A stretch of DNA of 55,025 nucleotides, taken from contig JAFZPN010000130.1 in the NCBI GenBank assembly GCA_017550315.1, forward strand, positions 1 through 55,025, read 5' to 3'. How positions within the stretch are numbered: position 1 is the first letter of the stretch; every line of letters begins with the position of its first letter. Below, in pieces: positions 1-55,025 of the stretch. Source of the stretch: Clostridia bacterium. Its GTDB lineage: Bacteria > Bacillota > Clostridia > Oscillospirales > CAG-272. The notes below the pieces were generated by a model, which made no database searches, was not told where the DNA came from, and saw only the letters and a program-made list of their open reading frames with translations. The position numbers were made by a program, and so were the translations under genes.

Positions 1-771
1 CACCTTTTTCGGCGCCGGGGACAGATCAAAGCGCGCTTCGATTTCCTTCACGGCTTCGCCGGGAGACAGCCCCTGCCGCCGCGTCGGGCGACCGATGATG
101 ACCGGGATAACCCCGGCCCGCAGCGCCGCAGCGATCTTGTCCCGGTATCCGCCCGCGCTTCCGGTGTCCTTGGTCACCATGTACCGCGCGCCGATTTGCT
201 TCATCTGATCGAGGTTGATCTCCTCGGAGAACGGCCCCTGCGCGGCGATGATGTGGGCCTGCGGGATCCCGGCGGCGGCACACGCTTCGAGGGAGCTCGG
301 CGTAGGCAGGACCCGCGCCCATACCCGCTCCATGTCGAGACCGACGTAGGAGGAGAGCTCCTTCGCCCCGGTCGTCAGAAAGATCCGGCCTTCGCGCTCC
401 ATGAGAAAGTCCCGGGCCGCTTCGACCGACGGCACGTATTCCGCCCCGGCGACCGTCCCGTCGCAGTCCCGCAGGATCCGCATCACGGGGATTCCCGTTT
501 CCTCCGCCGCCTCCCGGATGTTCTCCGTCACGAGCGCGGCATAGGGGTGGGTCGCGTCGAGGATGCGGGAAAAGCGCCGTTCCCGGAAAAACGCCGCCAT
601 CTCGTCGGAGGTCATGCGTCCCGTGCGGATCTCGATGTCCGGGATCCCGTCGAGCAGGACCTCGCCGTATTCCGTCGCGACACAGACCGTCAGTTCCGCC
701 GCTTCGGAGAGCAGTTCAGCAAGCTGGCGGCCCTCCGTCGTCCCGGCGAAGAGGCAGATCTTCTCACGCAT
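1..771 (-). CDS. cbiJ: Precorrin-6A / cobalt-precorrin-6A reductase CbiJ (CobK), 3' end outside window
   Basis: NAD(P)H-dependent reduction of the precorrin-6A macrocycle in the cytoplasm, a mid-pathway step of corrin ring synthesis. The protein opens with MREKICLFAGTTEGRQLAEL, the family's glycine-rich N-terminal nucleotide-binding signature, and continues with the typical DATHPYA segment near residue 80. All 257 codons from the ATG at 771 to the window edge are open, so it is about full family length (around 250 residues) and the stop must lie just beyond position 1. The start overlaps the cbiH stop by 8 nt. It is the last gene seen of the riboswitch-controlled cobalamin operon; cbiL, cbiE and cbiT are not in the window and may follow. 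Confidence 0.9.
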   Translation of the reverse strand, partial: MREKICLFAGTTEGRQLAELLSEAAELTVCVATEYGEVLLDGIPDIEIRTGRMTSDEMAAFFRERRFSRILDATHPYAALVTENIREAAEETGIPVMRILRDCDGTVAGAEYVPSVEAARDFLMEREGRIFLTTGAKELSSYVGLDMERVWARVLPTPSSLEACAAAGIPQAHIIAAQGPFSEEINLDQMKQIGARYMVTKDTGSAGGYRDKIAAALRAGVIPVIIGRPTRRQGLSPGEAVKEIEARFDLSPAPKKV

Positions 772-1492
772 GGCGGTACCCCCGCGGCGTCACCATCTTC
801 CCGCCGATGATCTTCGTCGCCGCATTGCCGATATAAACGGTTGTGAACATATCGGCGGCGAAGTTTTCCAGTTCTCCGAGGGTGAGGATCTCTGCCGCTT
901 CCCCCTCCCGACCGATGTTCCGCGCGACGCCGCAGACGGTCTCGGCGGGAAGGTATTTCAGAAAGATCGCGCAGGCCCGGCGGAGATAATCGGCGCGTTT
1001 TTTGCTCGCCGGATTATAGAGCACCGTGACGAGATCCGCGGATGCCGCCGCCTCAAGCCGCTTTTCGATGGTCTCCCACGGTGTGAGCAGATCGGAGAGA
1101 CTGATCGCCGCAAAATCCGCGGTCAGCGGGGACCCGAGCAGCGCCGCCCCCGAGGAGGCAGCCGTCACGCCGGCGACGATCTCTACCTCCGCCCCGTATT
1201 CCTCCGCCAGTTCCAGAACGGGGGAAGCCATGCCGTAGATCCCTGCGTCGCCCGAGCAGATCATGACGGTACGCTTCCCTTCCTCCGCGGTTTCCAGCGC
1301 GAGGCGGCAGCGTTCGATCTCCTGCATCATGGGCGTCGAGATCCATGTCTTGTCCTTGAAATACGGCTTCATCAGATCGCAGTACACCGTGTACCCGACG
1401 ATCACGTCCGCCTCTTCGAGCGCGCGTACCGCCGCCACGGTCAGTCCTTCGTAATTTCCCGCGCCGATCCCGGCAACCGTCAGTTTTTTCAA
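764..1492 (-). CDS. cbiH: Precorrin-3B C17-methyltransferase CbiH (CobJ)
   Basis: SAM-dependent methylation at C17 with ring contraction of the corrin precursor. The class III (tetrapyrrole) methyltransferase fold is shown by GIGAGNYEGLTVAA near the N-terminus, ADVIVGYTVY, and ICSGDAGIYGMA, which are diagnostic of the CbiH/CobJ branch. Length 242 residues fits the family. I place the start at a TTG (1492) because it gives the natural N-terminus MKKLTVAG, sits about 8 nt after GGAGG, and overlaps the cbiG stop as TTGA; the longer in-frame TTG at 1507 would precede its own ribosome site. Between cbiG and cbiJ in the operon. Confidence 0.93.
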   Translation of the reverse strand: MKKLTVAGIGAGNYEGLTVAAVRALEEADVIVGYTVYCDLMKPYFKDKTWISTPMMQEIERCRLALETAEEGKRTVMICSGDAGIYGMASPVLELAEEYGAEVEIVAGVTAASSGAALLGSPLTADFAAISLSDLLTPWETIEKRLEAAASADLVTVLYNPASKKRADYLRRACAIFLKYLPAETVCGVARNIGREGEAAEILTLGELENFAADMFTTVYIGNAATKIIGGKMVTPRGYRHA

Positions 1493-2511
1493 AATTCCAC
1501 CCTCCAATCTCGAACCGCCGCGGCGACCGTCACGCCATCATGCGCCGTTTTTCCGATCAGCAGTTTCCCGATCCCCGCTCCGAGGACCGCTGCCCGCTCG
1601 CAGACGTTCCCGACGCCCACGGTCTTCTTCACAAATTCCGATTCCGCAAAGTCCCCCGGCACCGCGGCAAGTTCCTCGGCCGTATAAAAGACAAGCTCCG
1701 CGCCGATGTCTCCGGTGTATTCTGCGAGTCCCGCTTCGTCCCGCTTCACGTCGATCGACGCGACCCGGCAGACCGCGCGGGGATCGATCCGGGCGGACGC
1801 GAGCGCCTCCGAGACCGCTTCCCGGATCGCCTCCGCCGAAATCCCCCGCCGGCATCCGATCCCGAGCGTCACGATGCGGGGGATCAGGCACAGCGTTTTT
1901 GTAAACGGCTCTTCCTCCCGGACGCCGATATACACGCCGAGCGGACCGCCCTCTCCGGGGACCAGGCCCGCCGGGAGTTTTTCGGGAAGGGCAAATTCCG
2001 AAGCGACCGGCACGTCGGAGACGAGGATTGCCGCGGAAACCGCCTTCGCCGTCTCCATCGAGGAAATCGCGCAGGCATGGGTCGACGCCCACGCATCGCA
2101 GGAAAAGCGTCCCGCGCCGTCCGTGGCGGTGGTGACAATGGCTTCGGCGCCGAGTTTCTCCGCCAGCGACCGTGCGAGCGCATTTGCCCCGCCGATGTGG
2201 CCGGAGAGAATCGGGATCACGTACCGGCCACGATCGTCCAGCACGAGCACCGCCGGATCTTCCGTCTTGCTTTTGAGATGCGGCGCGATGCTGCGCACGG
2301 CGATCCCGCAGGCTCCGATGAAGATCAGCGCTTCATGAGAGGAGAACAGATCCCCCATTTCCGCGGTGATCTTCTCATGCGCGGAGAAGCCGTATTTCAC
2401 GGCAAATTTCCCGATCGAATGCACGTCGGAGAGCGGCAGGCCGAGGATCTCAGAGACCCTCCCGGCGAGCGCGGCTCCGGCATCCGAATAACAGATCACG
2501 GCGATGTTCAT
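1489..2511 (-). CDS. cbiG: Cobalt-precorrin-5A hydrolase CbiG
   Basis: Opens the delta-lactone of cobalt-precorrin-5A and releases the C2 fragment, a step specific to the anaerobic (early cobalt) route. The 340-residue protein has the family layout: an N-terminal domain with FIGACGIAVRSIAP near residue 85 and LSGHIGGANALARSLAEKLG near 125, then a C-terminal CbiG domain with TLGIGCRRGISAEAI and VASIDVKRDEAGL. The start overlaps the cbiF stop as ATGA and the stop overlaps the TTG of cbiH. Its presence supports the anaerobic rather than the oxygen-dependent cobalamin pathway. Confidence 0.94.
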   Translation of the reverse strand: MNIAVICYSDAGAALAGRVSEILGLPLSDVHSIGKFAVKYGFSAHEKITAEMGDLFSSHEALIFIGACGIAVRSIAPHLKSKTEDPAVLVLDDRGRYVIPILSGHIGGANALARSLAEKLGAEAIVTTATDGAGRFSCDAWASTHACAISSMETAKAVSAAILVSDVPVASEFALPEKLPAGLVPGEGGPLGVYIGVREEEPFTKTLCLIPRIVTLGIGCRRGISAEAIREAVSEALASARIDPRAVCRVASIDVKRDEAGLAEYTGDIGAELVFYTAEELAAVPGDFAESEFVKKTVGVGNVCERAAVLGAGIGKLLIGKTAHDGVTVAAAVRDWRVEF

Positions 2512-3263
2512 GGGCGCGCCTCGCGGAACTGGGTCGCAAAGGACGGGTCGTAGAGCTTTGAGCGTTCAAAGGATTCCCCGAGCACATCGCCCACCACGAT
2601 GAGCGCCGTCTTCGTGATCCCATGCTCCCGTGCGGTCTGTGCAAGTGTCCCGAGGGTACAGCGGAGAACCTGCTCGTCCGGCCACGACGCCTTGTATACG
2701 ATGGCGGCGGGGGTATCGGCCGGGATCCCGCCCGCCGTCAGTTCCTCCGTCACGGCATCGAGCAAACCGGTGCTTAAAAACAGTACCATGGTCGCGCGAT
2801 GGGCGGCAAAGGAGCGGAGCTCTTCTCCCTCCGGTACGGGCGTCCTCCCCGCGGCCCGGGTGATGACCACGGACTGCGAGACGCCGGGCAGGGTGTATTC
2901 CGTTTTGAGCGCAACCGCCGCGCCTGCAAACGCGCTGACGCCCGGCGTGATGTCGTACGGGATCCCCAGCCGGTCGAACTCCCGCATCTGCTCCCCGATC
3001 GCGCCGTAGAGGGACGGGTCGCCCGAGTGCAGGCGCACGGCGGCCTTTCCGGCGTGTTCCGCCTCCGCGAGGACCGCGACGATCTCTTCGAGGGTCATCT
3101 TGGCGCTGTCGTACTTCTCGCATCCCGGCTTCGCGTAACCGAGAAGGTCCGGATTGACAAGGGACCCGGCGTAGACGATCACGTCCGCCTCTTCGAGCAG
3201 CCGCTTTCCGCGCAGGGTAATGAGATCCGCCGCGCCGCATCCGGCTCCGACAATGTGTACCAT
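2508..3263 (-). CDS. cbiF: Precorrin-4 / cobalt-precorrin-4 C11-methyltransferase CbiF (CobM)
   Basis: SAM-dependent C11 methyltransferase of corrin synthesis. Diagnostic segments are MVHIVGAGCGAADLITLRG at the N-terminus, ADVIVYAGSLVNPDLL, RLHSGDPSLYGAIGEQM and ITPGVSAFAGAAVAL. The ATG at 3263 is preferred over an upstream in-frame ATG at 3290 because AAAGGA lies 8 nt before it and because it gives the family N-terminus; it lies one base after the cbiD stop. About 251 residues, the normal length. Ends in an ATGA overlap with cbiG. Confidence 0.94.
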   Translation of the reverse strand: MVHIVGAGCGAADLITLRGKRLLEEADVIVYAGSLVNPDLLGYAKPGCEKYDSAKMTLEEIVAVLAEAEHAGKAAVRLHSGDPSLYGAIGEQMREFDRLGIPYDITPGVSAFAGAAVALKTEYTLPGVSQSVVITRAAGRTPVPEGEELRSFAAHRATMVLFLSTGLLDAVTEELTAGGIPADTPAAIVYKASWPDEQVLRCTLGTLAQTAREHGITKTALIVVGDVLGESFERSKLYDPSFATQFREARP

Positions 3264-3264
3264 A

Positions 3265-4410
3265 TCAGGATTCCTTTCGTATTCTTTCAAGGATCTTCTC
3301 CGCCGATCCCGTCTTGCCGAGAATGCCGCAGACGTTCGAGAAGGTCACGGCGCCTGTGCGCAGAGAACCGATCGTCTTCTGATGCGCGAGATGGAATTCG
3401 ATCCGCTCCGTCACGCTCGCCATGACCGCGTCCCGCAGGCCCGCTTCGTCGAGGATCGCGAGCATGTCATCGGTCATCGCGCTGTCCATGATCCGCCGCA
3501 CGACCTCCGCCGAAGCGCCGCACATCCCGGCGTGCGCTGCGAAGATCTCCGCCCGGCAGTCCCCCCAGCGCGAGTGGGTGTTGAGGATCCCGCCTGCCAG
3601 CTTCACGAGTTTGCCGATATGCCCGATGAGGAGCGCGTCGCGGAAACCGGCCTCCGCCGCGAGGGAGAAGGCGTCGCCGATGAAGTTCGAGGTCGTGACG
3701 GCGACGGAGGGATCGATGCCGAGGTCGTTTTGAATGTAGTCCGCGCCGTAGTTGCCGGGGACGAAGAGGACCGCGGTCTTCCCCACCGCCGCGCGCATCG
3801 AGAGCTCTGTGCGGATGGTCTCCACGACCGCCTCGTCGCTCATCGGTTCCACGATGCCCGTCGTCCCGAGGATCGAGAGACCTCCCACGATGCCGAGGCG
3901 CGGATTGAAGGTCTTCTTCGCGAGTTCCACACCGGCAGGCGCGGAAATCACGACGGAAAGCCCCCCGCCGTACCCGTACTCCTCCATGACCTCCCCGAGC
4001 GCTTCCGCGATCATGCGGCGGGGCGTGGAGTTGATGGCGGCCTCTCCGACGGGCTGATCGAGGCCGGGCTTCGTGACCCGTCCGATCCCCTCGCCGCCGT
4101 CGATGACCACCGCGTGCGGATCGGCGATCCGTTCCACCCGGGCATAGACCGTCATGCCGTTCGTTACGTCCGGGTCGTCGCCGCTGTCTTTCACGATACC
4201 GCAGGAGACAAAGCCGTCCCCGCACACGATGTCCCGGACCTCGAGCGTCAGCCCGATCCCCCGGGGCGTCATGAGCCAGACGGTATTCAGTTCTTCGCCG
4301 CCGAGCAGCATGATCGCCGCCGCCTTCGATGCCGCCGCCGCGCAGGATCCGGTGGTGTAGCCGCGCCGCAGCCGCTTGCCGTCCTTCGTGATGAAGCTGT
4401 CCATTTCCAT
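3265..4410 (-). CDS. cbiD: Cobalt-precorrin-5B C1-methyltransferase CbiD
   Basis: Methylates C1 of cobalt-precorrin-5B using SAM in the anaerobic pathway. The family hallmark LRRGYTTGSCAAAASKAA begins near residue 14, followed by VKDSGDDPDVTNG, GLSILGTTGIVEPMS and GNYGADYI. The start at 4410 (or a second ATG at 4404) is supported by GGTGA 5 nt upstream and lies just after the cbiC stop. The open frame runs 426 nt further upstream, but that part is the cbiC gene read in another frame and is not CbiD-like. About 381 residues, as usual. Confidence 0.94.
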   Translation of the reverse strand: MEMDSFITKDGKRLRRGYTTGSCAAAASKAAAIMLLGGEELNTVWLMTPRGIGLTLEVRDIVCGDGFVSCGIVKDSGDDPDVTNGMTVYARVERIADPHAVVIDGGEGIGRVTKPGLDQPVGEAAINSTPRRMIAEALGEVMEEYGYGGGLSVVISAPAGVELAKKTFNPRLGIVGGLSILGTTGIVEPMSDEAVVETIRTELSMRAAVGKTAVLFVPGNYGADYIQNDLGIDPSVAVTTSNFIGDAFSLAAEAGFRDALLIGHIGKLVKLAGGILNTHSRWGDCRAEIFAAHAGMCGASAEVVRRIMDSAMTDDMLAILDEAGLRDAVMASVTERIEFHLAHQKTIGSLRTGAVTFSNVCGILGKTGSAEKILERIRKES

Positions 4411-4415
4411 CGCAG

Positions 4416-5033
4416 TCACCGTGTGATCTGATACATCAGGGCGTTGACGATGGCCGCAGCGACGTTCGATCCGCCCTTGCGTCCCTTCGCCACGATGTAC
4501 GGCACGGACGAAGAGAGGATCGCGTCCTTCGCCTCGAGGATGTTGACAAACCCGACGGGCACGCCGATCACCAGCTCCGGGCTGACTTCTCCCCGATCGA
4601 TCAGGTCGCGTAGGGTGAGCAGGGCGGTCGGCGCGTTCCCGACGGCATAAATCACGGGTCCGGTCAACCGCGCGGCCTTCTCCATCGAGACCTGCGCACG
4701 GGTGCATCCTCTCGCCTTCGCTTCCTCCGCGACGTCCGGATCGCTCATGAAGCAGGAGATTTCGCACCCTAGCTTCGCCGCGGCGGTCTTGTTGATCCCG
4801 GATTTCGCCATCTGGGTATCCGTGACGATCGCGCATCCGCGGCGCAGCGCGTCGAGGGCTTTGGCAACCGCACCGTCCGAGAACGCGAGGTTTTCGGCAT
4901 AGTCAAAATCCGCCGTGGCGTGGATCACCCGCTTGACGACGGCTTTGTTTTCCGGAGGAATTTCGGTTTTCAGTTCGCTTTCGATGATTTCCATGCTCCG
5001 CGCTTCGATGGCGGTCGGATCGGTGAGGATCAT
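4416..5033 (-). CDS. cbiC: Cobalt-precorrin-8 methylmutase CbiC (CobH)
   Basis: Moves a methyl group from C11 to C12 to give (cob)yrinic acid. The protein starts MILTDPTAIEARSMEIIESE and carries the family segments RVIHATADFDYAENLAFS (catalytic His about residue 39), DTQMAKSGIN, AVGNAPTALLTL and IGVPVGFVNI. The ATG at 5033 follows AAGGAGA by about 8 nt and overlaps the cbiA stop as ATGA, so the 9-residue upstream extension is rejected. Length 205 residues is normal. Confidence 0.94.
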   Translation of the reverse strand: MILTDPTAIEARSMEIIESELKTEIPPENKAVVKRVIHATADFDYAENLAFSDGAVAKALDALRRGCAIVTDTQMAKSGINKTAAAKLGCEISCFMSDPDVAEEAKARGCTRAQVSMEKAARLTGPVIYAVGNAPTALLTLRDLIDRGEVSPELVIGVPVGFVNILEAKDAILSSSVPYIVAKGRKGGSNVAAAIVNALMYQITR

Positions 5034-6382
5034 CTTTTTCTCTCCTTGTATGCGAGACATTTCCGGCAGAACGCTTCCGCCGCGGGAAGGCTTGCCGGGA
5101 GAAAGAGATGCGGGTATCCGGCGTACAGCGATTCCGTATGGATCCCGCAGTCCCAGCTACGGCCGCTCGGTTTGACGGCGGTGAAAGCGGAGCCGTTCTC
5201 CGTGCTGTCGTAATAATGGAATTCGTGCGCGGGGAGCGTCGTTCCGGCAGGTCCGAGCAGTCCGCCCGCCTGCGCCGTCAGCGTGATATACCCGAAGCGC
5301 ACAAGGCGCCCGGCGTTTTCACTCTCCTGCGGCAGGATCCCGCACATCCGATGCCCGGCGAGGGTCCGACCGAGGTATTGAAATCCCCCGCACTCCGCGA
5401 GGGTCGGCATCCCGGAGGCGATTGCCCGGCAGATGCTCTCCTTTGCCGTCTCGTTCTTTTCAAGCGTCTCGGCGTGCAGTTCGGGATAGCCGCCGCCGAG
5501 CATCAGACCGTCCGCCCGATCCGGAACTGCTTCGTCGGCAAGCGGGGAGAAGAACGTCAGCTCCGCGCCCATCTTCTCAAAGAGTCGCAAGGTGTCCCGG
5601 TAATAAAAACAGAACGCGTCATCCCGGGCTGCGGCGATCCGGAACGATCCGAGCCGGGGGATCACGGGCGGATCAAACACGAGCGGTTCCGCCGATCCGG
5701 CTACGGCAAGCAGCGCGGCGAGATCCACGGTACCGGCGGCGAGGTCGGCGGTCTTCGCGAGCTTTTCGCTCAGGTCCGCCGTCTCCGCGGGGGTGACGAG
5801 GCCGAGATGCCGGGAGCCGAGCAGACAGTCCTCCGGCAGCCGCGGCAAATACCCGACGACCGTGAGCGCATCGCCGAAGCGGGCCTCGGTCCACGCCTTG
5901 AGCTGGGCGTAGGTCATGGCCGTGACGCCTGAGAAGAGCACGCCGCGGATCCCGCTGTCCGGCTTGAAGCGCAGAAAGCCCTCGAGCACGGCGAGCAGCG
6001 ACGCGGATGCGCCCCGTCCGTTCACGACGAGGATCACGGGCGTTCCGGTTTCGCGGGCGACGGTATACGTGCTGTTCTCCCCGTCCGGACCGGTGCCGTC
6101 GTAATAGCCCATCACGCCTTCGACGACACAAAGCTCCCCTGCCGAATCGGCGAGCTGGGAGCGCAAGAGGTTCCTACCGCAGAAAAACGGATCGAGATTC
6201 GAGGACGGCACCCCGAGGACCGCCTCATGAAACATCGGATCGATGTAGTCCGGCCCGCATTTGGCCGCCGTGACTCCGACGCCGCGGCGCTTCAGCAGCG
6301 TAAGGACCGTCGTGACCGCCGTGGTCTTGCCGCATCCGCTTGCCGTCCCGGCGAAGAGAATGCGCGGAAGGGCGCGGATCAT
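5030..6382 (-). CDS. cbiA: Cobyrinate a,c-diamide synthase CbiA
   Basis: ATP- and glutamine-dependent amidation of the a and c carboxylates of cobyrinic acid. An N-terminal dethiobiotin-synthetase-like ATP domain carries GTASGCGKTT at about 11-20 and CGPDYIDPMFH; the C-terminal class I glutamine amidotransferase domain carries LMLGGGYPELHAE and the nucleophile Cys in TLAECGGFQYLG, with the late His in LPAHEFHYYDS. 450 residues, full length. Both ends overlap neighbours by ATGA, which implies translational coupling with the NEAT-like gene upstream and cbiC downstream. Confidence 0.95.
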   Translation of the reverse strand: MIRALPRILFAGTASGCGKTTAVTTVLTLLKRRGVGVTAAKCGPDYIDPMFHEAVLGVPSSNLDPFFCGRNLLRSQLADSAGELCVVEGVMGYYDGTGPDGENSTYTVARETGTPVILVVNGRGASASLLAVLEGFLRFKPDSGIRGVLFSGVTAMTYAQLKAWTEARFGDALTVVGYLPRLPEDCLLGSRHLGLVTPAETADLSEKLAKTADLAAGTVDLAALLAVAGSAEPLVFDPPVIPRLGSFRIAAARDDAFCFYYRDTLRLFEKMGAELTFFSPLADEAVPDRADGLMLGGGYPELHAETLEKNETAKESICRAIASGMPTLAECGGFQYLGRTLAGHRMCGILPQESENAGRLVRFGYITLTAQAGGLLGPAGTTLPAHEFHYYDSTENGSAFTAVKPSGRSWDCGIHTESLYAGYPHLFLPASLPAAEAFCRKCLAYKERKR

Positions 6383-6960
6383 GCTTTGCCGCCCGCTTTC
6401 TTCTTCCGCTTCAGCCCGGCGGTGAGAAAGACGGCGACAACGGCAACGGCGACCAGAGCAGCCGCGGTCCAGAGGATCCAGTCCGAGCTGCCGGAGACCG
6501 TGACCGCGCCGTCCGGCAGGGAATCCGAGCGGAAGGTGATGTCGCGGTCATACCAGGTTTCTTTCTTGATGCTCCATCCGGCGCAGGGGATGGGTTTGTC
6601 CAGCGCCTCGACGGGGATATCGAAGGTGTGCCGCCCTTCCTCATCCTCGCCGAAGAGATAAAACGCGCTCTCGTCTTCGTTCAGGGCATCCTCGCCCCGT
6701 CCGAGGTAGAGCTTGCCGAAGCCCTTCCCGCTCAGAGTCATGTGGGCCGTCATGCCCTCATCCGTCACCGTGAGCGTACAGGCGACGACGCGGAACATGG
6801 ACGAGGTCGAATCCACGGCGACGTTTTCATAGGTGCCGTTCTGAATGTCGGAGGCGTAGACGGGCTTGCTCCCCCCGTCCGCCGAAACGGATACGGGGAG
6901 GGCAAGCACGCACAGCGCCGCGAGCAGAACGGTGAGGGGCCCGTTCAGCTTTCTTTTCAT
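6379..6960 (-). CDS. Secreted, membrane-anchored NEAT-like domain protein of the cobalamin operon
   Basis: A 193-residue surface protein. Visible parts are a signal peptide (about 1-27, ending VSVSADG), one beta-rich domain (about 35-150) with NGTYENVAVDSTSSMFRV and HTFDIPVEALDKPI, a C-terminal membrane span (about 163-183) and a basic tail (KRKKK). The layout resembles NEAT or related haem/corrinoid-binding domains of clostridial surface proteins beside iron-complex transporters; that family link is my recognition of pattern, not a search. Placed between cbiK and cbiA with ATGA overlaps at both ends, so probably a tetrapyrrole or corrinoid binder feeding the ABC importer. Confidence 0.7.
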   Translation of the reverse strand: MKRKLNGPLTVLLAALCVLALPVSVSADGGSKPVYASDIQNGTYENVAVDSTSSMFRVVACTLTVTDEGMTAHMTLSGKGFGKLYLGRGEDALNEDESAFYLFGEDEEGRHTFDIPVEALDKPIPCAGWSIKKETWYDRDITFRSDSLPDGAVTVSGSSDWILWTAAALVAVAVVAVFLTAGLKRKKKAGGKA

Positions 6961-7811
6961 TTCGCGTTCTTCACATGGTCGACATAGATCGCGCAGACCG
7001 CGGGGATCTCGCCGAGGCCGTGGATGACCGTGACGACTTCAAAGCCTTCGTTCTGGAGGATGACCTTCCAGCTGTCTTCCTCGTCGCCCGCCATGTCGTT
7101 GTTCGCGTGGTCGCCCGCCACCACCATCAGGGGTCTGAGCACAACGCGCGTGTAGCCGCCGGCCTTGGCTGCCGCGACGACGTCTTCAATGGATGGCTCC
7201 GCCTCGACCGTACCGATGCAGTAGTTGGTCTTGCCGGCAGCGGTCAGCATGGACTGCAGCTTCGCGTAGGTCGCGTTGGCCTCGTGTTCGGTGCCGTGGC
7301 CCATGAAGGTGATGAGGGTCTTGCCGTCGTCATATTCGGCGGTGGCGGCGGTGATGGCTTCGATCACGGCATTGTAGTCCGCGTCGGAGGTGAGCAGCGG
7401 CGCGCCGACTTTGACGCTCGAGAACTTGCTCTTGTTGGCGTTCACGACTTCCATGAGGTCGTCGTACTCATAACCGCTCATGACGTGCGTAGGCTGGACG
7501 ATCAGGTCCTTCACGCCGTCCTTGATGAGGCGCGCGAAGGCTTCTTCGACGTTGTCGATCACGATGCCGTCGCGGTCCTTGAGCTTGTCGATGATGATCT
7601 GGCTGGTGAACGCGCGGCGGACCTCGCTGCCCGGATTCGCGGCCTGGATCGCGGCCTCGATCGCACCGATGGTGACCTCGCGGCTGTCGTTGTAGCTCGT
7701 GCCGAAGCTGACGACGAGGATGACGGGCTTCTTTCCGCCGGAGCATCCCGCGAGAGCGAGAGCGAGCAGTACGGTGCAGAGCGCGAACGCTCCGATTCTT
7801 CTGAGCTTCAT
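6957..7811 (-). CDS. cbiK: Sirohydrochlorin cobaltochelatase CbiK, lipoprotein form
   Basis: CbiK-family chelatase that inserts (or possibly removes) a divalent metal in a tetrapyrrole. Family evidence: ILVVSFGTSYNDSRE at the mature N-terminus, VQPTHVMSGYEYDD with the metal-binding His, and ITFMGHGTEHEANATYA with a second His, then LRPLMVVAGDHANNDM. Unusually it begins with a signal peptide and a lipobox (LALALAGCSGG, Cys about 23), so the enzyme should be anchored outside the membrane, as described for exported CbiK of Desulfovibrio. A good AGGAGG lies 8 nt before the ATG. It sits directly after the ABC importer and overlaps the NEAT-like gene, which suggests extracytoplasmic tetrapyrrole/metal handling linked to uptake. 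Confidence 0.9.
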   Translation of the reverse strand: MKLRRIGAFALCTVLLALALAGCSGGKKPVILVVSFGTSYNDSREVTIGAIEAAIQAANPGSEVRRAFTSQIIIDKLKDRDGIVIDNVEEAFARLIKDGVKDLIVQPTHVMSGYEYDDLMEVVNANKSKFSSVKVGAPLLTSDADYNAVIEAITAATAEYDDGKTLITFMGHGTEHEANATYAKLQSMLTAAGKTNYCIGTVEAEPSIEDVVAAAKAGGYTRVVLRPLMVVAGDHANNDMAGDEEDSWKVILQNEGFEVVTVIHGLGEIPAVCAIYVDHVKNAK

Positions 7812-7871
7812 GGTTTATTCCTCCTGGTGATATGAAGAAAATGATATTGTTAAACGGAGGAAACCCCCGCT

Positions 7872-8615
7872 TTAACCGTGGTATTTGTCCCAGAGCGCGT
7901 CCGTCAGATCAAACTGGCGGATGAGGTTGTCCCGCCCGAGCAGCTCCCCGGGATCCCCGTACCCCGCGGGCATCCCGTCGCCGAGAATGAGCACCCGGTC
8001 GGAAATCGCGCGGGCAAGCTCCGGCTCGTGCAGGGACATTACGACTGCCGGCTTCCGCTCCCGACGCAGCCGGTCGAGCAGTTCGAGAAAGGTGTATTTA
8101 TAATGCAGATCGAGGTAGGAGGTCGGCTCGTCGAGCAGGAGGACCTTCGGCTCCCGGCAAACCGCCCGCGCGAGGAGTACCCGCTGCCGCTGTCCGTCGC
8201 TCAGCTCACCGAAGGGCCTTGCGGCGAGTTCGGACGTATCCGTCAGCGCCATCGCTTCTTCGACCGCGGCCCGGTCCGCCTTTCCGAGAAGTCCGAACGT
8301 GCCGGTGTAGGGATAGCGCCCGGTTTCGACGACGTCCCGGCAGGTCATCATGTCGGTCTTCGGCCGCTCCGTCAGCATGGCAGACACCGCACGGGCAAAA
8401 GTATTGCGGTTCATGCGCCCGACGGGGATGCCGTCCACCGCGATCTCCCCGGCAAGGATCGGGAGCGCGCCGCAGAGGGTCTTGAGCAGCGTAGATTTGC
8501 CCGAGCCGTTCGGGCCGATGAGGGTCAGGATCTCGCCCTCCGCCGCGGTAAAACTGATGTCACGGACGATTGCCCGGCCGCCGTAGCCTGCCGACAGATT
8601 TTTGACTTCAAGCAC
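7872..8615 (-). CDS. ABC transporter ATP-binding protein, iron-complex/cobalamin type (BtuD/FecE-like)
   Basis: The ATPase of a type II importer for corrinoid or other metal-chelate substrates. Walker A is GPNGSGKST near residue 35, the signature is LSDGQRQRVLLAR (D replacing the usual G of LSGGQ), Walker B is VLLLDEPTSYLD, and the switch His is in MSLHEPELA. 247 residues, the usual length. The start is a GTG at 8615 preceded by AGGAGG and overlapping the permease stop by 8 nt. With the permease, the binding lipoprotein and the riboswitch upstream, corrinoid import is the most likely role; siderophore import cannot be excluded by sequence alone. Confidence 0.88.
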   Translation of the reverse strand: MLEVKNLSAGYGGRAIVRDISFTAAEGEILTLIGPNGSGKSTLLKTLCGALPILAGEIAVDGIPVGRMNRNTFARAVSAMLTERPKTDMMTCRDVVETGRYPYTGTFGLLGKADRAAVEEAMALTDTSELAARPFGELSDGQRQRVLLARAVCREPKVLLLDEPTSYLDLHYKYTFLELLDRLRRERKPAVVMSLHEPELARAISDRVLILGDGMPAGYGDPGELLGRDNLIRQFDLTDALWDKYHG

Positions 8616-9615
8616 GGTCTCCCCTCCTTCCGAGCATGATGACGAGCACCACGGGCGCGCCGAGGACCGCCGTCACCGTGCTGATCCCGAGCTCTCCGGG
8701 GGAGACGACCGTCCGGGCAAGGATGTCCGAGAGGATGCAGAAGACTCCGCCGCCGAGAAAGCACGCCGGGATCATGACGAGGGGCTTCGCCGTGCCGAGC
8801 AGCCGCTTCACGAGGAAGGGGACCGCGATCCCGACGAAGGACACGGGTCCGGCAAACGCGGCGACGCATCCCGCAAGCAGGCTCGAGAGAAGGATCATCG
8901 CGCCCCGGACGGCCCGGATGTTCACGCCCATGTCCTGCGCATAGCTCTCGCCGAGCTGATACGCGCCGATGGGCTTGGAGAGGAGAAAGACCGCCGCGGA
9001 CGCCGCGAGTACGATCCACGCGCACACGACGAGGGACTCCTCCTTCATGCCGGAGAACGAGCCCACGGTCCAGTCGCGGAGGTTCACGATATCGGCATCG
9101 TCCGCGAAATGTACGAGGATGTCGGTCAGCGCCGTGCAGATATACCCGATCATGACGCCGCCCACGATGAGGAGGGACATGCTCCGGACTTTTGAGGAGA
9201 GGAGCAGCACGGCTCCCATGGCGATGAGCGCGCCGAGAAACGCCGCTGAGGCGAGGATCGCGGAACTCAGCCGGATCGCTCCCTGCGCCGCCGCGATCAG
9301 GGACGCCGCCACCATGAGCCGCGCGCCGGAGGAGATCCCGAGCACGAACGGCCCGGCGATGGGATTGTGGAAGAAGGTCTGGAGCATATATCCGGCCAGC
9401 GCGAGCGCGCCTCCGAGAAGAAGCGCGGCCAGCGTCCGGGGCAGACGGATCTTCAATAGGATCATCGCCGCCGTGTCGTCCCCTCCATGCCCCGTGAGGA
9501 TCCGGGCGAGATCTCTGAGCGGGATCGATGCGCTCCCCGCCATGACGGAGAGGCAGACGAAGATGAGGGTGAGGCAGACGAGCAGAACAAAGGAGAGGAC
9601 AATCCGTTTTTTCAT
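8608..9615 (-). CDS. ABC transporter permease, BtuC/FecD family
   Basis: Integral membrane permease of the FecCD/BtuC family, 335 residues with about ten hydrophobic spans. Family markers are the N-terminal span followed by GSASIPLRDLARILTG, IRLPRTLAALLLGGALALAG (the conserved RLPR...GGALA segment), NPIAGPFVLGISSGA, and GPVSFVGIAVPFLVKRLLG near the C-terminus, where it contacts the ATPase. It starts 5 nt after the stop of the binding-protein gene and overlaps the ATPase gene. Forms one importer with both neighbours. Confidence 0.92.
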   Translation of the reverse strand: MKKRIVLSFVLLVCLTLIFVCLSVMAGSASIPLRDLARILTGHGGDDTAAMILLKIRLPRTLAALLLGGALALAGYMLQTFFHNPIAGPFVLGISSGARLMVAASLIAAAQGAIRLSSAILASAAFLGALIAMGAVLLLSSKVRSMSLLIVGGVMIGYICTALTDILVHFADDADIVNLRDWTVGSFSGMKEESLVVCAWIVLAASAAVFLLSKPIGAYQLGESYAQDMGVNIRAVRGAMILLSSLLAGCVAAFAGPVSFVGIAVPFLVKRLLGTAKPLVMIPACFLGGGVFCILSDILARTVVSPGELGISTVTAVLGAPVVLVIMLGRRGDRA

Positions 9616-9619
9616 GGTC

Positions 9620-10756
9620 TCATCCGTCCAGCTTGTGTAGATAGGTCAGGGGTTCTCCCGTATCCGCGAAGACGGCATAGAAATCCGCGAGGACCTCGCC
9701 GGTCTTCATGATGTTCTGATATAGGTTTGCCTCCGTGCACCAGACAGCGCCGTTTTTCACCGCGCGGAAATCCGCGAGAAGCGAATTCCGGGAGACGAGC
9801 TCGTCGATCGAGGACAGCGTTCCGGCGACGGTCCCGTTGTAGAGGATGATGTCGGCGTCCTTTGCCGCGAGGACGAACTCCTCCGGGGAAAGCGTCACGC
9901 TGGAAAGGGCGTTGTCCTCCCCCTCGAAGGCGAAGACGTTCTCCCCGCCCGCCAGCTCGATCATCTTCGAGACATAGTCGCCGCGCTTCCGGGTGACGAA
10001 ATTGCCGGAGGCGGTGATGTAGAAGAAAACGGCGGTCTTTCCGGAGAACGGCGCCGCAGCGAGCGCGTCCGCGACGGAATCGAAGACGGCTTTCTGTGCG
10101 GCAAATAAGCTCTCCCCCGTCTCCGGGCATCCGGCGATTTCGGCGTAGACCTTCACCCATTCGCACCGGCCCAGCGGATCGGGCTCGTAGCTCGAACGAT
10201 CGACGAAGACCGGGATCCCGAGCTCCGTGAGCTTTTCCTTCACCTTCGGGACGTGCTCCGACATGGTGGACTGGATCGAAAGATCGCAGCCGTCCGTGAG
10301 GAGCAGTTCGTAGTCCGGCTCCCGGTACTTGCCCGCGTAAACAATATCCCAACGCTCCATGGCCACCTGGGCATTTTCGACCGTCCAGTCGTCCGCTTCG
10401 AGGGCGGAAAACCGGATGTCGCCCATGCGGTCCATCGCGTCCCAGAAGCACATCACGGCACTCGCCGCCATATAGATGCGCGCGGGGCTATGCGGGATCA
10501 CGGTGATCCGGTCGTCGAGTCCCGCCGGCGCGGAATCGGAAATCAGGTACGTCTGCCCGTCGTTCGTCGTGATCACGGAGTCGCCGCCCGCATACCGCCA
10601 GATCGAAAAGCACACGGCGGCGTCATTCTCGACGCGCACGGGCTCCCCGTAACCGGGAATCGCGGGCGCCGTGTCCCAGTCCCCCTCCGTCTTTGCGCAT
10701 CCGGATGCCGGCAGGAGCAGAAGGAGCACAAGCAAGAGGGCAGTCAGGCGTTTCAT
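9620..10756 (-). CDS. ABC transporter substrate-binding lipoprotein, BtuF/FepB-like
   Basis: Extracellular binding protein of the adjacent importer. Starts MKRLTALLLVLLLLLPASGC with a lipobox Cys at about residue 20, then a periplasmic-binding fold of the iron-complex class: VIPHSPARIYMAASAVMC in the first lobe, a helical linker, and GGENVFAFEGEDNALSSVTL with SPEEFVLAAKDADIILYNG in the second. 378 residues, slightly long for BtuF. The start at 10756 is fixed by an ATGA overlap with the upstream NEAT-like gene; the open frame further upstream is that gene in another frame. The ligand is unproven, but riboswitch control points to corrinoids. Confidence 0.88.
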   Translation of the reverse strand: MKRLTALLLVLLLLLPASGCAKTEGDWDTAPAIPGYGEPVRVENDAAVCFSIWRYAGGDSVITTNDGQTYLISDSAPAGLDDRITVIPHSPARIYMAASAVMCFWDAMDRMGDIRFSALEADDWTVENAQVAMERWDIVYAGKYREPDYELLLTDGCDLSIQSTMSEHVPKVKEKLTELGIPVFVDRSSYEPDPLGRCEWVKVYAEIAGCPETGESLFAAQKAVFDSVADALAAAPFSGKTAVFFYITASGNFVTRKRGDYVSKMIELAGGENVFAFEGEDNALSSVTLSPEEFVLAAKDADIILYNGTVAGTLSSIDELVSRNSLLADFRAVKNGAVWCTEANLYQNIMKTGEVLADFYAVFADTGEPLTYLHKLDG

Positions 10757-11190
10757 GCGCGGCCTCCGCCCTTCCGTTTTTTCAGAAAGACCGCCCCGAG
10801 CACAGCCATCGCGCAGAGAACGAGGACCGCCGCGCAAGCCGTCCGCCATGGCATAGAGGTGTCCCCCGCCCCTGCCGGACGCAGCGAATCGGCGTCGAAC
10901 ACCAGTTGATATGCGATCAGATGGGGCTCGCTCATGGCCGTGGTCTCCGCCTCCGTCTGAAGAGGCTCGTCGAGCGTGCGCACGGGGATTTCGAAGACCG
11001 AATTGCCTTCCGTATTGACAGGAAGATAGTTATCCCCGTCCACGATCATGAGGTCGTAATACGGACTGCTCCACTCGATCCGTGCCGTCATCGATCCGTC
11101 GTCGACGATGAGCTCCGTCGGAGAGCTGACCGACGCCCGCCCGGTCCCGCCGGAGAGAGAAACGTCGATTTGATAGGTTCCGTCGTTCAT
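10753..11190 (-). CDS. NEAT-like domain protein with C-terminal anchor but no visible signal peptide
   Basis: First gene after the cobalamin riboswitch. A 145-residue protein: a beta-rich domain (about 3-100) beginning DGTYQIDVSLSGGTGRASV, with ARIEWSSPYYDLMIVDG and FEIPVRTLDEPL, then a C-terminal membrane span (about 115-133) and a basic tail KKRKGG. The domain resembles NEAT-type haem/corrinoid binders and is a relative of the protein at 6379-6960. The ATG at 11190 follows AAAGGA by 8 nt. Oddly, no signal peptide precedes the domain and the riboswitch terminator leaves no room for one, so either the N-tail is exported through the C-terminal anchor or the gene has lost its 5' end. Confidence 0.65.
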   Translation of the reverse strand: MNDGTYQIDVSLSGGTGRASVSSPTELIVDDGSMTARIEWSSPYYDLMIVDGDNYLPVNTEGNSVFEIPVRTLDEPLQTEAETTAMSEPHLIAYQLVFDADSLRPAGAGDTSMPWRTACAAVLVLCAMAVLGAVFLKKRKGGGRA

Positions 11191-11220
11191 GGGAGTTCCT
11201 TTCCGGAATCACTCATCAAG

Positions 11221-11263
11221 AAATGAAAAACGCTCCTGACCGCGAAGTTCGGAATCAGAAGCG
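11221..11263 (-). terminator. Intrinsic terminator of the cobalamin riboswitch
   Basis: On the minus strand CGCTTCTGA (11263-11255) pairs with TCAGGAGCG (11239-11231), with one G-U pair and a 15-nt loop, followed by TTTTTCATTT. It lies between the aptamer and the first operon gene, so it is the likely off-switch formed when cobalamin is bound. Confidence 0.8.
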
Positions 11264-11364
11264 TATAACAAACAAAGGCATAATCCTACCCTCGAAAAAG
11301 CAGGGGTTTATCCCTCGGTAAAACGTACTGCCGATTCCTCGCGGCATCGGGCGCATGACCGCCC

Positions 11365-11565
11365 CGTACAGACGAGCAGGCAGGTCTCCCGGCTTGCGGA
11401 TCGCCACACCCTGAAGCCTTCCCATCCGGGCTCGGCTGCGAACACATCGGACAGTGACATATTATCAGGGCATTCCCCGTTTACGGTGACGAGATCGTAC
11501 AGGATTCTCACCTGTTTCCCTTTTCACCGGATCGTCCCCGCTGGATGCGGAGACATCCGACACCT
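11365..11565 (-). promoter_or_regulatory. Cobalamin (adenosylcobalamin-type) riboswitch aptamer
   Basis: The minus strand carries the conserved elements in order: GGTGAAAAGGGAA (about 11530-11517), CAGGTGAGAATCCTGTACG, a central multi-stem region, and the B12 box AGCCGGGAGACCTGCC (about 11394-11379). These match the cobalamin riboswitch consensus. It starts about 40 nt after the transcription start and is followed by an intrinsic terminator at 11221-11263. It should repress the whole minus-strand import and corrin-ring operon when cobalamin is plentiful. Boundaries are approximate because the closing stem was assigned by eye. Confidence 0.92.
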
Positions 11566-11612
11566 GTTGTCTCTTATTGGGTTGTCGAAAGAACAGGGGT
11601 ACTTTCACGGAT

Positions 11613-11641
11613 ATTATATCGGAAAAGGCGAGGGGTGTCAA
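11613..11641 (-). promoter_or_regulatory. Consensus sigma-A promoter of the cobalamin import/synthesis operon
   Basis: Minus strand: TTGACA (11641-11636), 17-nt spacer, TATAAT (11618-11613), both hexamers fully consensus. The predicted start is near 11605, just ahead of the riboswitch. Confidence 0.9.
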
Positions 11642-11673
11642 GTGGTTCCCCCGAAAAAACGGGAAAACAGGGA

Positions 11674-11702
11674 TTGCTTTTTTCCCCGGGATGATGTACA
11701 AT
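11674..11702 (+). promoter_or_regulatory. Promoter of cobTUS operon
   Basis: TTGCTT (11674-11679), 17-nt spacer, TACAAT (11697-11702). It is divergent from the minus-strand promoter only 33 nt away. The leader to the cobT start is about 30 nt, too short for a riboswitch. Confidence 0.75.
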
Positions 11703-11740
11703 GAAGCTGACAACCAAGGAAGCAGAACACGGAGGCGGTC

Positions 11741-12859
11741 ATGGAAACCACGGAAGAGCGGCTCAGGACGCTGATCGACGGCATCACGCCGCCGGATGAG
11801 GGAGCGATGGAGGAGGCGCGGAAGAGGCAGGCGCAGCTTGCAAAGCCGCCGGGGAGCCTCGGCCGTCTCGAGGAGCTGTCCGTCCGGCTCGCCGGGATCA
11901 CGGGCAAGGTGCAAAACTCGCTCGCCGACAAAGTCCTGCTCGTCTTCGCCGCGGACAACGGAGTAGTCGAAGAAGGGGTATCCTCCGCGCCGCAGTCCGT
12001 GACCGCCGTGCAGACGGTCCAGCTCACGCGTGGAAAGACGGGGGCTTCCTCGATCGCCGCGGCGCTCGGATGCCGGGTGACGGTCTGTGACGTGGGCGTG
12101 AATGCCGATCTGGACGCATTCGGGGCCGTCCTCGACCGCAAGATCGCGTACGGCACGAAGAATATCGTCCAAGGTCCCGCCATGTCCCGGGACGAGGCGA
12201 TCCGAGCGATTCTCACCGGGGCGGATCTGGCAATGGATACCGCGGAACAGGGCGCGGACGTGCTCGGCGTCGGGGAGATGGGGATCGGCAATACGACGAC
12301 TTCCGCCGCCGTGCTGTCCGTTCTGACCGGAACGCCCATATGCAGCGTGACCGGACGGGGCGGCGGGATCACCGATGCGGCCTATCAAAAAAAGATCGCC
12401 GTGATCGAAGAGGCGATCGCGCACAACCGCCCTGACCCGCTCGACCCGGTCGACGTGCTCGCAAAGGTCGGCGGACTGGATCTCGCGGCGATGACCGGGG
12501 CGTTCCTCGGCGCGGCGAAAGCGCGTGTTCCCGCCGTGATGGACGGGTTCATCTCCGTCGTCGCGGCGCTCTGTGCGGTCCGGCTGTGTCCAGAGGCTGC
12601 CGCCTTCCTCATTCCCTCCCACGCTTCCGCGGAGATCGGGTATAACGTCGCCTTGAACGCGCTCGGGCAGAAACCGCTGTTCGATCTCGGGATGCGGCTC
12701 GGGGAGGGCAGCGGATGCCCCATCGCCATGATGATGCTCGACGCCGCGTGCGCCGCGATGAACGGCATGGCGACGTTTTCCGAGGCGCGGATCGACGACG
12801 GGTATCTCGATCCCATCCGCGCGGGGGATGCCTTCACCGTCAAGGGAGGTTCCAGATGA
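11741..12859 (+). CDS. cobT: Nicotinate-nucleotide--dimethylbenzimidazole phosphoribosyltransferase CobT
   Basis: Activates the lower-ligand base to alpha-ribazole phosphate. Family segments: AKPPGSLGRLEELSVRLAG near residue 35, FAADNGVVEEGVSSAPQSVT, GEMGIGNTTTSAA, and the catalytic glutamate in MRLGEGSGCPIAMM near residue 317. 372 residues; the usual length is about 350. GGAGG lies 6 nt before the ATG. First gene of the plus-strand operon and coupled to cobU by an ATGA overlap. No DMB-synthesis gene is seen in the window. Confidence 0.95.
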   Translation: METTEERLRTLIDGITPPDEGAMEEARKRQAQLAKPPGSLGRLEELSVRLAGITGKVQNSLADKVLLVFAADNGVVEEGVSSAPQSVTAVQTVQLTRGKTGASSIAAALGCRVTVCDVGVNADLDAFGAVLDRKIAYGTKNIVQGPAMSRDEAIRAILTGADLAMDTAEQGADVLGVGEMGIGNTTTSAAVLSVLTGTPICSVTGRGGGITDAAYQKKIAVIEEAIAHNRPDPLDPVDVLAKVGGLDLAAMTGAFLGAAKARVPAVMDGFISVVAALCAVRLCPEAAAFLIPSHASAEIGYNVALNALGQKPLFDLGMRLGEGSGCPIAMMMLDAACAAMNGMATFSEARIDDGYLDPIRAGDAFTVKGGSR

Positions 12860-13404
12860 TCGTATTTCTCTCCGGCGGCGCGAAGAACGGCAAGACCGCG
12901 CTGGCCGAGGACATCGCCGTAAAGCTGTCGGGAGACGGTCGGCGGTTCTATGTCGCCACGATGATCCCCTATGACGACGAGGACCGGGCACGGATCGCAC
13001 GGCACGTCGAGGAACGGGCCGAGAAGGGCTTCGGAACGCTCGAGATCCCCCGGAACATCGCCTCAGCGGCCGATCCGGAAAACGGCGGCTCGGACGCAAC
13101 CTTCCTCGTCGACAGCGTGACGGCGCTTCTGCTCAACGAAATGTACCCCGGCACCTTTGACGCCGAAGCCGATCCCGCGGCAGCCGAGCGATGCCGCGAC
13201 GGGCTTTTGCGGCTGGCAAAGAAGGCGAAGAACGCCGTGTTTGTGTCCGATTATCTCTATTCCGACGCGATCCGCTACGACACGTTCACCGAGAATTACC
13301 GCCGGAATCTCGCTTCCCTCGACCGGGCGCTGGCGGCGGTTTCGGATACCGTGATCGAGATGACGGCGGGGATCCCCGTCTGCCGCAAAGGGAGGATGCC
13401 GTGA
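12856..13404 (+). CDS. cobU: Adenosylcobinamide kinase / adenosylcobinamide-phosphate guanylyltransferase CobU
   Basis: Phosphorylates adenosylcobinamide and then transfers GMP to it. N-terminal P-loop FLSGGAKNGKTALAE, the likely guanylylated His in ARIARHVEER (about residue 46, as in Salmonella CobU), VDSVTALLLNEM, and the C-terminal segment YRRNLASLDRALAAVSD. 182 residues, the family size. The ATG at 12856 (GGGAGG upstream) overlaps the cobT stop; the longer open frame is cobT out of frame. A second, shorter CobU-like gene lies two genes downstream. Confidence 0.88.
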   Translation: MIVFLSGGAKNGKTALAEDIAVKLSGDGRRFYVATMIPYDDEDRARIARHVEERAEKGFGTLEIPRNIASAADPENGGSDATFLVDSVTALLLNEMYPGTFDAEADPAAAERCRDGLLRLAKKAKNAVFVSDYLYSDAIRYDTFTENYRRNLASLDRALAAVSDTVIEMTAGIPVCRKGRMP

Positions 13405-14153
13405 TGAAAAAACTACTGCGGGCGTGCGCGATGTGCTTCTCAATGTTCTGCGCCATCCCCTCGCCCTTTCACGTCTGGGACGACGAAGCGCGACCGCTCA
13501 TGACCCTCTTTCTGCCCGTCGTCGGCGCGTGGATCGGGATTCTCTGGACGGGATGCGCATACCTTGTGCGTTTCTTCGGTCTGCCCGCGCTCGCGGCGGG
13601 AGCGATCCTCTGCGCCTTTCCCTTCCTCGTAACGGGCGGGATGCACATGGACGGCTTTCTCGACGTGACGGACGCCGTGAAATCCTGGCGCGACCTCGAA
13701 GAGCGGCGGCGGATCCTCAAGGACCCGAACGTCGGCTCGTTCGCGGTGATCGCGGGGATCCTGCTCGTCATGGCGCAGTTCGCGCTCCTGTCCTCCCTCG
13801 GGGAGGAGGCAAATCTCTTCGCGCTGACCCTGATCCCCGTCGTGTCCCGCACGATCGCCGGGCTGTGCGTGACGGTCCTGCGGCCGCTCTCCGTCAGCGA
13901 ATACGCGGGGACCTACCGGCAGGGCGTGAAGCGTTCGCACGTCGTGTGGTTCGCCGTGCTGCTCGCCGTCGTGACCGCGCTCGGATTTCTCCTGCTCGGG
14001 AAATACGGATTTGTCACCCCGGCGGTCCTTCTCGGGTATCTCTGGTACCTGCGGCGCGGCGTGAAATCCCTCGGCGGCATGAGCGGGGACATTTCGGGCT
14101 ATGCCCTGACCTTCGGCGAGCTCTGCGGGATCGCCGTATTCGCTTTGATCTGA
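13404..14153 (+). CDS. cobS: Adenosylcobinamide-GDP ribazoletransferase (cobalamin synthase) CobS
   Basis: Membrane enzyme joining adenosylcobinamide-GDP and alpha-ribazole. About six hydrophobic segments and the family signature VTGGMHMDGFLDVTDAVKSW near residue 75 (the acidic Mg-binding motif), then ILKDPNVGSFAVIAG and SRTIAGLCV. 249 residues, full length. The ATG at 13404 overlaps the cobU stop (TGATG) and gives the common N-terminal segment with FSMFCAIPSP. Confidence 0.94.
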   Translation: MKKLLRACAMCFSMFCAIPSPFHVWDDEARPLMTLFLPVVGAWIGILWTGCAYLVRFFGLPALAAGAILCAFPFLVTGGMHMDGFLDVTDAVKSWRDLEERRRILKDPNVGSFAVIAGILLVMAQFALLSSLGEEANLFALTLIPVVSRTIAGLCVTVLRPLSVSEYAGTYRQGVKRSHVVWFAVLLAVVTALGFLLLGKYGFVTPAVLLGYLWYLRRGVKSLGGMSGDISGYALTFGELCGIAVFALI

Positions 14154-14163
14154 GGGAGGAGAA

Positions 14164-14541
14164 ATGGATTTTATCATCGGCGGCGCGTATCAGGGAAAGC
14201 TGGATTGCGCCAAAAAACGGTATTCCCTCACGGAGGGGGAGATTTACACCTGCACGGAGGCGGACGGGATCGCGTTCGGCGCGCGCTGTATTGACCGGCT
14301 CGAAGAGTTCACGCTCTGGTGCGTGCGGAACGACCGGGATGCGGTCGCAATCATGAAGGAAAACCGCGCGTCGTGGCAGGATTCCGTCCTGATTTGCCAA
14401 GACATCTTCTGCGGCGTGGTCCCGATGGGGGCGGACATGCGGGCCTGGCGGGAGGCGACCGGACGGCTCGCAAACTATCTCGCGGCGGAGGCGGATTCCG
14501 TGACGCGGGTATTCTGCGGAATCGAGGAAAAACTGAAATGA
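14164..14541 (+). CDS. Short CobU-like protein (degenerate adenosylcobinamide kinase paralogue)
   Basis: A 125-residue relative of CobU. The N-terminus IIGGAYQGKLDCAKK keeps the P-loop layout, but the residue after GK is Leu instead of Ser/Thr. The C-terminus ICQDIFCGVVPMGADMR and ATGRLANYLAAEADSVTRVF matches the end of CobU (the VVP...GR.N..LA segment). The central part with the guanylylated His is missing. It lies between cobS and cobC with an ATGA overlap to cobC, so it is probably expressed and part of the nucleotide-loop operon. Either a kinase-only or regulatory paralogue, or a decaying copy. Confidence 0.65.
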   Translation: MDFIIGGAYQGKLDCAKKRYSLTEGEIYTCTEADGIAFGARCIDRLEEFTLWCVRNDRDAVAIMKENRASWQDSVLICQDIFCGVVPMGADMRAWREATGRLANYLAAEADSVTRVFCGIEEKLK

Positions 14542-15104
14542 AGCTGATTCTGATCCGGCACGGGAACACCGAAGCCAGCGAAAAGCATCTCTACTGCGGG
14601 AGCACCGATCTCCCCCTGTCGGACGGGGGACGTGCCGCGCTGCTCGAACGGAAGGCGTCTCTAGGGATCCCGCAGGCAGACGGATTCCGCGTCGTCACGA
14701 GCGGGATGCGGCGGTGCGAGGAGACGCTTCTGCTCCTTTACGGCGATATCCCCCATGAGACGGATGCGGCATTCCGGGAGATGGACTGCGGTGCGTTCGA
14801 GATGCGCTCCTACGAGGAGATGAAGGACGATCCGGACTATATCGCGTGGATCACCGGGGACAATGAAGCCAACGTCTGCCCCGGCGGAGAGAGCGGACAG
14901 ATCATGACGGCGCGGGTGCTCGAAGGTCTGCGGAAGCTGATCGAAGACGGGCGGGACACCTTGCTCATCACCCACGGCGGCGTGATCGCGGCGATCATGA
15001 CGCATCTCTTCCCGGAGGAGGGCAAAAACCGGTATGAATGGCAGCCGAAGCCCGGCGGGGGGTATGAGATCGACCTGAACGCGAAGTGCTGGCGCGCGGT
15101 TTGA
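14538..15104 (+). CDS. cobC: Histidine phosphatase, alpha-ribazole phosphatase-like (CobC)
   Basis: Phosphoglycerate-mutase-type phosphatase that would remove the phosphate from alpha-ribazole-5'-phosphate. N-terminal LILIRHGNTEAS with the phospho-His, a second catalytic His in LLITHGGVIAAIM, and Arg in TSGMRRCEE. 188 residues. The start is fixed by an ATGA overlap with the CobU-like gene. The family is broad, so the substrate is inferred from operon position after cobT, cobU and cobS. Confidence 0.82.
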   Translation: MKLILIRHGNTEASEKHLYCGSTDLPLSDGGRAALLERKASLGIPQADGFRVVTSGMRRCEETLLLLYGDIPHETDAAFREMDCGAFEMRSYEEMKDDPDYIAWITGDNEANVCPGGESGQIMTARVLEGLRKLIEDGRDTLLITHGGVIAAIMTHLFPEEGKNRYEWQPKPGGGYEIDLNAKCWRAV

Positions 15105-15145
15105 TTGCCGCCCGGCGTGCGATCATCAAGGAGGCAGAAATCGGC

Positions 15146-15487
15146 ATGGCGGCGTTCAGTGACTGGAAATGGCAGAACAGCGGCTACCTCTTCGACGAGG
15201 CGGAGATCGCCGCTCTCATATCCCCCCGCGCCGTCTGCTTCGATGCGGGGGATCGCGACGAATTGTTCGGGTCGGGCATGTCCAAAAAGGAATATGCTGC
15301 GGCAAAACCGTTTTTCGAGGCGCAGGGCGCCGGGGACCGGATCATGCTGAAATGCTTTGACGGCGGGCATGAGCTCGATCCCGCGGACGACTGCATGGAT
15401 TTCTTCTTCCACCACCTGACAAACACTTCCGCGGATACGGCCGCGGCGGACACATACAACACACAAAGAAAGGATGAGGGAACATGA
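15146..15487 (+). pseudogene. C-terminal remnant of an alpha/beta hydrolase
   Basis: About 113 residues resembling only the last third of dienelactone-hydrolase/acetyl-xylan-esterase-type enzymes: LISPRAVCFDAGDRDELFG (the segment with the acid residue) and CFDGGHELDPADDCMDFF (the catalytic His). The nucleophile-elbow region that should precede it is absent; cobC occupies that space. AAGGAGG lies 11 nt before the ATG, so a short protein may still be made. Its stop overlaps the start of the next gene as ATGA. Confidence 0.5.
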
Positions 15488-16197
15488 TCAACATCAAGCT
15501 GGATGTGGAACGCATCGATTACGACAAGAGCGTGGAGGGACTCCTTCCGCCCGTTCTGGAATGGGTGTCGAAGGACGAGCGGCTGAAGGAAGCGAAGCGC
15601 TTTATCGCCAAGCTCGGCGGAGATACCGTTCCGGTGGTGAAAAAGTTGCTCGGGTATCTCGACGACGACGCGAAGGACGAGATCATCGTCTGGCTCCTGT
15701 CCCGGCACAGCGAACAGCTGCGGAAATCCGCGGACGAAGTGCTCGGCAAGCTCTTCCCCGGCGCGTTCCAGATCGGGAACGTGGCGGCGGAGAACAAGCC
15801 CGGCAGCCGTCTGCTCTTCCGTGCGGAGCAGGTCGAGGTGACCTATTCGGCGCTGCTCGACAGCCCGCTCGTGGAGAACAAGATCCCGGAGCAGGGGAGC
15901 GGACTTCTGAAAGGCGCGGCGCGTCTTCTCAGCCTGATCCCGCCGGCACAGCTCGAAAAGCAGGGGATCGCGCTGCTCCAGACGGACAAGGTGAAGGCAA
16001 AGATGATCCCCGCCTTGACGGAAGGCTTCGCAAAAGCGGGGCTTTACATGACGATCCGCGGAATGGAGATCGAGGCGGCAGCGGATAGCGCTCAGCCGAA
16101 GACGCCCGTCCCGGAAAAAGAGGAAGGGCTGATCCCGGACGCCTTCGAGGACGCGCTGTTCGAGGGAGTCGCCAAGTGGCTCCGCGGAACGCTGTAA
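15484..16197 (+). CDS. Unrecognised cytoplasmic protein
   Basis: A 237-residue protein I do not recognise. It has no signal peptide or clear membrane span, is mostly helical, and has a charged linker with PKTPVPEKEEG near the C-terminus before a last helix. Segments such as LLPPVLEWVSKDERLKEAKR and ALLQTDKVKAKMIPALTEGF look like amphipathic helices. It starts in an ATGA overlap with the hydrolase remnant and is the last gene of the plus-strand run, with no plus-strand terminator of its own seen. Confidence 0.6.
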   Translation: MINIKLDVERIDYDKSVEGLLPPVLEWVSKDERLKEAKRFIAKLGGDTVPVVKKLLGYLDDDAKDEIIVWLLSRHSEQLRKSADEVLGKLFPGAFQIGNVAAENKPGSRLLFRAEQVEVTYSALLDSPLVENKIPEQGSGLLKGAARLLSLIPPAQLEKQGIALLQTDKVKAKMIPALTEGFAKAGLYMTIRGMEIEAAADSAQPKTPVPEKEEGLIPDAFEDALFEGVAKWLRGTL

Positions 16198-16238
16198 TAC
16201 CGACGGTCATCCCCTGCCCTGTTTGAACATATCCATGC

Positions 16239-16274
16239 AAAAAGCCCCGCGGGACCTGTAATCTCACGGGGCTT
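16239..16274 (-). terminator. Intrinsic terminator after the small proline-rich gene
   Basis: Minus strand AAGCCCCG pairs with CGGGGCTT, loop about 17 nt, followed by TTTTT. It lies just after the stop at 16280. The hairpin is also transcribed by read-through from the plus-strand gene ending at 16197, where it has only a poor T-run. Confidence 0.75.
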
Positions 16275-16279
16275 GTCGT

Positions 16280-16462
16280 TCATGCTTCGGAAACGGCCGG
16301 AGCGGCGTCGCTCTCTTCCGGTTTTTTGCCGTCCTTCGGAGGCTTCATGCCGAACGGGGGCTTCATCCCTTTCGGAGGTGCGATCGGGTTTCCGTTTTCA
16401 TCCTTCGGGGGCTCGGGTCTTTCGCCGTCCTTCATCGGCATCGGGCGTTTCGCGTCTTCCAT
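16280..16462 (-). CDS. Small proline/lysine-rich protein of unknown function
   Basis: A 60-residue, highly charged and proline-rich protein with repeated Pro-Pro-Lys units (KDGERPEPPKDENGNPIAPP, then PPFGMKPPKDGKKP) and no membrane segment. The ATG at 16462 has AAAGGAG 8 nt upstream, which is why the 41-residue upstream extension is not used. It is followed by a good terminator, so it forms a single-gene unit. Such short PPKD-rich proteins occur in Clostridia, but I know no function. Confidence 0.5.
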   Translation of the reverse strand: MEDAKRPMPMKDGERPEPPKDENGNPIAPPKGMKPPFGMKPPKDGKKPEESDAAPAVSEA

Positions 16463-16644
16463 GGTAAGAATCTCCTTTGTTGTTTGAATTTTGATTCTGG
16501 CCATATCATACACCCTGTATGTGTCAGCTTTATGAGGGCGGACGGAAACTCCCGTGAATCCCGGATGAAAACGAACGTTCTGCAAGTGGGAAGGAGGTCT
16601 TCATGCCCGCGCGCATCGCTGACCGTGCTTCCGCCGCGTGTGAC

Positions 16645-17055
16645 TCATTCGGTCAGCGACTTTGCAAATGCTGCGGCGGCTGTGAGGTCGTCCGCGTCGG
16701 GCTTTCCCTTGTGTACGCCCTTGAATTCTCCGCGGCAGTGAAACTCTTTTTCATGCATGGGGATCCCGACCTTGTCCGCCTCGGCTTTGACTTTTTTCCA
16801 CGTGGAATTCAGCATGGCAGCCGAGCCGAAATTGACGAGACGCCCTACCTTGTCTTTGTCCAGCGACCGGATAAACGCCCGCACCTCCGGGTCGATGGTG
16901 AACGCATAGTAGGAATTGCCGAGGAAGAGAAGATCGACGGGTTCGTCTACGGGCTCGCTGATCGGAAGGGCCTCCACGCCGAGGGCCGCGGCGATCGCCT
17001 CCGCCAGTTTCTTCGTGTTCCCGGTTTTCGTGTAGTATCTGACCGCGCATTTCAT
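16645..17055 (-). CDS. Flavodoxin family protein
   Basis: FMN-binding electron carrier fold, 136 residues. The N-terminal phosphate-binding loop is YYTKTGNTKKLAEAIA, followed by LLFLGNSYYAFTIDPEVRAF, the usual flavin-contact loop, and VNFGSAAMLNSTW. The start at 17055 (M-K-C-A-V) has GGAGG 7-8 nt upstream; the longer frame upstream is not flavodoxin-like. The partner reductase or oxidoreductase is not evident among neighbours. Confidence 0.85.
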   Translation of the reverse strand: MKCAVRYYTKTGNTKKLAEAIAAALGVEALPISEPVDEPVDLLFLGNSYYAFTIDPEVRAFIRSLDKDKVGRLVNFGSAAMLNSTWKKVKAEADKVGIPMHEKEFHCRGEFKGVHKGKPDADDLTAAAAFAKSLTE

Positions 17056-17119
17056 AAGAAAAACCTCCGTTTTCTGATGGTGAATGATCGTTTGCTTTGT
17101 CAAAACCGTCTTTGACCGC

Positions 17120-17773
17120 TCACGCTTCCCGTTCCGGTTCAAACGCATATTTCCGGAAGATCCAGATCAGGATCATATAGCACACGGTTTTCGGGAGCAT
17201 GAGCATCCCGAGCAGCGGAACGATGCCCGCGGCGACCGCGACCGGGATGTAGAACAGGAAGGACAGCGTGACGAGCAGCCATACGGGGCTGAGCGTCCGG
17301 ATCGCGGTCCTCTTTTGGAAATACAGCCACACGACGACGCAGCCGAGGGCGACGAACGGGACGTTGCGCACGACGCCCCAGAGCACCGCGCTCTCGTTCC
17401 CCAGCCAGTTGTTCTGCGGGAGCAGGCACAGCAGCACGCGGACCGCGGTCAGCGCGTAAACGACGGCGCTCAGTGTCCGGTTTTCGCGCTCGTCATAAAC
17501 CCGCAGCCACAGCCGGTACAGCAGCAGATAAAACACTGTCATCGTTATGGACGTGACGAGCTTGCCGATCCCCAGCCACGCGGTGAAATCCGCGTCCACG
17601 AAATAATTCAGCACGCGCGGCACGAGATGAAAGGCGTCCCCGATGCCGAGGATCAGGACGGCGCTGCCCATGAGTCTGCCGACCGTATCCCTGCGCCGGC
17701 AGAGGATGGAAAGGCCGACCGCGACGGCGAAGATCAGGTATAGAATATCAAAGGCGCTTTCTCCGTATTTCAT
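17120..17773 (-). CDS. Polytopic membrane protein, unknown function
   Basis: A 217-residue protein with about six to seven hydrophobic spans and short loops, including GDAFHLVPRVLNYFVDADFT between early spans and LPQNNWLGNESAVLWG on a later loop. AGGAG precedes the ATG by about 7 nt. I do not recognise a family with confidence. Same strand as flavodoxin (64 nt downstream) and glutathione peroxidase upstream. Confidence 0.65.
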   Translation of the reverse strand: MKYGESAFDILYLIFAVAVGLSILCRRRDTVGRLMGSAVLILGIGDAFHLVPRVLNYFVDADFTAWLGIGKLVTSITMTVFYLLLYRLWLRVYDERENRTLSAVVYALTAVRVLLCLLPQNNWLGNESAVLWGVVRNVPFVALGCVVVWLYFQKRTAIRTLSPVWLLVTLSFLFYIPVAVAAGIVPLLGMLMLPKTVCYMILIWIFRKYAFEPEREA

Positions 17774-17830
17774 CGCATTCTCCTGAAAGAATTCCGTCCG
17801 GCTTCAGACCGTCTGCCGGATCGCGTGTGA

Positions 17831-18385
17831 TCACTGCTTATCCAGTTCCGCTTCGACCGCAGCACGGACGTCCTTCATATCCACGGTGGGCTCAAACCGG
17901 GCGACAACCTCTCCCTTCCGGCTGACGAGGAATTTCGTGAAATTCCACTTGATATACGCTTTGTCGCCGAACTGTTTGTTGTTCATGTCCGCAAACTTGT
18001 TCAGCGCGGCGTTTTTCAATCCCTTGCCGAAGCCCTCGAACGGCTTTTGTGCCGCCAGGAACGCATAGAGCGGATCGGCGTCTTCTCCGTTGACGTCGAT
18101 TTTCTTAAACTGTGGGAACTCCGTCCCGAATTTCAAGGTGCAGAAATCGTGGATCTCGTCGTCGGATCCCGGTGCCTGATTCGCGAACTGGTTGCACGGG
18201 AAGTCGAGGATCTCGAAGCCCTTTTCTTTCAAATCCTTATACATGGCTTCGAGCGGTTCGTAATGCGGCGTGAAGCCGCATCCGGTGGCGGTGTTGACGA
18301 TCAGAAGCACTTTCCCCGCGTACGCCCCGAGGCACACCTCGTTCCCTTTTCTGTCTTTCACCGTAAAATCGTACACTGTGGACAT
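17831..18385 (-). CDS. Glutathione peroxidase family thiol peroxidase
   Basis: Reduces peroxides; in bacteria of this kind usually thioredoxin-dependent. Peroxidatic Cys at 36 in NTATGCGFTPHYEPLEAMY, the FPCNQFANQAPGSDDEI segment with the catalytic Gln and a possible resolving Cys, and the catalytic Trp/Asn in IKWNFTKFLVSRKG. 184 residues, the usual cytoplasmic form with Cys rather than selenocysteine. AAGGAGG lies upstream of the ATG. A plausible oxidative-stress defence in an anaerobe. Confidence 0.92.
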   Translation of the reverse strand: MSTVYDFTVKDRKGNEVCLGAYAGKVLLIVNTATGCGFTPHYEPLEAMYKDLKEKGFEILDFPCNQFANQAPGSDDEIHDFCTLKFGTEFPQFKKIDVNGEDADPLYAFLAAQKPFEGFGKGLKNAALNKFADMNNKQFGDKAYIKWNFTKFLVSRKGEVVARFEPTVDMKDVRAAVEAELDKQ

Positions 18386-18420
18386 CTTTGAATCCTCCTT
18401 ATGTTATGTAAATTTCTTAT

Positions 18421-18477
18421 CGCTGTAAGCGTCGCATCCGTCATTTACCCGGACGCTTATTTTTTAGTTTTTCGGTT
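18421..18477. other. Inverted repeat upstream of the peroxidase gene
   Basis: AAGCGTC (18427-18433) pairs with GACGCTT (18452-18458), with a partly paired interior, followed on the plus strand by TTTTTTAGTTTTT. It would work as a plus-strand terminator, yet no plus-strand gene ends here; on the minus strand it lies in the leader of the peroxidase gene and could be a leader stem. Confidence 0.4.
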
Positions 18478-18524
18478 TGTCCGGTACCTGTAACGGGACG
18501 CACTGCCGTTCTCATCCGATTCTC

Positions 18525-19436
18525 TCAAAGGAAGGCTTCCCTCTCCGTCCGTTCTTTTTTCGGCGGAAGCAGGAGGAGCATGGATGTTCTCTTTTTGTAT
18601 GCGGCATAATCAGTGCGGCGCTGCTCGTTGTGGCGTTCCATCATCGGGATGGAGACCGTCAGGAACAGCAACACGACCGCCAGGAATCCGAGGCCCATGT
18701 ACCAGATGTCGGGACGGAGCGCGGCAAAATACAGGTACAGCCCGATCCAGAAGGAGATCTCGCCGAGGTAGTTCGGATGACGGGAATACCGCCACACCGA
18801 GACATCGCACGTTCTGCCTTCCCCTCCGTGTTCTCGCAGGAACCGGTGAATCGCCCTGTCCGCGGAGAATTCCAGAAGCACGGCCCCGATCATGACAAGG
18901 ATCCCGACGACGGACAGGGGAGCGAACCCGGTCTCCCGGATCGCCAAGAGTCCGCTGACAAGACCCGCATACACGACGGCCGTGGGAACGAAATGCAGGC
19001 CGAAGAAGCTGATCATCTGAAAGACGAGCGGCGGGTATTTTTCCCGGTACATGGCATACCGCCAGTCCTCATGACCGAGCCCCCTGTACGTCGACAGCCA
19101 GTTTGCCGTCAGCCGGAACGACCACAGCACGATCAGGGCGAGAATGAGAACGGCATTCACATTCCAAAAGCCGAACCGGATCACGACGGCAAGGAGCATC
19201 ACCGGCGGCGCGGCGCTCCAGTACGGATCATAGATCGACACGTCGGAAAAAACGACGGAAAAGAGATAGAGCACCGCGGTCGCCGTCGCCGTGAAAGCCG
19301 CAGCCGCGGCAAACGGATTGCCGATCAAAAGGAAAGGCACAGCACCCGCGCCAAATGCGCAGAGATACGCGATCCCGTCGACGACAAGCCCCTTTTCCAC
19401 GTCGCTTTTTTGTCTGCCGATGTTGTCTTTGCTCAT
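18525..19436 (-). CDS. DUF1295 family membrane protein (steroid 5-alpha-reductase/ICMT-like fold)
   Basis: A 303-residue membrane protein with about eight spans. The C-terminal signature SVWRYSRHPNYLGEISFWIG and NWLSTYRGLGHEDWRY are characteristic of DUF1295, relatives of steroid reductases and isoprenylcysteine methyltransferases; the true reaction is unknown. The ATG at 19436 has AGGTGG just upstream. It overlaps the stop of a 14-codon mini-ORF with a stronger ribosome site, suggesting translational coupling. Confidence 0.82.
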   Translation of the reverse strand: MSKDNIGRQKSDVEKGLVVDGIAYLCAFGAGAVPFLLIGNPFAAAAAFTATATAVLYLFSVVFSDVSIYDPYWSAAPPVMLLAVVIRFGFWNVNAVLILALIVLWSFRLTANWLSTYRGLGHEDWRYAMYREKYPPLVFQMISFFGLHFVPTAVVYAGLVSGLLAIRETGFAPLSVVGILVMIGAVLLEFSADRAIHRFLREHGGEGRTCDVSVWRYSRHPNYLGEISFWIGLYLYFAALRPDIWYMGLGFLAVVLLFLTVSIPMMERHNEQRRTDYAAYKKRTSMLLLLPPKKERTEREAFL

Positions 19437-19477
19437 GAAAGCCACCTGCTTCCGTTTCTGTGTCTCCCATAGCTCAT
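19433..19477 (-). CDS. 14-residue leader mini-ORF coupled to the DUF1295 gene
   Basis: MSYGRHRNGSRWLS then TGA. AAAAGGAG lies 8 nt before its ATG, a better ribosome site than that of the main gene, and its stop overlaps the main ATG as ATGA. It is Arg-rich with no similarity I recognise; probably a translation-coupling leader. Confidence 0.4.
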   Translation of the reverse strand: MSYGRHRNGSRWLS

Positions 19478-19742
19478 GGTGTGTCTCCTTTTCTATCCTT
19501 TTTAGAAACCATCTCTCTGCTGTTTACCGTTTCTTCATTCGTATGCCGGGACTCTATCTTTTTATACACCGGACGGGAGAGTCAATAAAGAGAGGATTTG
19601 TAAATTTCTTCCGTTTTCGCGTAAAAATTCGGCAGCGGACGAAAAAGGACTGGTTATGCAGGGGATGCACTCCCCGGTCTCCTCGCAGCGGTTGTATTTC
19701 GTCCCAGCGCAAGGGGATGCCATGTGCAGTCCGAAAGCCTTC
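19478..19742. other. Intergenic stretch without a recognisable gene
   Basis: About 265 nt between the DUF1295 unit and the CDF terminator. Short open frames here resemble nothing I know. An inverted repeat of GGGGATGCACTCCCC type is at about 19660-19676. A weak minus-strand promoter may lie near 19560-19590 (TTGACT and TATAAA, but only 13 nt apart). Confidence 0.4.
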
Positions 19743-19743
19743 A

Positions 19744-19776
19744 AGAAAGAATGCCCGCGGCAAAAAAGCTGCGGGC
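19744..19776 (-). terminator. Terminator-like hairpin downstream of the CDF gene
   Basis: Minus strand GCCCGCAGC / GCCGCGGGC (19776-19768 and 19761-19753) with a TTTTTT loop, followed by ATTCTTTCTT. The 50 nt around it closely resemble the attenuator of the GNAT gene at 52781-52811, including an upstream GACGAG and a downstream CTTGAAGG that corresponds to the GNAT ribosome site. Confidence 0.6.
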
Positions 19777-19876
19777 GTGCTCGTCGTCTCACGGTGATAC
19801 TGCCTGACAAGTCGGAAGGAGAAACATTTCCCGACGGACAGCGTAAAGCCGGGAGGCAGCCGTTGAGGTGTTTTCT

Positions 19877-21007
19877 TTACTCCCCGCTCTCCTCGCTGAA
19901 ATCCGTATCCATCGCCACCTGAAGGGTGTAATCCGGATACGCTTTCTGCACCTTTTCGCAGATCTCCCGGTACACTTCCCTGCGGTCCTCGGCGTCGAAG
20001 CTGACGACGATATCGAAACGCAGGGTCTTTTCCTGCTTATCGAGATAGAACCCGTGCATCTGAAGGATATTCGGATTCTCCGTCACGATCCGGCGCACGT
20101 TTTCCCGCGCAGCAGCTGCTTCCGGATCCTTTGTATTGATGGAATACACGCCGATGGCCGTGAGGAACACGTTGTGCTTGCGGTACACGTCCATCATGAC
20201 CTTCCGGATCAGCTTGTCGAGATCGTCGGCGGACAGCGTGTCCGGGACCTCAATGTGGACCGACCCGTGATAGGCGTCCGGTCCGTAATTGTGTAAAACC
20301 AGATCATAGGCTCCGCTGATCTCCGGATAGTCCGTGACCGTTTCCTTGATCGCCCGCGCCAGCTCCGCGTCGGCCCGCTCGCCGAGGATCTTCGAGAGCG
20401 TTTCCCGGAGCATCTCCACCCCAGACTTGACAATCACGAGGGCGATCAGCGCGCCGAGCCACGCTTCGAGGGAGACGTGGAAGAGCAGATAGATCGCAGC
20501 TGCCGCTAAAGTGGACGCGGAGATCACGGAATCCAGCGTCGCGTCCTCTCCGGAGTGGATCAGAGAATCCGAATTCACCTTTTCGCCGACGTGCTTGACA
20601 TACCGTCCGAGGACGATCTTGACGATGACCGCCGCGGCGACGATGATCAGCGAAGCGACGCCGTAATCGGGCGTCTCCGGATGGAGGATCTTTTTCACGG
20701 ACTCCGTGAAGGCGGTGATGCCCGCATAGAGCACCAGCAGGGAGATCACCATCGCGCTCAGGTATTCGATCCTGCCGTACCCAAAGGGGTGCTTCCTGTC
20801 CGGTTCCTTGCCTGCCAGCTTCGTCCCGACGATGGTGATGACGGAGCTCGCGGCGTCGGAAAGGTTGTTGACCGCGTCCATCACGACGGCGATGGAGTGC
20901 GAGGTCAGGCCGACGACCGCTTTGGATGCCGCCAGAAAGACGTTGGCGAGGATGCCGATCACACTGGTCCGGACGATGATTTTATCGCGAGATGCATGTT
21001 CGTTCAT
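19877..21007 (-). CDS. Cation diffusion facilitator (CDF) exporter, Mn/Fe-type metal site
   Basis: Proton-driven metal efflux protein. Six spans in the first 200 residues (HSIAVVMDAVNNLSDAASS in TM2, GEDATLDSVISAS in TM5), a KEPDRKHPFGYGRIEYLSA loop, and a long cytoplasmic tail with two ferredoxin-like CDF C-terminal domains (YHGSVHIEVPDTLSADD, then LRFDIVVSFDAEDR). The membrane site reads Asn47-x3-Asp51 and Asp-x3-Asp rather than the His-Asp of zinc exporters, which fits the Mn (MntE-like) branch. 376 residues, long for a CDF because of the doubled C-terminal domain. Has its own consensus promoter. Confidence 0.88.
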   Translation of the reverse strand: MNEHASRDKIIVRTSVIGILANVFLAASKAVVGLTSHSIAVVMDAVNNLSDAASSVITIVGTKLAGKEPDRKHPFGYGRIEYLSAMVISLLVLYAGITAFTESVKKILHPETPDYGVASLIIVAAAVIVKIVLGRYVKHVGEKVNSDSLIHSGEDATLDSVISASTLAAAAIYLLFHVSLEAWLGALIALVIVKSGVEMLRETLSKILGERADAELARAIKETVTDYPEISGAYDLVLHNYGPDAYHGSVHIEVPDTLSADDLDKLIRKVMMDVYRKHNVFLTAIGVYSINTKDPEAAAARENVRRIVTENPNILQMHGFYLDKQEKTLRFDIVVSFDAEDRREVYREICEKVQKAYPDYTLQVAMDTDFSEESGE

Positions 21008-21105
21008 GGAGCAGAATCCCTCCGTTGATGGTTCACCTGTTTTCGATGGATTTCCGATAGCCGAACGCTTTGCGGAAAAGCGCTCAGCCGATACGGTATA
21101 GAGGT

Positions 21106-21134
21106 ATTATACCCGAAAGGATCCGTCCTGTCAA
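21106..21134 (-). promoter_or_regulatory. Consensus promoter of the CDF gene
   Basis: Minus strand TTGACA (21134-21129), 17 nt, TATAAT (21111-21106). The leader is about 90 nt and contains a stem GAGCGCTTT/AAAGCGTTC near 21085-21063. Confidence 0.88.
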
Positions 21135-21175
21135 GGAATGGGAGAGTATTTCGGAAAAAAGCGCGCAGGTCCGCA

Positions 21176-21814
21176 CTACTCCTGCCCGTCCCCCCCGGTG
21201 ATCCTGTCCATTTCTTCCTTCGGGCGCCAGAGATAGCTGAACTTCATTTCGGTGCCGTTCCGGATTTTCTTAAAGTTGACGATATGCCTGTACCAGATGG
21301 CAGCCGCCGCGACCGCGAGAAGGAGTACCCCCGGCACATCGTGCGTACGGATCCCGTAAACGACGAGAAAGATCAGCGAAGCGGTCGTCGGTACAAAGCA
21401 GATATAGTCGGTGAGGAAGACGACGGCGATCTCGACCGCCAGCAGGATCAGAAAGACGCGCCAATCGAACGCGAGGATGGCCCCGCCGAGGCAGGCAAGC
21501 CCCTTCCCGCCGCGGAATTTCATATAGAACGGGAAAATGTGCCCGAGGATCACGGCGCAGGCGGTCAGCGGAAAAGTGAGCGGGAAATCCGGGAAAAGAT
21601 GTTCCGTCAGCCGGATCACGAGAAAGGCTTTGAAAATGTCGAAGAGGGAGCAGAGGACGCCCGCCGTTTTCCCGAAGAGGATCAGGGCGTTTGATCCCCC
21701 GGCGTTTCCGGAGCCTTTTTTCCGAATATCGACCCCTTTGAATCTGCCCAGGAGATAGGAGGGATTGACCGTTCCCACGAGATATCCGAGCAGGAGGCAT
21801 ATAACTGCGTTCAT
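21176..21814 (-). CDS. plsY: PlsY-like glycerol-3-phosphate acyltransferase
   Basis: Membrane acyl-phosphate:glycerol-3-phosphate acyltransferase of phospholipid synthesis. Five or so spans with the three PlsY motif regions: KKGSGNAGGSNALILFGKT (motif 1, usually GSGN.G.TN), HIFPFYMKFRGGKGLACLGG (motif 2, with the GGKG loop), and a weaker motif 3. 212 residues. The ATG at 21814 follows GAGGTGA and overlaps the stop of the lipid-kinase gene (ATGA); upstream codons of the open frame belong to that gene. The altered motif 1 and the C-terminal basic extension suggest a divergent paralogue. Confidence 0.82.
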   Translation of the reverse strand: MNAVICLLLGYLVGTVNPSYLLGRFKGVDIRKKGSGNAGGSNALILFGKTAGVLCSLFDIFKAFLVIRLTEHLFPDFPLTFPLTACAVILGHIFPFYMKFRGGKGLACLGGAILAFDWRVFLILLAVEIAVVFLTDYICFVPTTASLIFLVVYGIRTHDVPGVLLLAVAAAAIWYRHIVNFKKIRNGTEMKFSYLWRPKEEMDRITGGDGQE

Positions 21815-22647
21815 TCCGCCGTCACCTCGTATTCCGTCACGTCGAGGATGGTCTCGCCGTCGATCTGGAGCGCGCACGGACGGTCGAAGCGCACGGAGAT
21901 GTCATGTCCTTCGCGCACTTCCACCATTTCGGTATGGTGGATGTGTTCCCCCTTGAAGATCGAGGGAAACACCGTGAGGGTCTTGAGCTTTCCGGAGCCG
22001 TACATCACGAGGACGGACACCTTGCCCGGCTTCCTCCGATCCTGCGCGGGAGCCGCCATCATGCCGCCGCCGTAATACCGCCCCTTCATGGTGGGCGCCA
22101 GCCAGACTATATGGTATTCCTTCGTCTTTCCGTCCACGGTCACGGCTGCGCGGACGGGCTTGAAGTGGAACAGAAGCCCCTTCACGGCGATCCCGGCGTA
22201 GTTGATCGGTTCGTCCGTCGTCTCCCGAAGCCGGTCTCCCACCTCGCAGCAGTACCCGTCGATGCCGAATCCCACGCCATTGATGAACTTGTAGCGCTTT
22301 CCCTTCACCGTCACCGTCGGAAGACGGGTAATATAGTCCCCGATCGGGACCGGTATGTCCGCCGTTCCGAGATCGCGCAGAAAATCGTTTCCGGTACCCG
22401 CGCCGCTGAAAAAGAGTTTTTCCGGGAGTTCGAGCCTCGCCGTGTCGTTGACGAAGTGATTCAGCGTCCCGTCCCCGCCACAGATCACGAAGGTGTCGCC
22501 CGCGTCATAGCGCGAGAAGAAAGCGGCGAAGTCGGATATGGTCGTGATGTCGGTGAAGTCCGGGTTTTCGTACTGTTCGGCGATCCTGTCCGCAGCGATA
22601 CGTCCTCTGTTCTGATTGGATTTCGGATTATACAGGATGTGAACCAT
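21811..22647 (-). CDS. Diacylglycerol/lipid kinase, DagK/YegS family
   Basis: Phosphorylates diacylglycerol or a related lipid. The nucleotide-binding motif FVICGGDGTLNHFVND is near residue 55, with GTGNDFLRDLG at about 85 (the second conserved glycine loop) and an N-terminal ILYNPKSNQNRGR. 278 residues, normal for the family. Coupled to plsY by an ATGA overlap, which makes sense since both act on glycerolipid head-groups. A possible -10 (TATAAT at about 22688-22683) lies upstream without a good -35. Confidence 0.88.
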   Translation of the reverse strand: MVHILYNPKSNQNRGRIAADRIAEQYENPDFTDITTISDFAAFFSRYDAGDTFVICGGDGTLNHFVNDTARLELPEKLFFSGAGTGNDFLRDLGTADIPVPIGDYITRLPTVTVKGKRYKFINGVGFGIDGYCCEVGDRLRETTDEPINYAGIAVKGLLFHFKPVRAAVTVDGKTKEYHIVWLAPTMKGRYYGGGMMAAPAQDRRKPGKVSVLVMYGSGKLKTLTVFPSIFKGEHIHHTEMVEVREGHDISVRFDRPCALQIDGETILDVTEYEVTAE

Positions 22648-22696
22648 GGTGATTCCCTCTGGTGATCGGATGAAATTTGGAATTATATCGAAAGGC

Positions 22697-22726
22697 TTGA
22701 CTTTTACCCCATATGTGTATTATAAT
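22697..22726 (+). promoter_or_regulatory. Promoter of the TetR gene
   Basis: TTGACT (22697-22702), 18-nt spacer, TATAAT (22721-22726). It leaves a leader of about 110 nt. Confidence 0.75.
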
Positions 22727-22841
22727 GGGTCACAAGGGAATTTCCAATGGACAAAAACGCGAAAAACAGCGGTTTATGCCGCATTTTGCGCCCGGTGTGT
22801 TTCTTATGCCGCAGAAAACCGCCAGATCGGGGGAGAAGACG

Positions 22842-23435
22842 ATGGAAGAAAACGTGCGCCAGGACAGGCGCGTCAGACGGACGAAGCGGGCGATCCGGAA
22901 TGCGTTCGCCGAACTCTTGTCGGAAAAACCGTATGAAGAGATCACGGTGACGGACATCACGGAGCTGGCCGACATCAACCGCAAGACCTTCTATAACTAT
23001 TACGCCGGGGTCTACGAGGTCGTGGCCGAGATCGAGGACAGCATCATCGCTTCCCTCGATGATGCGCTCTGCAACGTTGATCTGAACACGGCGATCCAGA
23101 ATCCGCAGATCATTTTCGAGCGCATCGCCGAGATCATCCACTCCGATCTCGACTTTTACGGCCATCTGCTCCGCATGAAAGGCAACGACGGTCTCATCGT
23201 GAAAATGGCCGAGCTCCTGAAAGCCCGGCTGCGCGATGTATTGTCGGATCAGATCGACCTGTCCTGCGAAAAGCTCGACGTTCTATTGGATTTTGAAGTG
23301 TACGGAATGATCAACGCCTACCGCAACTGGTTCATTGCCGGCACCGATCAGAGCATCGAAGGCCTGTCCGAAGAGGTCGGGATCCTGATCTTCCAGGGGA
23401 TCGCCGGGTTTCTGGCCGGACGGGAACCGGTGTGA
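22842..23435 (+). CDS. TetR/AcrR family transcriptional regulator
   Basis: A 197-residue repressor-type protein. The N-terminal HTH spans about 12-60: RTKRAIRNAFAELLSEKPYE, ITVTDITELADINRKTFYNY (recognition helix with the usual TFYNYY). The rest is a helical ligand domain without recognisable specificity. The ATG at 22842 has GGGGGAGA 6 nt upstream and gives the natural N-terminus; upstream in-frame ATGs lack a good site. It may control the secreted protein gene downstream, but no shared operator was recognised. Confidence 0.88.
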   Translation: MEENVRQDRRVRRTKRAIRNAFAELLSEKPYEEITVTDITELADINRKTFYNYYAGVYEVVAEIEDSIIASLDDALCNVDLNTAIQNPQIIFERIAEIIHSDLDFYGHLLRMKGNDGLIVKMAELLKARLRDVLSDQIDLSCEKLDVLLDFEVYGMINAYRNWFIAGTDQSIEGLSEEVGILIFQGIAGFLAGREPV

Positions 23436-23678
23436 TCCGCACAGAAGGAACAGATTGAGTCTTGGATGGTCGGAGTCCGCATGAGCCTCAACGAACAACA
23501 AAACAACAAGGATCCATGAATAACTGACGCAGACGTCACAAACGCCCCGCAAACATCCGGAAAAAAACACCTCAAATTCCGAAGAACTTCACAGAACCGC
23601 CCTTTGTCCGTCAGATTGGCCGTGTACAATACAGCCAACACAAACAATCCGCCTGAGAGAAAAGAAAGGACAAAGGCC

Positions 23679-24965
23679 ATGAAAAACACGAACAAGAAGA
23701 TTCTCGTATCCCTGATCGCCGGAGCCATGCTCCTCGCCTCCGCCACCGCGGTATCCGCCGCAGCCGTGTGGGGCTCCCGTTCCTCTCAGACTGCACAGTC
23801 GAGTCCGTTTCAGCAGGGGAACATGGGCGGCATGACAAGCTACGCCGCTAAGACAAACGCGCTTTCCTACGCCGACCTCACCGGAGGCATCGTCTCCTCC
23901 GAAGACCTCTTCTCGAAGAGGGACCTGAAGCAGACCGCCGATCTCAGCGAAGCGCAGACGATCACCGTCACGAATAACGCAACGATCGAGATCACCGAAG
24001 AGGGCGTCTACGTCCTCACCGGGACAGCGGCGAACTGCACCGTGAAGATCGAGGCCGACAAGGAAGCCAAAATCCAGCTCGTTCTCGACGGCGTGACGAT
24101 CACCAACGACGACTTCCCCGCGATCTACGTCATCTCCGCCGATAAGGTCTTCGTCACCACGACCGAGAGCAGCGAAAACACCCTGACCGTCACCGGTACG
24201 TTCAAGGCGGATGGTTCGACCAACACAGACGCCGTGATCTGGTCGAAGGAAGACCTCGTGCTGAACGGGAAGGGCACCCTCACCGTCGTCTCGGCGAAGG
24301 GCAACGGCATCACCTCGAAGGACGATCTCAAAGTCACGGGCGGTACGCTGAGCATCACCTCCGCGCTCGACGCCCTCGAAGCGAACGATTCCATCGTCAT
24401 ATATGACGGGAATATCACGATCAGCAGCCAGAAGGACGGTCTGCACGCCGAAAACGAGGACGATGATTCCGTCGGTTACATTTGGATCGGCGGCGGGACA
24501 CTGAACATCACCGCAAAGTCCGACGGTATCCAGGGCACCTCCTTCGTCCAGATCGACAGTGGCACGGTCACGGTCTCCGCATCCGAAGGCATCGAAGGGA
24601 CCTATGTCCAGATAGGCGGCGGAACGCTCAACGTGACCGGCACGGACGACGGCATCAACGCCTCGAACAAGAGCAGCGCGTATGAGACCGCCATCGAGAT
24701 CGCGGGCGGCAGCCTGACCGTCGCGGTCGGACAGGGCGACACCGACGCGCTCGACGCCAACGGCAACATCTACGTGAGCGGCGGCACGATCAACGTCACC
24801 TCCACCGTTTCCTCCTTCGACTACGACGGCACGGCCACCTACACCGGCGGTACGATCATCATCAACGGCACGCAGGTCGACAGCATCCCCGAAGAGACGA
24901 TGGGGATGGGCGGCATGCAGATGGGCGGATTCGGCGGCATGGGCTCCTTCGGCGGACGGCACTGA
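23679..24965 (+). CDS. Secreted carbohydrate-binding beta-helix protein (Cthe_2159/DUF4353-like)
   Basis: Exported protein of 428 residues. Signal peptide about 1-28 (MKNTNKKILVSLIAGAML...VSAAA), then a parallel beta-helix built from repeated short strands such as GGTLSITSALDALEANDSI, KDGLHAENEDDD, GGTLNITAKSDGIQGTSFVQ and GGTLNVTGTDDGINASN; the recurring D(A/G)(L/I) turns match Cthe_2159 of Clostridium thermocellum, a polygalacturonate-binding beta-helix protein. The C-terminal tail is Gly/Met-rich (GMGGMQMGGFGGMG). A weak promoter (TTTGTC, 16 nt, TACAAT) is at 23603-23630 and a strong terminator follows. Confidence 0.83.
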   Translation: MKNTNKKILVSLIAGAMLLASATAVSAAAVWGSRSSQTAQSSPFQQGNMGGMTSYAAKTNALSYADLTGGIVSSEDLFSKRDLKQTADLSEAQTITVTNNATIEITEEGVYVLTGTAANCTVKIEADKEAKIQLVLDGVTITNDDFPAIYVISADKVFVTTTESSENTLTVTGTFKADGSTNTDAVIWSKEDLVLNGKGTLTVVSAKGNGITSKDDLKVTGGTLSITSALDALEANDSIVIYDGNITISSQKDGLHAENEDDDSVGYIWIGGGTLNITAKSDGIQGTSFVQIDSGTVTVSASEGIEGTYVQIGGGTLNVTGTDDGINASNKSSAYETAIEIAGGSLTVAVGQGDTDALDANGNIYVSGGTINVTSTVSSFDYDGTATYTGGTIIINGTQVDSIPEETMGMGGMQMGGFGGMGSFGGRH

Positions 24966-25031
24966 TGCGCCGACGGATCGGGCGATTCCCTCCGATAAAG
25001 GCCCACGTAAATCACGAAAAATAAAATAGAG

Positions 25032-25073
25032 ACTCCCTCGCCGCACGGACCGTGCATGAGCGAGGGAGTTTTT
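25032..25073 (+). terminator. Intrinsic terminator after the beta-helix protein gene
   Basis: ACTCCCTCG (25032-25040) pairs perfectly with CGAGGGAGT (25061-25069), followed by TTTTAATT. It lies about 70 nt after the stop at 24965. The remaining 130 nt to the next gene hold nothing I recognise. Confidence 0.9.
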
Positions 25074-25203
25074 AATTCTCATGGCCTGCCGGGATAAGAA
25101 TGCCGCAGGAGAAAACCCGACGGAGCGGCGTCTGATGCGCCTCCTCTTCCCGTCCGGGCTCCCGATCGTTCGATTCTATGATACCTTCCGTCCGTGTCTT
25201 GGC

Positions 25204-26247
25204 TCACCCGCGCCGATTTCGCCCCCAGAACGTGTTGTAGCGATCCGGCTTCCATCCGGGCTTCACGTCCCTGACCGCTTCCGCAGCGGTGATGACGGCG
25301 TCCCCGTTGTCGACGTCGATGAGCGTATAGCGGTCGTTGCCCATACCGAGCTCTTTCATATAGCTGAGCTGACGCAGACCGTGACGGGTCTCGACGCGCT
25401 CGATCATGGCCTTGCCGCCCCCGTCGGGCAGGTTGTAAATCAGATCGATACAGGCGTTGTCGACGGACAAGATATCGAGGGACGCCAGAATGCCGACGTC
25501 CGGCGTGACGACGGGCTCCGCATCGGTGCCTTCGCAGTCGCAGGAGACGGACATGTTGCGCATGACGTTGATATAGCAGATACGCGGCACGAAGAAGTCG
25601 ACCGTCGCCTTGGTGCTCTCGCTGATGCGCTCCATCAGTTCCTCTTCCGCGATGCTCCACATGTTGTCCGAGCCTTTGGCCGTGTGGATCTGGGCCTTGC
25701 CGATCCGTCCATCCGCGCAGCCGATGCCGATGTTCTTGTTGCTCCCGCCGAAGCCGCCCATCGTGTGGCCCTTGAAGTGGGTCAGGACGAGCAGCGAATC
25801 ATAGTTCAGCATGCTCTTGCCGACGTGCATTTCTTTGAACCACTTGCCGCCCCTGACCGGCAGCGCAGCTACGCCTTCGGAATCCGTGATGTCCACCGGG
25901 CAGAAGGTCCAGCCGTTGATTGCGAGTGTTTTGCGGTGTTCCTCCGTGGTGTAGCGGCTGCCCTCGTAATAGGTGTTGGTCTCGATGATCGTCGCCTCCG
26001 GGAGACGGGTGGCGATGAGCTCCTTCACCCAGGGACGCGGGATGATGTTCGGACCTTCCGCCTCGCCGGTGTGCAGTTTGACCGCCACTTTTCCCGAGAG
26101 GACGGAGCTTACCTTGTCGTAGATTTTCCCGAGTCCCGCTTCGGACAGATCGCGGGTGAAGAATACCGTCGAGCTGTCTCCCGTTCGCTTTTCAAACGGC
26201 ACGTATTTGCCGCCGTTCTTGCCGGGAGTGGGTTTGTTCATGCGCAT
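25204..26247 (-). CDS. DUF362 domain-containing protein
   Basis: 347-residue cytoplasmic protein of the DUF362 family, often iron-sulphur associated. Diagnostic segments: VAVKLHTGEAEGPNIIPRPW, SLLVLTHFKGHTMGGFGGSN, NKNIGIGCADGRIGKAQIH and DVGILASLDILSVDNACIDL. Cys residues occur in IGCADG, RICYIN and SCDCEG, but no ferredoxin-type CxxCxxC cluster motif is present. The start at 26247 has AAGGAG 7 nt upstream. A TTGACA at about 26323-26318 lies upstream without a clear -10. Reaction unknown. Confidence 0.85.
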   Translation of the reverse strand: MRMNKPTPGKNGGKYVPFEKRTGDSSTVFFTRDLSEAGLGKIYDKVSSVLSGKVAVKLHTGEAEGPNIIPRPWVKELIATRLPEATIIETNTYYEGSRYTTEEHRKTLAINGWTFCPVDITDSEGVAALPVRGGKWFKEMHVGKSMLNYDSLLVLTHFKGHTMGGFGGSNKNIGIGCADGRIGKAQIHTAKGSDNMWSIAEEELMERISESTKATVDFFVPRICYINVMRNMSVSCDCEGTDAEPVVTPDVGILASLDILSVDNACIDLIYNLPDGGGKAMIERVETRHGLRQLSYMKELGMGNDRYTLIDVDNGDAVITAAEAVRDVKPGWKPDRYNTFWGRNRRG

Positions 26248-26382
26248 TTTCGTTTCTCCTTTTTGTTTATTCGCTGTGAAAAAACATTCGAATTTCCGCG
26301 GTACCATCGTTATTTTGGTATTGTCAATACATAAGGCGATCTCTGTCCCGTGAATCGCTCTCTGTATCGAGACCGGGATTTG

Positions 26383-26910
26383 TCACTCGGAAAGATCGAT
26401 CCAATACCTCTCCAGATTCACGCCTTCATCCGGATCATAAACGGTGGACTCGTACACGCCGCCGTTTTTCAGAATGGTTCTTTTGCTGCCCTCATTGCCG
26501 CTGTTGCAGGTGATCAGCACTTTTGTAATCCCCAGTTCCCTGCATTTCGGCAAAACCGTTTTCAACATCCGTGCCGCATATCCCTTACGCCGTTCGCTCG
26601 GCGCGACGGAGTAGCCGATATGGCCTCCGTACTTTTCGAGATAATCATTGAGACGGTGTCTGACGTCGATCATGCCGACGACTTTCCGATCTTCTTCCCG
26701 CACGAACATATACTGCGTGGACGGGACCCGCCCCTCGGGAACCATCCGCGGATCCTTATGCCTGTACACGTATTCTATCCAGTCCTGCGGGTTTTCAAAT
26801 TTTCTGAGCCCGCCCGTGCCGTCCATGGAATCCCCTGCGCCAAGGAATTCTTTCCGGTATGCCCGGATCTGCCGGTCGTATTCCATGGTGGGTTCGATTA
26901 ACATCATCAT
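26383..26910 (-). CDS. GNAT family N-acetyltransferase
   Basis: 175-residue acyl-CoA-dependent acetyltransferase of the type starting LIEPTMEYDRQIRAYRKEF with GDSMDGTGGLRKFE. The acetyl-CoA loop is GYSVAPSERRKGYAARMLK, preceded by VVGMIDVRHRLND, and it ends ITCNSGNEGSKRTILKNGG. Several ATGs occur; 26910 has GAGGAG 7-8 nt upstream. Substrate unknown. Immediately upstream is a truncated CPBP protease gene. Confidence 0.88.
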   Translation of the reverse strand: MMMLIEPTMEYDRQIRAYRKEFLGAGDSMDGTGGLRKFENPQDWIEYVYRHKDPRMVPEGRVPSTQYMFVREEDRKVVGMIDVRHRLNDYLEKYGGHIGYSVAPSERRKGYAARMLKTVLPKCRELGITKVLITCNSGNEGSKRTILKNGGVYESTVYDPDEGVNLERYWIDLSE

Positions 26911-26974
26911 GGCAGTTCTCCTCAAATCCCGTTCTTTTTTGACGCTTCCCTTCCCTGCCTCTGCAAACAGGAAA

Positions 26975-27250
26975 TCATTTGTCTGTCTCATCTCTATCGG
27001 ATTCTTCAATTTCCGCCGGTCCGTTCCACTTCAGGAACAGAATCAGGGCGACTGCAAAGAGCGGGATTCCGGCAAGCAGGCCATTCGGTGCAGGGCCGAG
27101 CAGTCTCAGAGAGCCCGTGCCCGTTGCGCAGACGGCGATCGTCACCGTCGCAATCGCGTTGAATGCGCCGTGAAACAGGGCCGGGAGCCAGATACAGCCG
27201 GTTTTTTCGTAAGTCCAGTCGATGATGATTCTTCTGTCCACTCTTCTCAC
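26975..27250 (-). pseudogene. C-terminal remnant of a CPBP (CAAX/bacteriocin-processing) membrane protease
   Basis: 91 residues containing only the last conserved part of the CPBP family: YEKTGCIWLPALFHGAFNAI (motif with His and Asn), followed by one more span and a charged tail. The essential upstream EExxxR and FxxxH motifs are missing and no frame upstream supplies them, so this is a 5'-truncated gene. The only start is a GTG. Confidence 0.6.
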
Positions 27251-27468
27251 ATCACGCGGTCGGCAACCTCATCGTCCGTACCATGTTGATTATACCACAA
27301 ATCCCTCCGGATTGCAAGAGACGGTTTTGCGGGAAGGAGTACGCCCCATCTCATGGTTGGGAAAGACCGGGGCAGCGGAGGCTTCCTCACAGCAGCTCCC
27401 GCGTCTTCAGGCCAGATAGAACGGGATACAGTTACGCCCTGAAATATACGAAAAAACACGGAAATCCC

Positions 27469-27497
27469 TTGCAATCCCGGATGGAATGTGGTATAAT
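27469..27497 (+). promoter_or_regulatory. Promoter of the methyltransferase operon
   Basis: TTGCAA (27469-27474), 17 nt, TATAAT (27492-27497). A leader of about 215 nt follows, with two DtxR-like sites. Confidence 0.8.
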
Positions 27498-27506
27498 ACT
27501 CTCGCG

Positions 27507-27524
27507 GGTTAGCTTCCACTCACC
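27507..27524. promoter_or_regulatory. Degenerate DtxR-type operator
   Basis: GGTTAGCTTCCACTCACC, left half perfect and right half imperfect, beginning 10 nt after the -10 box, the same position as in the other units of the proposed regulon. Confidence 0.45.
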
Positions 27525-27662
27525 GACAAACGATATCGTTCCCTTTCCGCTCGCGGCCTCCTTCAGGACGAAGAGGTGATTTTGGAATCGGATGAGGCAG
27601 TTGTCCGTGCGGTGAGATGCGTTCCTTTGTCGGTCGGAATGACCGAATCTTTATTGCTTTCG

Positions 27663-27680
27663 GGTTAGCAAATACTAACG
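27663..27680. promoter_or_regulatory. DtxR-type operator in the leader
   Basis: GGTTAGCAAATACTAACG, an inverted repeat (GTTAG/CTAAC) that matches the motif before feoA, the ABC pair and the 52-kb operon. It lies 38 nt before the first gene. Confidence 0.6.
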
Positions 27681-27717
27681 AAGTTCAAACAGACTGTTTT
27701 CGGGAAGGTACAAGGAA

Positions 27718-28458
27718 ATGAACGGGAAAAACGGAGAAATCGGGAGAATCGAAAAGCGCGGCGGCGCTCCCGCGAACACGTCGCTCGATTGGCCTCGCAT
27801 CCGGCATCTGTTGAAGCTGGGGGTCATCGCGTCCCTCACGGTCCTCGCGGGCGACATGCTCCTCGGCTGGGGCGTGAGCGATCCTTCCGTCACGGAGCTG
27901 CCTGCTTTTCTCACGCGCTATCTTTCGGTATCCGACGGCAGGATCTTCGCGTCCGCCCTGCTCGGGCTGATTGGCATCCCGGTCGAGTGTCTGTGCTGGT
28001 TTGCCGTATATCGGATGATACGGCCGTATTCGGAAAAGGAGGCGCATACGTTCCGCGCCGGGATCGTCGGATGCCTCGCGTTCGGCGGCTGCGGCGTCCA
28101 CGTGCCGTGCTGCATGGCGGTCTGGCTGACGAAACGGTTTTACGCGTGCGATCCCGCGTCGGTCACGTGGGAAATGGGACGCTTCATCGGCTGGTTCCTG
28201 CTGCCCGCGACGGTGCTCTTTCTCGCGTTCTTTCTTCTCTCGATCATCGTCCAGATGCTGGCGTTTCTCCGGGGACACACGCCTCTCCCCCGCCGGTGCT
28301 GGGTGTTCTCCCTGCTGTTCGGTCTCGTCTTTGCCGTCCTCATGCGTCTCTGCGGAGATCACGCCCTGACGAACGCACTCTCAACGGGCTGGATCAGCGT
28401 CGGCAATCTGTGGATGACGGGCGGACTGCTTCTCACATCAAAGAAGGTGAGCGAATGA
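27718..28458 (+). CDS. DUF6796-like polytopic membrane protein
   Basis: 246-residue membrane protein with about six spans. It resembles the clostridial family with TVLAGDMLLGWGVSDP, SALLGLIGIPVECLCWFAVY and LAFGGCGVHVPCCMAVWL; that last Cys/His-rich stretch within the membrane (C-G-V-H-V-P-C-C) could bind metal, though this is speculation. First gene of an operon of three methyltransferases and a metallo-hydrolase, behind a promoter with two DtxR-type sites. The ribosome site (AAGGAA) is close and weak. The stop overlaps the next ATG. Confidence 0.72.
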   Translation: MNGKNGEIGRIEKRGGAPANTSLDWPRIRHLLKLGVIASLTVLAGDMLLGWGVSDPSVTELPAFLTRYLSVSDGRIFASALLGLIGIPVECLCWFAVYRMIRPYSEKEAHTFRAGIVGCLAFGGCGVHVPCCMAVWLTKRFYACDPASVTWEMGRFIGWFLLPATVLFLAFFLLSIIVQMLAFLRGHTPLPRRCWVFSLLFGLVFAVLMRLCGDHALTNALSTGWISVGNLWMTGGLLLTSKKVSE

Positions 28459-29057
28459 AAAAACGGACATGGGATCTCTACGCGCCGATCTACAAACAGG
28501 CGATGAAAGCGGATCAGAAGATCTACGACTTCATGTACGGCCGCATCCCCGCGGCGATCCGGGACAAGGAAGTGCTGGAGCTTGCCACCGGCCCCGGCCT
28601 GCTCGCGAAGCACGTCGCCCCGGCGACGAAGCGGATGATCGCGACGGACTACTCCGACGGCATGATCGCAGAGGCGAAAAAGGGAGACGGCCCCGAAAAC
28701 CTCACCTTCGAGAAAGCGGACGCCATGCAGCTGCCGTACAATGACGATTCCTTCGATGTCGTGCTGATCGCTAACGCCCTGCACATCGTCCCCGACCCGG
28801 AAAAGGTCCTCTCCGAGATCGACCGCGTTCTCCGGCCCGGCGGACTGCTCATCGCGCCGAACTTCGTGGAGCACAAGGAGACCCTCGGCAGCCGGATCTG
28901 GTCGGGCATCCTGCGGCTCGCGGGCGTGAAGTTCGAGCATCAGTGGAACGCGGAAGAATACGTCCGGTTTCTCGAAGCGAACGGCTGGCAGGTCACGTTC
29001 AGCCGGAAAATGGAGGCGCGGATCGCCATGCTGTACGCGGAGTGTGAAAGAAAATGA
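28455..29057 (+). CDS. Class I SAM-dependent methyltransferase
   Basis: 200-residue enzyme of the UbiE/Methyltransf_11 type. Motif I is VLELATGPGLLAKHVA near residue 42, the acidic motif II is MIATDYSDGMIAEA, then DAMQLPYNDDSFDVVLIANA and EIDRVLRPGGLLIAPNF. No signal or span. Coupled to the membrane-protein gene by an ATGA overlap. The substrate is unknown; small-molecule or lipid methylation is typical of this group. Confidence 0.88.
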   Translation: MKKRTWDLYAPIYKQAMKADQKIYDFMYGRIPAAIRDKEVLELATGPGLLAKHVAPATKRMIATDYSDGMIAEAKKGDGPENLTFEKADAMQLPYNDDSFDVVLIANALHIVPDPEKVLSEIDRVLRPGGLLIAPNFVEHKETLGSRIWSGILRLAGVKFEHQWNAEEYVRFLEANGWQVTFSRKMEARIAMLYAECERK

Positions 29058-29102
29058 GAACCAAAGGAATGTCCATGATGGAGCTCGCATTCGGAGGGTG
29101 AC

Positions 29103-29783
29103 ATGACAAGAAAAGAACAAATCAAAAGCGCGTACCGGCAGCTCGGCGGCAGCGCGAATTTCTACGACGGAATGATGACCTACTCCACCCTGCCGGGCAA
29201 GGCGATCTGCCGGCTTGTGTGGAACATGGACGGGGAGAAGAATCTCGAATATCTCACAAGGGCGCTCTCCGGCATCCCGGAGGATTTCCGGGGGAGTCTG
29301 CTCGAGGTCCCGGTCGGAACAGGGGTTTTGACCATGCCGGTCTACCGGGAACTGTCGGATGCGAAGATCACCTGCCTCGACTATTCGGCGGATATGATGG
29401 CGACGGCAGAGAAACGAGCCGAGTCTGCCGGGATCGGGAACATCGCGTTCGTGCAGGGAGACGTCGGCGCGCTGCCGTTTGAGGATGAATCCTTTGACAT
29501 CGTATTGTCTCTGAACGGCTTCCACGCCTTTCCGGACAAGGAGGCAGCGTATCGGGAAACATACCGCGTCCTGAAGCCCGGCGGGACCTTCTGCGGGTGC
29601 TTCTATATCCGGGGCGGATGCGGAAGGACGGACTGGTTCATCCGGCATCTGTATGTCCCGAAAGGATTCTTCACGCCGCCGTTTGAGACGGAAGAGAGCC
29701 TCCGGACGCGGCTCTGCGGGATGTACGCCGAGGCCGAGGTCTCGCGCGTCGAGGGAATGGGATGCTTTTTGTGCAGGAAGTGA
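29103..29783 (+). CDS. Class I SAM-dependent methyltransferase
   Basis: 226-residue methyltransferase. Motif I is SLLEVPVGTGVLTMPVY near residue 62 (Pro where Gly/Asp is common), then ITCLDYSADMMATAEKRAE, VQGDVGALPFEDESFDIVLS and TYRVLKPGGTFCGCFYIRGG. Cys-rich C-terminal region (GCFYIRGGCGRTD, MGCFLCRK). The second methyltransferase in the operon, not a close copy of the first. Confidence 0.86.
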   Translation: MTRKEQIKSAYRQLGGSANFYDGMMTYSTLPGKAICRLVWNMDGEKNLEYLTRALSGIPEDFRGSLLEVPVGTGVLTMPVYRELSDAKITCLDYSADMMATAEKRAESAGIGNIAFVQGDVGALPFEDESFDIVLSLNGFHAFPDKEAAYRETYRVLKPGGTFCGCFYIRGGCGRTDWFIRHLYVPKGFFTPPFETEESLRTRLCGMYAEAEVSRVEGMGCFLCRK

Positions 29784-29793
29784 GGAAGGAAAA

Positions 29794-30660
29794 ATGGCAC
29801 GAAAAGACTCGGAACATCAGAAGAAATCCATGAGCGCGCTGTTCCGCGGCAAGGCGATTTTCAAGCCGCTCTGCACGGGACACATCGACGGGCGCGTCGC
29901 CTGCGTGCGGGAATGGGTCGCGAACATCTTCTTTTACACGAAGAATGGCACGACCTTGATGATCGACGCGGGCTACAACTACGCGCGGCTCGCGGAAAAG
30001 ATGCGGTGGCTGGACATCGACCCGGCGTCGATTAAGCACATCCTCATCACCCATCAGGACACGGACCATGTCGGCGCGCTGGAAACGGACAGCGAACAGC
30101 TCTTCCGAAAAGCGACGGTGTATATCGGCGAGATCGAAAACCGCTATCTCACCGGGGAGGCGCGGCGGAAGGTGATCCACGGGCTGTACAAGCTGCCGCC
30201 GGTAAAGACGGAGAACAAAAAGGTGCTGCTGAAACACGGGCAGATCTTCCACATCGGAGACATCAAAATCGAATGCCTGCTCACCCCCGGCCACACCTGG
30301 GGACACATGGTCTATCTTATCGACGACAAATATCTCTTCACGGGCGACACGATCTGGTTCGGCGCGGACGGCGGGTACAGCTTCATCGCCACGCTCGCCG
30401 AGGACAACAAGCTCGCGGTACAGTCTCTCGAAAAGCTCGAAAAGAACCTCCGGGCGCGTCAGAGGCCGCTCAAGATCATCACCGGGCACACCGGCTGGAC
30501 GGACGATCTCGACTTCGCGTTCGCCCACCGGACGGAGCTTTGTAAGCCGTTTACGAAGAAATATGCCGATCCCGCGGCCCCCTACGACGGGTACGAGGAA
30601 TCGGACGATACGGAGGAGCGCGCGAGGACCAAGCCGCTCAGAAAGGTGGGAAACAAATGA
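29794..30660 (+). CDS. MBL-fold (metallo-beta-lactamase superfamily) hydrolase
   Basis: 288 residues, cytoplasmic. Metal motifs in order: ILITHQDTDHVGAL (an HxDxDH version of the usual HxHxDH, so one metal His is replaced by Asp), LTPGHTWGHMVYL, LFTGDTIWFGADGG and IITGHTGWTDD. The ATG at 29794 has GGAAGG upstream; the longer upstream open frame belongs to the methyltransferase gene in another frame. Substrate unknown. It ends in an ATGA overlap with the third methyltransferase. Confidence 0.85.
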   Translation: MARKDSEHQKKSMSALFRGKAIFKPLCTGHIDGRVACVREWVANIFFYTKNGTTLMIDAGYNYARLAEKMRWLDIDPASIKHILITHQDTDHVGALETDSEQLFRKATVYIGEIENRYLTGEARRKVIHGLYKLPPVKTENKKVLLKHGQIFHIGDIKIECLLTPGHTWGHMVYLIDDKYLFTGDTIWFGADGGYSFIATLAEDNKLAVQSLEKLEKNLRARQRPLKIITGHTGWTDDLDFAFAHRTELCKPFTKKYADPAAPYDGYEESDDTEERARTKPLRKVGNK

Positions 30661-31439
30661 AAGCGGAATACAAAAACTGGATGCCGAAGGGCATGATCCT
30701 CTCGTTCGCGGCCGCGGCTGTCGGATGCGTAGCGGCTGCGGCTGCCGTGGCTCTTCTCGTACCCGCCGGGCTGCCGAAAACTGTGCTTGTTGCTGTTCTG
30801 GCCCTGCTAGGTGCATTCTTCTGCGGGGTGAGTGTGTGGTCGATCTTCCTCTACCGCGCGTTCTCCTATAACGGCAGGCGGCAGATGTCACGGCAGATCA
30901 TCGAAGAGATCGCGGAGACGGTGAAGCTACCGGACGGAGGGTTCGGGCTCGACGTCGGATGCGGAAGCGGCGCGCTTGCCATCGCCTGCGCGAAGCGGAA
31001 TCCGCGCGCTTCCTTCCTCGGGATCGACCGCTGGGGCAAGGAATACGCCTCTTTCAGTCAGCCCCTCTGTGAGCGAAACGCCAAGGCCGAAGGCGTGAAA
31101 AACGTCTCCTTCGAGCGCGGTGACGCGACGGCACTTGCCTTCCCCGACGGATACTTTGACGCGGTGACGAGCAACTACGTCTACCACAACATCCCCGGCG
31201 ACCGGCAGGAATACCTGCTCGAAACCTTGCGCACGCTGAAAAAGGGCGGGACATTCGCGCTCCACGACATTTTCTCGAAAGCGAAATACGGGGACATGCA
31301 GGCCTTCGTTCGAAAGCTCAAAGACATGGGTTTTGAAGATGTGCGGCTGATCGACACAACGGACGGGAAGTTCATGACGAAGCGCGAGGCCGCGTGGATG
31401 GGGCTGTCCGGCTCTGCCTTACTGATCGGCAGAAAGTGA
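30657..31439 (+). CDS. Membrane-anchored class I SAM-dependent methyltransferase
   Basis: 260 residues: two N-terminal spans (about 12-35 and 41-65), then a cytoplasmic methyltransferase domain with GLDVGCGSGALAIACAKRNP near residue 100, FLGIDRWGKEY, ERGDATALAFPDGYFDAVTS and LRTLKKGGTFALHDIFS. The membrane anchor suggests a lipid or membrane-bound substrate. Last gene of the operon; its stop is followed by 70 nt before the convergent chromate-transporter genes, with no strong terminator seen. Confidence 0.85.
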   Translation: MKAEYKNWMPKGMILSFAAAAVGCVAAAAAVALLVPAGLPKTVLVAVLALLGAFFCGVSVWSIFLYRAFSYNGRRQMSRQIIEEIAETVKLPDGGFGLDVGCGSGALAIACAKRNPRASFLGIDRWGKEYASFSQPLCERNAKAEGVKNVSFERGDATALAFPDGYFDAVTSNYVYHNIPGDRQEYLLETLRTLKKGGTFALHDIFSKAKYGDMQAFVRKLKDMGFEDVRLIDTTDGKFMTKREAAWMGLSGSALLIGRK

Positions 31440-31509
31440 ACGGTTCACGCGGAAAAAATGAGAATCCCCCGCTCCTGCTCCGGAATTGTTCCGGCTTCGG
31501 AATGCGTTC

Positions 31510-32073
31510 TCACATGCCATAAGCGGCTATCCCTGCACAGGCCGAAATCAAAATCAGGACGATGGGCGACAAGCCCTTCTTCAGGATCTTTCTCGATCCG
31601 AAATACACCAGCGCCAGTCCCGCCGTCAGGATCAGCGGACGGTAATCGCTGCTTTCGGTCAGCAGGGGAAGACCCCCCTGCCGAAACATCATGACGCATC
31701 CGGTCGCCAGAACGACCCCGATGACGCACGGTTTCAGTCCGCCGAGGACCGCCGCGACGTATTTATTCTTCACGGCGGTTTTGAGCAGGATCGTCAGGAG
31801 CAGAATGATGAGGAAGGACGGCGTCACCACAGCCAGCGTTGCGATCAGCGCGCCGAAAAAGCCCGCCTGACTGCTGCCCACATAGGTCGCCAGATTGACC
31901 ATGATCGGGCCGGGTGTGCTTTCGCTGACCGCGATCATATCCGTCAGCCGCTCGTCGCTCAGCCAGCCGTAGGACAGGACGACATCCCGGATGAGCGGAA
32001 TCGCGCCGTATGCCCCGCCGAATGCAAAGCATCCGACCTTCAGAAACCCGATCAAAAGATCCAGATAGATCAC
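31510..32073 (-). CDS. Chromate transporter family protein, half-size subunit (ChrA C-half type)
   Basis: 187-residue CHR-domain protein with about six spans. The CHR signature FLKVGCFAFGGAYGAIPLIR is at the N-terminus, followed by ESTPGPIMVNLATYVG. Short CHR proteins work as pairs; the partner is the next gene upstream, whose stop overlaps this start. True substrates of such clostridial pairs are mostly unproven. Confidence 0.88.
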   Translation of the reverse strand: MIYLDLLIGFLKVGCFAFGGAYGAIPLIRDVVLSYGWLSDERLTDMIAVSESTPGPIMVNLATYVGSSQAGFFGALIATLAVVTPSFLIILLLTILLKTAVKNKYVAAVLGGLKPCVIGVVLATGCVMMFRQGGLPLLTESSDYRPLILTAGLALVYFGSRKILKKGLSPIVLILISACAGIAAYGM

Positions 32074-32648
32074 GGCTTCTCACCGCCTTTCCCGGACGAG
32101 GCGTTTTTGATCAAAAAGACGGTCAGGCTGACCGCCCCGGCCAGAAGCATCAGGCTGATAGAGGAGAACCTCAGGGAAAAAGCGTTCACGCAGAGCATCG
32201 CCGCAAAAGAACACAAGAGGATCACGCACGGAAGCGGCTTTTTCTTCATCTTCCGGATCATGTTCACCGCCGCGTCCGCGATCAGGATCCCCACCGCGAT
32301 CCGAATGCCCCTGAAAGCGCTCGTGATCCACGCGATCTCGAGAAAGGAATCCAGAAACACGGAGACCGCATAGAGGATGACGAAGGACGGCAGGATCAGA
32401 CCGAACGTAGCCGCCAGCGCGCCAGGAAGGCCCTTTTGGCGATAGCCCACAAAGGTGGCGCAGTTGATGGCGATGGGACCGGGCGTCGATTCGGCGATCA
32501 CCGTGATGTTCATCATGTCCTCGTGCGAGATCCACCGCCTCCTCTCCACGCAGGCGTTTTCGATCAGGGAGATCATGGCGTACCCGCCGCCGAAGGTGAA
32601 GAGGCCGATCTTCGCGAAAGTCAGAAAGAGATCAAGCAGGATCTTCAT
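32070..32648 (-). CDS. Chromate transporter family protein, half-size subunit (ChrA N-half type)
   Basis: 192-residue partner of the downstream CHR protein. CHR signature FAKIGLFTFGGGYAMISLIE at the N-terminus, ESTPGPIAINCATFVGYRQK in the second conserved block, then about five more spans. Its stop overlaps the partner's ATG (ATGA). AAAGG precedes the ATG weakly. Confidence 0.88.
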   Translation of the reverse strand: MKILLDLFLTFAKIGLFTFGGGYAMISLIENACVERRRWISHEDMMNITVIAESTPGPIAINCATFVGYRQKGLPGALAATFGLILPSFVILYAVSVFLDSFLEIAWITSAFRGIRIAVGILIADAAVNMIRKMKKKPLPCVILLCSFAAMLCVNAFSLRFSSISLMLLAGAVSLTVFLIKNASSGKGGEKP

Positions 32649-32708
32649 ACAAACAGCCTTTTTCTTATTTGATACGAGAAAGGAGGATACGGTTGGGGTT
32701 TGTGCTTC

Positions 32709-32801
32709 TCATTCGTTCCGGTTCCTTGTAAGCGCGCTGAGTTCTCTGTAAAGCTCCGCTTCCGTCAACGCGGCAGTCCTCCTTTTCAGTGTTTTTGCCA
32801 C
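32709..32801 (-). CDS. Possible 30-residue peptide coupled to pdaA
   Basis: GTG-started frame MAKTLKRRTAALTEAELYRE followed by LSALTRNRNE and TGA. The GTG overlaps the pdaA stop (TAGTG). An alternative TTG start inside has AAAAGGAGG upstream. Basic and helical, no recognised relatives. It may be a coupled tail peptide or chance. Confidence 0.25.
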   Translation of the reverse strand: MAKTLKRRTAALTEAELYRELSALTRNRNE

Positions 32802-33898
32802 TATGCTTCGATCCCGCAGAGGGGCTCGATGACATATCCCTGCGATCGGATCCAGTCGATGAATTCGGGCAGGATCTCCGCGTTCGTCGTGGATTCCGCG
32901 TGCAGCAGATAGACGCAGCCGGGGTGCAGGTGCTTTTTCAGAATGTTCAAGGCGTCCTCGTAGGGCCATTGATCGTGTGGGTCGTAATCGCGGTAGGTAT
33001 AGGACCAGGTGACGGTCCGGTACCCCAGTTTCGCTTCCAGCCGCAGCAGCCACTCGTTGACCGCGCCCGCAGGGGGACGGAAGAACAGCATGTCCGGCGC
33101 ATCCGGAAAAACGGCCTTGTACGCCCGCTCCACCGAACGCATTTCTTCGATGACATCTTCCACGCTCAGCGTCGTCATGTCCAGGTGGTTGTACGTGTGG
33201 TTCCCGACTACGTGCCCTTCGTCCAGCATCCGGCGGATGAGTTCGTGGTTGGACTCCACGTTCACATAATACCCGGTAAGGAAGAAGGTGCCAGGCGCAT
33301 TCTTGTCCCGCAAGGCGTCGAGGATCTTTCCGGTCGCGCCCCATTCAAAGCCGCAGTCAAATGTCAGATAACAGACCTTCCGCCCCTCGTCGCCCCGGTA
33401 GATCGCGCCGTACCGGTGAAACGCCTCTATGGTCGAGTCCCGGCGGTCCCAATTGATAACGGCCTCGCCCGTCGATTCATCGTAGACGACATCCCCGGGG
33501 TACCAGTTATCGACGTCCGGGGGCTGGTTCGCGTCCTCGAAGCGCGTCGTCGGGAAAGTATACATCTCATCCACCGTCGCCATGCCGGAGGTGTTCTGCT
33601 CCGGGATGTCATACCGGTAAATCCCGTCTTCGATCCGCCAGCGGATGGCTCCGAAAGGCGCAAGGGATCCTTCCGGGATATCCCCCGTCACCGTGACGGT
33701 GTCAGAACCCTCTGCTCCCTGCTCCCCGGCCGGATCGGACAGGTCTTCTGAGGGATCGGACGCTGCGGCGGGTACCCTGCCTACACCCTCGCCAGGCGCA
33801 TCCGGGATCAACCTTCCCGGCGGATCACCTGATGCCGAACAGGAAATGAGAACAAGGAGGAGGGCGGAGAGAAAGGCTGCAATCCTGATGTTTTTCAT
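32801..33898 (-). CDS. PdaA-type polysaccharide deacetylase lipoprotein
   Basis: Exported de-N-acetylase of peptidoglycan (muramic delta-lactam type). Lipobox VLISCSASG (Cys about 20), a Pro/Ser/Asp-rich linker to about residue 75, then a NodB domain: KVCYLTFDCGFEWGATGKIL (motif 1, second metal Asp replaced by Cys; PdaA of Bacillus subtilis has Asn there), EGHVVGNHTYNHLDM (motif 2), FFRPPAGAVNEW (motif 3) and VYLLHAES (motif 5). 365 residues. The ATG overlaps the stop of the preceding lipoprotein gene. It lies at the end of a zinc-uptake operon, apt for a metal-dependent deacetylase. Confidence 0.85.
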   Translation of the reverse strand: MKNIRIAAFLSALLLVLISCSASGDPPGRLIPDAPGEGVGRVPAAASDPSEDLSDPAGEQGAEGSDTVTVTGDIPEGSLAPFGAIRWRIEDGIYRYDIPEQNTSGMATVDEMYTFPTTRFEDANQPPDVDNWYPGDVVYDESTGEAVINWDRRDSTIEAFHRYGAIYRGDEGRKVCYLTFDCGFEWGATGKILDALRDKNAPGTFFLTGYYVNVESNHELIRRMLDEGHVVGNHTYNHLDMTTLSVEDVIEEMRSVERAYKAVFPDAPDMLFFRPPAGAVNEWLLRLEAKLGYRTVTWSYTYRDYDPHDQWPYEDALNILKKHLHPGCVYLLHAESTTNAEILPEFIDWIRSQGYVIEPLCGIEA

Positions 33899-34458
33899 GA
33901 TGATCCTGAATCTCCCTTCTCGATCACCGCATCCGCGAGGAAGGTATAGTACAGATATTCGTTCACCTGATCGAAGCCGAACCGGCCGCTCACCGTGACG
34001 ACGGTGCCGTCTTCCGGAATGCTGTCCGGCGCGGGGCTTTCGGCATAGCGGATCTCTACGGACTCGAAACAGCATCCCGCGGTGTCCGGCACACAGCAGG
34101 AATACCGGATGCCGAATCTCGTCTGCTCCGTTTTGAAATATCCCGCCATCCGGACCGTCTTGCCCGCGTAGGGCTCCGGATGGAAGTTCATGTTCCCAAC
34201 CTTAGAATACAGAGCCATCGTGCTCAGCCCGGTGAGATCGATCTCCTCGGATCCGTCGCCGGGGACCGCCTCGAACGCGGGCTCGTCCGTTACGCTCACC
34301 CCGAAGATCTCGTGTCCCGTCTGCTGTGCCGGATCCGCTTCGGCCTGTTCCCTGCCGATGCCTTCGGCGGGGAGATCGGGAGGCAGATGTCCGCATGACG
34401 CCAGCACCGCAAGAAGCAGGAGAAGCATCAGGGCCTGCCATCGTTTCCTGTGTTTCAT
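33895..34458 (-). CDS. Lipoprotein with OB-fold-like domain, zinc-operon type
   Basis: 187 residues: signal peptide with lipobox LAVLASCGHL (Cys about 22), an acidic linker, then a small beta domain with TMALYSKVGNMNFHPEPYAG, KTVRMAGYF and VVTVSGRFGFDQVNEYLYYT that resembles an OB fold. Cys pairs (RYSCCVPDTAGCC) could bind metal. The neighbour at 34466-35032 has the same layout, so they are diverged duplicates. ATGA overlap with pdaA. Function unknown; extracellular metal delivery is an inference from the operon. Confidence 0.7.
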   Translation of the reverse strand: MKHRKRWQALMLLLLLAVLASCGHLPPDLPAEGIGREQAEADPAQQTGHEIFGVSVTDEPAFEAVPGDGSEEIDLTGLSTMALYSKVGNMNFHPEPYAGKTVRMAGYFKTEQTRFGIRYSCCVPDTAGCCFESVEIRYAESPAPDSIPEDGTVVTVSGRFGFDQVNEYLYYTFLADAVIEKGDSGSS

Positions 34459-34465
34459 ATCATTG

Positions 34466-35032
34466 TCAATACGTCATTTTCGCGTCGATCAGCTGACAGA
34501 AGCGCATGTATTCGCCTTCGTAGTAGGTGTCGAACACGCCCGTCACCGTCACTTCCGTGCCCGCCGCGGGATAATCGTCCGGATAGACGTAATCCCCGGC
34601 GAGAACGAATTCCATTCCCTGCTGGCAGCAGGCCGTCGCGTCAGCGATGATCACCACATAGTAGTTCCTGTCCTCTCCCTCATAAACCTGAAACTGCCCG
34701 CTCATCCGCACGGTCTTGCCGAGATAGTCGTCGGGCAGCGCCATCATGTTGTACACCTCGGAATACACCATGGTCGCGCTCATCTTCGTAAGATCGACGT
34801 CCACCTCTCCCTTCGCCGCGGCGGGTGCTGTTATGGCCGCTCCTCCGCCGTTTCCGCTCGGGATCGCCTCCGGCTGTTCCCCGTTGTCGGCCTCCGCCAT
34901 CCCCGCGTTCAGCACGTCGCTGACGCTTGCGGTAGAACTGCCCCCTCTCCCTGCGGCGCCTTCCCGCAGAGCGCATCCGGTCCGCGCGCAAAGCATGACC
35001 AGACAGAGTAAATAAACGATCACTTTTTTCAT
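34466..35032 (-). CDS. Lipoprotein with OB-fold-like domain, zinc-operon type
   Basis: 188 residues from the ATG at 35032 (ATGA overlap with the permease gene). Signal peptide with a Cys at about 19-20 (CARTGCALR), a Gly/Ser/Ala linker, then a beta domain with ATMVYSEVYNMMALPDDYLG, KTVRMSGQFQVYEGE, ADATACCQQGMEFVLAG and TEVTVTGVFDTYYEGEYMRF. Homologous to the next gene. Similar lipoproteins accompany ZnuABC-type importers in Clostridia, as far as I recall. A CC pair may bind zinc. Confidence 0.72.
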   Translation of the reverse strand: MKKVIVYLLCLVMLCARTGCALREGAAGRGGSSTASVSDVLNAGMAEADNGEQPEAIPSGNGGGAAITAPAAAKGEVDVDLTKMSATMVYSEVYNMMALPDDYLGKTVRMSGQFQVYEGEDRNYYVVIIADATACCQQGMEFVLAGDYVYPDDYPAAGTEVTVTGVFDTYYEGEYMRFCQLIDAKMTY

Positions 35033-35874
35033 TTTCTCACACCTCTCATAACAAATCCGGCAATCGCGCAGCACGCGAAGGCGGCGACATTGACGGCAAC
35101 GATCGTGGAACCGACCGGCGTTCCCGCCAGAATGGAGATCACGATTCCCGAGAAGGCACAGACGACGGACAGAACCGCCGAACAGACCGTCACGCCCCGG
35201 AAACTGCGGAACAGCCGCATCGCGGACAGCGCCGGGAAAATCACCAGGGCGGAGATCAGAAGGGATCCGACCAGGTTCATCGCGAGAACGATGATGACGG
35301 CGATGACGATGGCGATCAACAGGTTGTAAGCCTCCGCCCTGGTTCCGGTCGCCCGGGCGAAATCCTCATCGAACGTCACCGCGAAAATCTTGTTGTAGAA
35401 CAGAACGAAGATCACGACCACCAGCACCGACAGGACCGCGCACAGCCAGACCTCCTTTTTCGTCAGCGTCAGGATGGAGGTCGATCCGAACAGCGTGCTG
35501 CATACGTCCCCGGAGAGATTCGACGAGGTCGAAAAGATATTCATAATGAGATAGCCGAACGCGAGCGCGCCCACCGAGATCATGGCGACGGCGGCATCCC
35601 CCTTGATCTTCGCGTTCTGACCCGTGCGCAGCAGAAGCACCGCGCTGAGGACGGTGACGGGCAGGACCAGGAGCATCTCGTTCGTCAGATTCAAAACCGC
35701 CGCGACCGTCATCGCGCCGAACGCCACGTGGGACAGTCCGTCGCCGATGAAGGAATACCGCTTCAAGACAAGCGTGACGCCGAGCAGCGAGGAACAGAGG
35801 GCGATCAAAACGCCCACGATCAGCGCGTAGCGGACGAACGGAAACGCCAGATACATGCCGAGCTTGTCAAGCAT
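35029..35874 (-). CDS. znuB: Zinc/manganese ABC transporter permease (ZnuB-like)
   Basis: ABC-3 family permease, about 281 residues with eight or nine spans. Family segments: LCSSLLGVTLVLKRYSFIGD, GLSHVAFGAM, ISVGALAFGYLIMNIF and VGSLLISALVIFPALSAMRL. The ATG at 35874 (GTGAGGGGG upstream) is preferred to an in-frame GTG at 35883; it overlaps the ATPase stop by 8 nt. Works with ZnuC and ZnuA encoded upstream. Confidence 0.88.
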   Translation of the reverse strand: MLDKLGMYLAFPFVRYALIVGVLIALCSSLLGVTLVLKRYSFIGDGLSHVAFGAMTVAAVLNLTNEMLLVLPVTVLSAVLLLRTGQNAKIKGDAAVAMISVGALAFGYLIMNIFSTSSNLSGDVCSTLFGSTSILTLTKKEVWLCAVLSVLVVVIFVLFYNKIFAVTFDEDFARATGTRAEAYNLLIAIVIAVIIVLAMNLVGSLLISALVIFPALSAMRLFRSFRGVTVCSAVLSVVCAFSGIVISILAGTPVGSTIVAVNVAAFACCAIAGFVMRGVRK

Positions 35875-36583
35875 CCCCCTCACCGCCTTCCTGCCGGGCG
35901 AGGAAGAAGCGGCCCGCTTCGCTCATCCGGTATTCGTCCTTCGTGCCGAAATACACGGTCGTTCCGATGTGGAGGATGTGGCTGGCATATCGGAGGGCCG
36001 CCGTGATATCGTGGCTGATCATGATGATCGTGACGCCTTCCCGGTTCAGTTCCGCGATCAGATCGTACAGCTCCGCCGTCACCCGCGGGTCGAGCCCGGA
36101 TACCGGCTCGTCGAGGAGCAGGACCTTTCGCGTCGCGCACAGTGCCCTCGCGAGCAGGACGCGCTGCTGCTGACCGCCGGAGAGCTCCCGGTAGCACCGG
36201 CCGGAAAGATCGGAGATGCCCATACGCTCCATGTTTTCCGCGGCGAGCCGCTTTTCTTTTTTGCTGTAAAAAGGTCGCATGCCGCAGCCTCCCTGACACC
36301 CGGAGAGAACGATCTCTCTCACGGATGCCGGGAAATCCTTCTGGACGACGGTCTGCTGCGGCAGGTACCCGATCTCGTTCTGCTTCAGCCCGTCGCCGAC
36401 GGTGATCTGACCGCCCGCAGGCTCGCGCAGACCGAGCAGCGTTTTCATGAGCGTGGTCTTGCCGGAGCCGTTTTCGCCCACGATGCAGAGATAGTCTCCC
36501 GCGTTCACGGTGAAGCAGATCCCCTCTGCGATCACGCGGGCGTCATATCCGAGCTTCAGATCCCGCACGGTGATATATGCCAT
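35867..36583 (-). CDS. znuC: Zinc/manganese ABC transporter ATP-binding protein (ZnuC-like)
   Basis: 238-residue ATPase. Walker A GENGSGKTTL near residue 36, Q-loop GYLPQQTVVQKDFP typical of the metal (ABC-3) class, signature ELSGGQQQRVLLAR, Walker B VLLLDEPVSGLD, and the switch His in IMISHDITAA. A Cys/Gly-rich stretch SGCQGGCGMRPFYSK follows the Q-loop, as is common in clostridial zinc importers. Between znuA (10 nt) and znuB (overlap). Confidence 0.9.
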   Translation of the reverse strand: MAYITVRDLKLGYDARVIAEGICFTVNAGDYLCIVGENGSGKTTLMKTLLGLREPAGGQITVGDGLKQNEIGYLPQQTVVQKDFPASVREIVLSGCQGGCGMRPFYSKKEKRLAAENMERMGISDLSGRCYRELSGGQQQRVLLARALCATRKVLLLDEPVSGLDPRVTAELYDLIAELNREGVTIIMISHDITAALRYASHILHIGTTVYFGTKDEYRMSEAGRFFLARQEGGEGDA

Positions 36584-36593
36584 TCGTCCCCTC

Positions 36594-37577
36594 CTACTGC
36601 AAAGCTTCCTTCAGCACGGACAGATTCTTTTCCATGATCGAAAGATACGCCGCGCCGTTCTGAACGTCCTTCGCCGTCACGGACTGCATAGAGTCCATAG
36701 TCAGGATCGCCTGATCTTTCGAGCGCGTGTTCTGCACGATCGTCTCGGCGATCCGATGATCCGTTCCTTCGATGGTCATGACCGCGGGCAGGGCAAGCTC
36801 GTCGACCTTTAGTGCGAGGAAGGTGACGGTCTCAAAGCTCGCCTCGGTTTCCGCCGAACAGCCGGAGAAAGCCGCGTAATAATCGAGTCCGTAGTCATCC
36901 GCCAGATAGCGGAAGGGGAAGCGGTCTCCGAAGATCAGCGTTTTGAAAGAAGCATTTTCGACGACCGAACGGTATTCCGCGTCCAGCACGTGCAGCTTTT
37001 CCGCATACGCGGCGGCATTCTGCCGGTAAACCTCCCCGTTTTCCGGATCGATCTCCCGGATGGCCTCTGCGATCTTCTCCGCCAGATCGGCGGCGCATCG
37101 GAGGGAGAGCCAGACGTGCTCGTCGTACTCCGCCTCGTCCTCTTCCGATTCGTGCTCATGCTCTTCTTCCTGCATCCCCTCGACCGCTTCCTCTTCCTTT
37201 GCGGTATCGCCGAGCAGATCCAGCAGATTCAGGGTGATCCTGTCCGGATTCGCCGTTTCCCGCAGCGCGTCTTCCGCCCATTCGTCGGATTCTCCGCCGA
37301 CATAGATGAACAGATCGCAGGTCGAAATCTTCAGAATATCCGCCGCCGTAGGCTGGAAGCTGTGGAGATCGACGCCGGTATCGAGGAGCATCGCCACCTC
37401 CGCATCTGCCGCCTTGTCGCCGAGGATGTTCATGACCCAGTCGTATTCCGGGAAGATCGTCGTGACGATTTGGATTTTGCCGCTGTCCGAAGCGGACGGA
37501 CGGGTGCCGGAACCGCAGGCCGACAGACAGCCGAGGACGAACAGGACGGCAACGAGTATGGATATCGCTTTTTTCAT
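36594..37577 (-). CDS. znuA: Zinc ABC transporter substrate-binding lipoprotein (ZnuA-like)
   Basis: Cluster A-I (TroA/ZnuA) binding protein, 327 residues. Lipobox VLGCLSACGSG, then IVTTIFPEYDWVMNILGD, a metal His in GVDLHSFQPTAADILKI, a charged His-rich loop (EEEHEHESEEDEAEYDEH) that marks zinc proteins, and a second His in DEHVWLSLRCA. The third ligand region reads FGDRFPFRYLADDYGLDYYA. The start at 37577 has GGAGG 6 nt upstream. High zinc affinity is likely, though manganese is possible. Confidence 0.9.
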   Translation of the reverse strand: MKKAISILVAVLFVLGCLSACGSGTRPSASDSGKIQIVTTIFPEYDWVMNILGDKAADAEVAMLLDTGVDLHSFQPTAADILKISTCDLFIYVGGESDEWAEDALRETANPDRITLNLLDLLGDTAKEEEAVEGMQEEEHEHESEEDEAEYDEHVWLSLRCAADLAEKIAEAIREIDPENGEVYRQNAAAYAEKLHVLDAEYRSVVENASFKTLIFGDRFPFRYLADDYGLDYYAAFSGCSAETEASFETVTFLALKVDELALPAVMTIEGTDHRIAETIVQNTRSKDQAILTMDSMQSVTAKDVQNGAAYLSIMEKNLSVLKEALQ

Positions 37578-37667
37578 GGAAAACCTCCGTGTTTTTTGAT
37601 TTAGACGCAAAAAACCAGGGGCGGATCTATCCCCATGCGGACATAGTTCTCCCCCGGCGGAGGGTTT

Positions 37668-37979
37668 TCAATTATTCAGTTTGACTTTGCGGGACACGGG
37701 CGTTTCTACCTTCACAAGCGCATAGAAAACAAGCGCGGCAAGAAGAACGCAGACCGCGGACAGAACGGTATGGGCAACGCCAAACGCTTTCGGAAGCAGC
37801 CGGCTCAAAAAGTCCATGCAAAGGCGGATGCAGGCACAGACGGGGCAGTTCTCACCCGTGCAGTCGTGATCCGCTTCGACGGCGATAAAGACGGCGGAAA
37901 ACAGCGCGGCGGCAAGGATCAAGAATCCCAATAGACCCGCCGTGATCCGTTTCGACTTCGCATTCATTCGACGCAGCAT
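37668..37979 (-). CDS. Small two-span membrane protein with His/Cys motif, zinc-operon leader gene
   Basis: 103 residues: a first span (about 12-34), an outside loop with EADHDCTGENCPVCACIRLC (His plus several Cys, a likely metal-binding stretch), then a second span (about 67-90) and a basic tail. Similar proteins head zinc-transporter operons in Clostridia, as I recall. AAAGGAGG lies 8 nt before the ATG. First gene of the znu operon; 90 nt separates it from znuA, with a T-rich run near 37605 that might reduce read-through. Confidence 0.65.
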   Translation of the reverse strand: MLRRMNAKSKRITAGLLGFLILAAALFSAVFIAVEADHDCTGENCPVCACIRLCMDFLSRLLPKAFGVAHTVLSAVCVLLAALVFYALVKVETPVSRKVKLNN

Positions 37980-38005
37980 GACCGTTCCCTCCTTTCCCGG
38001 ATGAT

Positions 38006-38035
38006 ATTATAACCGATAGAAAGGTTCCTTGTCAA
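38006..38035 (-). promoter_or_regulatory. Promoter of the zinc-uptake operon
   Basis: Minus strand TTGACA (38035-38030), 18 nt, TATAAT (38011-38006). No palindrome of the DtxR type is near it, so this operon seems controlled separately (a Zur-type factor would be expected). Confidence 0.82.
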
Positions 38036-38097
38036 GGGATCTGCAGAATTGTTCACAGATACACTCCGGCAGACTGATCAAGGACGGATGCGGGTTA

Positions 38098-39840
38098 TCA
38101 TATGCTCCATCCGGCGCTTGCGGTCTGCAGCTCGGCCATATGCCGGAACAGGCTGTTTTCCTGCCGCAGCAGGTCTTCCGGCCTGCCTTCTTCGGCGACC
38201 GTTCCGTCTTTCAGCACCACGATCTTGTCGGCTCCCGAAACGGTCCGCATCCGGTGGGCGATCACCAGCACGGTCTTTCCGGCGAGGAGACGGGAGAGCG
38301 CCCCCTGTACCTTCGTTTCGTTTTCCACGTCGAGCGAGGCAGTCGCCTCGTCGAGCAGGACGATCGGCGCGTCCTTGAGCAGCGCGCGGGCGATCGAGAT
38401 GCGCTGGCGCTCGCCGCCCGAGAGCTTTGTGCCGTTTTCGCCGATGGGGGTGTCATATCCCTGCGGGAGTTTTTCCACAAACTCGTCGCAGTTCGCCGCC
38501 TTCGCCGCCGCGCGGACTTCCTCGTCGGTCGCGCCGTGCCTGCCGAGGCGGATGTTTTCCATCACTGTGTCGTCAAAGAGAACGACATCCTGAAAAACCA
38601 TCGAATAATCGGTGAGCAGCACCTCGGGATCGACGGTCGAGATATCTACGCCGCCGACCGTGATGCGCCCTTCTGTCACGTCCCAGAGCCGCGCCGCGAG
38701 CCTGGCGCAAGTGCTCTTTCCGGAACCGGAAGGTCCGACGAGTGCGGTGACTTCCCCTTCCTTCGCGGTGAAGCTCACGCCGCGGAGCACATCGTGATCG
38801 TCGTAAGCGAAGCTGACGTCTTCAAAGGTAATATCGTGACCGTCCGGCTTGAATTCCTCCGTTCCCTCCGCCGTCGGAGTGTCTTTGATCTCATTGAGCC
38901 TGTTCGCCGAAACCTGCGAAACAAACATTTCCGCAATCAGTGCGAGTGCCTGATCGAACGGCGCGTAAACGCGGGTGATAACCATTAAGAACAGGAAAAA
39001 AAGCATAAAGTCGATCCTGCCGGAGAGGATCAAAGATGCACCGGTGAGGATGGTGGTCGTCACACCGAGCCGCATGATAACCGAAGCGCCGTTGACGAAA
39101 AGCCCTATCACGAGTTCGCCGTTTTGCATTGTCTTTTCAAGGCGGTCGATTTTTCTGTTAAGTCCGTCCAGATACTCTGTCTCGCGGCTCAACGCCCTGA
39201 TCTCACGGACGTTTTCAAGGGATTCCTGAATATTGTCCGATACTGCCAGCGCGTGGACTTTGAGCGTTTCGGAGGCGCGCTTCTGTATTTTTCTGCTTCC
39301 GAACAGCAGAATGAACGCCGCCGGCACGCCCCACAGGCAGGCGATCGCCATGCGCCAGTCATAAAGAACAAGCATCACTGCGATGATCGCCGTGGAGATA
39401 TACGCTCCGTAGAGATATCCGAGGCAGTGTGACCAGACGTGTTCCAAACGGTTGACGTCGCCCATGATCGTTTCCGTCAGATCGGCGAGGTCGCGTTTGC
39501 CGAAATAGCCGAGCGGCAGACGGCGCATCTGTTCCGCAAGCGTGATGCGCGTGTCCTTGATTTCTCTGTATACCAGCCCGTAGGTGTTATGGTATTGCTG
39601 CAAGTGCGTGATGAAGGACAGAACGACGAACACGGCGACAAGTCCGGCAAAGATCCACGCGTTCGGCAGAGCAGCGCCGTCCGTCAGCGTGTTCATATAC
39701 TTCTGCATCAGGAAATACAGAATACCCATGCCCGCCATCATGATAAGATTGACGATTACCGTCCAGAACGTGCCTTTTTTTGTGTTTTCAAGACCTTTGT
39801 CCGTCAGCGCGTATCTGTGCTTGAATTTCTCTCCGAACAC
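38098..39840 (-). CDS. ABC transporter, fused permease/ATPase (IrtB/YbtQ-like partner)
   Basis: 580 residues: six spans in the first 310, then an ATPase domain with GPSGSGKSTCARL, signature KLSGGERQRISIARAL, and Walker B IVLLDEATASLD. Export-type fold, second of a heterodimeric pair. The start is a GTG directly after the stop of the first subunit (TGAGTG), with GGAGG 8 nt upstream; no ATG is nearby. Pairs of this type include drug exporters and the siderophore importers IrtAB and YbtPQ; the DtxR-type operators upstream of the pair make an iron-related role more likely. Confidence 0.85.
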   Translation of the reverse strand: MFGEKFKHRYALTDKGLENTKKGTFWTVIVNLIMMAGMGILYFLMQKYMNTLTDGAALPNAWIFAGLVAVFVVLSFITHLQQYHNTYGLVYREIKDTRITLAEQMRRLPLGYFGKRDLADLTETIMGDVNRLEHVWSHCLGYLYGAYISTAIIAVMLVLYDWRMAIACLWGVPAAFILLFGSRKIQKRASETLKVHALAVSDNIQESLENVREIRALSRETEYLDGLNRKIDRLEKTMQNGELVIGLFVNGASVIMRLGVTTTILTGASLILSGRIDFMLFFLFLMVITRVYAPFDQALALIAEMFVSQVSANRLNEIKDTPTAEGTEEFKPDGHDITFEDVSFAYDDHDVLRGVSFTAKEGEVTALVGPSGSGKSTCARLAARLWDVTEGRITVGGVDISTVDPEVLLTDYSMVFQDVVLFDDTVMENIRLGRHGATDEEVRAAAKAANCDEFVEKLPQGYDTPIGENGTKLSGGERQRISIARALLKDAPIVLLDEATASLDVENETKVQGALSRLLAGKTVLVIAHRMRTVSGADKIVVLKDGTVAEEGRPEDLLRQENSLFRHMAELQTASAGWSI

Positions 39841-41652
39841 TCAGTCTGCCTCCTTTTCCGTCTTCCCGGCGGTGATCTTCCACTTCACCGCTTTGCCGTA
39901 ATCCTCCCACATCCGCGCGTAAAGCCCGCCGGCCTTCGCAAGCTCTTCGTGCGTACCCTGTTCCGAGACACGCCCTTCGTCCAGCACAATGATCCTGTCC
40001 GCACCCGTGACCGTGGAGAGCCGATGCGCGATCATCACGACCGTCCGCCCCCTCGTCAGCGCGCGAAGCGCTTTCTGGATCAGCGCCTCGTTTTCCGGAT
40101 CCGCAAATGCCGTCGCCTCGTCGAGCACAATGATCGGCGCGTCTTTGAGAATGGCGCGGGCGAGCGCGATCCGCTGCTGTTCTCCGCCCGAGAGATAGGT
40201 GCCCTTCGCTCCGATGACCGTGTCCATACCGTCCGGGAGTTTTGCGAGAATGTCGCCGCACTGCGCAGCCTTGAGCGCCGCTTCGACCTGTTCTCTCGAC
40301 GCATTCGGGCGGGCGGCGCGGACGTTTTCAAGGATCGAGGTTTTGAAGAGCCGGTTGTTCTGGAAGACGAACGCCACCTTGTCCATGAGGACATGCGGAT
40401 CGACGTCCTTCACGTTGACGCCGCCGACCAGCACCTCGCCGGACGAGGTGTCCCAGAACCGCGGGATCAGGCTTGCCGCCGTAGTCTTTCCTCCCCCGGA
40501 CGGGCCGACAAGCGCGACCGTCTCACCGGGGCTCGCCGCAAAGGAAACATGATCGAGCGCGGGTACGTCCGATCCTTCGTAGGTGAAGCTCACGTCGTGG
40601 AACACAATGCCGTTGTCCCGCGGAACCTTCGGATCCTTCGTTGTTTCGAGCACCGGCGCGTTCATGACCGTATCGATACGCCCAAGAGCAGTCTTAGCAA
40701 GCATCAGACCGGCTGACGCGAACATGATCCTTGCGAGCGCAGTAGAAACGATCGCCGAGAACACCGCGTAGAAAGCGAAATTCGTGATAAACCCGGCAAA
40801 ACTCCCTGCGGAAAGCGCCGACGGCGCGATCAGCAGTACGACGGGAACGAGAAAGATGAACACGCCTTCCGTAGCGGTCAGGTTGACCGACTGAGGAACG
40901 CAGCAGACTCCGCCCGTGTATTTTTCCGCCTTGCTGCTGTAATCCTCTATCGCCGCCTTGAACGCCTTGAAGGAATACACAGTCTGCTGAAAGACCTTGA
41001 CGACCGGGATCCCGCGCACATATTCCGTGCCCGCTTTGCTCATCACGTCCTGCGCCGTTTGGTATTCCATCATCAGAGCGGCGTTTTTGCCTCCCATCAT
41101 CGAATACAGGGTGACTACCGAAATGACCGCGGCGAGCAGGCACGCTCCGCCCATCCTCCAGTCGAAGACAAACATCAAAACGATCATGGCGACGAACATC
41201 GCCGCCGTTCCCACAATATCGGCAAGGTTGTGGGCGAGCAGCGTTTCGGTTTCCGCCGCACCACCGTCAAGACGGTTGCGAAGAAATCCCGAACCGTTGT
41301 TATCAAAGAAGCCGAGCGGTGTTTTCATCATATGCGCGACGCCTTGTTTGCGGATATTCGCGGCGGTGCGGAACGCCGCAAGGTGGGTACACATCAGCGC
41401 GGCAAAATAGACAAGGATACCGCCGAAGGAAAAGCCGAACGCCATCCAGCCATAGGTACCGATATTTGCCGCCTCGGTCCAGTTCGGCGCGACGGCGATC
41501 AGATCGCGGGCGACAAGCCAGATGCAGACGTAGGGAGCCATCCCGAGGATCATGGCGACAGCGGACAGCGCGAGCCCCAGAAAGGTCAGCCCTTTGTAAC
41601 TGCCCGCGTAGCCGAGCAGGGCTGTAAAGTCGTTTTGTTTTTTTTCTTTCAT
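39841..41652 (-). CDS. ABC transporter, fused permease/ATPase (IrtA/YbtP-like partner)
   Basis: 603 residues, first gene of the pair. Six spans, coupling-region MMKTPLGFFDNNGSGFLRNR, then ATPase motifs GPSGGGKTTAASL, YLSGGEQQRIALAR and IIVLDEATAFADPEN (Phe-Ala where Ser-Leu is usual before the D-loop). The ATG at 41652 has AAGGAA 7 nt upstream; the 36-residue upstream extension runs through the operator and is rejected. Controlled by a consensus promoter with two DtxR-type sites in a 100-nt leader that also holds a GCCCGC/GCGGGC hairpin. Confidence 0.86.
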   Translation of the reverse strand: MKEKKQNDFTALLGYAGSYKGLTFLGLALSAVAMILGMAPYVCIWLVARDLIAVAPNWTEAANIGTYGWMAFGFSFGGILVYFAALMCTHLAAFRTAANIRKQGVAHMMKTPLGFFDNNGSGFLRNRLDGGAAETETLLAHNLADIVGTAAMFVAMIVLMFVFDWRMGGACLLAAVISVVTLYSMMGGKNAALMMEYQTAQDVMSKAGTEYVRGIPVVKVFQQTVYSFKAFKAAIEDYSSKAEKYTGGVCCVPQSVNLTATEGVFIFLVPVVLLIAPSALSAGSFAGFITNFAFYAVFSAIVSTALARIMFASAGLMLAKTALGRIDTVMNAPVLETTKDPKVPRDNGIVFHDVSFTYEGSDVPALDHVSFAASPGETVALVGPSGGGKTTAASLIPRFWDTSSGEVLVGGVNVKDVDPHVLMDKVAFVFQNNRLFKTSILENVRAARPNASREQVEAALKAAQCGDILAKLPDGMDTVIGAKGTYLSGGEQQRIALARAILKDAPIIVLDEATAFADPENEALIQKALRALTRGRTVVMIAHRLSTVTGADRIIVLDEGRVSEQGTHEELAKAGGLYARMWEDYGKAVKWKITAGKTEKEAD

Positions 41653-41681
41653 CAATGTTCCTTCTTTCTTACTGCCGTTGT

Positions 41682-41699
41682 GATTAGAGTAAGCTAACC
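41682..41699. promoter_or_regulatory. DtxR-type operator before the ABC pair
   Basis: GATTAGAGTAAGCTAACC: half-sites GATTAG and CTAACC around a 6-nt centre. Nearly the same as the sites at 47291, 47856 and 52003. Confidence 0.65.
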
Positions 41700-41745
41700 C
41701 AAGACCCGTATATTTGCCCGCTCCGGAGAGGCGGGCAGAGATTTT

Positions 41746-41763
41746 GATTAGCATTCGCAAACA
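41746..41763. promoter_or_regulatory. Degenerate DtxR-type operator at the -10 of the ABC promoter
   Basis: GATTAGCATTCGCAAACA: good left half, poor right half, directly abutting the -10 hexamer at 41763-41768. Confidence 0.45.
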
Positions 41764-41791
41764 TTATAGTTCCGGCATTCTTTCTTGTCAA
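41763..41791 (-). promoter_or_regulatory. Consensus promoter of the ABC pair
   Basis: Minus strand TTGACA (41791-41786), 17 nt, TATAAT (41768-41763). Divergent from the promoter at 41849-41877. Confidence 0.88.
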
Positions 41792-41848
41792 GGGGTTTTT
41801 CTGAATTTTTGAAATCTTTTTATTTTCGATTCTTTTCTCCAAAGGGGC

Positions 41849-41877
41849 TTGACGCGGCAGAAAGTCCATGCTATAAT
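41849..41877 (+). promoter_or_regulatory. Promoter of the regulator-containing operon
   Basis: TTGACG (41849-41854), 17 nt, TATAAT (41872-41877). Confidence 0.85.
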
Positions 41878-41879
41878 CA

Positions 41880-41957
41880 GATAAGCACGAACTAACTGCA
41901 AAGCGGGGAGCTGTCGTGAGGATCCCGTCTCCGAACAGCGGTTAGCGAACACAAAAC
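41880..41957. promoter_or_regulatory. Two degenerate DtxR-type sites in the leader
   Basis: GATAAGCACGAACTAACT (41880-41897) starts 3 nt after the -10 box; GGTTAGCGAACACAAAAC (41940-41957) is a left half-site. Both are weaker than the feo sites, consistent with autoregulation of the DtxR-family gene at the end of this operon. Confidence 0.45.
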
Positions 41958-41979
41958 ACAAACCGGACAGGAGAGCAAA

Positions 41980-42291
41980 ATGAGCGTTGTGATCGTCGGC
42001 GGGAACGAGTGTATGACCCGGCAGTACCGGGATCTGTGCGCCGAATACCGCTGCAGTGCGAAAATCTATCCGAAGATGAAGAGCGGTCTGAAGGATTTCG
42101 GAAATCCGGACCTTTTGATCCTCTTCACGGACACCGTTTCTCACAAAATGGTTTATTCCGTCATGAGCCAACTGAAAAGTCATACAACAGTGCGACGTAG
42201 CCATTCGAGCTCCATGTCGGCGCTGCGGAAGGTGCTTGAAGAACAGACGCTTGGACGAATCGGTTTGAATAAGGAAGTGACACGAACATGA
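41980..42291 (+). CDS. DUF2325 family protein
   Basis: 103-residue protein with the DUF2325 pattern: MSVVIVGGNECMTRQYRDLC at the N-terminus, NPDLLILFTDTVSHKMVYSV in the middle and HSSSMSALRKVLEEQTLG at the end. The fold looks like a small Rossmann-type domain; function unknown. AGGAG lies 6 nt before the ATG. First gene of the operon that ends with the DtxR-family regulator; ATGA overlap with the next gene. Confidence 0.78.
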   Translation: MSVVIVGGNECMTRQYRDLCAEYRCSAKIYPKMKSGLKDFGNPDLLILFTDTVSHKMVYSVMSQLKSHTTVRRSHSSSMSALRKVLEEQTLGRIGLNKEVTRT

Positions 42292-42926
42292 AATACGCCG
42301 GAATGCCCGCGGGGATGTGGATCCTGTTTCACCGATCCTTCCGGGAAAAGCTGGTCTCGGTTCTCGGCTGTGATCGGGAGACCGCCGCGCGGACGGAAAA
42401 GAGAGCGCTCCCCAAGTACAAAGAGATCCTTGCGGGACTGCCGGAATTCGAGAAGGGCGACCGCTTCAAAATGAACATCGTGAACTGCGCCATGCTCGCG
42501 GCGTTCTATCTGAACATGGAGGGGGGACCGTCCGTCGGGCAGATGACGGATTATTACGAAAAAGCCATGATGACGGGGGCAATGAAATGGTTCTGCCGCC
42601 GGATGGGAAAGAAGAAATACACCCCCGCCGATGTGGACGGGATGCGGAAAACGGCGGCACTCCGCGCAGCGGACCGGAATCCCTTTTCCTGGAACATGGA
42701 GTTTCTGCCGTATGGGGACGGCAGCGGCTACGAGGCGCGGTTCACAAAATGCGGCATCTGCACGCTGATGACCGAGCTCGGCATCCGGGAGATCGTTCCG
42801 GCGATGTGCCGTCTCGACTACGCTATGAGCGAAGCAGGCGGGGCGGACGATTTCGTGCGGCAGTACACGCTCGCGTCGGGCGGTCCGTATTGTGACTGCG
42901 GATATAAGAAGAAAGAGGGAGAATGA
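42288..42926 (+). CDS. L-2-amino-thiazoline-4-carboxylic acid hydrolase-like protein
   Basis: 212-residue protein with the conserved pattern of the ATC-hydrolase family: an N-terminal helical part, YYEKAMMTGAMKWFCRR, then FTKCGICTLMTELGIREIVP, AMCRLDYAMSEAG and TLASGGPYCDCGYKKK. Conserved Cys and Asp residues suggest a thiol-based hydrolase. The family name comes from the enzyme that opens the thiazoline ring to S-carbamoyl-cysteine; whether this member does so is unknown. A second family member lies at 48060-48668, also behind a DtxR-type operator. Confidence 0.75.
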   Translation: MKYAGMPAGMWILFHRSFREKLVSVLGCDRETAARTEKRALPKYKEILAGLPEFEKGDRFKMNIVNCAMLAAFYLNMEGGPSVGQMTDYYEKAMMTGAMKWFCRRMGKKKYTPADVDGMRKTAALRAADRNPFSWNMEFLPYGDGSGYEARFTKCGICTLMTELGIREIVPAMCRLDYAMSEAGGADDFVRQYTLASGGPYCDCGYKKKEGE

Positions 42927-42927
42927 C

Positions 42928-43179
42928 ATGATCAAGACCACGCTGACAATCGAAGGCATGATGTGTCCCATGTGCGAAGCGCACGTCGCGGATGCTATCC
43001 GTAAAGTGGTACCGAACGCCAAAAAGGTCAAAGCGTCCAGACACAAAAAAGAAGCGTCGTTCCTGACGGATGCGCCGGTCGACGCGGAAACCCTGAAAGC
43101 CGCGATCAGCAAGACAGGCTACGACTGCCTGAGCGCGGAATCCGTTCCGGTTGAAAAGAAGGGCTGGTTCGGGCGATGA
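42928..43179 (+). CDS. Heavy-metal-associated (HMA) domain protein, CopZ-like
   Basis: 83-residue metallochaperone-like protein. IEGMMCPMCEAHVADAIRKV carries the CxxC metal site (MCPMC), and KAAISKTGYDCLS is the family's C-terminal helix. Usually a copper carrier; in this operon its metal could be different. ATGA overlap with the methyltransferase gene that follows. AGAGGGAG precedes the ATG. No CopA-type ATPase is seen nearby. Confidence 0.88.
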   Translation: MIKTTLTIEGMMCPMCEAHVADAIRKVVPNAKKVKASRHKKEASFLTDAPVDAETLKAAISKTGYDCLSAESVPVEKKGWFGR

Positions 43180-44012
43180 AAATCCGCATCGAGAAAAACA
43201 CCGTACAGGAGACGCTCGTCATCCCGCTGTTCGGGCGGGTGGTGTGCTCGGAACGCTTCCCCGCGCTGTTCTCCGACCCGGAGGCAAAGCGCATCTGCGA
43301 CTCGCTGGACTATGACTTCGAGGCGAAGCGGAAGAAGATGGAATCCCCCGCCGGACTGTTCGGGGCTCTCGAAGTAGCGCAGCGGCAATACGACCTGCTT
43401 TGTGAAGTGAAGGCATATCTGAAAGATCACCTGAAGGCCGCCGTCGTCAATCTCGGCTGCGGGCTGGACGACACGTTTTCGAAGGCGGACAACGGTCTGT
43501 GTCACGGTTACAACCTCGATCTGCCGGACGTGATCGCGGTGCGGAACGAACTTTTGCCCGCACGAGAACGGGAGGAAAACGTCCCCTGCGATCTGAACGA
43601 CTTTTCGTGGATGGACCGGATAGACGCATCGGACGGCGCGGTCTTCTTCGCCGCGGGCGTGTTTTACTATTTCAGGACGGAAGAGGTCAAAAAGCTCTTT
43701 CAGGCCATGGCGGAACGCTTCCCCGGCGCGGTGCTCGCGTTCGATTCCAGCAACCGGCGCGGAGCGAAGATGATGCGGAAGACCTGGCTCAAAGAGGCAG
43801 GGATCACGGATGTGAACGCCTTTTTCTCACTGGAAGACCCGGATGAGATCCGAAGCTGGAGCGGGAATTTCGCTTCCGTCAGCTCCAAAAGCTACATGCG
43901 CGGCTACCGGGATATCTACAAGGATGTCGGACTTTTTCACAAGCTCATGATCCGCTTCTGCGACGGGCTTGTGAACATGCGGATCGTGAAGATCGAATTC
44001 GGGAGAGGATGA
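43176..44012 (+). CDS. Class I methyltransferase, leucine-carboxyl-methyltransferase (LCM/TcmP)-like
   Basis: 278 residues. The N-terminal TLVIPLFGRVVCSERFPALF and AVVNLGCGLDDTFSKADNGL with YNLDLPDVIAVRNELLP match the LCM/PPM1-like family (TcmP and relatives), which methylate carboxylates in small molecules and proteins. Also FFAAGVFYYFRTEEVKKLFQ and LAFDSSNRRGAKMM. It fits as a tailoring enzyme. Sits between the HMA protein and the regulator in the DtxR operon. Confidence 0.8.
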   Translation: MKIRIEKNTVQETLVIPLFGRVVCSERFPALFSDPEAKRICDSLDYDFEAKRKKMESPAGLFGALEVAQRQYDLLCEVKAYLKDHLKAAVVNLGCGLDDTFSKADNGLCHGYNLDLPDVIAVRNELLPAREREENVPCDLNDFSWMDRIDASDGAVFFAAGVFYYFRTEEVKKLFQAMAERFPGAVLAFDSSNRRGAKMMRKTWLKEAGITDVNAFFSLEDPDEIRSWSGNFASVSSKSYMRGYRDIYKDVGLFHKLMIRFCDGLVNMRIVKIEFGRG

Positions 44013-44013
44013 C

Positions 44014-44208
44014 ATGAGGGGAATCCACGCCGTTTTGGTGACGCTCGGACTGTCTGCGGTGATGATGGCGGGCTTGTTCCTGATGTTGTGGGGAGCAGTG
44101 GCATTCAGCCGAAGGAGGTTTCATCATGGCTTTGCGGGAATCTGGGGAAATGTACCTCGAAGCGATCTATATCCTGTCGCAGACAAAGGCTTTGGTCCGT
44201 TCCGTTGA
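44014..44208 (+). CDS. Possible small single-span membrane protein overlapping the regulator gene
   Basis: 64-residue frame with one hydrophobic span (about 5-30: AVLVTLGLSAVMMAGLFLML) and GGGAGAGG before the ATG. Its last third overlaps the DtxR-family gene by 83 nt in another frame, so only the N-terminal part can be informative. It starts 1 nt after the methyltransferase stop. Uncertain. Confidence 0.3.
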   Translation: MRGIHAVLVTLGLSAVMMAGLFLMLWGAVAFSRRRFHHGFAGIWGNVPRSDLYPVADKGFGPFR

Positions 44209-44500
44209 CGTAAGCGAATACCGGAATTACTCAAAGCCCAGCGTAAGCCGCGCCATCGGGCTTTTGAAAAAAGGCGGGTACGTCTTGATGGGACGGGACG
44301 GCGGCCTGACGCTGACGGAGGCCGGACAAGCCGTAGTAAAGAAAATCTTTGATCGGCACACGACGCTGACGAATTTCCTGACGCTGCTCGGTGTGGATGA
44401 AACCATTGCCGAGAATGATGCCTGTCGCATGGAACACTTCATCAGCGACGAATCCTTTTACGCCATGAAAAACCTTGCAATGAAGATGGAGCAGAAGTAG
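44126..44500 (+). CDS. DtxR-family metal-dependent transcriptional regulator
   Basis: 124 residues: ALRESGEMYLEAIYILSQ at the N-terminus is the classic DtxR/MntR/IdeR start, then a winged HTH (VDVSEYRNYSKPSVSRAIGL, LKKGGYVLMGRDGGLTLTEA) and the dimerisation/metal domain (IFDRHTTLTNFLTLLGVDE, NDACRMEHFISDESFYAM) with Cys, Glu and His positioned as in metal site residues. No SH3 domain. AAGGAGG lies 7 nt before the ATG. The operators here resemble the DtxR/IdeR box more than an MntR box, so iron is favoured, but Mn is possible. Probably autoregulated. Confidence 0.9.
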   Translation: MALRESGEMYLEAIYILSQTKALVRSVDVSEYRNYSKPSVSRAIGLLKKGGYVLMGRDGGLTLTEAGQAVVKKIFDRHTTLTNFLTLLGVDETIAENDACRMEHFISDESFYAMKNLAMKMEQK

Positions 44501-44543
44501 GTTCACGAGTTTGCTTTTACAACCCCGATATTTCAGTCAAAAG

Positions 44544-44584
44544 AATCCCCCGCCGTCCATGATGAGACAGCGGGGGATTTTGTA
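44544..44584. terminator. Bidirectional intrinsic terminator
   Basis: AATCCCCCGC (44544-44553) pairs with GCGGGGGATT (44570-44579), followed by TTGT on the plus strand and TTCTTTTG on the minus strand. Lies between convergent units (regulator operon and feo operon). Confidence 0.85.
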
Positions 44585-44625
44585 TGAGTTCAAACCGCGC
44601 GGGAGGGCTTGCTTTATACTAATCC

Positions 44626-44708
44626 CATGCTGAAACCTTACATGGTTTCAGCATGAGCCGGAAACGGTTTCAGCGTTTCCGGTCAATCTAAATCATTGAT
44701 TTAGATTG
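44626..44708. repeat. Three consecutive perfect inverted repeats
   Basis: IR1: 12-bp arms CATGCTGAAACC / GGTTTCAGCATG (44626-44655, 6-nt loop). IR2: 9-bp arms CCGGAAACG / CGTTTCCGG (44658-44682, 7-nt loop). IR3: 12-bp arms CAATCTAAATCA / TGATTTAGATTG (44684-44708, 1-nt centre). GGTTTCAGC occurs both in the IR1 arm and across the IR2 loop. IR3 covers the last codons and stop of the FeoB-associated gene. No T-run, so more than a simple terminator. Confidence 0.8.
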
Positions 44709-44939
44709 GGATTTGTATTGTCTGCCGGTATTCGCTTTCGCCGCGCGTGCGGTGCGGATGGCTTCGGCGTGAGCGGCTCTGCAGTGCGCGCAGTTGCCCG
44801 AGCAGCCGGAGCAGCCGCCGCATGTGACGGATTTTCCTTTCCGTTTGTCCCGGATCATGCCGACGATCACCAGCGCGACCAGAGCCGAGACGATCAACAG
44901 AACGAGAACTGTTGCGAGGTTTTCGGTGAGCCACAGCAT
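44688..44939 (-). CDS. FeoB-associated Cys-rich membrane protein
   Basis: 83 residues: one N-terminal span (about 5-28), a basic stretch (RDKRKGK), and the Cys cluster CGGCSGCSGNCAHC typical of the FeoB-associated family. Follows feoB by 33 nt on the same strand. The C-terminal tail QSKSMI and the stop are encoded within a perfect palindrome. Role in ferrous iron uptake is suspected for the family but not defined. Confidence 0.88.
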   Translation of the reverse strand: MLWLTENLATVLVLLIVSALVALVIVGMIRDKRKGKSVTCGGCSGCSGNCAHCRAAHAEAIRTARAAKANTGRQYKSQSKSMI

Positions 44940-44972
44940 GGCGGCTGCCTCCTTTCTTTCCGATGACGGACG

Positions 44973-47270
44973 TTATTTCGTGACCTTCACGTCTTTCGTA
45001 AATTCAGTCGATTCCTTGTAGGACTTGAACAGCTGGAAGCAGATCGCTGCGAGCAGAAGCAGTCCTATAATCAGACCGACAATATTCACGCCGCCCGCAA
45101 AGACCTTGCCGATCTGGAAGACGATGAGCGAGATCACATAGGCGAAGACGCACATATAGCCGATGGCGAACGCCGTCCACTTCGGGCTGTTCATTTCCCG
45201 CTTGATCGCGCCCATCGCGGCGAAGCAGGGAGCGCACAGCAGGTTGAAGAGCATGAACGCGAACGCGGCGAGCCTGCCGTGGCCGTCGGACGTGCGCTCA
45301 AAATCCGCGGCGACGCTTTCCCAGATCTGGTCGCCGTTTTCTTCCAGTTCTTCCTCGCCGTCCTGATCGTCGTAATTATACAGGACGCCGAAGGTGCCGA
45401 CGACGTTCTCCTTCGCGATGAGTCCGGTCACGGTCGCGACGGTCGGTTTCCACGAGCCGAAGCCCTGCGGCTTGAAGATCACGGACACCGGCTGCGCGAA
45501 CCGGGCGAGCAGAGAATCGTCGGAAGGATTGACCTCGTCGGGCTCAATACCCATGCGGTCGGCGACCTCCGCCTTGTAACTTTCGGTGACGAGGCTCTCG
45601 TCCTCATAGAGTTCCTCGACCATGCCGAATCTGCCGTTGACCGTTCCGAAGCCCTGAAGGAACCAGAGAACGATGGTGGAGAGCAGGATCACGGTGCCCG
45701 CCTTCTTGATAAAGGACCAGCCGCGCTCCCACATGGCGCGGAGGACGTTGACGACGGTCGGGGCGTGGTAGGCGGGCAGTTCCATGACGAAGGGGGCCGG
45801 GTCACCCGCGAAAAGTTTCGTCTTTTTCAGCATGATGCCGGAGATGACGATCGCCGCGACGCCGATGAAATAAGCCGAGGTCGCGATGAGGGAGGACCCG
45901 CCGAAGAGCGCGCCCGCGATCAGGCCGATGATGGGCATTTTCGCGCCGCAGGGCATGAAGCAGGTCGTCGTGATCGTCATGCGACGGTCGCGTTCGTTTT
46001 CGATGGTGCGGGACGCCATGACGCCGGGGATGCCGCAGCCCGTTCCGACGAGCATCGGGATGAAGGACTTGCCGGACAGCCCGAAGCGGCGGAAGATGCG
46101 GTCCATGATGAACGCAATGCGGGCCATGTATCCGCAGTCTTCAAGGATCGCGAGCAGCAGAAAGAGCACCAGCATCTGCGGCACAAAGCCGAGGACCGCA
46201 CCGACGCCGGAGACGATGCCGTCCGCGACAAGGCCGACGAGCCACGGAGCGACGCCCCAGCCCTCGAGCAGGGAACGCGATCCTTCCACCATCCATTCGC
46301 CGCTGAACACGTCGTTCGTCCAGTCGGTGAGGGTCGTACCGATGGCAATGCCGCCGTCCGGGATCGATTTGCCCATGGCGAGCGCATAGATGAGGAACAT
46401 CACAACGGCGAAAATGGGCAGCGCGAGCCAGCGATTGGTAACGATCCGGTCGATCTTGTCGGAAACCGTCGATCCCCCGACGTTTTTCTTCTTATAGCAC
46501 GCTTTGATGATGTCCGCGATGGCGAGATACCGCTCGTTCGTGATGATCGCCTCGGCGTCGTCGTCCATCTCCTTTTCCACCGCAGCGATGTCCGTCTCGA
46601 TGTGCTTCATTGTCGCCTCGGAGAGGTTCAGCGCCTCGATGGCCTTGGAGTCCCGCTCGAACAGCTTGACGGCGTACCACCGCTGCCGCTCCTCCGGCAG
46701 ATCGTGGAGCGCGGCCTCCTCGATGTGCGCGAGGGCGTGCTCGACCGGGCCGGAAAACTTGTGGGTCGGGACGGTCTTTCCGGTCTTAGCCGCTTCGACT
46801 GCCGCCTTCGCCGCCTCGTCGATGCCCGTACCTTTCAGCGCCGAGATCGGCACGACCGGACACCCGATCTGACGGGAGAGCTCCGTCATGTTGATCTTGT
46901 CACCGTTCTTTGTCACGACGTCCATCATATTGATCGCGCAGACGACCGGGATGCCGAGCTCCGTGAGCTGGGTCGTGAGATAGAGGTTCCGCTCGAGGTT
47001 CGAGCCGTCGATGATGTTGAGGATCGCGTCCGGTTTCTCGCCGATCAGATAGTTCCGCGCGACGACCTCTTCGAGGGTGTAGGGGGACAGGGAGTAAATG
47101 CCCGGCAGGTCGGTGACGGTCACGCCGTCGTATTTTTTGAGCTTGCCTTCCTTCTTTTCCACCGTGACGCCCGGCCAGTTCCCTACGAACTGGTTCGAGC
47201 CGGTGAGGGCGTTGAACAGGGTCGTTTTGCCGCTGTTCGGGTTGCCCGCAAGCGCGATGCGGATGTTCAT
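44973..47270 (-). CDS. feoB: Ferrous iron transport protein B (FeoB)
   Basis: 765-residue Fe(II) transporter. N-terminal GTPase with G1 AGNPNSGKTTLFNAL, G3 TDLPGIYSLSPYTLEE, G4 region INMMD and G5 SALKGTG; then a helical spacer and a membrane part with two Gate domains (MLVGTGCGIPGVMASRTIEN and CFMPCGAKMPIIG, with the conserved Cys). Full length. The start has AAAGGG upstream. Preceded by feoA (with a DtxR-type site between them) and followed by the FeoB-associated protein. Confidence 0.97.
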   Translation of the reverse strand: MNIRIALAGNPNSGKTTLFNALTGSNQFVGNWPGVTVEKKEGKLKKYDGVTVTDLPGIYSLSPYTLEEVVARNYLIGEKPDAILNIIDGSNLERNLYLTTQLTELGIPVVCAINMMDVVTKNGDKINMTELSRQIGCPVVPISALKGTGIDEAAKAAVEAAKTGKTVPTHKFSGPVEHALAHIEEAALHDLPEERQRWYAVKLFERDSKAIEALNLSEATMKHIETDIAAVEKEMDDDAEAIITNERYLAIADIIKACYKKKNVGGSTVSDKIDRIVTNRWLALPIFAVVMFLIYALAMGKSIPDGGIAIGTTLTDWTNDVFSGEWMVEGSRSLLEGWGVAPWLVGLVADGIVSGVGAVLGFVPQMLVLFLLLAILEDCGYMARIAFIMDRIFRRFGLSGKSFIPMLVGTGCGIPGVMASRTIENERDRRMTITTTCFMPCGAKMPIIGLIAGALFGGSSLIATSAYFIGVAAIVISGIMLKKTKLFAGDPAPFVMELPAYHAPTVVNVLRAMWERGWSFIKKAGTVILLSTIVLWFLQGFGTVNGRFGMVEELYEDESLVTESYKAEVADRMGIEPDEVNPSDDSLLARFAQPVSVIFKPQGFGSWKPTVATVTGLIAKENVVGTFGVLYNYDDQDGEEELEENGDQIWESVAADFERTSDGHGRLAAFAFMLFNLLCAPCFAAMGAIKREMNSPKWTAFAIGYMCVFAYVISLIVFQIGKVFAGGVNIVGLIIGLLLLAAICFQLFKSYKESTEFTKDVKVTK

Positions 47271-47290
47271 GATGAAATCCCTTTCTGTTT

Positions 47291-47308
47291 GATTAGATAT
47301 AGCTAACC
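47291..47308. promoter_or_regulatory. DtxR-type operator between feoA and feoB
   Basis: GATTAGATATAGCTAACC, a near-perfect match to the regulon motif, 20 nt before the feoB ATG. No good promoter is visible beside it, so it may act as a roadblock or mark a weak internal promoter. Confidence 0.65.
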
Positions 47309-47338
47309 CATAGATAAAAGAAAATGAATAGACCGGGC

Positions 47339-47569
47339 TTACTTGACGGTTTCCACTTCGATCATGTCCGCGTCCGCCTTGCGGATGGACAGCTCGTAGC
47401 CGCGGACGGTGACTTCGACGGGATCCCCGAGGGGCGCGACCTTGCGGACATAGACCGTGACGCCTTTCGTGATGCCCATATCCATGATCCGGCGTTTAAC
47501 CGCGCCTTCTCCGTGCAGCTTGACGACGCGCACGGTCGATCCGATGGGGGTTTGTCTGAGTGTGTTCAT
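47339..47569 (-). CDS. feoA: Ferrous iron transport protein A (FeoA), second copy
   Basis: 76-residue SH3-like accessory protein of FeoB: LRQTPIGSTVRVVKLHGEG, RRIMDMGITKGVTVYVRKVA and LGDPVEVTVRGYELSIRKAD follow the FeoA pattern. Lies between the other feoA and feoB; AAGGAGG (47581-47575) precedes the ATG. Contains the full core domain, closer to canonical FeoA than the first copy. Confidence 0.92.
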   Translation of the reverse strand: MNTLRQTPIGSTVRVVKLHGEGAVKRRIMDMGITKGVTVYVRKVAPLGDPVEVTVRGYELSIRKADADMIEVETVK

Positions 47570-47620
47570 GCGGATCCTCCTTTTGTGTATTTCAAATAGT
47601 TCTGAAAATTATGTGTGTAT

Positions 47621-47836
47621 TCAGTCCACGAAAACCTTCTGAGCCAGGATTCTGTCGATCCCGACGCGGCTTTCCTTCACGTTGACGATGAGATTCCCGG
47701 CAAGTTCGGAAACAACGATCACCTCTCCTCCCGCGACAAATCCGAGGTTTTCGAGGTGCTTCTTGATCTCCGGCGTTCCGCTGATCCTACGGATGGTGTG
47801 CGGCTTGCCGTCGATCGCAAGCAGAAGCGGCATCAT
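47621..47836 (-). CDS. feoA: FeoA domain protein, first copy
   Basis: 71-residue FeoA-type SH3-like protein: HTIRRISGTPEIKKHLENLG, FVAGGEVIVVSELAGNLIVN and VKESRVGIDRILAQKV. First gene of the feo operon. AAAGGAGG lies 7 nt before the ATG. Paired small FeoA proteins are common in Clostridia. The leader carries two DtxR-type sites. Confidence 0.9.
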   Translation of the reverse strand: MMPLLLAIDGKPHTIRRISGTPEIKKHLENLGFVAGGEVIVVSELAGNLIVNVKESRVGIDRILAQKVFVD

Positions 47837-47855
47837 GACGGTCCTCCTTTCGGGA

Positions 47856-47873
47856 AATTAGTATAACCTAACC
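47856..47873. promoter_or_regulatory. DtxR-type operator in the feo leader
   Basis: AATTAGTATAACCTAACC, second site of the feo leader, 20 nt before the ATG and just ahead of the ribosome site. Confidence 0.6.
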
Positions 47874-47889
47874 GCACCGCAAAATCATT

Positions 47890-47907
47890 GATTAGCTCGC
47901 GCTAATC
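47890..47907. promoter_or_regulatory. DtxR-type operator at the feo transcription start
   Basis: GATTAGCTCGCGCTAATC, the most symmetrical site in the window: 7-nt arms GATTAGC/GCTAATC around TCGC. It begins 9 nt after the -10 box and covers the start site. Confidence 0.75.
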
Positions 47908-47916
47908 ATCGGCTAT

Positions 47917-47945
47917 ATTATATCCCCCTTGCTGGAGTTTGTCAA
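47917..47945 (-). promoter_or_regulatory. Consensus promoter of the feo operon
   Basis: Minus strand TTGACA (47945-47940), 17 nt, TATAAT (47922-47917), with the palindromic operator directly downstream. Confidence 0.92.
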
Positions 47946-48059
47946 GGGGGATTTTGAAATTTCTTCAAAAAACGCTTCCATCCACCATTTCGGCTTTGTC
48001 GCCACCGGCGCCTGTTGCTTTTTCTCCAGCCTCATGACTCCCGACCGACTCCGAGCACA

Positions 48060-48668
48060 TCACAGCTTTCTCAGAGTAAAATCACATCGGTTCGCGCCCG
48101 TGCCGAGCGTTCCGGCTCTTTTGAATTCGAGGCCCGGCAGATTCCCGTACACACGGTCATCATTGGCGCAGTAGATCTTTGTCAGTTCGGGGCAGCCGAG
48201 TTCGGTGAAATACCGGACGTACGGACAGGAGACGATATCCATCCGGTATTCGTTTTTCTTCTTCGGGTAAAAGACGTTTCCGAAGCCGCAGTCCGGGCCG
48301 AATTTCTTTTTTGTCATAGGATCCCAAATCTTGATAAAGAGGCTTTTCATCCCCGGCAGCTTCAAGAATCCCGCAAGCGCTCTGCCCGCTTTTTCCGTGT
48401 ACGTCACCGCCGCGTTTTCGATCACGTAGTACGCGCTGTCCCGGTAATCGCTCGAGAGGAGCGTCAGATAGACCGCGGCGGTGGGGAAAATGAAGTTGTC
48501 CGTATGCGCGTGCTCGCCTGCCGGAATGGACTGATGCTGTTTGATGATTTCATTGAGTTTTTTCTCCGCTTTCTGCCAGAGGGCGTCGCTGACCTCTTTT
48601 GGAAACTGCCTGTCCATTTCCTCCTTGATGAACTGTTTCTTTTTCAGGATCTGTTTTGCGGTTTTCAT
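48060..48668 (-). CDS. L-2-amino-thiazoline-4-carboxylic acid hydrolase-like protein
   Basis: 202 residues, second member of the ATC-hydrolase-like family in the window. The C-terminal half has SCPYVRYFTELGCPELTKIY, CANDDRVYGNLPGLEFKRAG and GTGANRCDFTLRKL, matching in order the Cys/Asp pattern of the protein at 42288-42926. The N-terminal half is helical and charged. The ATG at 48668 has GAGGG about 8 nt upstream; earlier in-frame codons belong to the reductase gene in another frame. Last gene of the six-gene operon starting near 52 kb. Confidence 0.72.
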   Translation of the reverse strand: MKTAKQILKKKQFIKEEMDRQFPKEVSDALWQKAEKKLNEIIKQHQSIPAGEHAHTDNFIFPTAAVYLTLLSSDYRDSAYYVIENAAVTYTEKAGRALAGFLKLPGMKSLFIKIWDPMTKKKFGPDCGFGNVFYPKKKNEYRMDIVSCPYVRYFTELGCPELTKIYCANDDRVYGNLPGLEFKRAGTLGTGANRCDFTLRKL

Positions 48669-48681
48669 AAACTTACCCTCT

Positions 48682-49665
48682 TCATCCGTTGACCTGCCCG
48701 CCGTATGTCCTTCGGATCTCTTCCCACGGCGGCATTTCTCCGCGAAGCCTGTCGAAGTGCGGCATCGGGAAATCCGGCTTTTCGGCGCGGAGCCTTTGAA
48801 ACGCCCTGTCCAGATCTTCCATCTCCCCGGGCGCGTGACGGCAATGCCCCGTGGTGCAGAGCGCGCCGATCCTCGTGCGGGACATCCAGTAGATGACGAG
48901 TTTGACCGCCACGCGGACCATGCCCGGTTCCAGAGACTTTTCGTCGCCGGCCGGTCGGACGGGATAACCAAGCTCCGTCAGCAGGCGATAGGCGTCGCCG
49001 ACGGCATCGAGCAGGAGCCCTCTGTCTTGCTTCGTGGACTTTTTCAGATCGCACCCGGTTTTGTAGCACAGATAGACGGCCGGCAGGATGAAGGCCGCGT
49101 GGTATTTGAGCCAGGCATCCATGTCGTCGCACCACGAGATCGAAAGTCTGCTTCCTTTGAACAAGCCTCCGAGAAGGGCTTTTTCTTCTTCCGAAGCCTC
49201 TCCGTGCGCGCCGCCGACAGTCAGTTTCCCGTCGCCCGTATGGACGGTCGTCAGTTTTCCCCTCTCACGCACCCCGGCCGTCGAGCCGAAGCCGAAGAGG
49301 ACGCTTTTCGGTGCCGCCGACGCCTGACGGATCCGGCTTTCCATTTCGTCCGCCGACAGATTGTTGCCCACGAGCACAACGATCGGGCTGTTCACCGCCG
49401 CCAGATCGTCGAGAATCGCCTCCATCTGCCGGTACTGCATGACGGCGAACGCGATGTCATACGACTCGCCGTCCGGCTTCTCAAGTATGCGCGGATGGTC
49501 GACCGTGTCTTTTCGCTGGATATAGTGACGGATGCGCAGGCCGTCTTTCTCAAGGGTCTCCTTCCACGCGCCGCGCGCGATCACCGTGACCTCGTTTCCG
49601 CCGACGATCAGCGCATGGACCAGCTGTCCTCCGATCACGCCCGCGCCGTAAACCAATACCTTCAT
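48682..49665 (-). CDS. Ketopantoate-reductase-family (PanE/ApbA-like) oxidoreductase
   Basis: 327 residues. The Rossmann N-terminus MKVLVYGAGVIGGQLVHAL binds NAD(P), with VTVIARGAWKETLEKDGLRI and VGNNLSADEMESRI as in PanE-like enzymes; the C-terminal helical domain is diverged. True pantothenate synthesis is unlikely given the context. AAGGAG lies 7 nt before the ATG, which overlaps the stop of the membrane-protein gene (ATGA). Substrate unknown. Confidence 0.78.
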   Translation of the reverse strand: MKVLVYGAGVIGGQLVHALIVGGNEVTVIARGAWKETLEKDGLRIRHYIQRKDTVDHPRILEKPDGESYDIAFAVMQYRQMEAILDDLAAVNSPIVVLVGNNLSADEMESRIRQASAAPKSVLFGFGSTAGVRERGKLTTVHTGDGKLTVGGAHGEASEEEKALLGGLFKGSRLSISWCDDMDAWLKYHAAFILPAVYLCYKTGCDLKKSTKQDRGLLLDAVGDAYRLLTELGYPVRPAGDEKSLEPGMVRVAVKLVIYWMSRTRIGALCTTGHCRHAPGEMEDLDRAFQRLRAEKPDFPMPHFDRLRGEMPPWEEIRRTYGGQVNG

Positions 49666-50159
49666 GTAGAACTCCTTCCGAAAAACGGGAACATGATCCC
49701 GCTGAGAACCGCCGCGATGATCGGGCTTCCCATGAGGGTGATCGCCCATTTCAGAATCCGCGTTTTCTTCGGGATGTACGGTTTCAGATCCTCCGTGCCG
49801 GGGATCGTCCACGCTTTCGTATGACCGACCCAGTACCGGTCGATGAAAAAGCGGTCAAAGAGCCCCTCCGCCATTGCAAGAACAAGGATCTGCCAAAAGG
49901 GCTGCCAAAATCCCCGCGCACCGTTGACACCGTAGACCGCCCACAGGACGAACGCGGCCATGACGGTCAGCCCCGCGATTTTGAAGACCTTCCTGTTTCG
50001 GTTCAGCCGCTCGCGGGTGACGAGCCCCCTCTGAACGACCCGGTCCTGTACCTCTTTTTCATACAGAAACGCGGCCTGCTCCGCGCCGTTTGCGATGGCG
50101 ACGACACAGGATACGAGCAGAATAAAGCAGATGACGACGCACTCGAGAATCAGGTTCAT
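49662..50159 (-). CDS. Four-span membrane protein, family with ID(R)xWVGHxxxWxIPGTE
   Basis: 165 residues, about four spans. The conserved loop FDRFFIDRYWVGHTKAWTIP followed by GTEDL is shared with the protein at 50977-51456 (YDGIVIDRLWVGHSRFWVIP) and, weakly, with 51458-51961. I know related hypothetical proteins in Bacillota but no function. Acidic, His and Trp residues in the loop could form a metal or ligand site. Coupled to the reductase gene by ATGA. Confidence 0.72.
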   Translation of the reverse strand: MNLILECVVICFILLVSCVVAIANGAEQAAFLYEKEVQDRVVQRGLVTRERLNRNRKVFKIAGLTVMAAFVLWAVYGVNGARGFWQPFWQILVLAMAEGLFDRFFIDRYWVGHTKAWTIPGTEDLKPYIPKKTRILKWAITLMGSPIIAAVLSGIMFPFFGRSST

Positions 50160-50187
50160 ATGTCAATTCCTCCCAATACGCACGTTC

Positions 50188-50955
50188 TTACACCGGCGTT
50201 TCCATGAACTCGTCGATCGCTTTCAGAACAGGAAGCGTGTATTTTTCTTCGCCCAGAAGCCACTGTTCATGCTGCATGTCGAACGCGCGGATCTCCGGGT
50301 CGCGGAAATACTTTTTGTACCGCTTCAAGTATTTCTCCCCCATCTTTTTCGCGTAAATAAAGTGGACTTTCGTATGCTCCACGTGGATGTCGTCGTCCAG
50401 CCATGTGAGCAGGTCCGTGTAGTACTCGTTTTTGATGGATTCGGGGGAGAACTTCTCGAAACACGCCATGAATTTGTCGGCAGCCTCGTCGTCCATCTCA
50501 AAGAAGCCTTTCAGCTTATCCCTTGTCTTTGCTCTCTTTTTTTCGTTTCCCGTAAAGCTCGTGAGGAGCGGCACAACCAGCTTCGATTGCAGCCACGCGC
50601 TGAACCGCCCGCTCTGGTCAAGGTCCGGGCTTCCGAAAATGCCGTGATCCAGATGCACGTTCTGCCGCTGGATGAGCTGTCCGACAAAGCTCGATCCGAG
50701 CGAGGAGGCGAGCGCGCCGTCGATTTTTCCGTGATAATTCTCTTGGATATACTGCTCGATCTTCTCCGTGACCGTGAGCATGTCGGGGAAAATCAGACCG
50801 CTGCCGTCAAACCCGTCGTAGTTGACGCAGATCAGATGATACTTTTCCCCGAGTCTGTCGAGCACGGAGCCGAAATTCGTCTGATAATCGCACGCCGTCC
50901 CCGGAAACAGGAACAGGGTCTTTCCCCCGGGGGCTCCCATTTCATCAAACTGCAT
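50188..50955 (-). CDS. Alpha/beta hydrolase family protein
   Basis: 255 residues. KTLFLFPGTACDYQTNFGSV at the N-terminus is the oxyanion-hole region; the nucleophile elbow reads ALASSLGSSFVGQLI (Ser at the centre, Ala/Gly changes from GxSxG); the acid/His end has KVHFIYAKKMGEKY and FDMQHEQWLLGE. Cytoplasmic. AGAGGAGG precedes the ATG. It lies between two of the related membrane-protein genes. Substrate unknown. Confidence 0.78.
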   Translation of the reverse strand: MQFDEMGAPGGKTLFLFPGTACDYQTNFGSVLDRLGEKYHLICVNYDGFDGSGLIFPDMLTVTEKIEQYIQENYHGKIDGALASSLGSSFVGQLIQRQNVHLDHGIFGSPDLDQSGRFSAWLQSKLVVPLLTSFTGNEKKRAKTRDKLKGFFEMDDEAADKFMACFEKFSPESIKNEYYTDLLTWLDDDIHVEHTKVHFIYAKKMGEKYLKRYKKYFRDPEIRAFDMQHEQWLLGEEKYTLPVLKAIDEFMETPV

Positions 50956-50976
50956 CCTTGTCCCTCCTCTGTTCCG

Positions 50977-51456
50977 TCAGAAAATCAAAACGATCAGTCC
51001 CGCGACGACCGCCGCGCCCGCGATCCAGATCAGTGTCAGGATCCCGCGCTTTCTCAAGACCTGCGGCCATGTCTGCACAAAGGGCACCTCTTCCGTCCCC
51101 GGAATGACCCAGAACCGGCTGTGCCCGACCCAGAGCCGGTCGATCACGATGCCGTCATACCAGTTCATGGCCTCGAGAAACAAGAGCGCCTGCAGGTACG
51201 CGGGCCGAAAACTCCGGATCCCGTTCCAGAGCCCGACGATGAGCACGAGCGCCGCGAGCATCACGAGAAAGAACGGGATCATGAACCGCTTTCGTTTCCG
51301 CGCGACGGTCTCCCGGTCCGTCAGCCCGAGCGCGTAGACTCTCTCCTGTACGGGCTTCGGGTAGAAGTACAGTCCGTTCAGCGCGCTGTTTCCCACGGCG
51401 AGCTTCACCATGAGGGTGAATAAGGCGCAGAACAGGACGAGCTGCAAAAGGATCAT
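50977..51456 (-). CDS. Four-span membrane protein, paralogue of 49662-50159
   Basis: 159 residues, about four spans, with the same central loop YDGIVIDRLWVGHSRFWVIP then GTEEVP. The start is an ATG at 51456 right after the stop of the upstream gene; GGAGGG is about 10 nt upstream. Earlier open codons belong to that gene in another frame. Function unknown. Confidence 0.72.
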   Translation of the reverse strand: MILLQLVLFCALFTLMVKLAVGNSALNGLYFYPKPVQERVYALGLTDRETVARKRKRFMIPFFLVMLAALVLIVGLWNGIRSFRPAYLQALLFLEAMNWYDGIVIDRLWVGHSRFWVIPGTEEVPFVQTWPQVLRKRGILTLIWIAGAAVVAGLIVLIF

Positions 51457-51457
51457 C

Positions 51458-51961
51458 TCAGATCTGCCCTCCGATCCACATCGATAAAAGCGCCAAGAGT
51501 GCCGCAGCAAACGGGAAGACCGCAAGGCGGATCAGCTGCCCCTTCCGGTTGAAGCCAAACTGACGATACCCTTCACAGCCCTCCGTTTCCGGATAGAAAT
51601 GCTGAAAGAAATGCGATTTTGTCAGCAGCAGCCAGTCTAAACAGACGATATCGAATGCCTTCCAGAGATACAGGATGACGGCGAATCTCAGCCAGTGCTG
51701 CCAGAAGGAAAAACCTTGCCGAACGCCGTCATATCCGCCGTACACGAACACACCGACCATCGTAAGCAGGGAAAGAACGGAGAGCTTCCAGCCGAGCGCG
51801 TGCGCGCCGCGGAACCGCTCCGGATGCTCCGCGGCAGCGGCCTGGATGTCCTTCGGCGCAGTGGTAAACAGCTTGTTGTTCTGGATCAACCCCACAGCGG
51901 CATAAAGCAGGACGCATACCGCGAGGATGAAGGCCAGGGCCAGAAGAATTGTCAGTAGCAT
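51458..51961 (-). CDS. Four-span membrane protein, distant paralogue, first gene of the DtxR-operator operon
   Basis: 167 residues, about four spans. The loop AFDIVCLDWLLLTKSHFFQH then PETEG aligns with the loops of the two paralogues (D, WxxxxxxxF, P-x-T-E). Directly downstream of a consensus promoter and a DtxR-type site. First of six co-directional genes. Function unknown. Confidence 0.7.
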   Translation of the reverse strand: MLLTILLALAFILAVCVLLYAAVGLIQNNKLFTTAPKDIQAAAAEHPERFRGAHALGWKLSVLSLLTMVGVFVYGGYDGVRQGFSFWQHWLRFAVILYLWKAFDIVCLDWLLLTKSHFFQHFYPETEGCEGYRQFGFNRKGQLIRLAVFPFAAALLALLSMWIGGQI

Positions 51962-52002
51962 GGGACGTTTTCCTCCTCACGATTACAAGATGCAAGGGCA
52001 AT

Positions 52003-52020
52003 TATTAGACTTAGCTAACC
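52003..52020. promoter_or_regulatory. DtxR-type operator of the six-gene operon
   Basis: TATTAGACTTAGCTAACC, beginning 8 nt after the -10 box. Close to the feoB (47291) and ABC (41682) sites. Confidence 0.65.
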
Positions 52021-52027
52021 ACGAACC

Positions 52028-52056
52028 ATTATACACCCCGCTTCCCCGGCTGTCAA
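52028..52056 (-). promoter_or_regulatory. Consensus promoter of the six-gene operon
   Basis: Minus strand TTGACA (52056-52051), 17 nt, TATAAT (52033-52028). A further motif-like sequence GGTAACCTTAGGCTAATC is at 52115-52132, upstream of the -35. Confidence 0.9.
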
Positions 52057-52141
52057 GTCTTGAAAGGAAATTTGTTTCGGAATCATGAAAGCGCATTGAT
52101 GACGTCTGCTCGCGGGTAACCTTAGGCTAATCACGTCGGAA

Positions 52142-52198
52142 GAAAAAGCAAGGGTTTTCACTGTTTCCAGTCCATCCGGCGAAGGTGTGAAAACCCTT
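52142..52198 (-). terminator. Intrinsic terminator after the GNAT gene
   Basis: Minus strand AAGGGTTTTCAC (52198-52187) pairs perfectly with GTGAAAACCCTT (52161-52150), followed by GCTTTTTC. It lies 17 nt after the stop at 52215. Confidence 0.88.
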
Positions 52199-52214
52199 GA
52201 ATTTCAGACGGGCG

Positions 52215-52766
52215 TCATTTCATCCGTTTTTCAAAACGGAACATACCGTCGAAGCTGTCGTCCCCGTCATACGCGTTTTCTTCTCCGGTCTCCGGGTCGT
52301 GCGGATCGGGATGGAAACGGCAGAAGAACTCCACGGCGTGGAATCCGCATTTGTTGATGTAAAAGTGAATGTTGCGCGTCTCGAAATACGGCGTGCAGGT
52401 CTCCCAGACAGCGACGTCTGGATGGAGCCGTTCCACCTCGCGCCACGCGGCCTGACCGATCCCCTTGCTGTGCGCGGTCGGGTTGACGAACAAAAGCTCC
52501 AGATCTCCCCGCCGCGTCCCTTCGTCGATGTGCAGAACAACCCCGCCGACGATCTGACCGTCTTCGCGGATGCGGTAAGCGGTGCCGCCGTCGAGGCTCT
52601 GCTCGATCGTTTCGCGGGAGATGATCTCGCCGTCCTCCTCGAAATGGTTGTCCCTTTCCCCGAACTCGGCCATTGCGCCGTATTTGAAGGCGTACTGGTT
52701 GTCCTTGATAAACTGCTCGCGGTCGTCCTCCGTGAGGGGCGTGATGGTGATGTTCTTTGCGATCAT
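52215..52766 (-). CDS. GNAT family N-acetyltransferase
   Basis: 183 residues: NITITPLTEDDREQFIKDNQ at the N-terminus, GQIVGGVVLHIDEGTRRGDL, the acetyl-CoA loop LFVNPTAHSKGIGQAAWREV, then VWETCTPYFETRNIHFYINK (typical tail strand). Substrate unknown. Preceded by a 138-nt leader that ends in a terminator hairpin immediately before the ribosome site (GGAGG), so premature termination probably controls it. Confidence 0.88.
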   Translation of the reverse strand: MIAKNITITPLTEDDREQFIKDNQYAFKYGAMAEFGERDNHFEEDGEIISRETIEQSLDGGTAYRIREDGQIVGGVVLHIDEGTRRGDLELLFVNPTAHSKGIGQAAWREVERLHPDVAVWETCTPYFETRNIHFYINKCGFHAVEFFCRFHPDPHDPETGEENAYDGDDSFDGMFRFEKRMK

Positions 52767-52780
52767 AGCTAACCTCCAAG

Positions 52781-52905
52781 AAAAAATGCCCGCAGCAAAA
52801 CTGCTGCGAGCGCACTCGTCATCTTATCCGGCAGGCGGCCTGCAAAGCGAGCCGAAACACGCTTTACGATCCCCTACGCTGCGGCGTACTGCCCTCCGAT
52901 GAATC
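52781..52905 (-). promoter_or_regulatory. Structured leader RNA with terminator (candidate riboswitch/attenuator) of the GNAT gene
   Basis: From about 52905 the minus-strand RNA can form: stem TTTACGAT/ATCGTAAA enclosing TACGC-CGCA-GCGTA; stem AAAGCG/CGCTTT; stem GCAGG/CCTGC; and finally GCTCGCAGC/GCTGCGGGC (52811-52788) followed by TTTTTT, 5 nt before the ribosome site. I match it to no known riboswitch class. The terminator part is repeated after the CDF gene near 19750. Confidence 0.6.
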
Positions 52906-52911
52906 GTAAAC

Positions 52912-52940
52912 AGTATATCATAGTTTTCGGGGATTGTCAA
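52912..52940 (-). promoter_or_regulatory. Promoter of the GNAT gene
   Basis: Minus strand TTGACA (52940-52935), 17 nt, TATACT (52917-52912). Confidence 0.85.
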
Positions 52941-53056
52941 TACATAGGGTGGATCTACAATACCATAGAAAGAAAAGCGTAAAGGCACACACCTTTTTTC
53001 TCGCTAATGATCACGCCTCCCCCCACAAATCCCGATTTGTCTCGACCCTTCCTATG

Positions 53057-53088
53057 AAAAACCGCCCCGGAATCGCTTCCGGAGCGGT
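53057..53088 (-). terminator. Terminator of the tRNA-like fragment
   Basis: Minus strand ACCGCTCCGGAA pairs with TTCCGGGGCGGT (one mismatch), followed by TTTT. It lies just after the tRNA 3' end, as expected for a real tRNA transcription unit. Confidence 0.82.
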
Positions 53089-53095
53089 ATTCTGC

Positions 53096-53152
53096 CGGAG
53101 AAGGTGGGATTTGAACCCACGCAGCGCTATGAACGCCCTACGAGATTTCGAG
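53096..53152 (-). tRNA. Truncated 3' half of a serine-type tRNA (CGA anticodon loop), probable attachment-site scar
   Basis: Minus strand: anticodon-loop-like CTCGAAA (53152-53146), a long variable arm around GGGCGTTCATAGCGC, T-arm GTGGGTTCAAATCCCAC, and 3' acceptor CTTCTCC plus discriminator G (53096). The long variable arm and CGA loop point to tRNA-Ser. No D-arm, 5' acceptor strand or matching anticodon 5' stem precedes it, so it cannot be a functional tRNA. Tyrosine integrases often use exactly this half as attachment core. Confidence 0.65.
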
Positions 53153-53330
53153 TAATCTGCATCTCGGCTCTCCCCGTCCCTCTCCGTCCCTATTTCGGGC
53201 CGATTCAGGGGCAAAAAGGGACGGTTTTCAGGCAGGATTCCGGAAAAGTGATAGAAAACTGATAGATAGGAGGGGGCGGTTGTCCCTTTTTCGAGGGTTC
53301 ATAACATGGAAACGGTCAGCTGCCGAAAGG
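53153..53330. other. Repeat-rich segment next to the tRNA fragment (possible attachment-site arm)
   Basis: Holds CCGTCCCT twice (about 53174-53193), its complement AGGGACGG (53217-53224), AAAAAGGGAC / GTCCCTTTTT as an inverted pair (53214-53223 and 53281-53290) and the direct repeat TGATAG (GTGATAGAAAACTGATAGAT). Such short repeats beside a tRNA scar resemble integrase arm sites. No gene found. Confidence 0.4.
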
Positions 53331-54473
53331 TCACAGAGTCTCTGCCGCTTTCCGAACCGCCGACAACCGCCGGAAGAACATCTCCCGCCATCCCGGTTCC
53401 GAGAACCACGATTCCTGAATCTCCTCGATTTGGTTCAGCCCGACCTGCCTGACGGCTTCGATGGCGGCATCAAGCTGGGACTGCTTCTTCGCATTGGTCT
53501 GGCACCGCGCGCCTTCGAGGGTGTCGTAGGAAAGAAATGCTTTATTGAAATCCATCAGCGGGTGCAGTTTCCGGAGTCGGTTTGTCCGGTTGTCGACGAA
53601 GAAACCCCAGTTGCCCCAGTGACGGTCCGTGTTGCCGACCAGATAGTCGATCAGGTTCATCATGTGATAGGAATACGCATCCTTTTTCAGCACGAATATG
53701 TCGCGGTCCAGATCGTGGTTGGCGCAATACACGTCGACGGCTTCCATGGGGACAAGGCTATGCTCCTCCGAGGTGATGATCCTGCTCTTCGAGACGTCTA
53801 CACCCTCAAACCGCGCCGGTTCGTAGAGAACGCTCTCCACTTTGAAGCAGCGGGCGATTTTGGAGGCGAGGAGTTCTGCTTTCACATCCCGTTCATCCCC
53901 GTCCTTCAGAAGACAGAACGAATCGCCATCCCGGATCCACGCTTTCGGCGCGACGCCCTGCGTGCCGACGTCCCCCGCTACGTCGGACGGCGTGACAAGT
54001 TCCGCGTTCTGTGCGGTCAGGGCTCTTCCGCGCAGGCTCACATCCGAAAACGCACCGGAGAGAGAATGACGGTACAGACTCAGATCGGAAAAACGGACGT
54101 CTTCCCGGTCGGACCTGACCCAGTACACATCCGTCAGGCTCAAGGCGTGATAGGATATGGCGATCATAGCCCGATCCCGGTCCGTCACCGCCTGTTTCGC
54201 ACCGATGCTGTTCAGTATTTCTTTTGCGTATTGGCGGTCACGCGTCAGAACACGGGAAGAACACCAGTAATAGAAGTTATTCAGATTATTGAGTCTGGTA
54301 TCTAAATCTGAATTTTCTACCTTTTCAAGCCAGAGACTGTACGGCATGAAGGAGGGATAATAGATCGTACAGGTCCCATCCTCCCGAATGGACGCAACTT
54401 TACGCTCCCTGTGCATGACGGAAAAACGCTTCCAGCCCTTTGCGAGCGCGGCGTTGTTGACACTGAAATCCAT
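53331..54473 (-). CDS. HipA-like kinase domain protein
   Basis: 380 residues. The C-terminal part carries the HipA/PI3K-like catalytic loop LVGNTDRHWGNWGFFVDN (N-x-D-R-H-x-x-N) and the metal motif HPLMDFNKAF; the P-loop region GVAPKAWIRDGDSFCLLKDG lies near residue 175. The N-terminal 150 residues are a family-specific domain (VMHRERKVASIREDGTCTIY). No hipB antitoxin gene is adjacent in the window. GGGAGGG lies 8 nt before the ATG at 54473. The position next to a tRNA scar and a Fic gene suggests a mobile-element cargo or toxin role. Confidence 0.83.
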   Translation of the reverse strand: MDFSVNNAALAKGWKRFSVMHRERKVASIREDGTCTIYYPSFMPYSLWLEKVENSDLDTRLNNLNNFYYWCSSRVLTRDRQYAKEILNSIGAKQAVTDRDRAMIAISYHALSLTDVYWVRSDREDVRFSDLSLYRHSLSGAFSDVSLRGRALTAQNAELVTPSDVAGDVGTQGVAPKAWIRDGDSFCLLKDGDERDVKAELLASKIARCFKVESVLYEPARFEGVDVSKSRIITSEEHSLVPMEAVDVYCANHDLDRDIFVLKKDAYSYHMMNLIDYLVGNTDRHWGNWGFFVDNRTNRLRKLHPLMDFNKAFLSYDTLEGARCQTNAKKQSQLDAAIEAVRQVGLNQIEEIQESWFSEPGWREMFFRRLSAVRKAAETL

Positions 54474-54506
54474 CCTGTTCCCTCCCTTCTGTTCTGTCTC
54501 GACGAT

Positions 54507-54536
54507 ATTATACCGCAGAGCTTCCCTGCAAGTCAA
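54507..54536 (-). promoter_or_regulatory. Promoter of the HipA-like gene
   Basis: Minus strand TTGACT (54536-54531), 18 nt, TATAAT (54512-54507). Confidence 0.78.
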
Positions 54537-54600
54537 GTATGACGGCATATCTTGTCTGTTCACCCGCTGCATTTCTTCGGAACAATGGGCAATAAGCTAA

Positions 54601-55025
54601 TCAATCCTCCATGCTGAACATCGACAGCAGCCGCTTGAACGTGTCCTGCCCGTCCAGGCAGGTGTCGCTCAGCCAGCCCTTTTCATTCTCCCACTCGGAC
54701 AGTCCCCGGTAGTAATACGCCTTCTTGCTGTCCTCTATGAGGAAAGGAACAATATTGAACCGCAGGCACTCCTTCAGCGCGATCAGCCGCCCGACTCTGC
54801 CGTTTCCGTCCTGGAAGGGATGGATTTTCTCAAATTCCGCATGGAACGCGATGATATCGTGGATTGTGACCTCTTTCTCCGCGTTGTAGGCGTCAAGCAG
54901 GGCTTTCACGTGCGCGGGTACATCCTTCGGCTTCGTTGTCTCGCGTCCGCCCACGACGTTGGGGCGTTTTTTGTAATCCCCCACGGCAAACCAGTCGAGG
55001 GGCGAATCCTTCGTGTCACGTTTGA
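54601..55025 (-). CDS. Fic domain protein (AMP-transferase type), 5' end outside window
   Basis: The open frame enters from the right edge and ends at 54601, so only the last 141 codons are seen. The canonical Fic motif is complete: KIHPFQDGNGRVGRLIALKE (HPFxDGNGRxxR), with the upstream beta-flap region KDSPLDWFAVGDYKKRPNVV and the downstream YYYRGLSEWENEKGW. All catalytic residues are present, so an active adenylyltransferase is plausible. The inhibitory helix, if any, lies in the missing N-terminal part. Upstream of the HipA-like gene on the same strand. Confidence 0.9.
   Translation of the reverse strand, partial: KRDTKDSPLDWFAVGDYKKRPNVVGGRETTKPKDVPAHVKALLDAYNAEKEVTIHDIIAFHAEFEKIHPFQDGNGRVGRLIALKECLRFNIVPFLIEDSKKAYYYRGLSEWENEKGWLSDTCLDGQDTFKRLLSMFSMED

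Follow-up and report, generated by a model that had tools for sequence, protein, structure and literature searches.

A short palindrome at promoters of iron-uptake and uncharacterised genes in gut Clostridia, probably the target of an iron-sensing repressor

Which protein controls a group of iron-uptake and uncharacterised genes that share one short palindrome, and which metal does it sense? How uncultured Clostridia of the gut and rumen control iron has, to our knowledge, been little studied. The question is raised by a DNA stretch of 55,025 nt (hereafter the window) from a Clostridia bacterium of CAG-272 (Oscillospirales), corresponding to positions 1 to 55,025 of the forward strand of contig JAFZPN010000130.1 (GCA_017550315.1). 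The region under study spans positions 27469..52056. A sequence-only reading of this region had described nine copies of the palindrome and proposed a five-unit regulon encoded around its own DtxR-type regulator. No paper on this box or its regulon in Clostridia was found among the matches listed in the open-access literature. Judged from sequence, the palindrome, which lies at promoters of iron-uptake and uncharacterised genes in gut bacteria, is probably the target of an iron-sensing repressor.

All nine copies are present at the positions claimed for them. Compared with GRTTAGN6CTAAYC, three are exact (41682, 47291, and 47890), four carry one mismatch (27507, 27663, 47856, and 52003) and two carry two mismatches (41746 and 41880). 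The window thus holds seven copies with at most one mismatch, against 0.12 expected under an order-1 model (200 simulated windows, maximum 2) and a mean of 0.015 under an order-3 model (200 windows, maximum 1). With up to three mismatches the motif is not enriched in the window (30 seen versus 35.4 expected), indicating that the signal is carried by the closely matching copies. A matrix trained solely on relatives (155 distinct sites, the window contributing none) ranks exactly these nine sites first to ninth (14.5-23.0 bits), followed by positions 52115 (11.9 bits) and 41940 (9.9 bits); ten positions in the window reach at least 10 bits, versus a mean of 0.083 in 60 simulated windows. Between GRTTAG and CTAAYC, a gap of 6 gives the seven window matches with at most one mismatch, and gaps of 2-5 and 7-12 give none. 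Across 48 contigs carrying a relative of the regulator, gap 6 gives 42 matches and each other gap (2-5, 7-12) between 0 and 2. The spacer had been described as four or five bases: the N4 form with a 7-base arm, equal to N6 between GRTTAG and CTAAYC, holds, while an N5 class is absent from the window, since only gap 6 of the tested gaps gives matches.

Unit 1 (forward strand) has a promoter TTGCAA-17-TATAAT at 27469..27497, with a one-mismatch operator copy (27507..27524) 9 nt past the -10 and another at 27663..27680, both supported by pattern and matrix. It encodes a DUF6796 membrane protein (27718..28458; Pfam PF20599), a UbiE-like methyltransferase (MTaseA, 28440..29057, start uncertain; Pfam), a SAM methyltransferase (MTaseB, 29103..29783; domain search), a metallo-beta-lactamase-fold hydrolase (29791..30660, searched as the longer ORF 29653-30660) and a further SAM methyltransferase (MTaseC, 30657..31439; domain search) with N-terminal membrane helices recognised by eye. 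Unit 2 (reverse strand) is preceded by TTGACA-17-TATAAT at 41763..41791. A two-mismatch copy (41746..41763; pattern and promoter position) starts on the last base of its -10, and an exact copy (41682..41699; pattern and matrix) lies in its leader. Domain searches assign its products as two exporter-fold ABC half-transporters, ABC1 (39841..41652) and ABC2 (38098..39840); general exporter-fold models match, and none of the best 25 models for each protein reaches its cut-off.

Unit 3 (forward strand) starts from TTGACG-17-TATAAT at 41849..41877, with a two-mismatch copy 2 nt past the -10 (41880..41897; pattern and promoter position) and a weak extra copy by the DUF2325 start (41940..41957; matrix rank 11). 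Its genes encode a DUF2325 protein (41980..42291; PF10087), an ATC_hydrolase-family protein (42288..42926; PF14196), a heavy-metal-associated (HMA) domain protein (42928..43179; PF00403), an LCM-family methyltransferase (43176..44012; PF04072) and a DtxR/MntR-family regulator of 124 aa (44126..44500; PF01325 and PF02742), which is indeed the last gene of the 41980-44500 unit. Unit 4 (reverse strand) has TTGACA-17-TATAAT at 47917..47945, an exact copy 9 nt past the -10 (47890..47907; pattern and promoter position) and a one-mismatch copy at 47856..47873 (pattern and matrix). It encodes a second FeoA protein (FeoA2, 47621..47836; PF04023) and, by domain search, FeoA1 (47339..47569), FeoB (44973..47270) and a FeoB-associated Cys-rich membrane protein (44688..44939). 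A further exact copy (47291..47308; pattern) lies between feoA and feoB, a placement that recurs in congeners. Unit 5 (50188..51961, reverse strand) has TTGACA-17-TATAAT at 52028..52056, a one-mismatch copy 7 nt past the -10 (52003..52020; pattern and promoter position) and a weaker copy upstream of the promoter (52115..52132; matrix rank 10). Its ORFs, labelled by eye, comprise two small membrane proteins (51458-51961 and 50977-51525) and an alpha/beta-hydrolase-like protein (50188-50955); no Pfam family was matched by these proteins.

As the sequence-only reading had it, all five units thus have a near-consensus promoter with a copy on the -10 or at most 9 nt from it. It had also set the regulon against a motif equally common inside genes. 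In a multi-locus set of 165 sites, whose loci were picked for holding a site (genus set) or a regulator (48 contigs), 62 sites start 0-11 nt past a promoter-like -10 and 20 lie in called ORFs, versus 20089 of 24200 random positions in the same stretches; these counts come from a basic gene caller that sometimes starts ORFs too early (window site 41682, for example, is counted inside an ORF). Operators overlap or lie downstream of the -10 at the promoters of several units, so activation instead of repression is not favoured.

The box occurs together with feo in relatives. Of the 48 contigs with a regulator relative, 16 have feo genes and 15 of these carry the box; it is on none of the other 32 (Fisher p 1.5e-11), five of which are shorter than 7 kb, so that feo could lie beyond their ends. 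In congeners the box lies upstream of feo, DUF2325, HMA, methyltransferase, ABC-pair, ZIP, and DUF3793-flavodoxin genes. Starting from homology instead, a site lies within 350 nt upstream of 11 of 14 DUF2325 homologues (shuffles: 8 of 2800). The same test found a site upstream of 7 of 12 FeoA orthologues with more than 70% identity and of none of ten FeoA-FeoB fusions (41-48%), one match, a fragment at a contig end, being excluded from the FeoA counts. The second Feo system of this genome, an FeoA-FeoB fusion on contig C123, has no box, which counts against the explanation preferred below. The same 350-nt limit captures a site for just two of six MTaseC homologues, because the remaining genes sit inside gene runs.

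Scanning the family, we found the exact form GGTTAGN6CTAACC in 78 of 196 genomes, with 113 matches versus 15 for the reversed pattern (totals summed by hand). Among the matches listed, at least eight genomes of six genera have an exact site upstream of the regulator match, at a distance of 105-173 nt. Allowing up to one mismatch, the genus scan yielded 137 matches (25 genomes; summed by eye) versus 79 for the reversed control, so some weak sites are due to chance. The neighbouring sequence was examined for 116 matches outside the source genome, which itself holds eight; matches on G004:C113, G005:C12, G010:C300, G012:C376, G013:C86, and G022:C48 were omitted as likely chance, A+T-rich or isolated, and seven more (G017, G019, and G024; positions unlisted) were left out. 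For three cultured relatives (Lachnospira eligens, Vescimonas, and Pusillibacter), the plasmid sequence extending 7 kb around the regulator relative contains no box, even with two mismatches allowed, and no annotated feo, in a PLSDB annotation that is incomplete; the missing box is a further point against the explanation preferred below. A Subdoligranulum variabile plasmid carries two boxes ahead of DUF3793-flavodoxin, with a regulator relative on the same plasmid.

The five boxed units of the window stand as one regulon, with five as a minimum. Every exact match of the genome to the looser RNTTAGN6CTAAYC falls in the window. Four places outside have one mismatch to it, three of them with two to GRTTAGN6CTAAYC: one inside an ORF (C100), two intergenic or near an ORF start (C103 and C177) and a box-like site at the promoter of a ZIP-transporter gene (C94:60090). 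Congeners widen the regulon with DUF3793-flavodoxin gene pairs (behind boxes in three congeners), ZIP transporters (in two), TetR/ABC/ECF genes and others. Given the ZIP-transporter site and these extra targets, we reject a regulon confined to the window.

The regulator belongs to the DtxR/MntR family, with an N-terminal Fe_dep_repress domain (42.1 bits, cut-off 26) and a Fe_dep_repr_C domain (49.8 bits, cut-off 27). These span residues 3-120 of 124, an MntR-like two-domain size; the third, SH3-like domain of DtxR/IdeR is absent. It reaches neither the NCBIfam DtxR equivalog cut-off (36.9 of 290 bits) nor those for MntR (76.2 of 138 and 78.5 of 153 bits). Among relatives with at least 45% identity (55 out of 69 rows, eight duplicate rows having been removed beforehand), Met9 is found in 53 of 55, and Glu12, His78, Cys100, Glu103, and His104 in all 55. 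In alignments, the Met and Cys occupy the positions of Asp8 and Glu99 of MntR, as in Fe-type DtxR/IdeR. Because Met9 and Cys100 are so widely kept, iron is the likely metal.

Several known systems resemble this one in part. The streptococcal SloR/ScaR 6-6-6 operators are likewise palindromes whose arms and gap are each six bases long, but have A+T-rich arms and respond to Mn2+. Actinobacterial DtxR/IdeR share the family domains and the Met and Cys at the metal-selectivity positions, and each half of their box TTAGGTTAGSCTAACCTAA has GGTTAG as its inner part. The proposed resemblance to the DtxR/IdeR box holds for half of it, one TTAG-N6-CTAA, and not for the 19-bp double box: here a single copy with outer GR and inner C is found, whereas theirs has two overlapping copies in 19 bp, and in the 165-site logo the central N4 is unconstrained and a second overlapping copy is absent. 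The window system also differs in lacking the SH3-like domain and in having uncharacterised genes among its targets. A one-dimer IdeR site of 14 bp, TTAGGNNNNCCTAA, is reported in the accessible text of PMC8464063. Going by excerpts of the paper on EqbA of Streptococcus equi (PMC3672683), this short DtxR-like repressor lies within an iron-acquisition cluster (equibactin locus) with exporter-fold ABC proteins, and its gel shift depends on a palindrome whose printed sequence holds GTTAG-N6-CTAAC and responds to Fe2+, Zn2+, and Mn2+. The same excerpts link Cys and Met to the Fe response; EqbA shares the DtxR-type Cys with the window regulator but has Asn at the Met position of DtxR. Also according to them, EqbA has one 36-bp palindrome and a single NRPS cluster, in contrast to the many dispersed 18-bp operators here. 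No NRPS genes were seen among the boxed genes.

From the computed sites, their placement at promoters, their conservation, their association with both feo and the regulator gene, and the residues at the ligand positions, we infer that the window regulator binds the palindrome, with Fe2+ as its metal, and represses. Our best explanation, which we hold with high confidence, is that the palindrome is the operator of this 124-residue DtxR/MntR-family, Fe2+-dependent repressor, controlling the five units and probably the ZIP gene. A single Fe2+-loaded dimer would grip one GRTTAGC-N4-GCTAAYC (core TTAG-N6-CTAA) over or just past the -10 box and shut out RNA polymerase. On iron shortage the metal would leave, the dimer would release and the five units would be expressed together, probably with the ZIP transporter elsewhere in the genome. 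The derepressed set would comprise feoAAB (Fe2+ import), the exporter-fold ABC pair and the operon ending in the regulator, whose place in its own boxed operon would provide negative feedback, along with the methyltransferases, the metallo-hydrolase and the ATC_hydrolase, HMA, DUF6796, and DUF2325 proteins.

The regulator gene does lie in a boxed unit, but the idea of a regulon encoded around its own regulator meets a second candidate. The genome encodes another copy beside serS on contig C155, 75% identical to the window copy and near-identical in the recognition region. Three congeners with a single regulator match still keep boxes (G020 with 4 sites, G021 with 18, and G022 with 11), so the window regulator is not the sole candidate. 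The serS-linked paralogue, as the ancestral regulator of the genus, may well be the main owner of the boxes, at odds somewhat short of even; the window copy would then be a diverging duplicate with a narrower role (other metal or affinity) or a feedback modulator. The regulator tree, built after several duplicate, fragmentary or distant rows had been dropped, puts the window copy in a clade of seven rows, where its branch is the longest (0.27 versus 0.03-0.08); the other six are serS-linked copies. Its nearest relatives (L048-L053) lie beside serS, not feo, on contigs without a site, which counts against our best explanation. On the other side, the assemblies of the three congeners have a completeness of 78-93% and so might lack a second copy. 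Moreover, other genera of the family have the regulator adjoining the site (in Lachnospiraceae also feo), and the window copy retains all metal ligands and sits in a boxed operon.

A manganese or mixed-metal regulon with Mn2+ sensing of the MntR type is unlikely. The best scores of the regulator are to MntR models and structures, its two-domain architecture and closest solved structures are those of MntR (Bacillus subtilis), and ZIP transporters are among the regulon genes. Against this stand Met and Cys at the selectivity positions in place of Asp8 and Glu99, the tie of these residues to the Fe response in the EqbA excerpts, the missed MntR cut-offs and the iron genes of the regulon, feo and flavodoxin, the latter tied to iron shortage in Clostridioides difficile (as cited in an excerpt of PMC10781979).

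It is more improbable still that a Fur-type or unseen protein binds the palindrome and that the DtxR gene is an operon bystander. The genome does encode one FUR-family protein (C76). The Fur regulon of C. difficile is likewise an iron regulon in Clostridia, in which feo is reportedly a Fur target. Here the evidence favours a DtxR-family, not a Fur-family, regulator: the sites track the DtxR-feo arrangement across many contigs and are found a short way upstream of the regulator gene in the eight genomes of six genera mentioned above, and TTAG-N6-CTAA is the one-dimer IdeR footprint of the PMC8464063 text and occurs within the EqbA operator. That the palindromes are chance or a functionless structural repeat, as the lost enrichment at three mismatches might hint, is rejected as next to impossible by their excess over simulations and their conservation upstream of homologous genes.

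The sequence-only reading had the regulon join feoAAB with genes of no known iron role. The feo genes are its conserved core, but many of the other genes are colinear in one run in another Clostridia family (G263: ABC1-ABC2-methyltransferase-MBL-methyltransferase-LCM-ATC). In the window they are divided among separate boxed units. One same-strand run ending directly upstream of feo in congener G011 unites homologues of seven of them (ATC, HMA, LCM, MTaseB, MBL, MTaseC and a unit 5 membrane protein) with one more methyltransferase. Tentatively, the iron box might mark one conserved, undescribed iron-scarcity pathway that may serve to synthesise, modify or transport a small, methylated, iron-binding molecule, with no NRPS involved. 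Its core could possibly comprise SAM methyltransferases, two to four in number and including an LCM-family member, the metallo-beta-lactamase-fold hydrolase and the ATC_hydrolase protein; its partners, no more firmly proposed, could be the HMA protein, DUF6796 and an exporter-fold ABC pair dedicated to it, a candidate IrtAB/YbtPQ-type metal-chelate importer.

For these bacteria, the box at their promoters probably marks uncharacterised genes as part of the iron-shortage response, and with a conserved, defined operator, candidate iron-shortage genes can be read from the genomes of these species. Within this group, the DUF2325, DUF6796, and ATC_hydrolase proteins and the LCM-type methyltransferases gain a first testable role, the window and C155 copies offer a naturally occurring example of metal-sensor duplication, and a possible undescribed pathway may be co-expressed with Fe2+ uptake.

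The sequence-only reading had listed nine copies of a palindrome in the window, and all nine are present at the positions given; measured against GRTTAG-N6-CTAAYC, three are exact, four carry one mismatch and two carry two. The seven copies with at most one mismatch compare with 0.12 expected per window of like make-up. With a position matrix trained on 155 distinct sites, all from other genomes, the same nine sites take ranks 1-9 among all window positions, followed by two extra weak copies at 52115 and 41940. Each of the five units also has, as proposed, a promoter with a site nearby. None of these promoters departs from TTGACA-17-TATAAT by more than two bases, and the closest site either starts on the final base of the -10 box (41746) or follows the box by 2 nt (41880), 7 nt (52003) or 9 nt (27507 and 47890). 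Sites on or just past the -10 box occupy the position at which a repressor blocks RNA polymerase.

Unit 1 (27718-31439) encodes a DUF6796 membrane protein, three methyltransferases and a metallo-beta-lactamase-fold protein (MBL). It is adjoined by two chromate-transporter genes (PF02417; 31510-32648, minus strand) without a box. Unit 2 (41652-38098, minus strand) encodes a pair of exporter-fold ABC half-transporters (ABC1 and ABC2). Unit 3 (41980-44500) contains DUF2325, ATC_hydrolase (ATC), HMA and LCM-family methyltransferase genes and ends, as first read, with the DtxR-family gene. Unit 4 (47836-44688, minus strand) comprises feoA-feoA-feoB and a FeoB-associated protein, and unit 5 (51961-50188, minus strand) two membrane proteins and a hydrolase-like protein. 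The island also holds a ZnuABC-like metal transporter operon (35029-37610, minus strand; labels from a reading of the sequences), which has no box copy, with a small protein (37668-37979) encoded upstream of it.

The motif is far from being as common inside genes as at promoters, since called ORFs contain only 20 of 165 sites (116 from the genus, 42 from regulator contigs and seven from the window) but 20089 of 24200 positions drawn at random from the same stretches. A start 0-11 nt past a promoter-like -10 box was found for 62 of the 165 sites, and all other distances searched together account for 21. To keep the motif out of the selection, homologues were picked by protein similarity alone, and the 350 nt upstream of each were then scored for a box (at most one mismatch). 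The DUF2325 homologues of the genus have one in 11 of 14 cases, compared to 8 of 2800 shuffled upstream regions; the 11 include the window gene, whose own boxes are two-mismatch copies and which counts through the exact box at 41682 that belongs to the divergently oriented ABC unit. FeoA orthologues (>70% identical) are boxed in 7/12 cases and FeoA-FeoB fusions (our genome's own and nine of congeners), the negative control, in 0/10, with one more FeoA match, a fragment at a contig end, excluded from both counts. Only two of six methyltransferase C homologues are boxed because the gene sits inside a gene run in the rest. Matches in a scan of the genus allowing one mismatch number 137, compared with 79 for the reversed control pattern, which means that some of the weak genus sites are chance occurrences.

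In the own draft genome (3.5 Mb, 231 contigs, 85% complete), all exact matches to RNTTAGN6CTAAYC fall within the window (contig C175). Four one-mismatch places lie outside, one of them (C94:60090) with a -10-like TAGAAT on one side and a ZIP metal-transporter gene on the other. A second Feo system on contig C123, a FeoA-FeoB fusion with an open frame of 804 aa (G000:C123:21315-21530, L242), lacks a box in the 350 nt upstream of it and may respond to a different signal. The genome encodes one FUR-family protein.

A regulator-based scan of species-representative genomes yielded 48 contigs, mostly from rumen and gut Clostridia by their titles. Boxes are present in 15 of the 16 feo-bearing contigs and in none of the 32 without feo, five of which are under 7 kb (p 1.5e-11). 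Many of the Lachnospiraceae contigs have feoAAB and the regulator in divergent orientation, and the region separating the two holds two or three boxes at a spacing of 29-36 bp (three in L065, L067, L068, L070, L074, L084 and L085); this spacing of about three helical turns suggests cooperating dimers. Within the window's family, exact GGTTAGN6CTAACC occurs in 78 of 196 genomes (113 matches; reversed pattern 15), and 178 of the 196 have a regulator match (E 1e-15). Among the matches listed, an exact box was seen by eye 105-173 nt upstream of the regulator match in at least eight genomes of six genera.

Among 25 congeneric genomes, boxes (at most one mismatch) are found ahead of feoA, feoB, DUF2325, HMA and unit 5 membrane protein genes, as well as methyltransferases, ABC pairs, DUF6796 and a TetR-ABC-ECF cluster (Trep_Strep, CbiQ); DUF3793-flavodoxin is boxed in three congeners and ZIP genes in two. 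A box between feoA and feoB recurs (L127, L146, L160, L166, L190, L184). At its window counterpart (47291-47308) no promoter-like pair was found, and the box could possibly mark an internal promoter or a transcription roadblock. The boxed clusters L128 and L158 (G008:C26, G021:C372) combine genes for a TetR regulator, for Trep_Strep (an ECF S component of MptD type) and for CbiQ, to which L128 adds an exporter-fold ABC pair; they look like an iron-regulated ECF transporter. On a Subdoligranulum variabile plasmid (OY725880.1, L199, 10492-11629), two boxes lie immediately 5' of a DUF3793-flavodoxin pair, and a regulator relative (47%) is encoded 4 kb away. The use of flavodoxin instead of ferredoxin is a usual sign that iron is short, and a Faecalibacterium study notes feoAABC and flavodoxin going up together (PMC10781979).

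The likeness to the DtxR/IdeR box proposed earlier holds for the TTAG-N6-CTAA geometry, and the palindrome (logo GGTTAGC-N4-GCTAACC) is only half a DtxR box, which would fit one dimer. The 19-bp box of IdeR takes up two dimers, and a published one-dimer footprint of 14 bp, TTAGGNNNNCCTAA (PMC8464063), shares this geometry; the box here has C and G inside. The closest solved structures to the regulator are MntR, with 1on2 the top entry among the chains listed. The motif EMY is found in the regulator and 1on2, and EDY in the four other chains listed; at the MntR Glu99 position the regulator has Cys. Glu12, His78, Cys100, Glu103 and His104 occur in all 55 relatives with an identity of 45% or more, and Met9 occurs in 53 of them. 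The EqbA paper names Cys and Met as the Fe-responsive residues of DtxR, and the EqbA operator as printed contains GTTAGATGTATCTAAC, a palindrome with the same 6-base gap as the window box; gel shifts showed binding to this operator with Fe2+ and Zn2+ and, to a lesser degree, with Mn2+ (PMC3672683). By analogy with these residues and this operator, and given the Met/Cys kept in relatives, the signal is likely to be Fe2+. A more distant DtxR-family protein (48%; G008:C46:88201-88551, L044, L126) has Asp, not Met, at the selectivity position; its gene has a box upstream and DUF6796 and methyltransferase genes nearby.

The own genome encodes a second DtxR-family protein on contig C155, 75% identical to the window regulator and adjoining serS. 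Congeners G020, G021 and G022 have a single regulator match each, with 4, 18 and 11 boxes, respectively; the regulator matches of G020 and G022 adjoin serS (L024, L022), and the match of G021 is the same as L048, whose end is serS. In the tree, the window copy is the longest branch of a seven-row clade in which the other six rows, the C155 copy included, are serS-linked. The single serS-linked matches and the long branch indicate that it is probably the genus's ancestral regulator that acts on the boxes, with the window copy a duplicate recruited into the regulon. Both copies may bind.

DtxR-family repression of feo is of a known kind. As far as our searches show, what is new is the make-up of the regulon and, across gut Clostridia, the single-dimer box as the predicted standard operator of a regulator with two domains and the Met/Cys pair; neither was found in the open-access literature among the matches listed. 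Many of the genes described as having no known iron role travel together and share the box. In G011, one same-strand run under a box at 8141 comprises, in this order, an unknown gene, ATC, HMA, LCM, MTaseB, MBL, MTaseC, one more methyltransferase and the unit 5 membrane protein, followed by boxes and genes of feoA-feoA-feoB. An LCM relative (E 1e-30) occurs in 16 of 391 genomes of the class, our own counted. Nine LCM loci from eight genomes outside the genus (at least 44% identity) were compared. A box with at most one mismatch lies just upstream of the LCM-holding run in three (L262, L265, L270). At L266 such a box stands next to a different gene and LCM is preceded by just a two-mismatch copy, in L263 a two-mismatch box precedes ABC1-ABC2-methyltransferase-MBL-methyltransferase-LCM-ATC, and no box was found at the other four (L264, L267, L268, L269). 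On the boldest reading, this module would make or move a methylated small molecule for iron handling.
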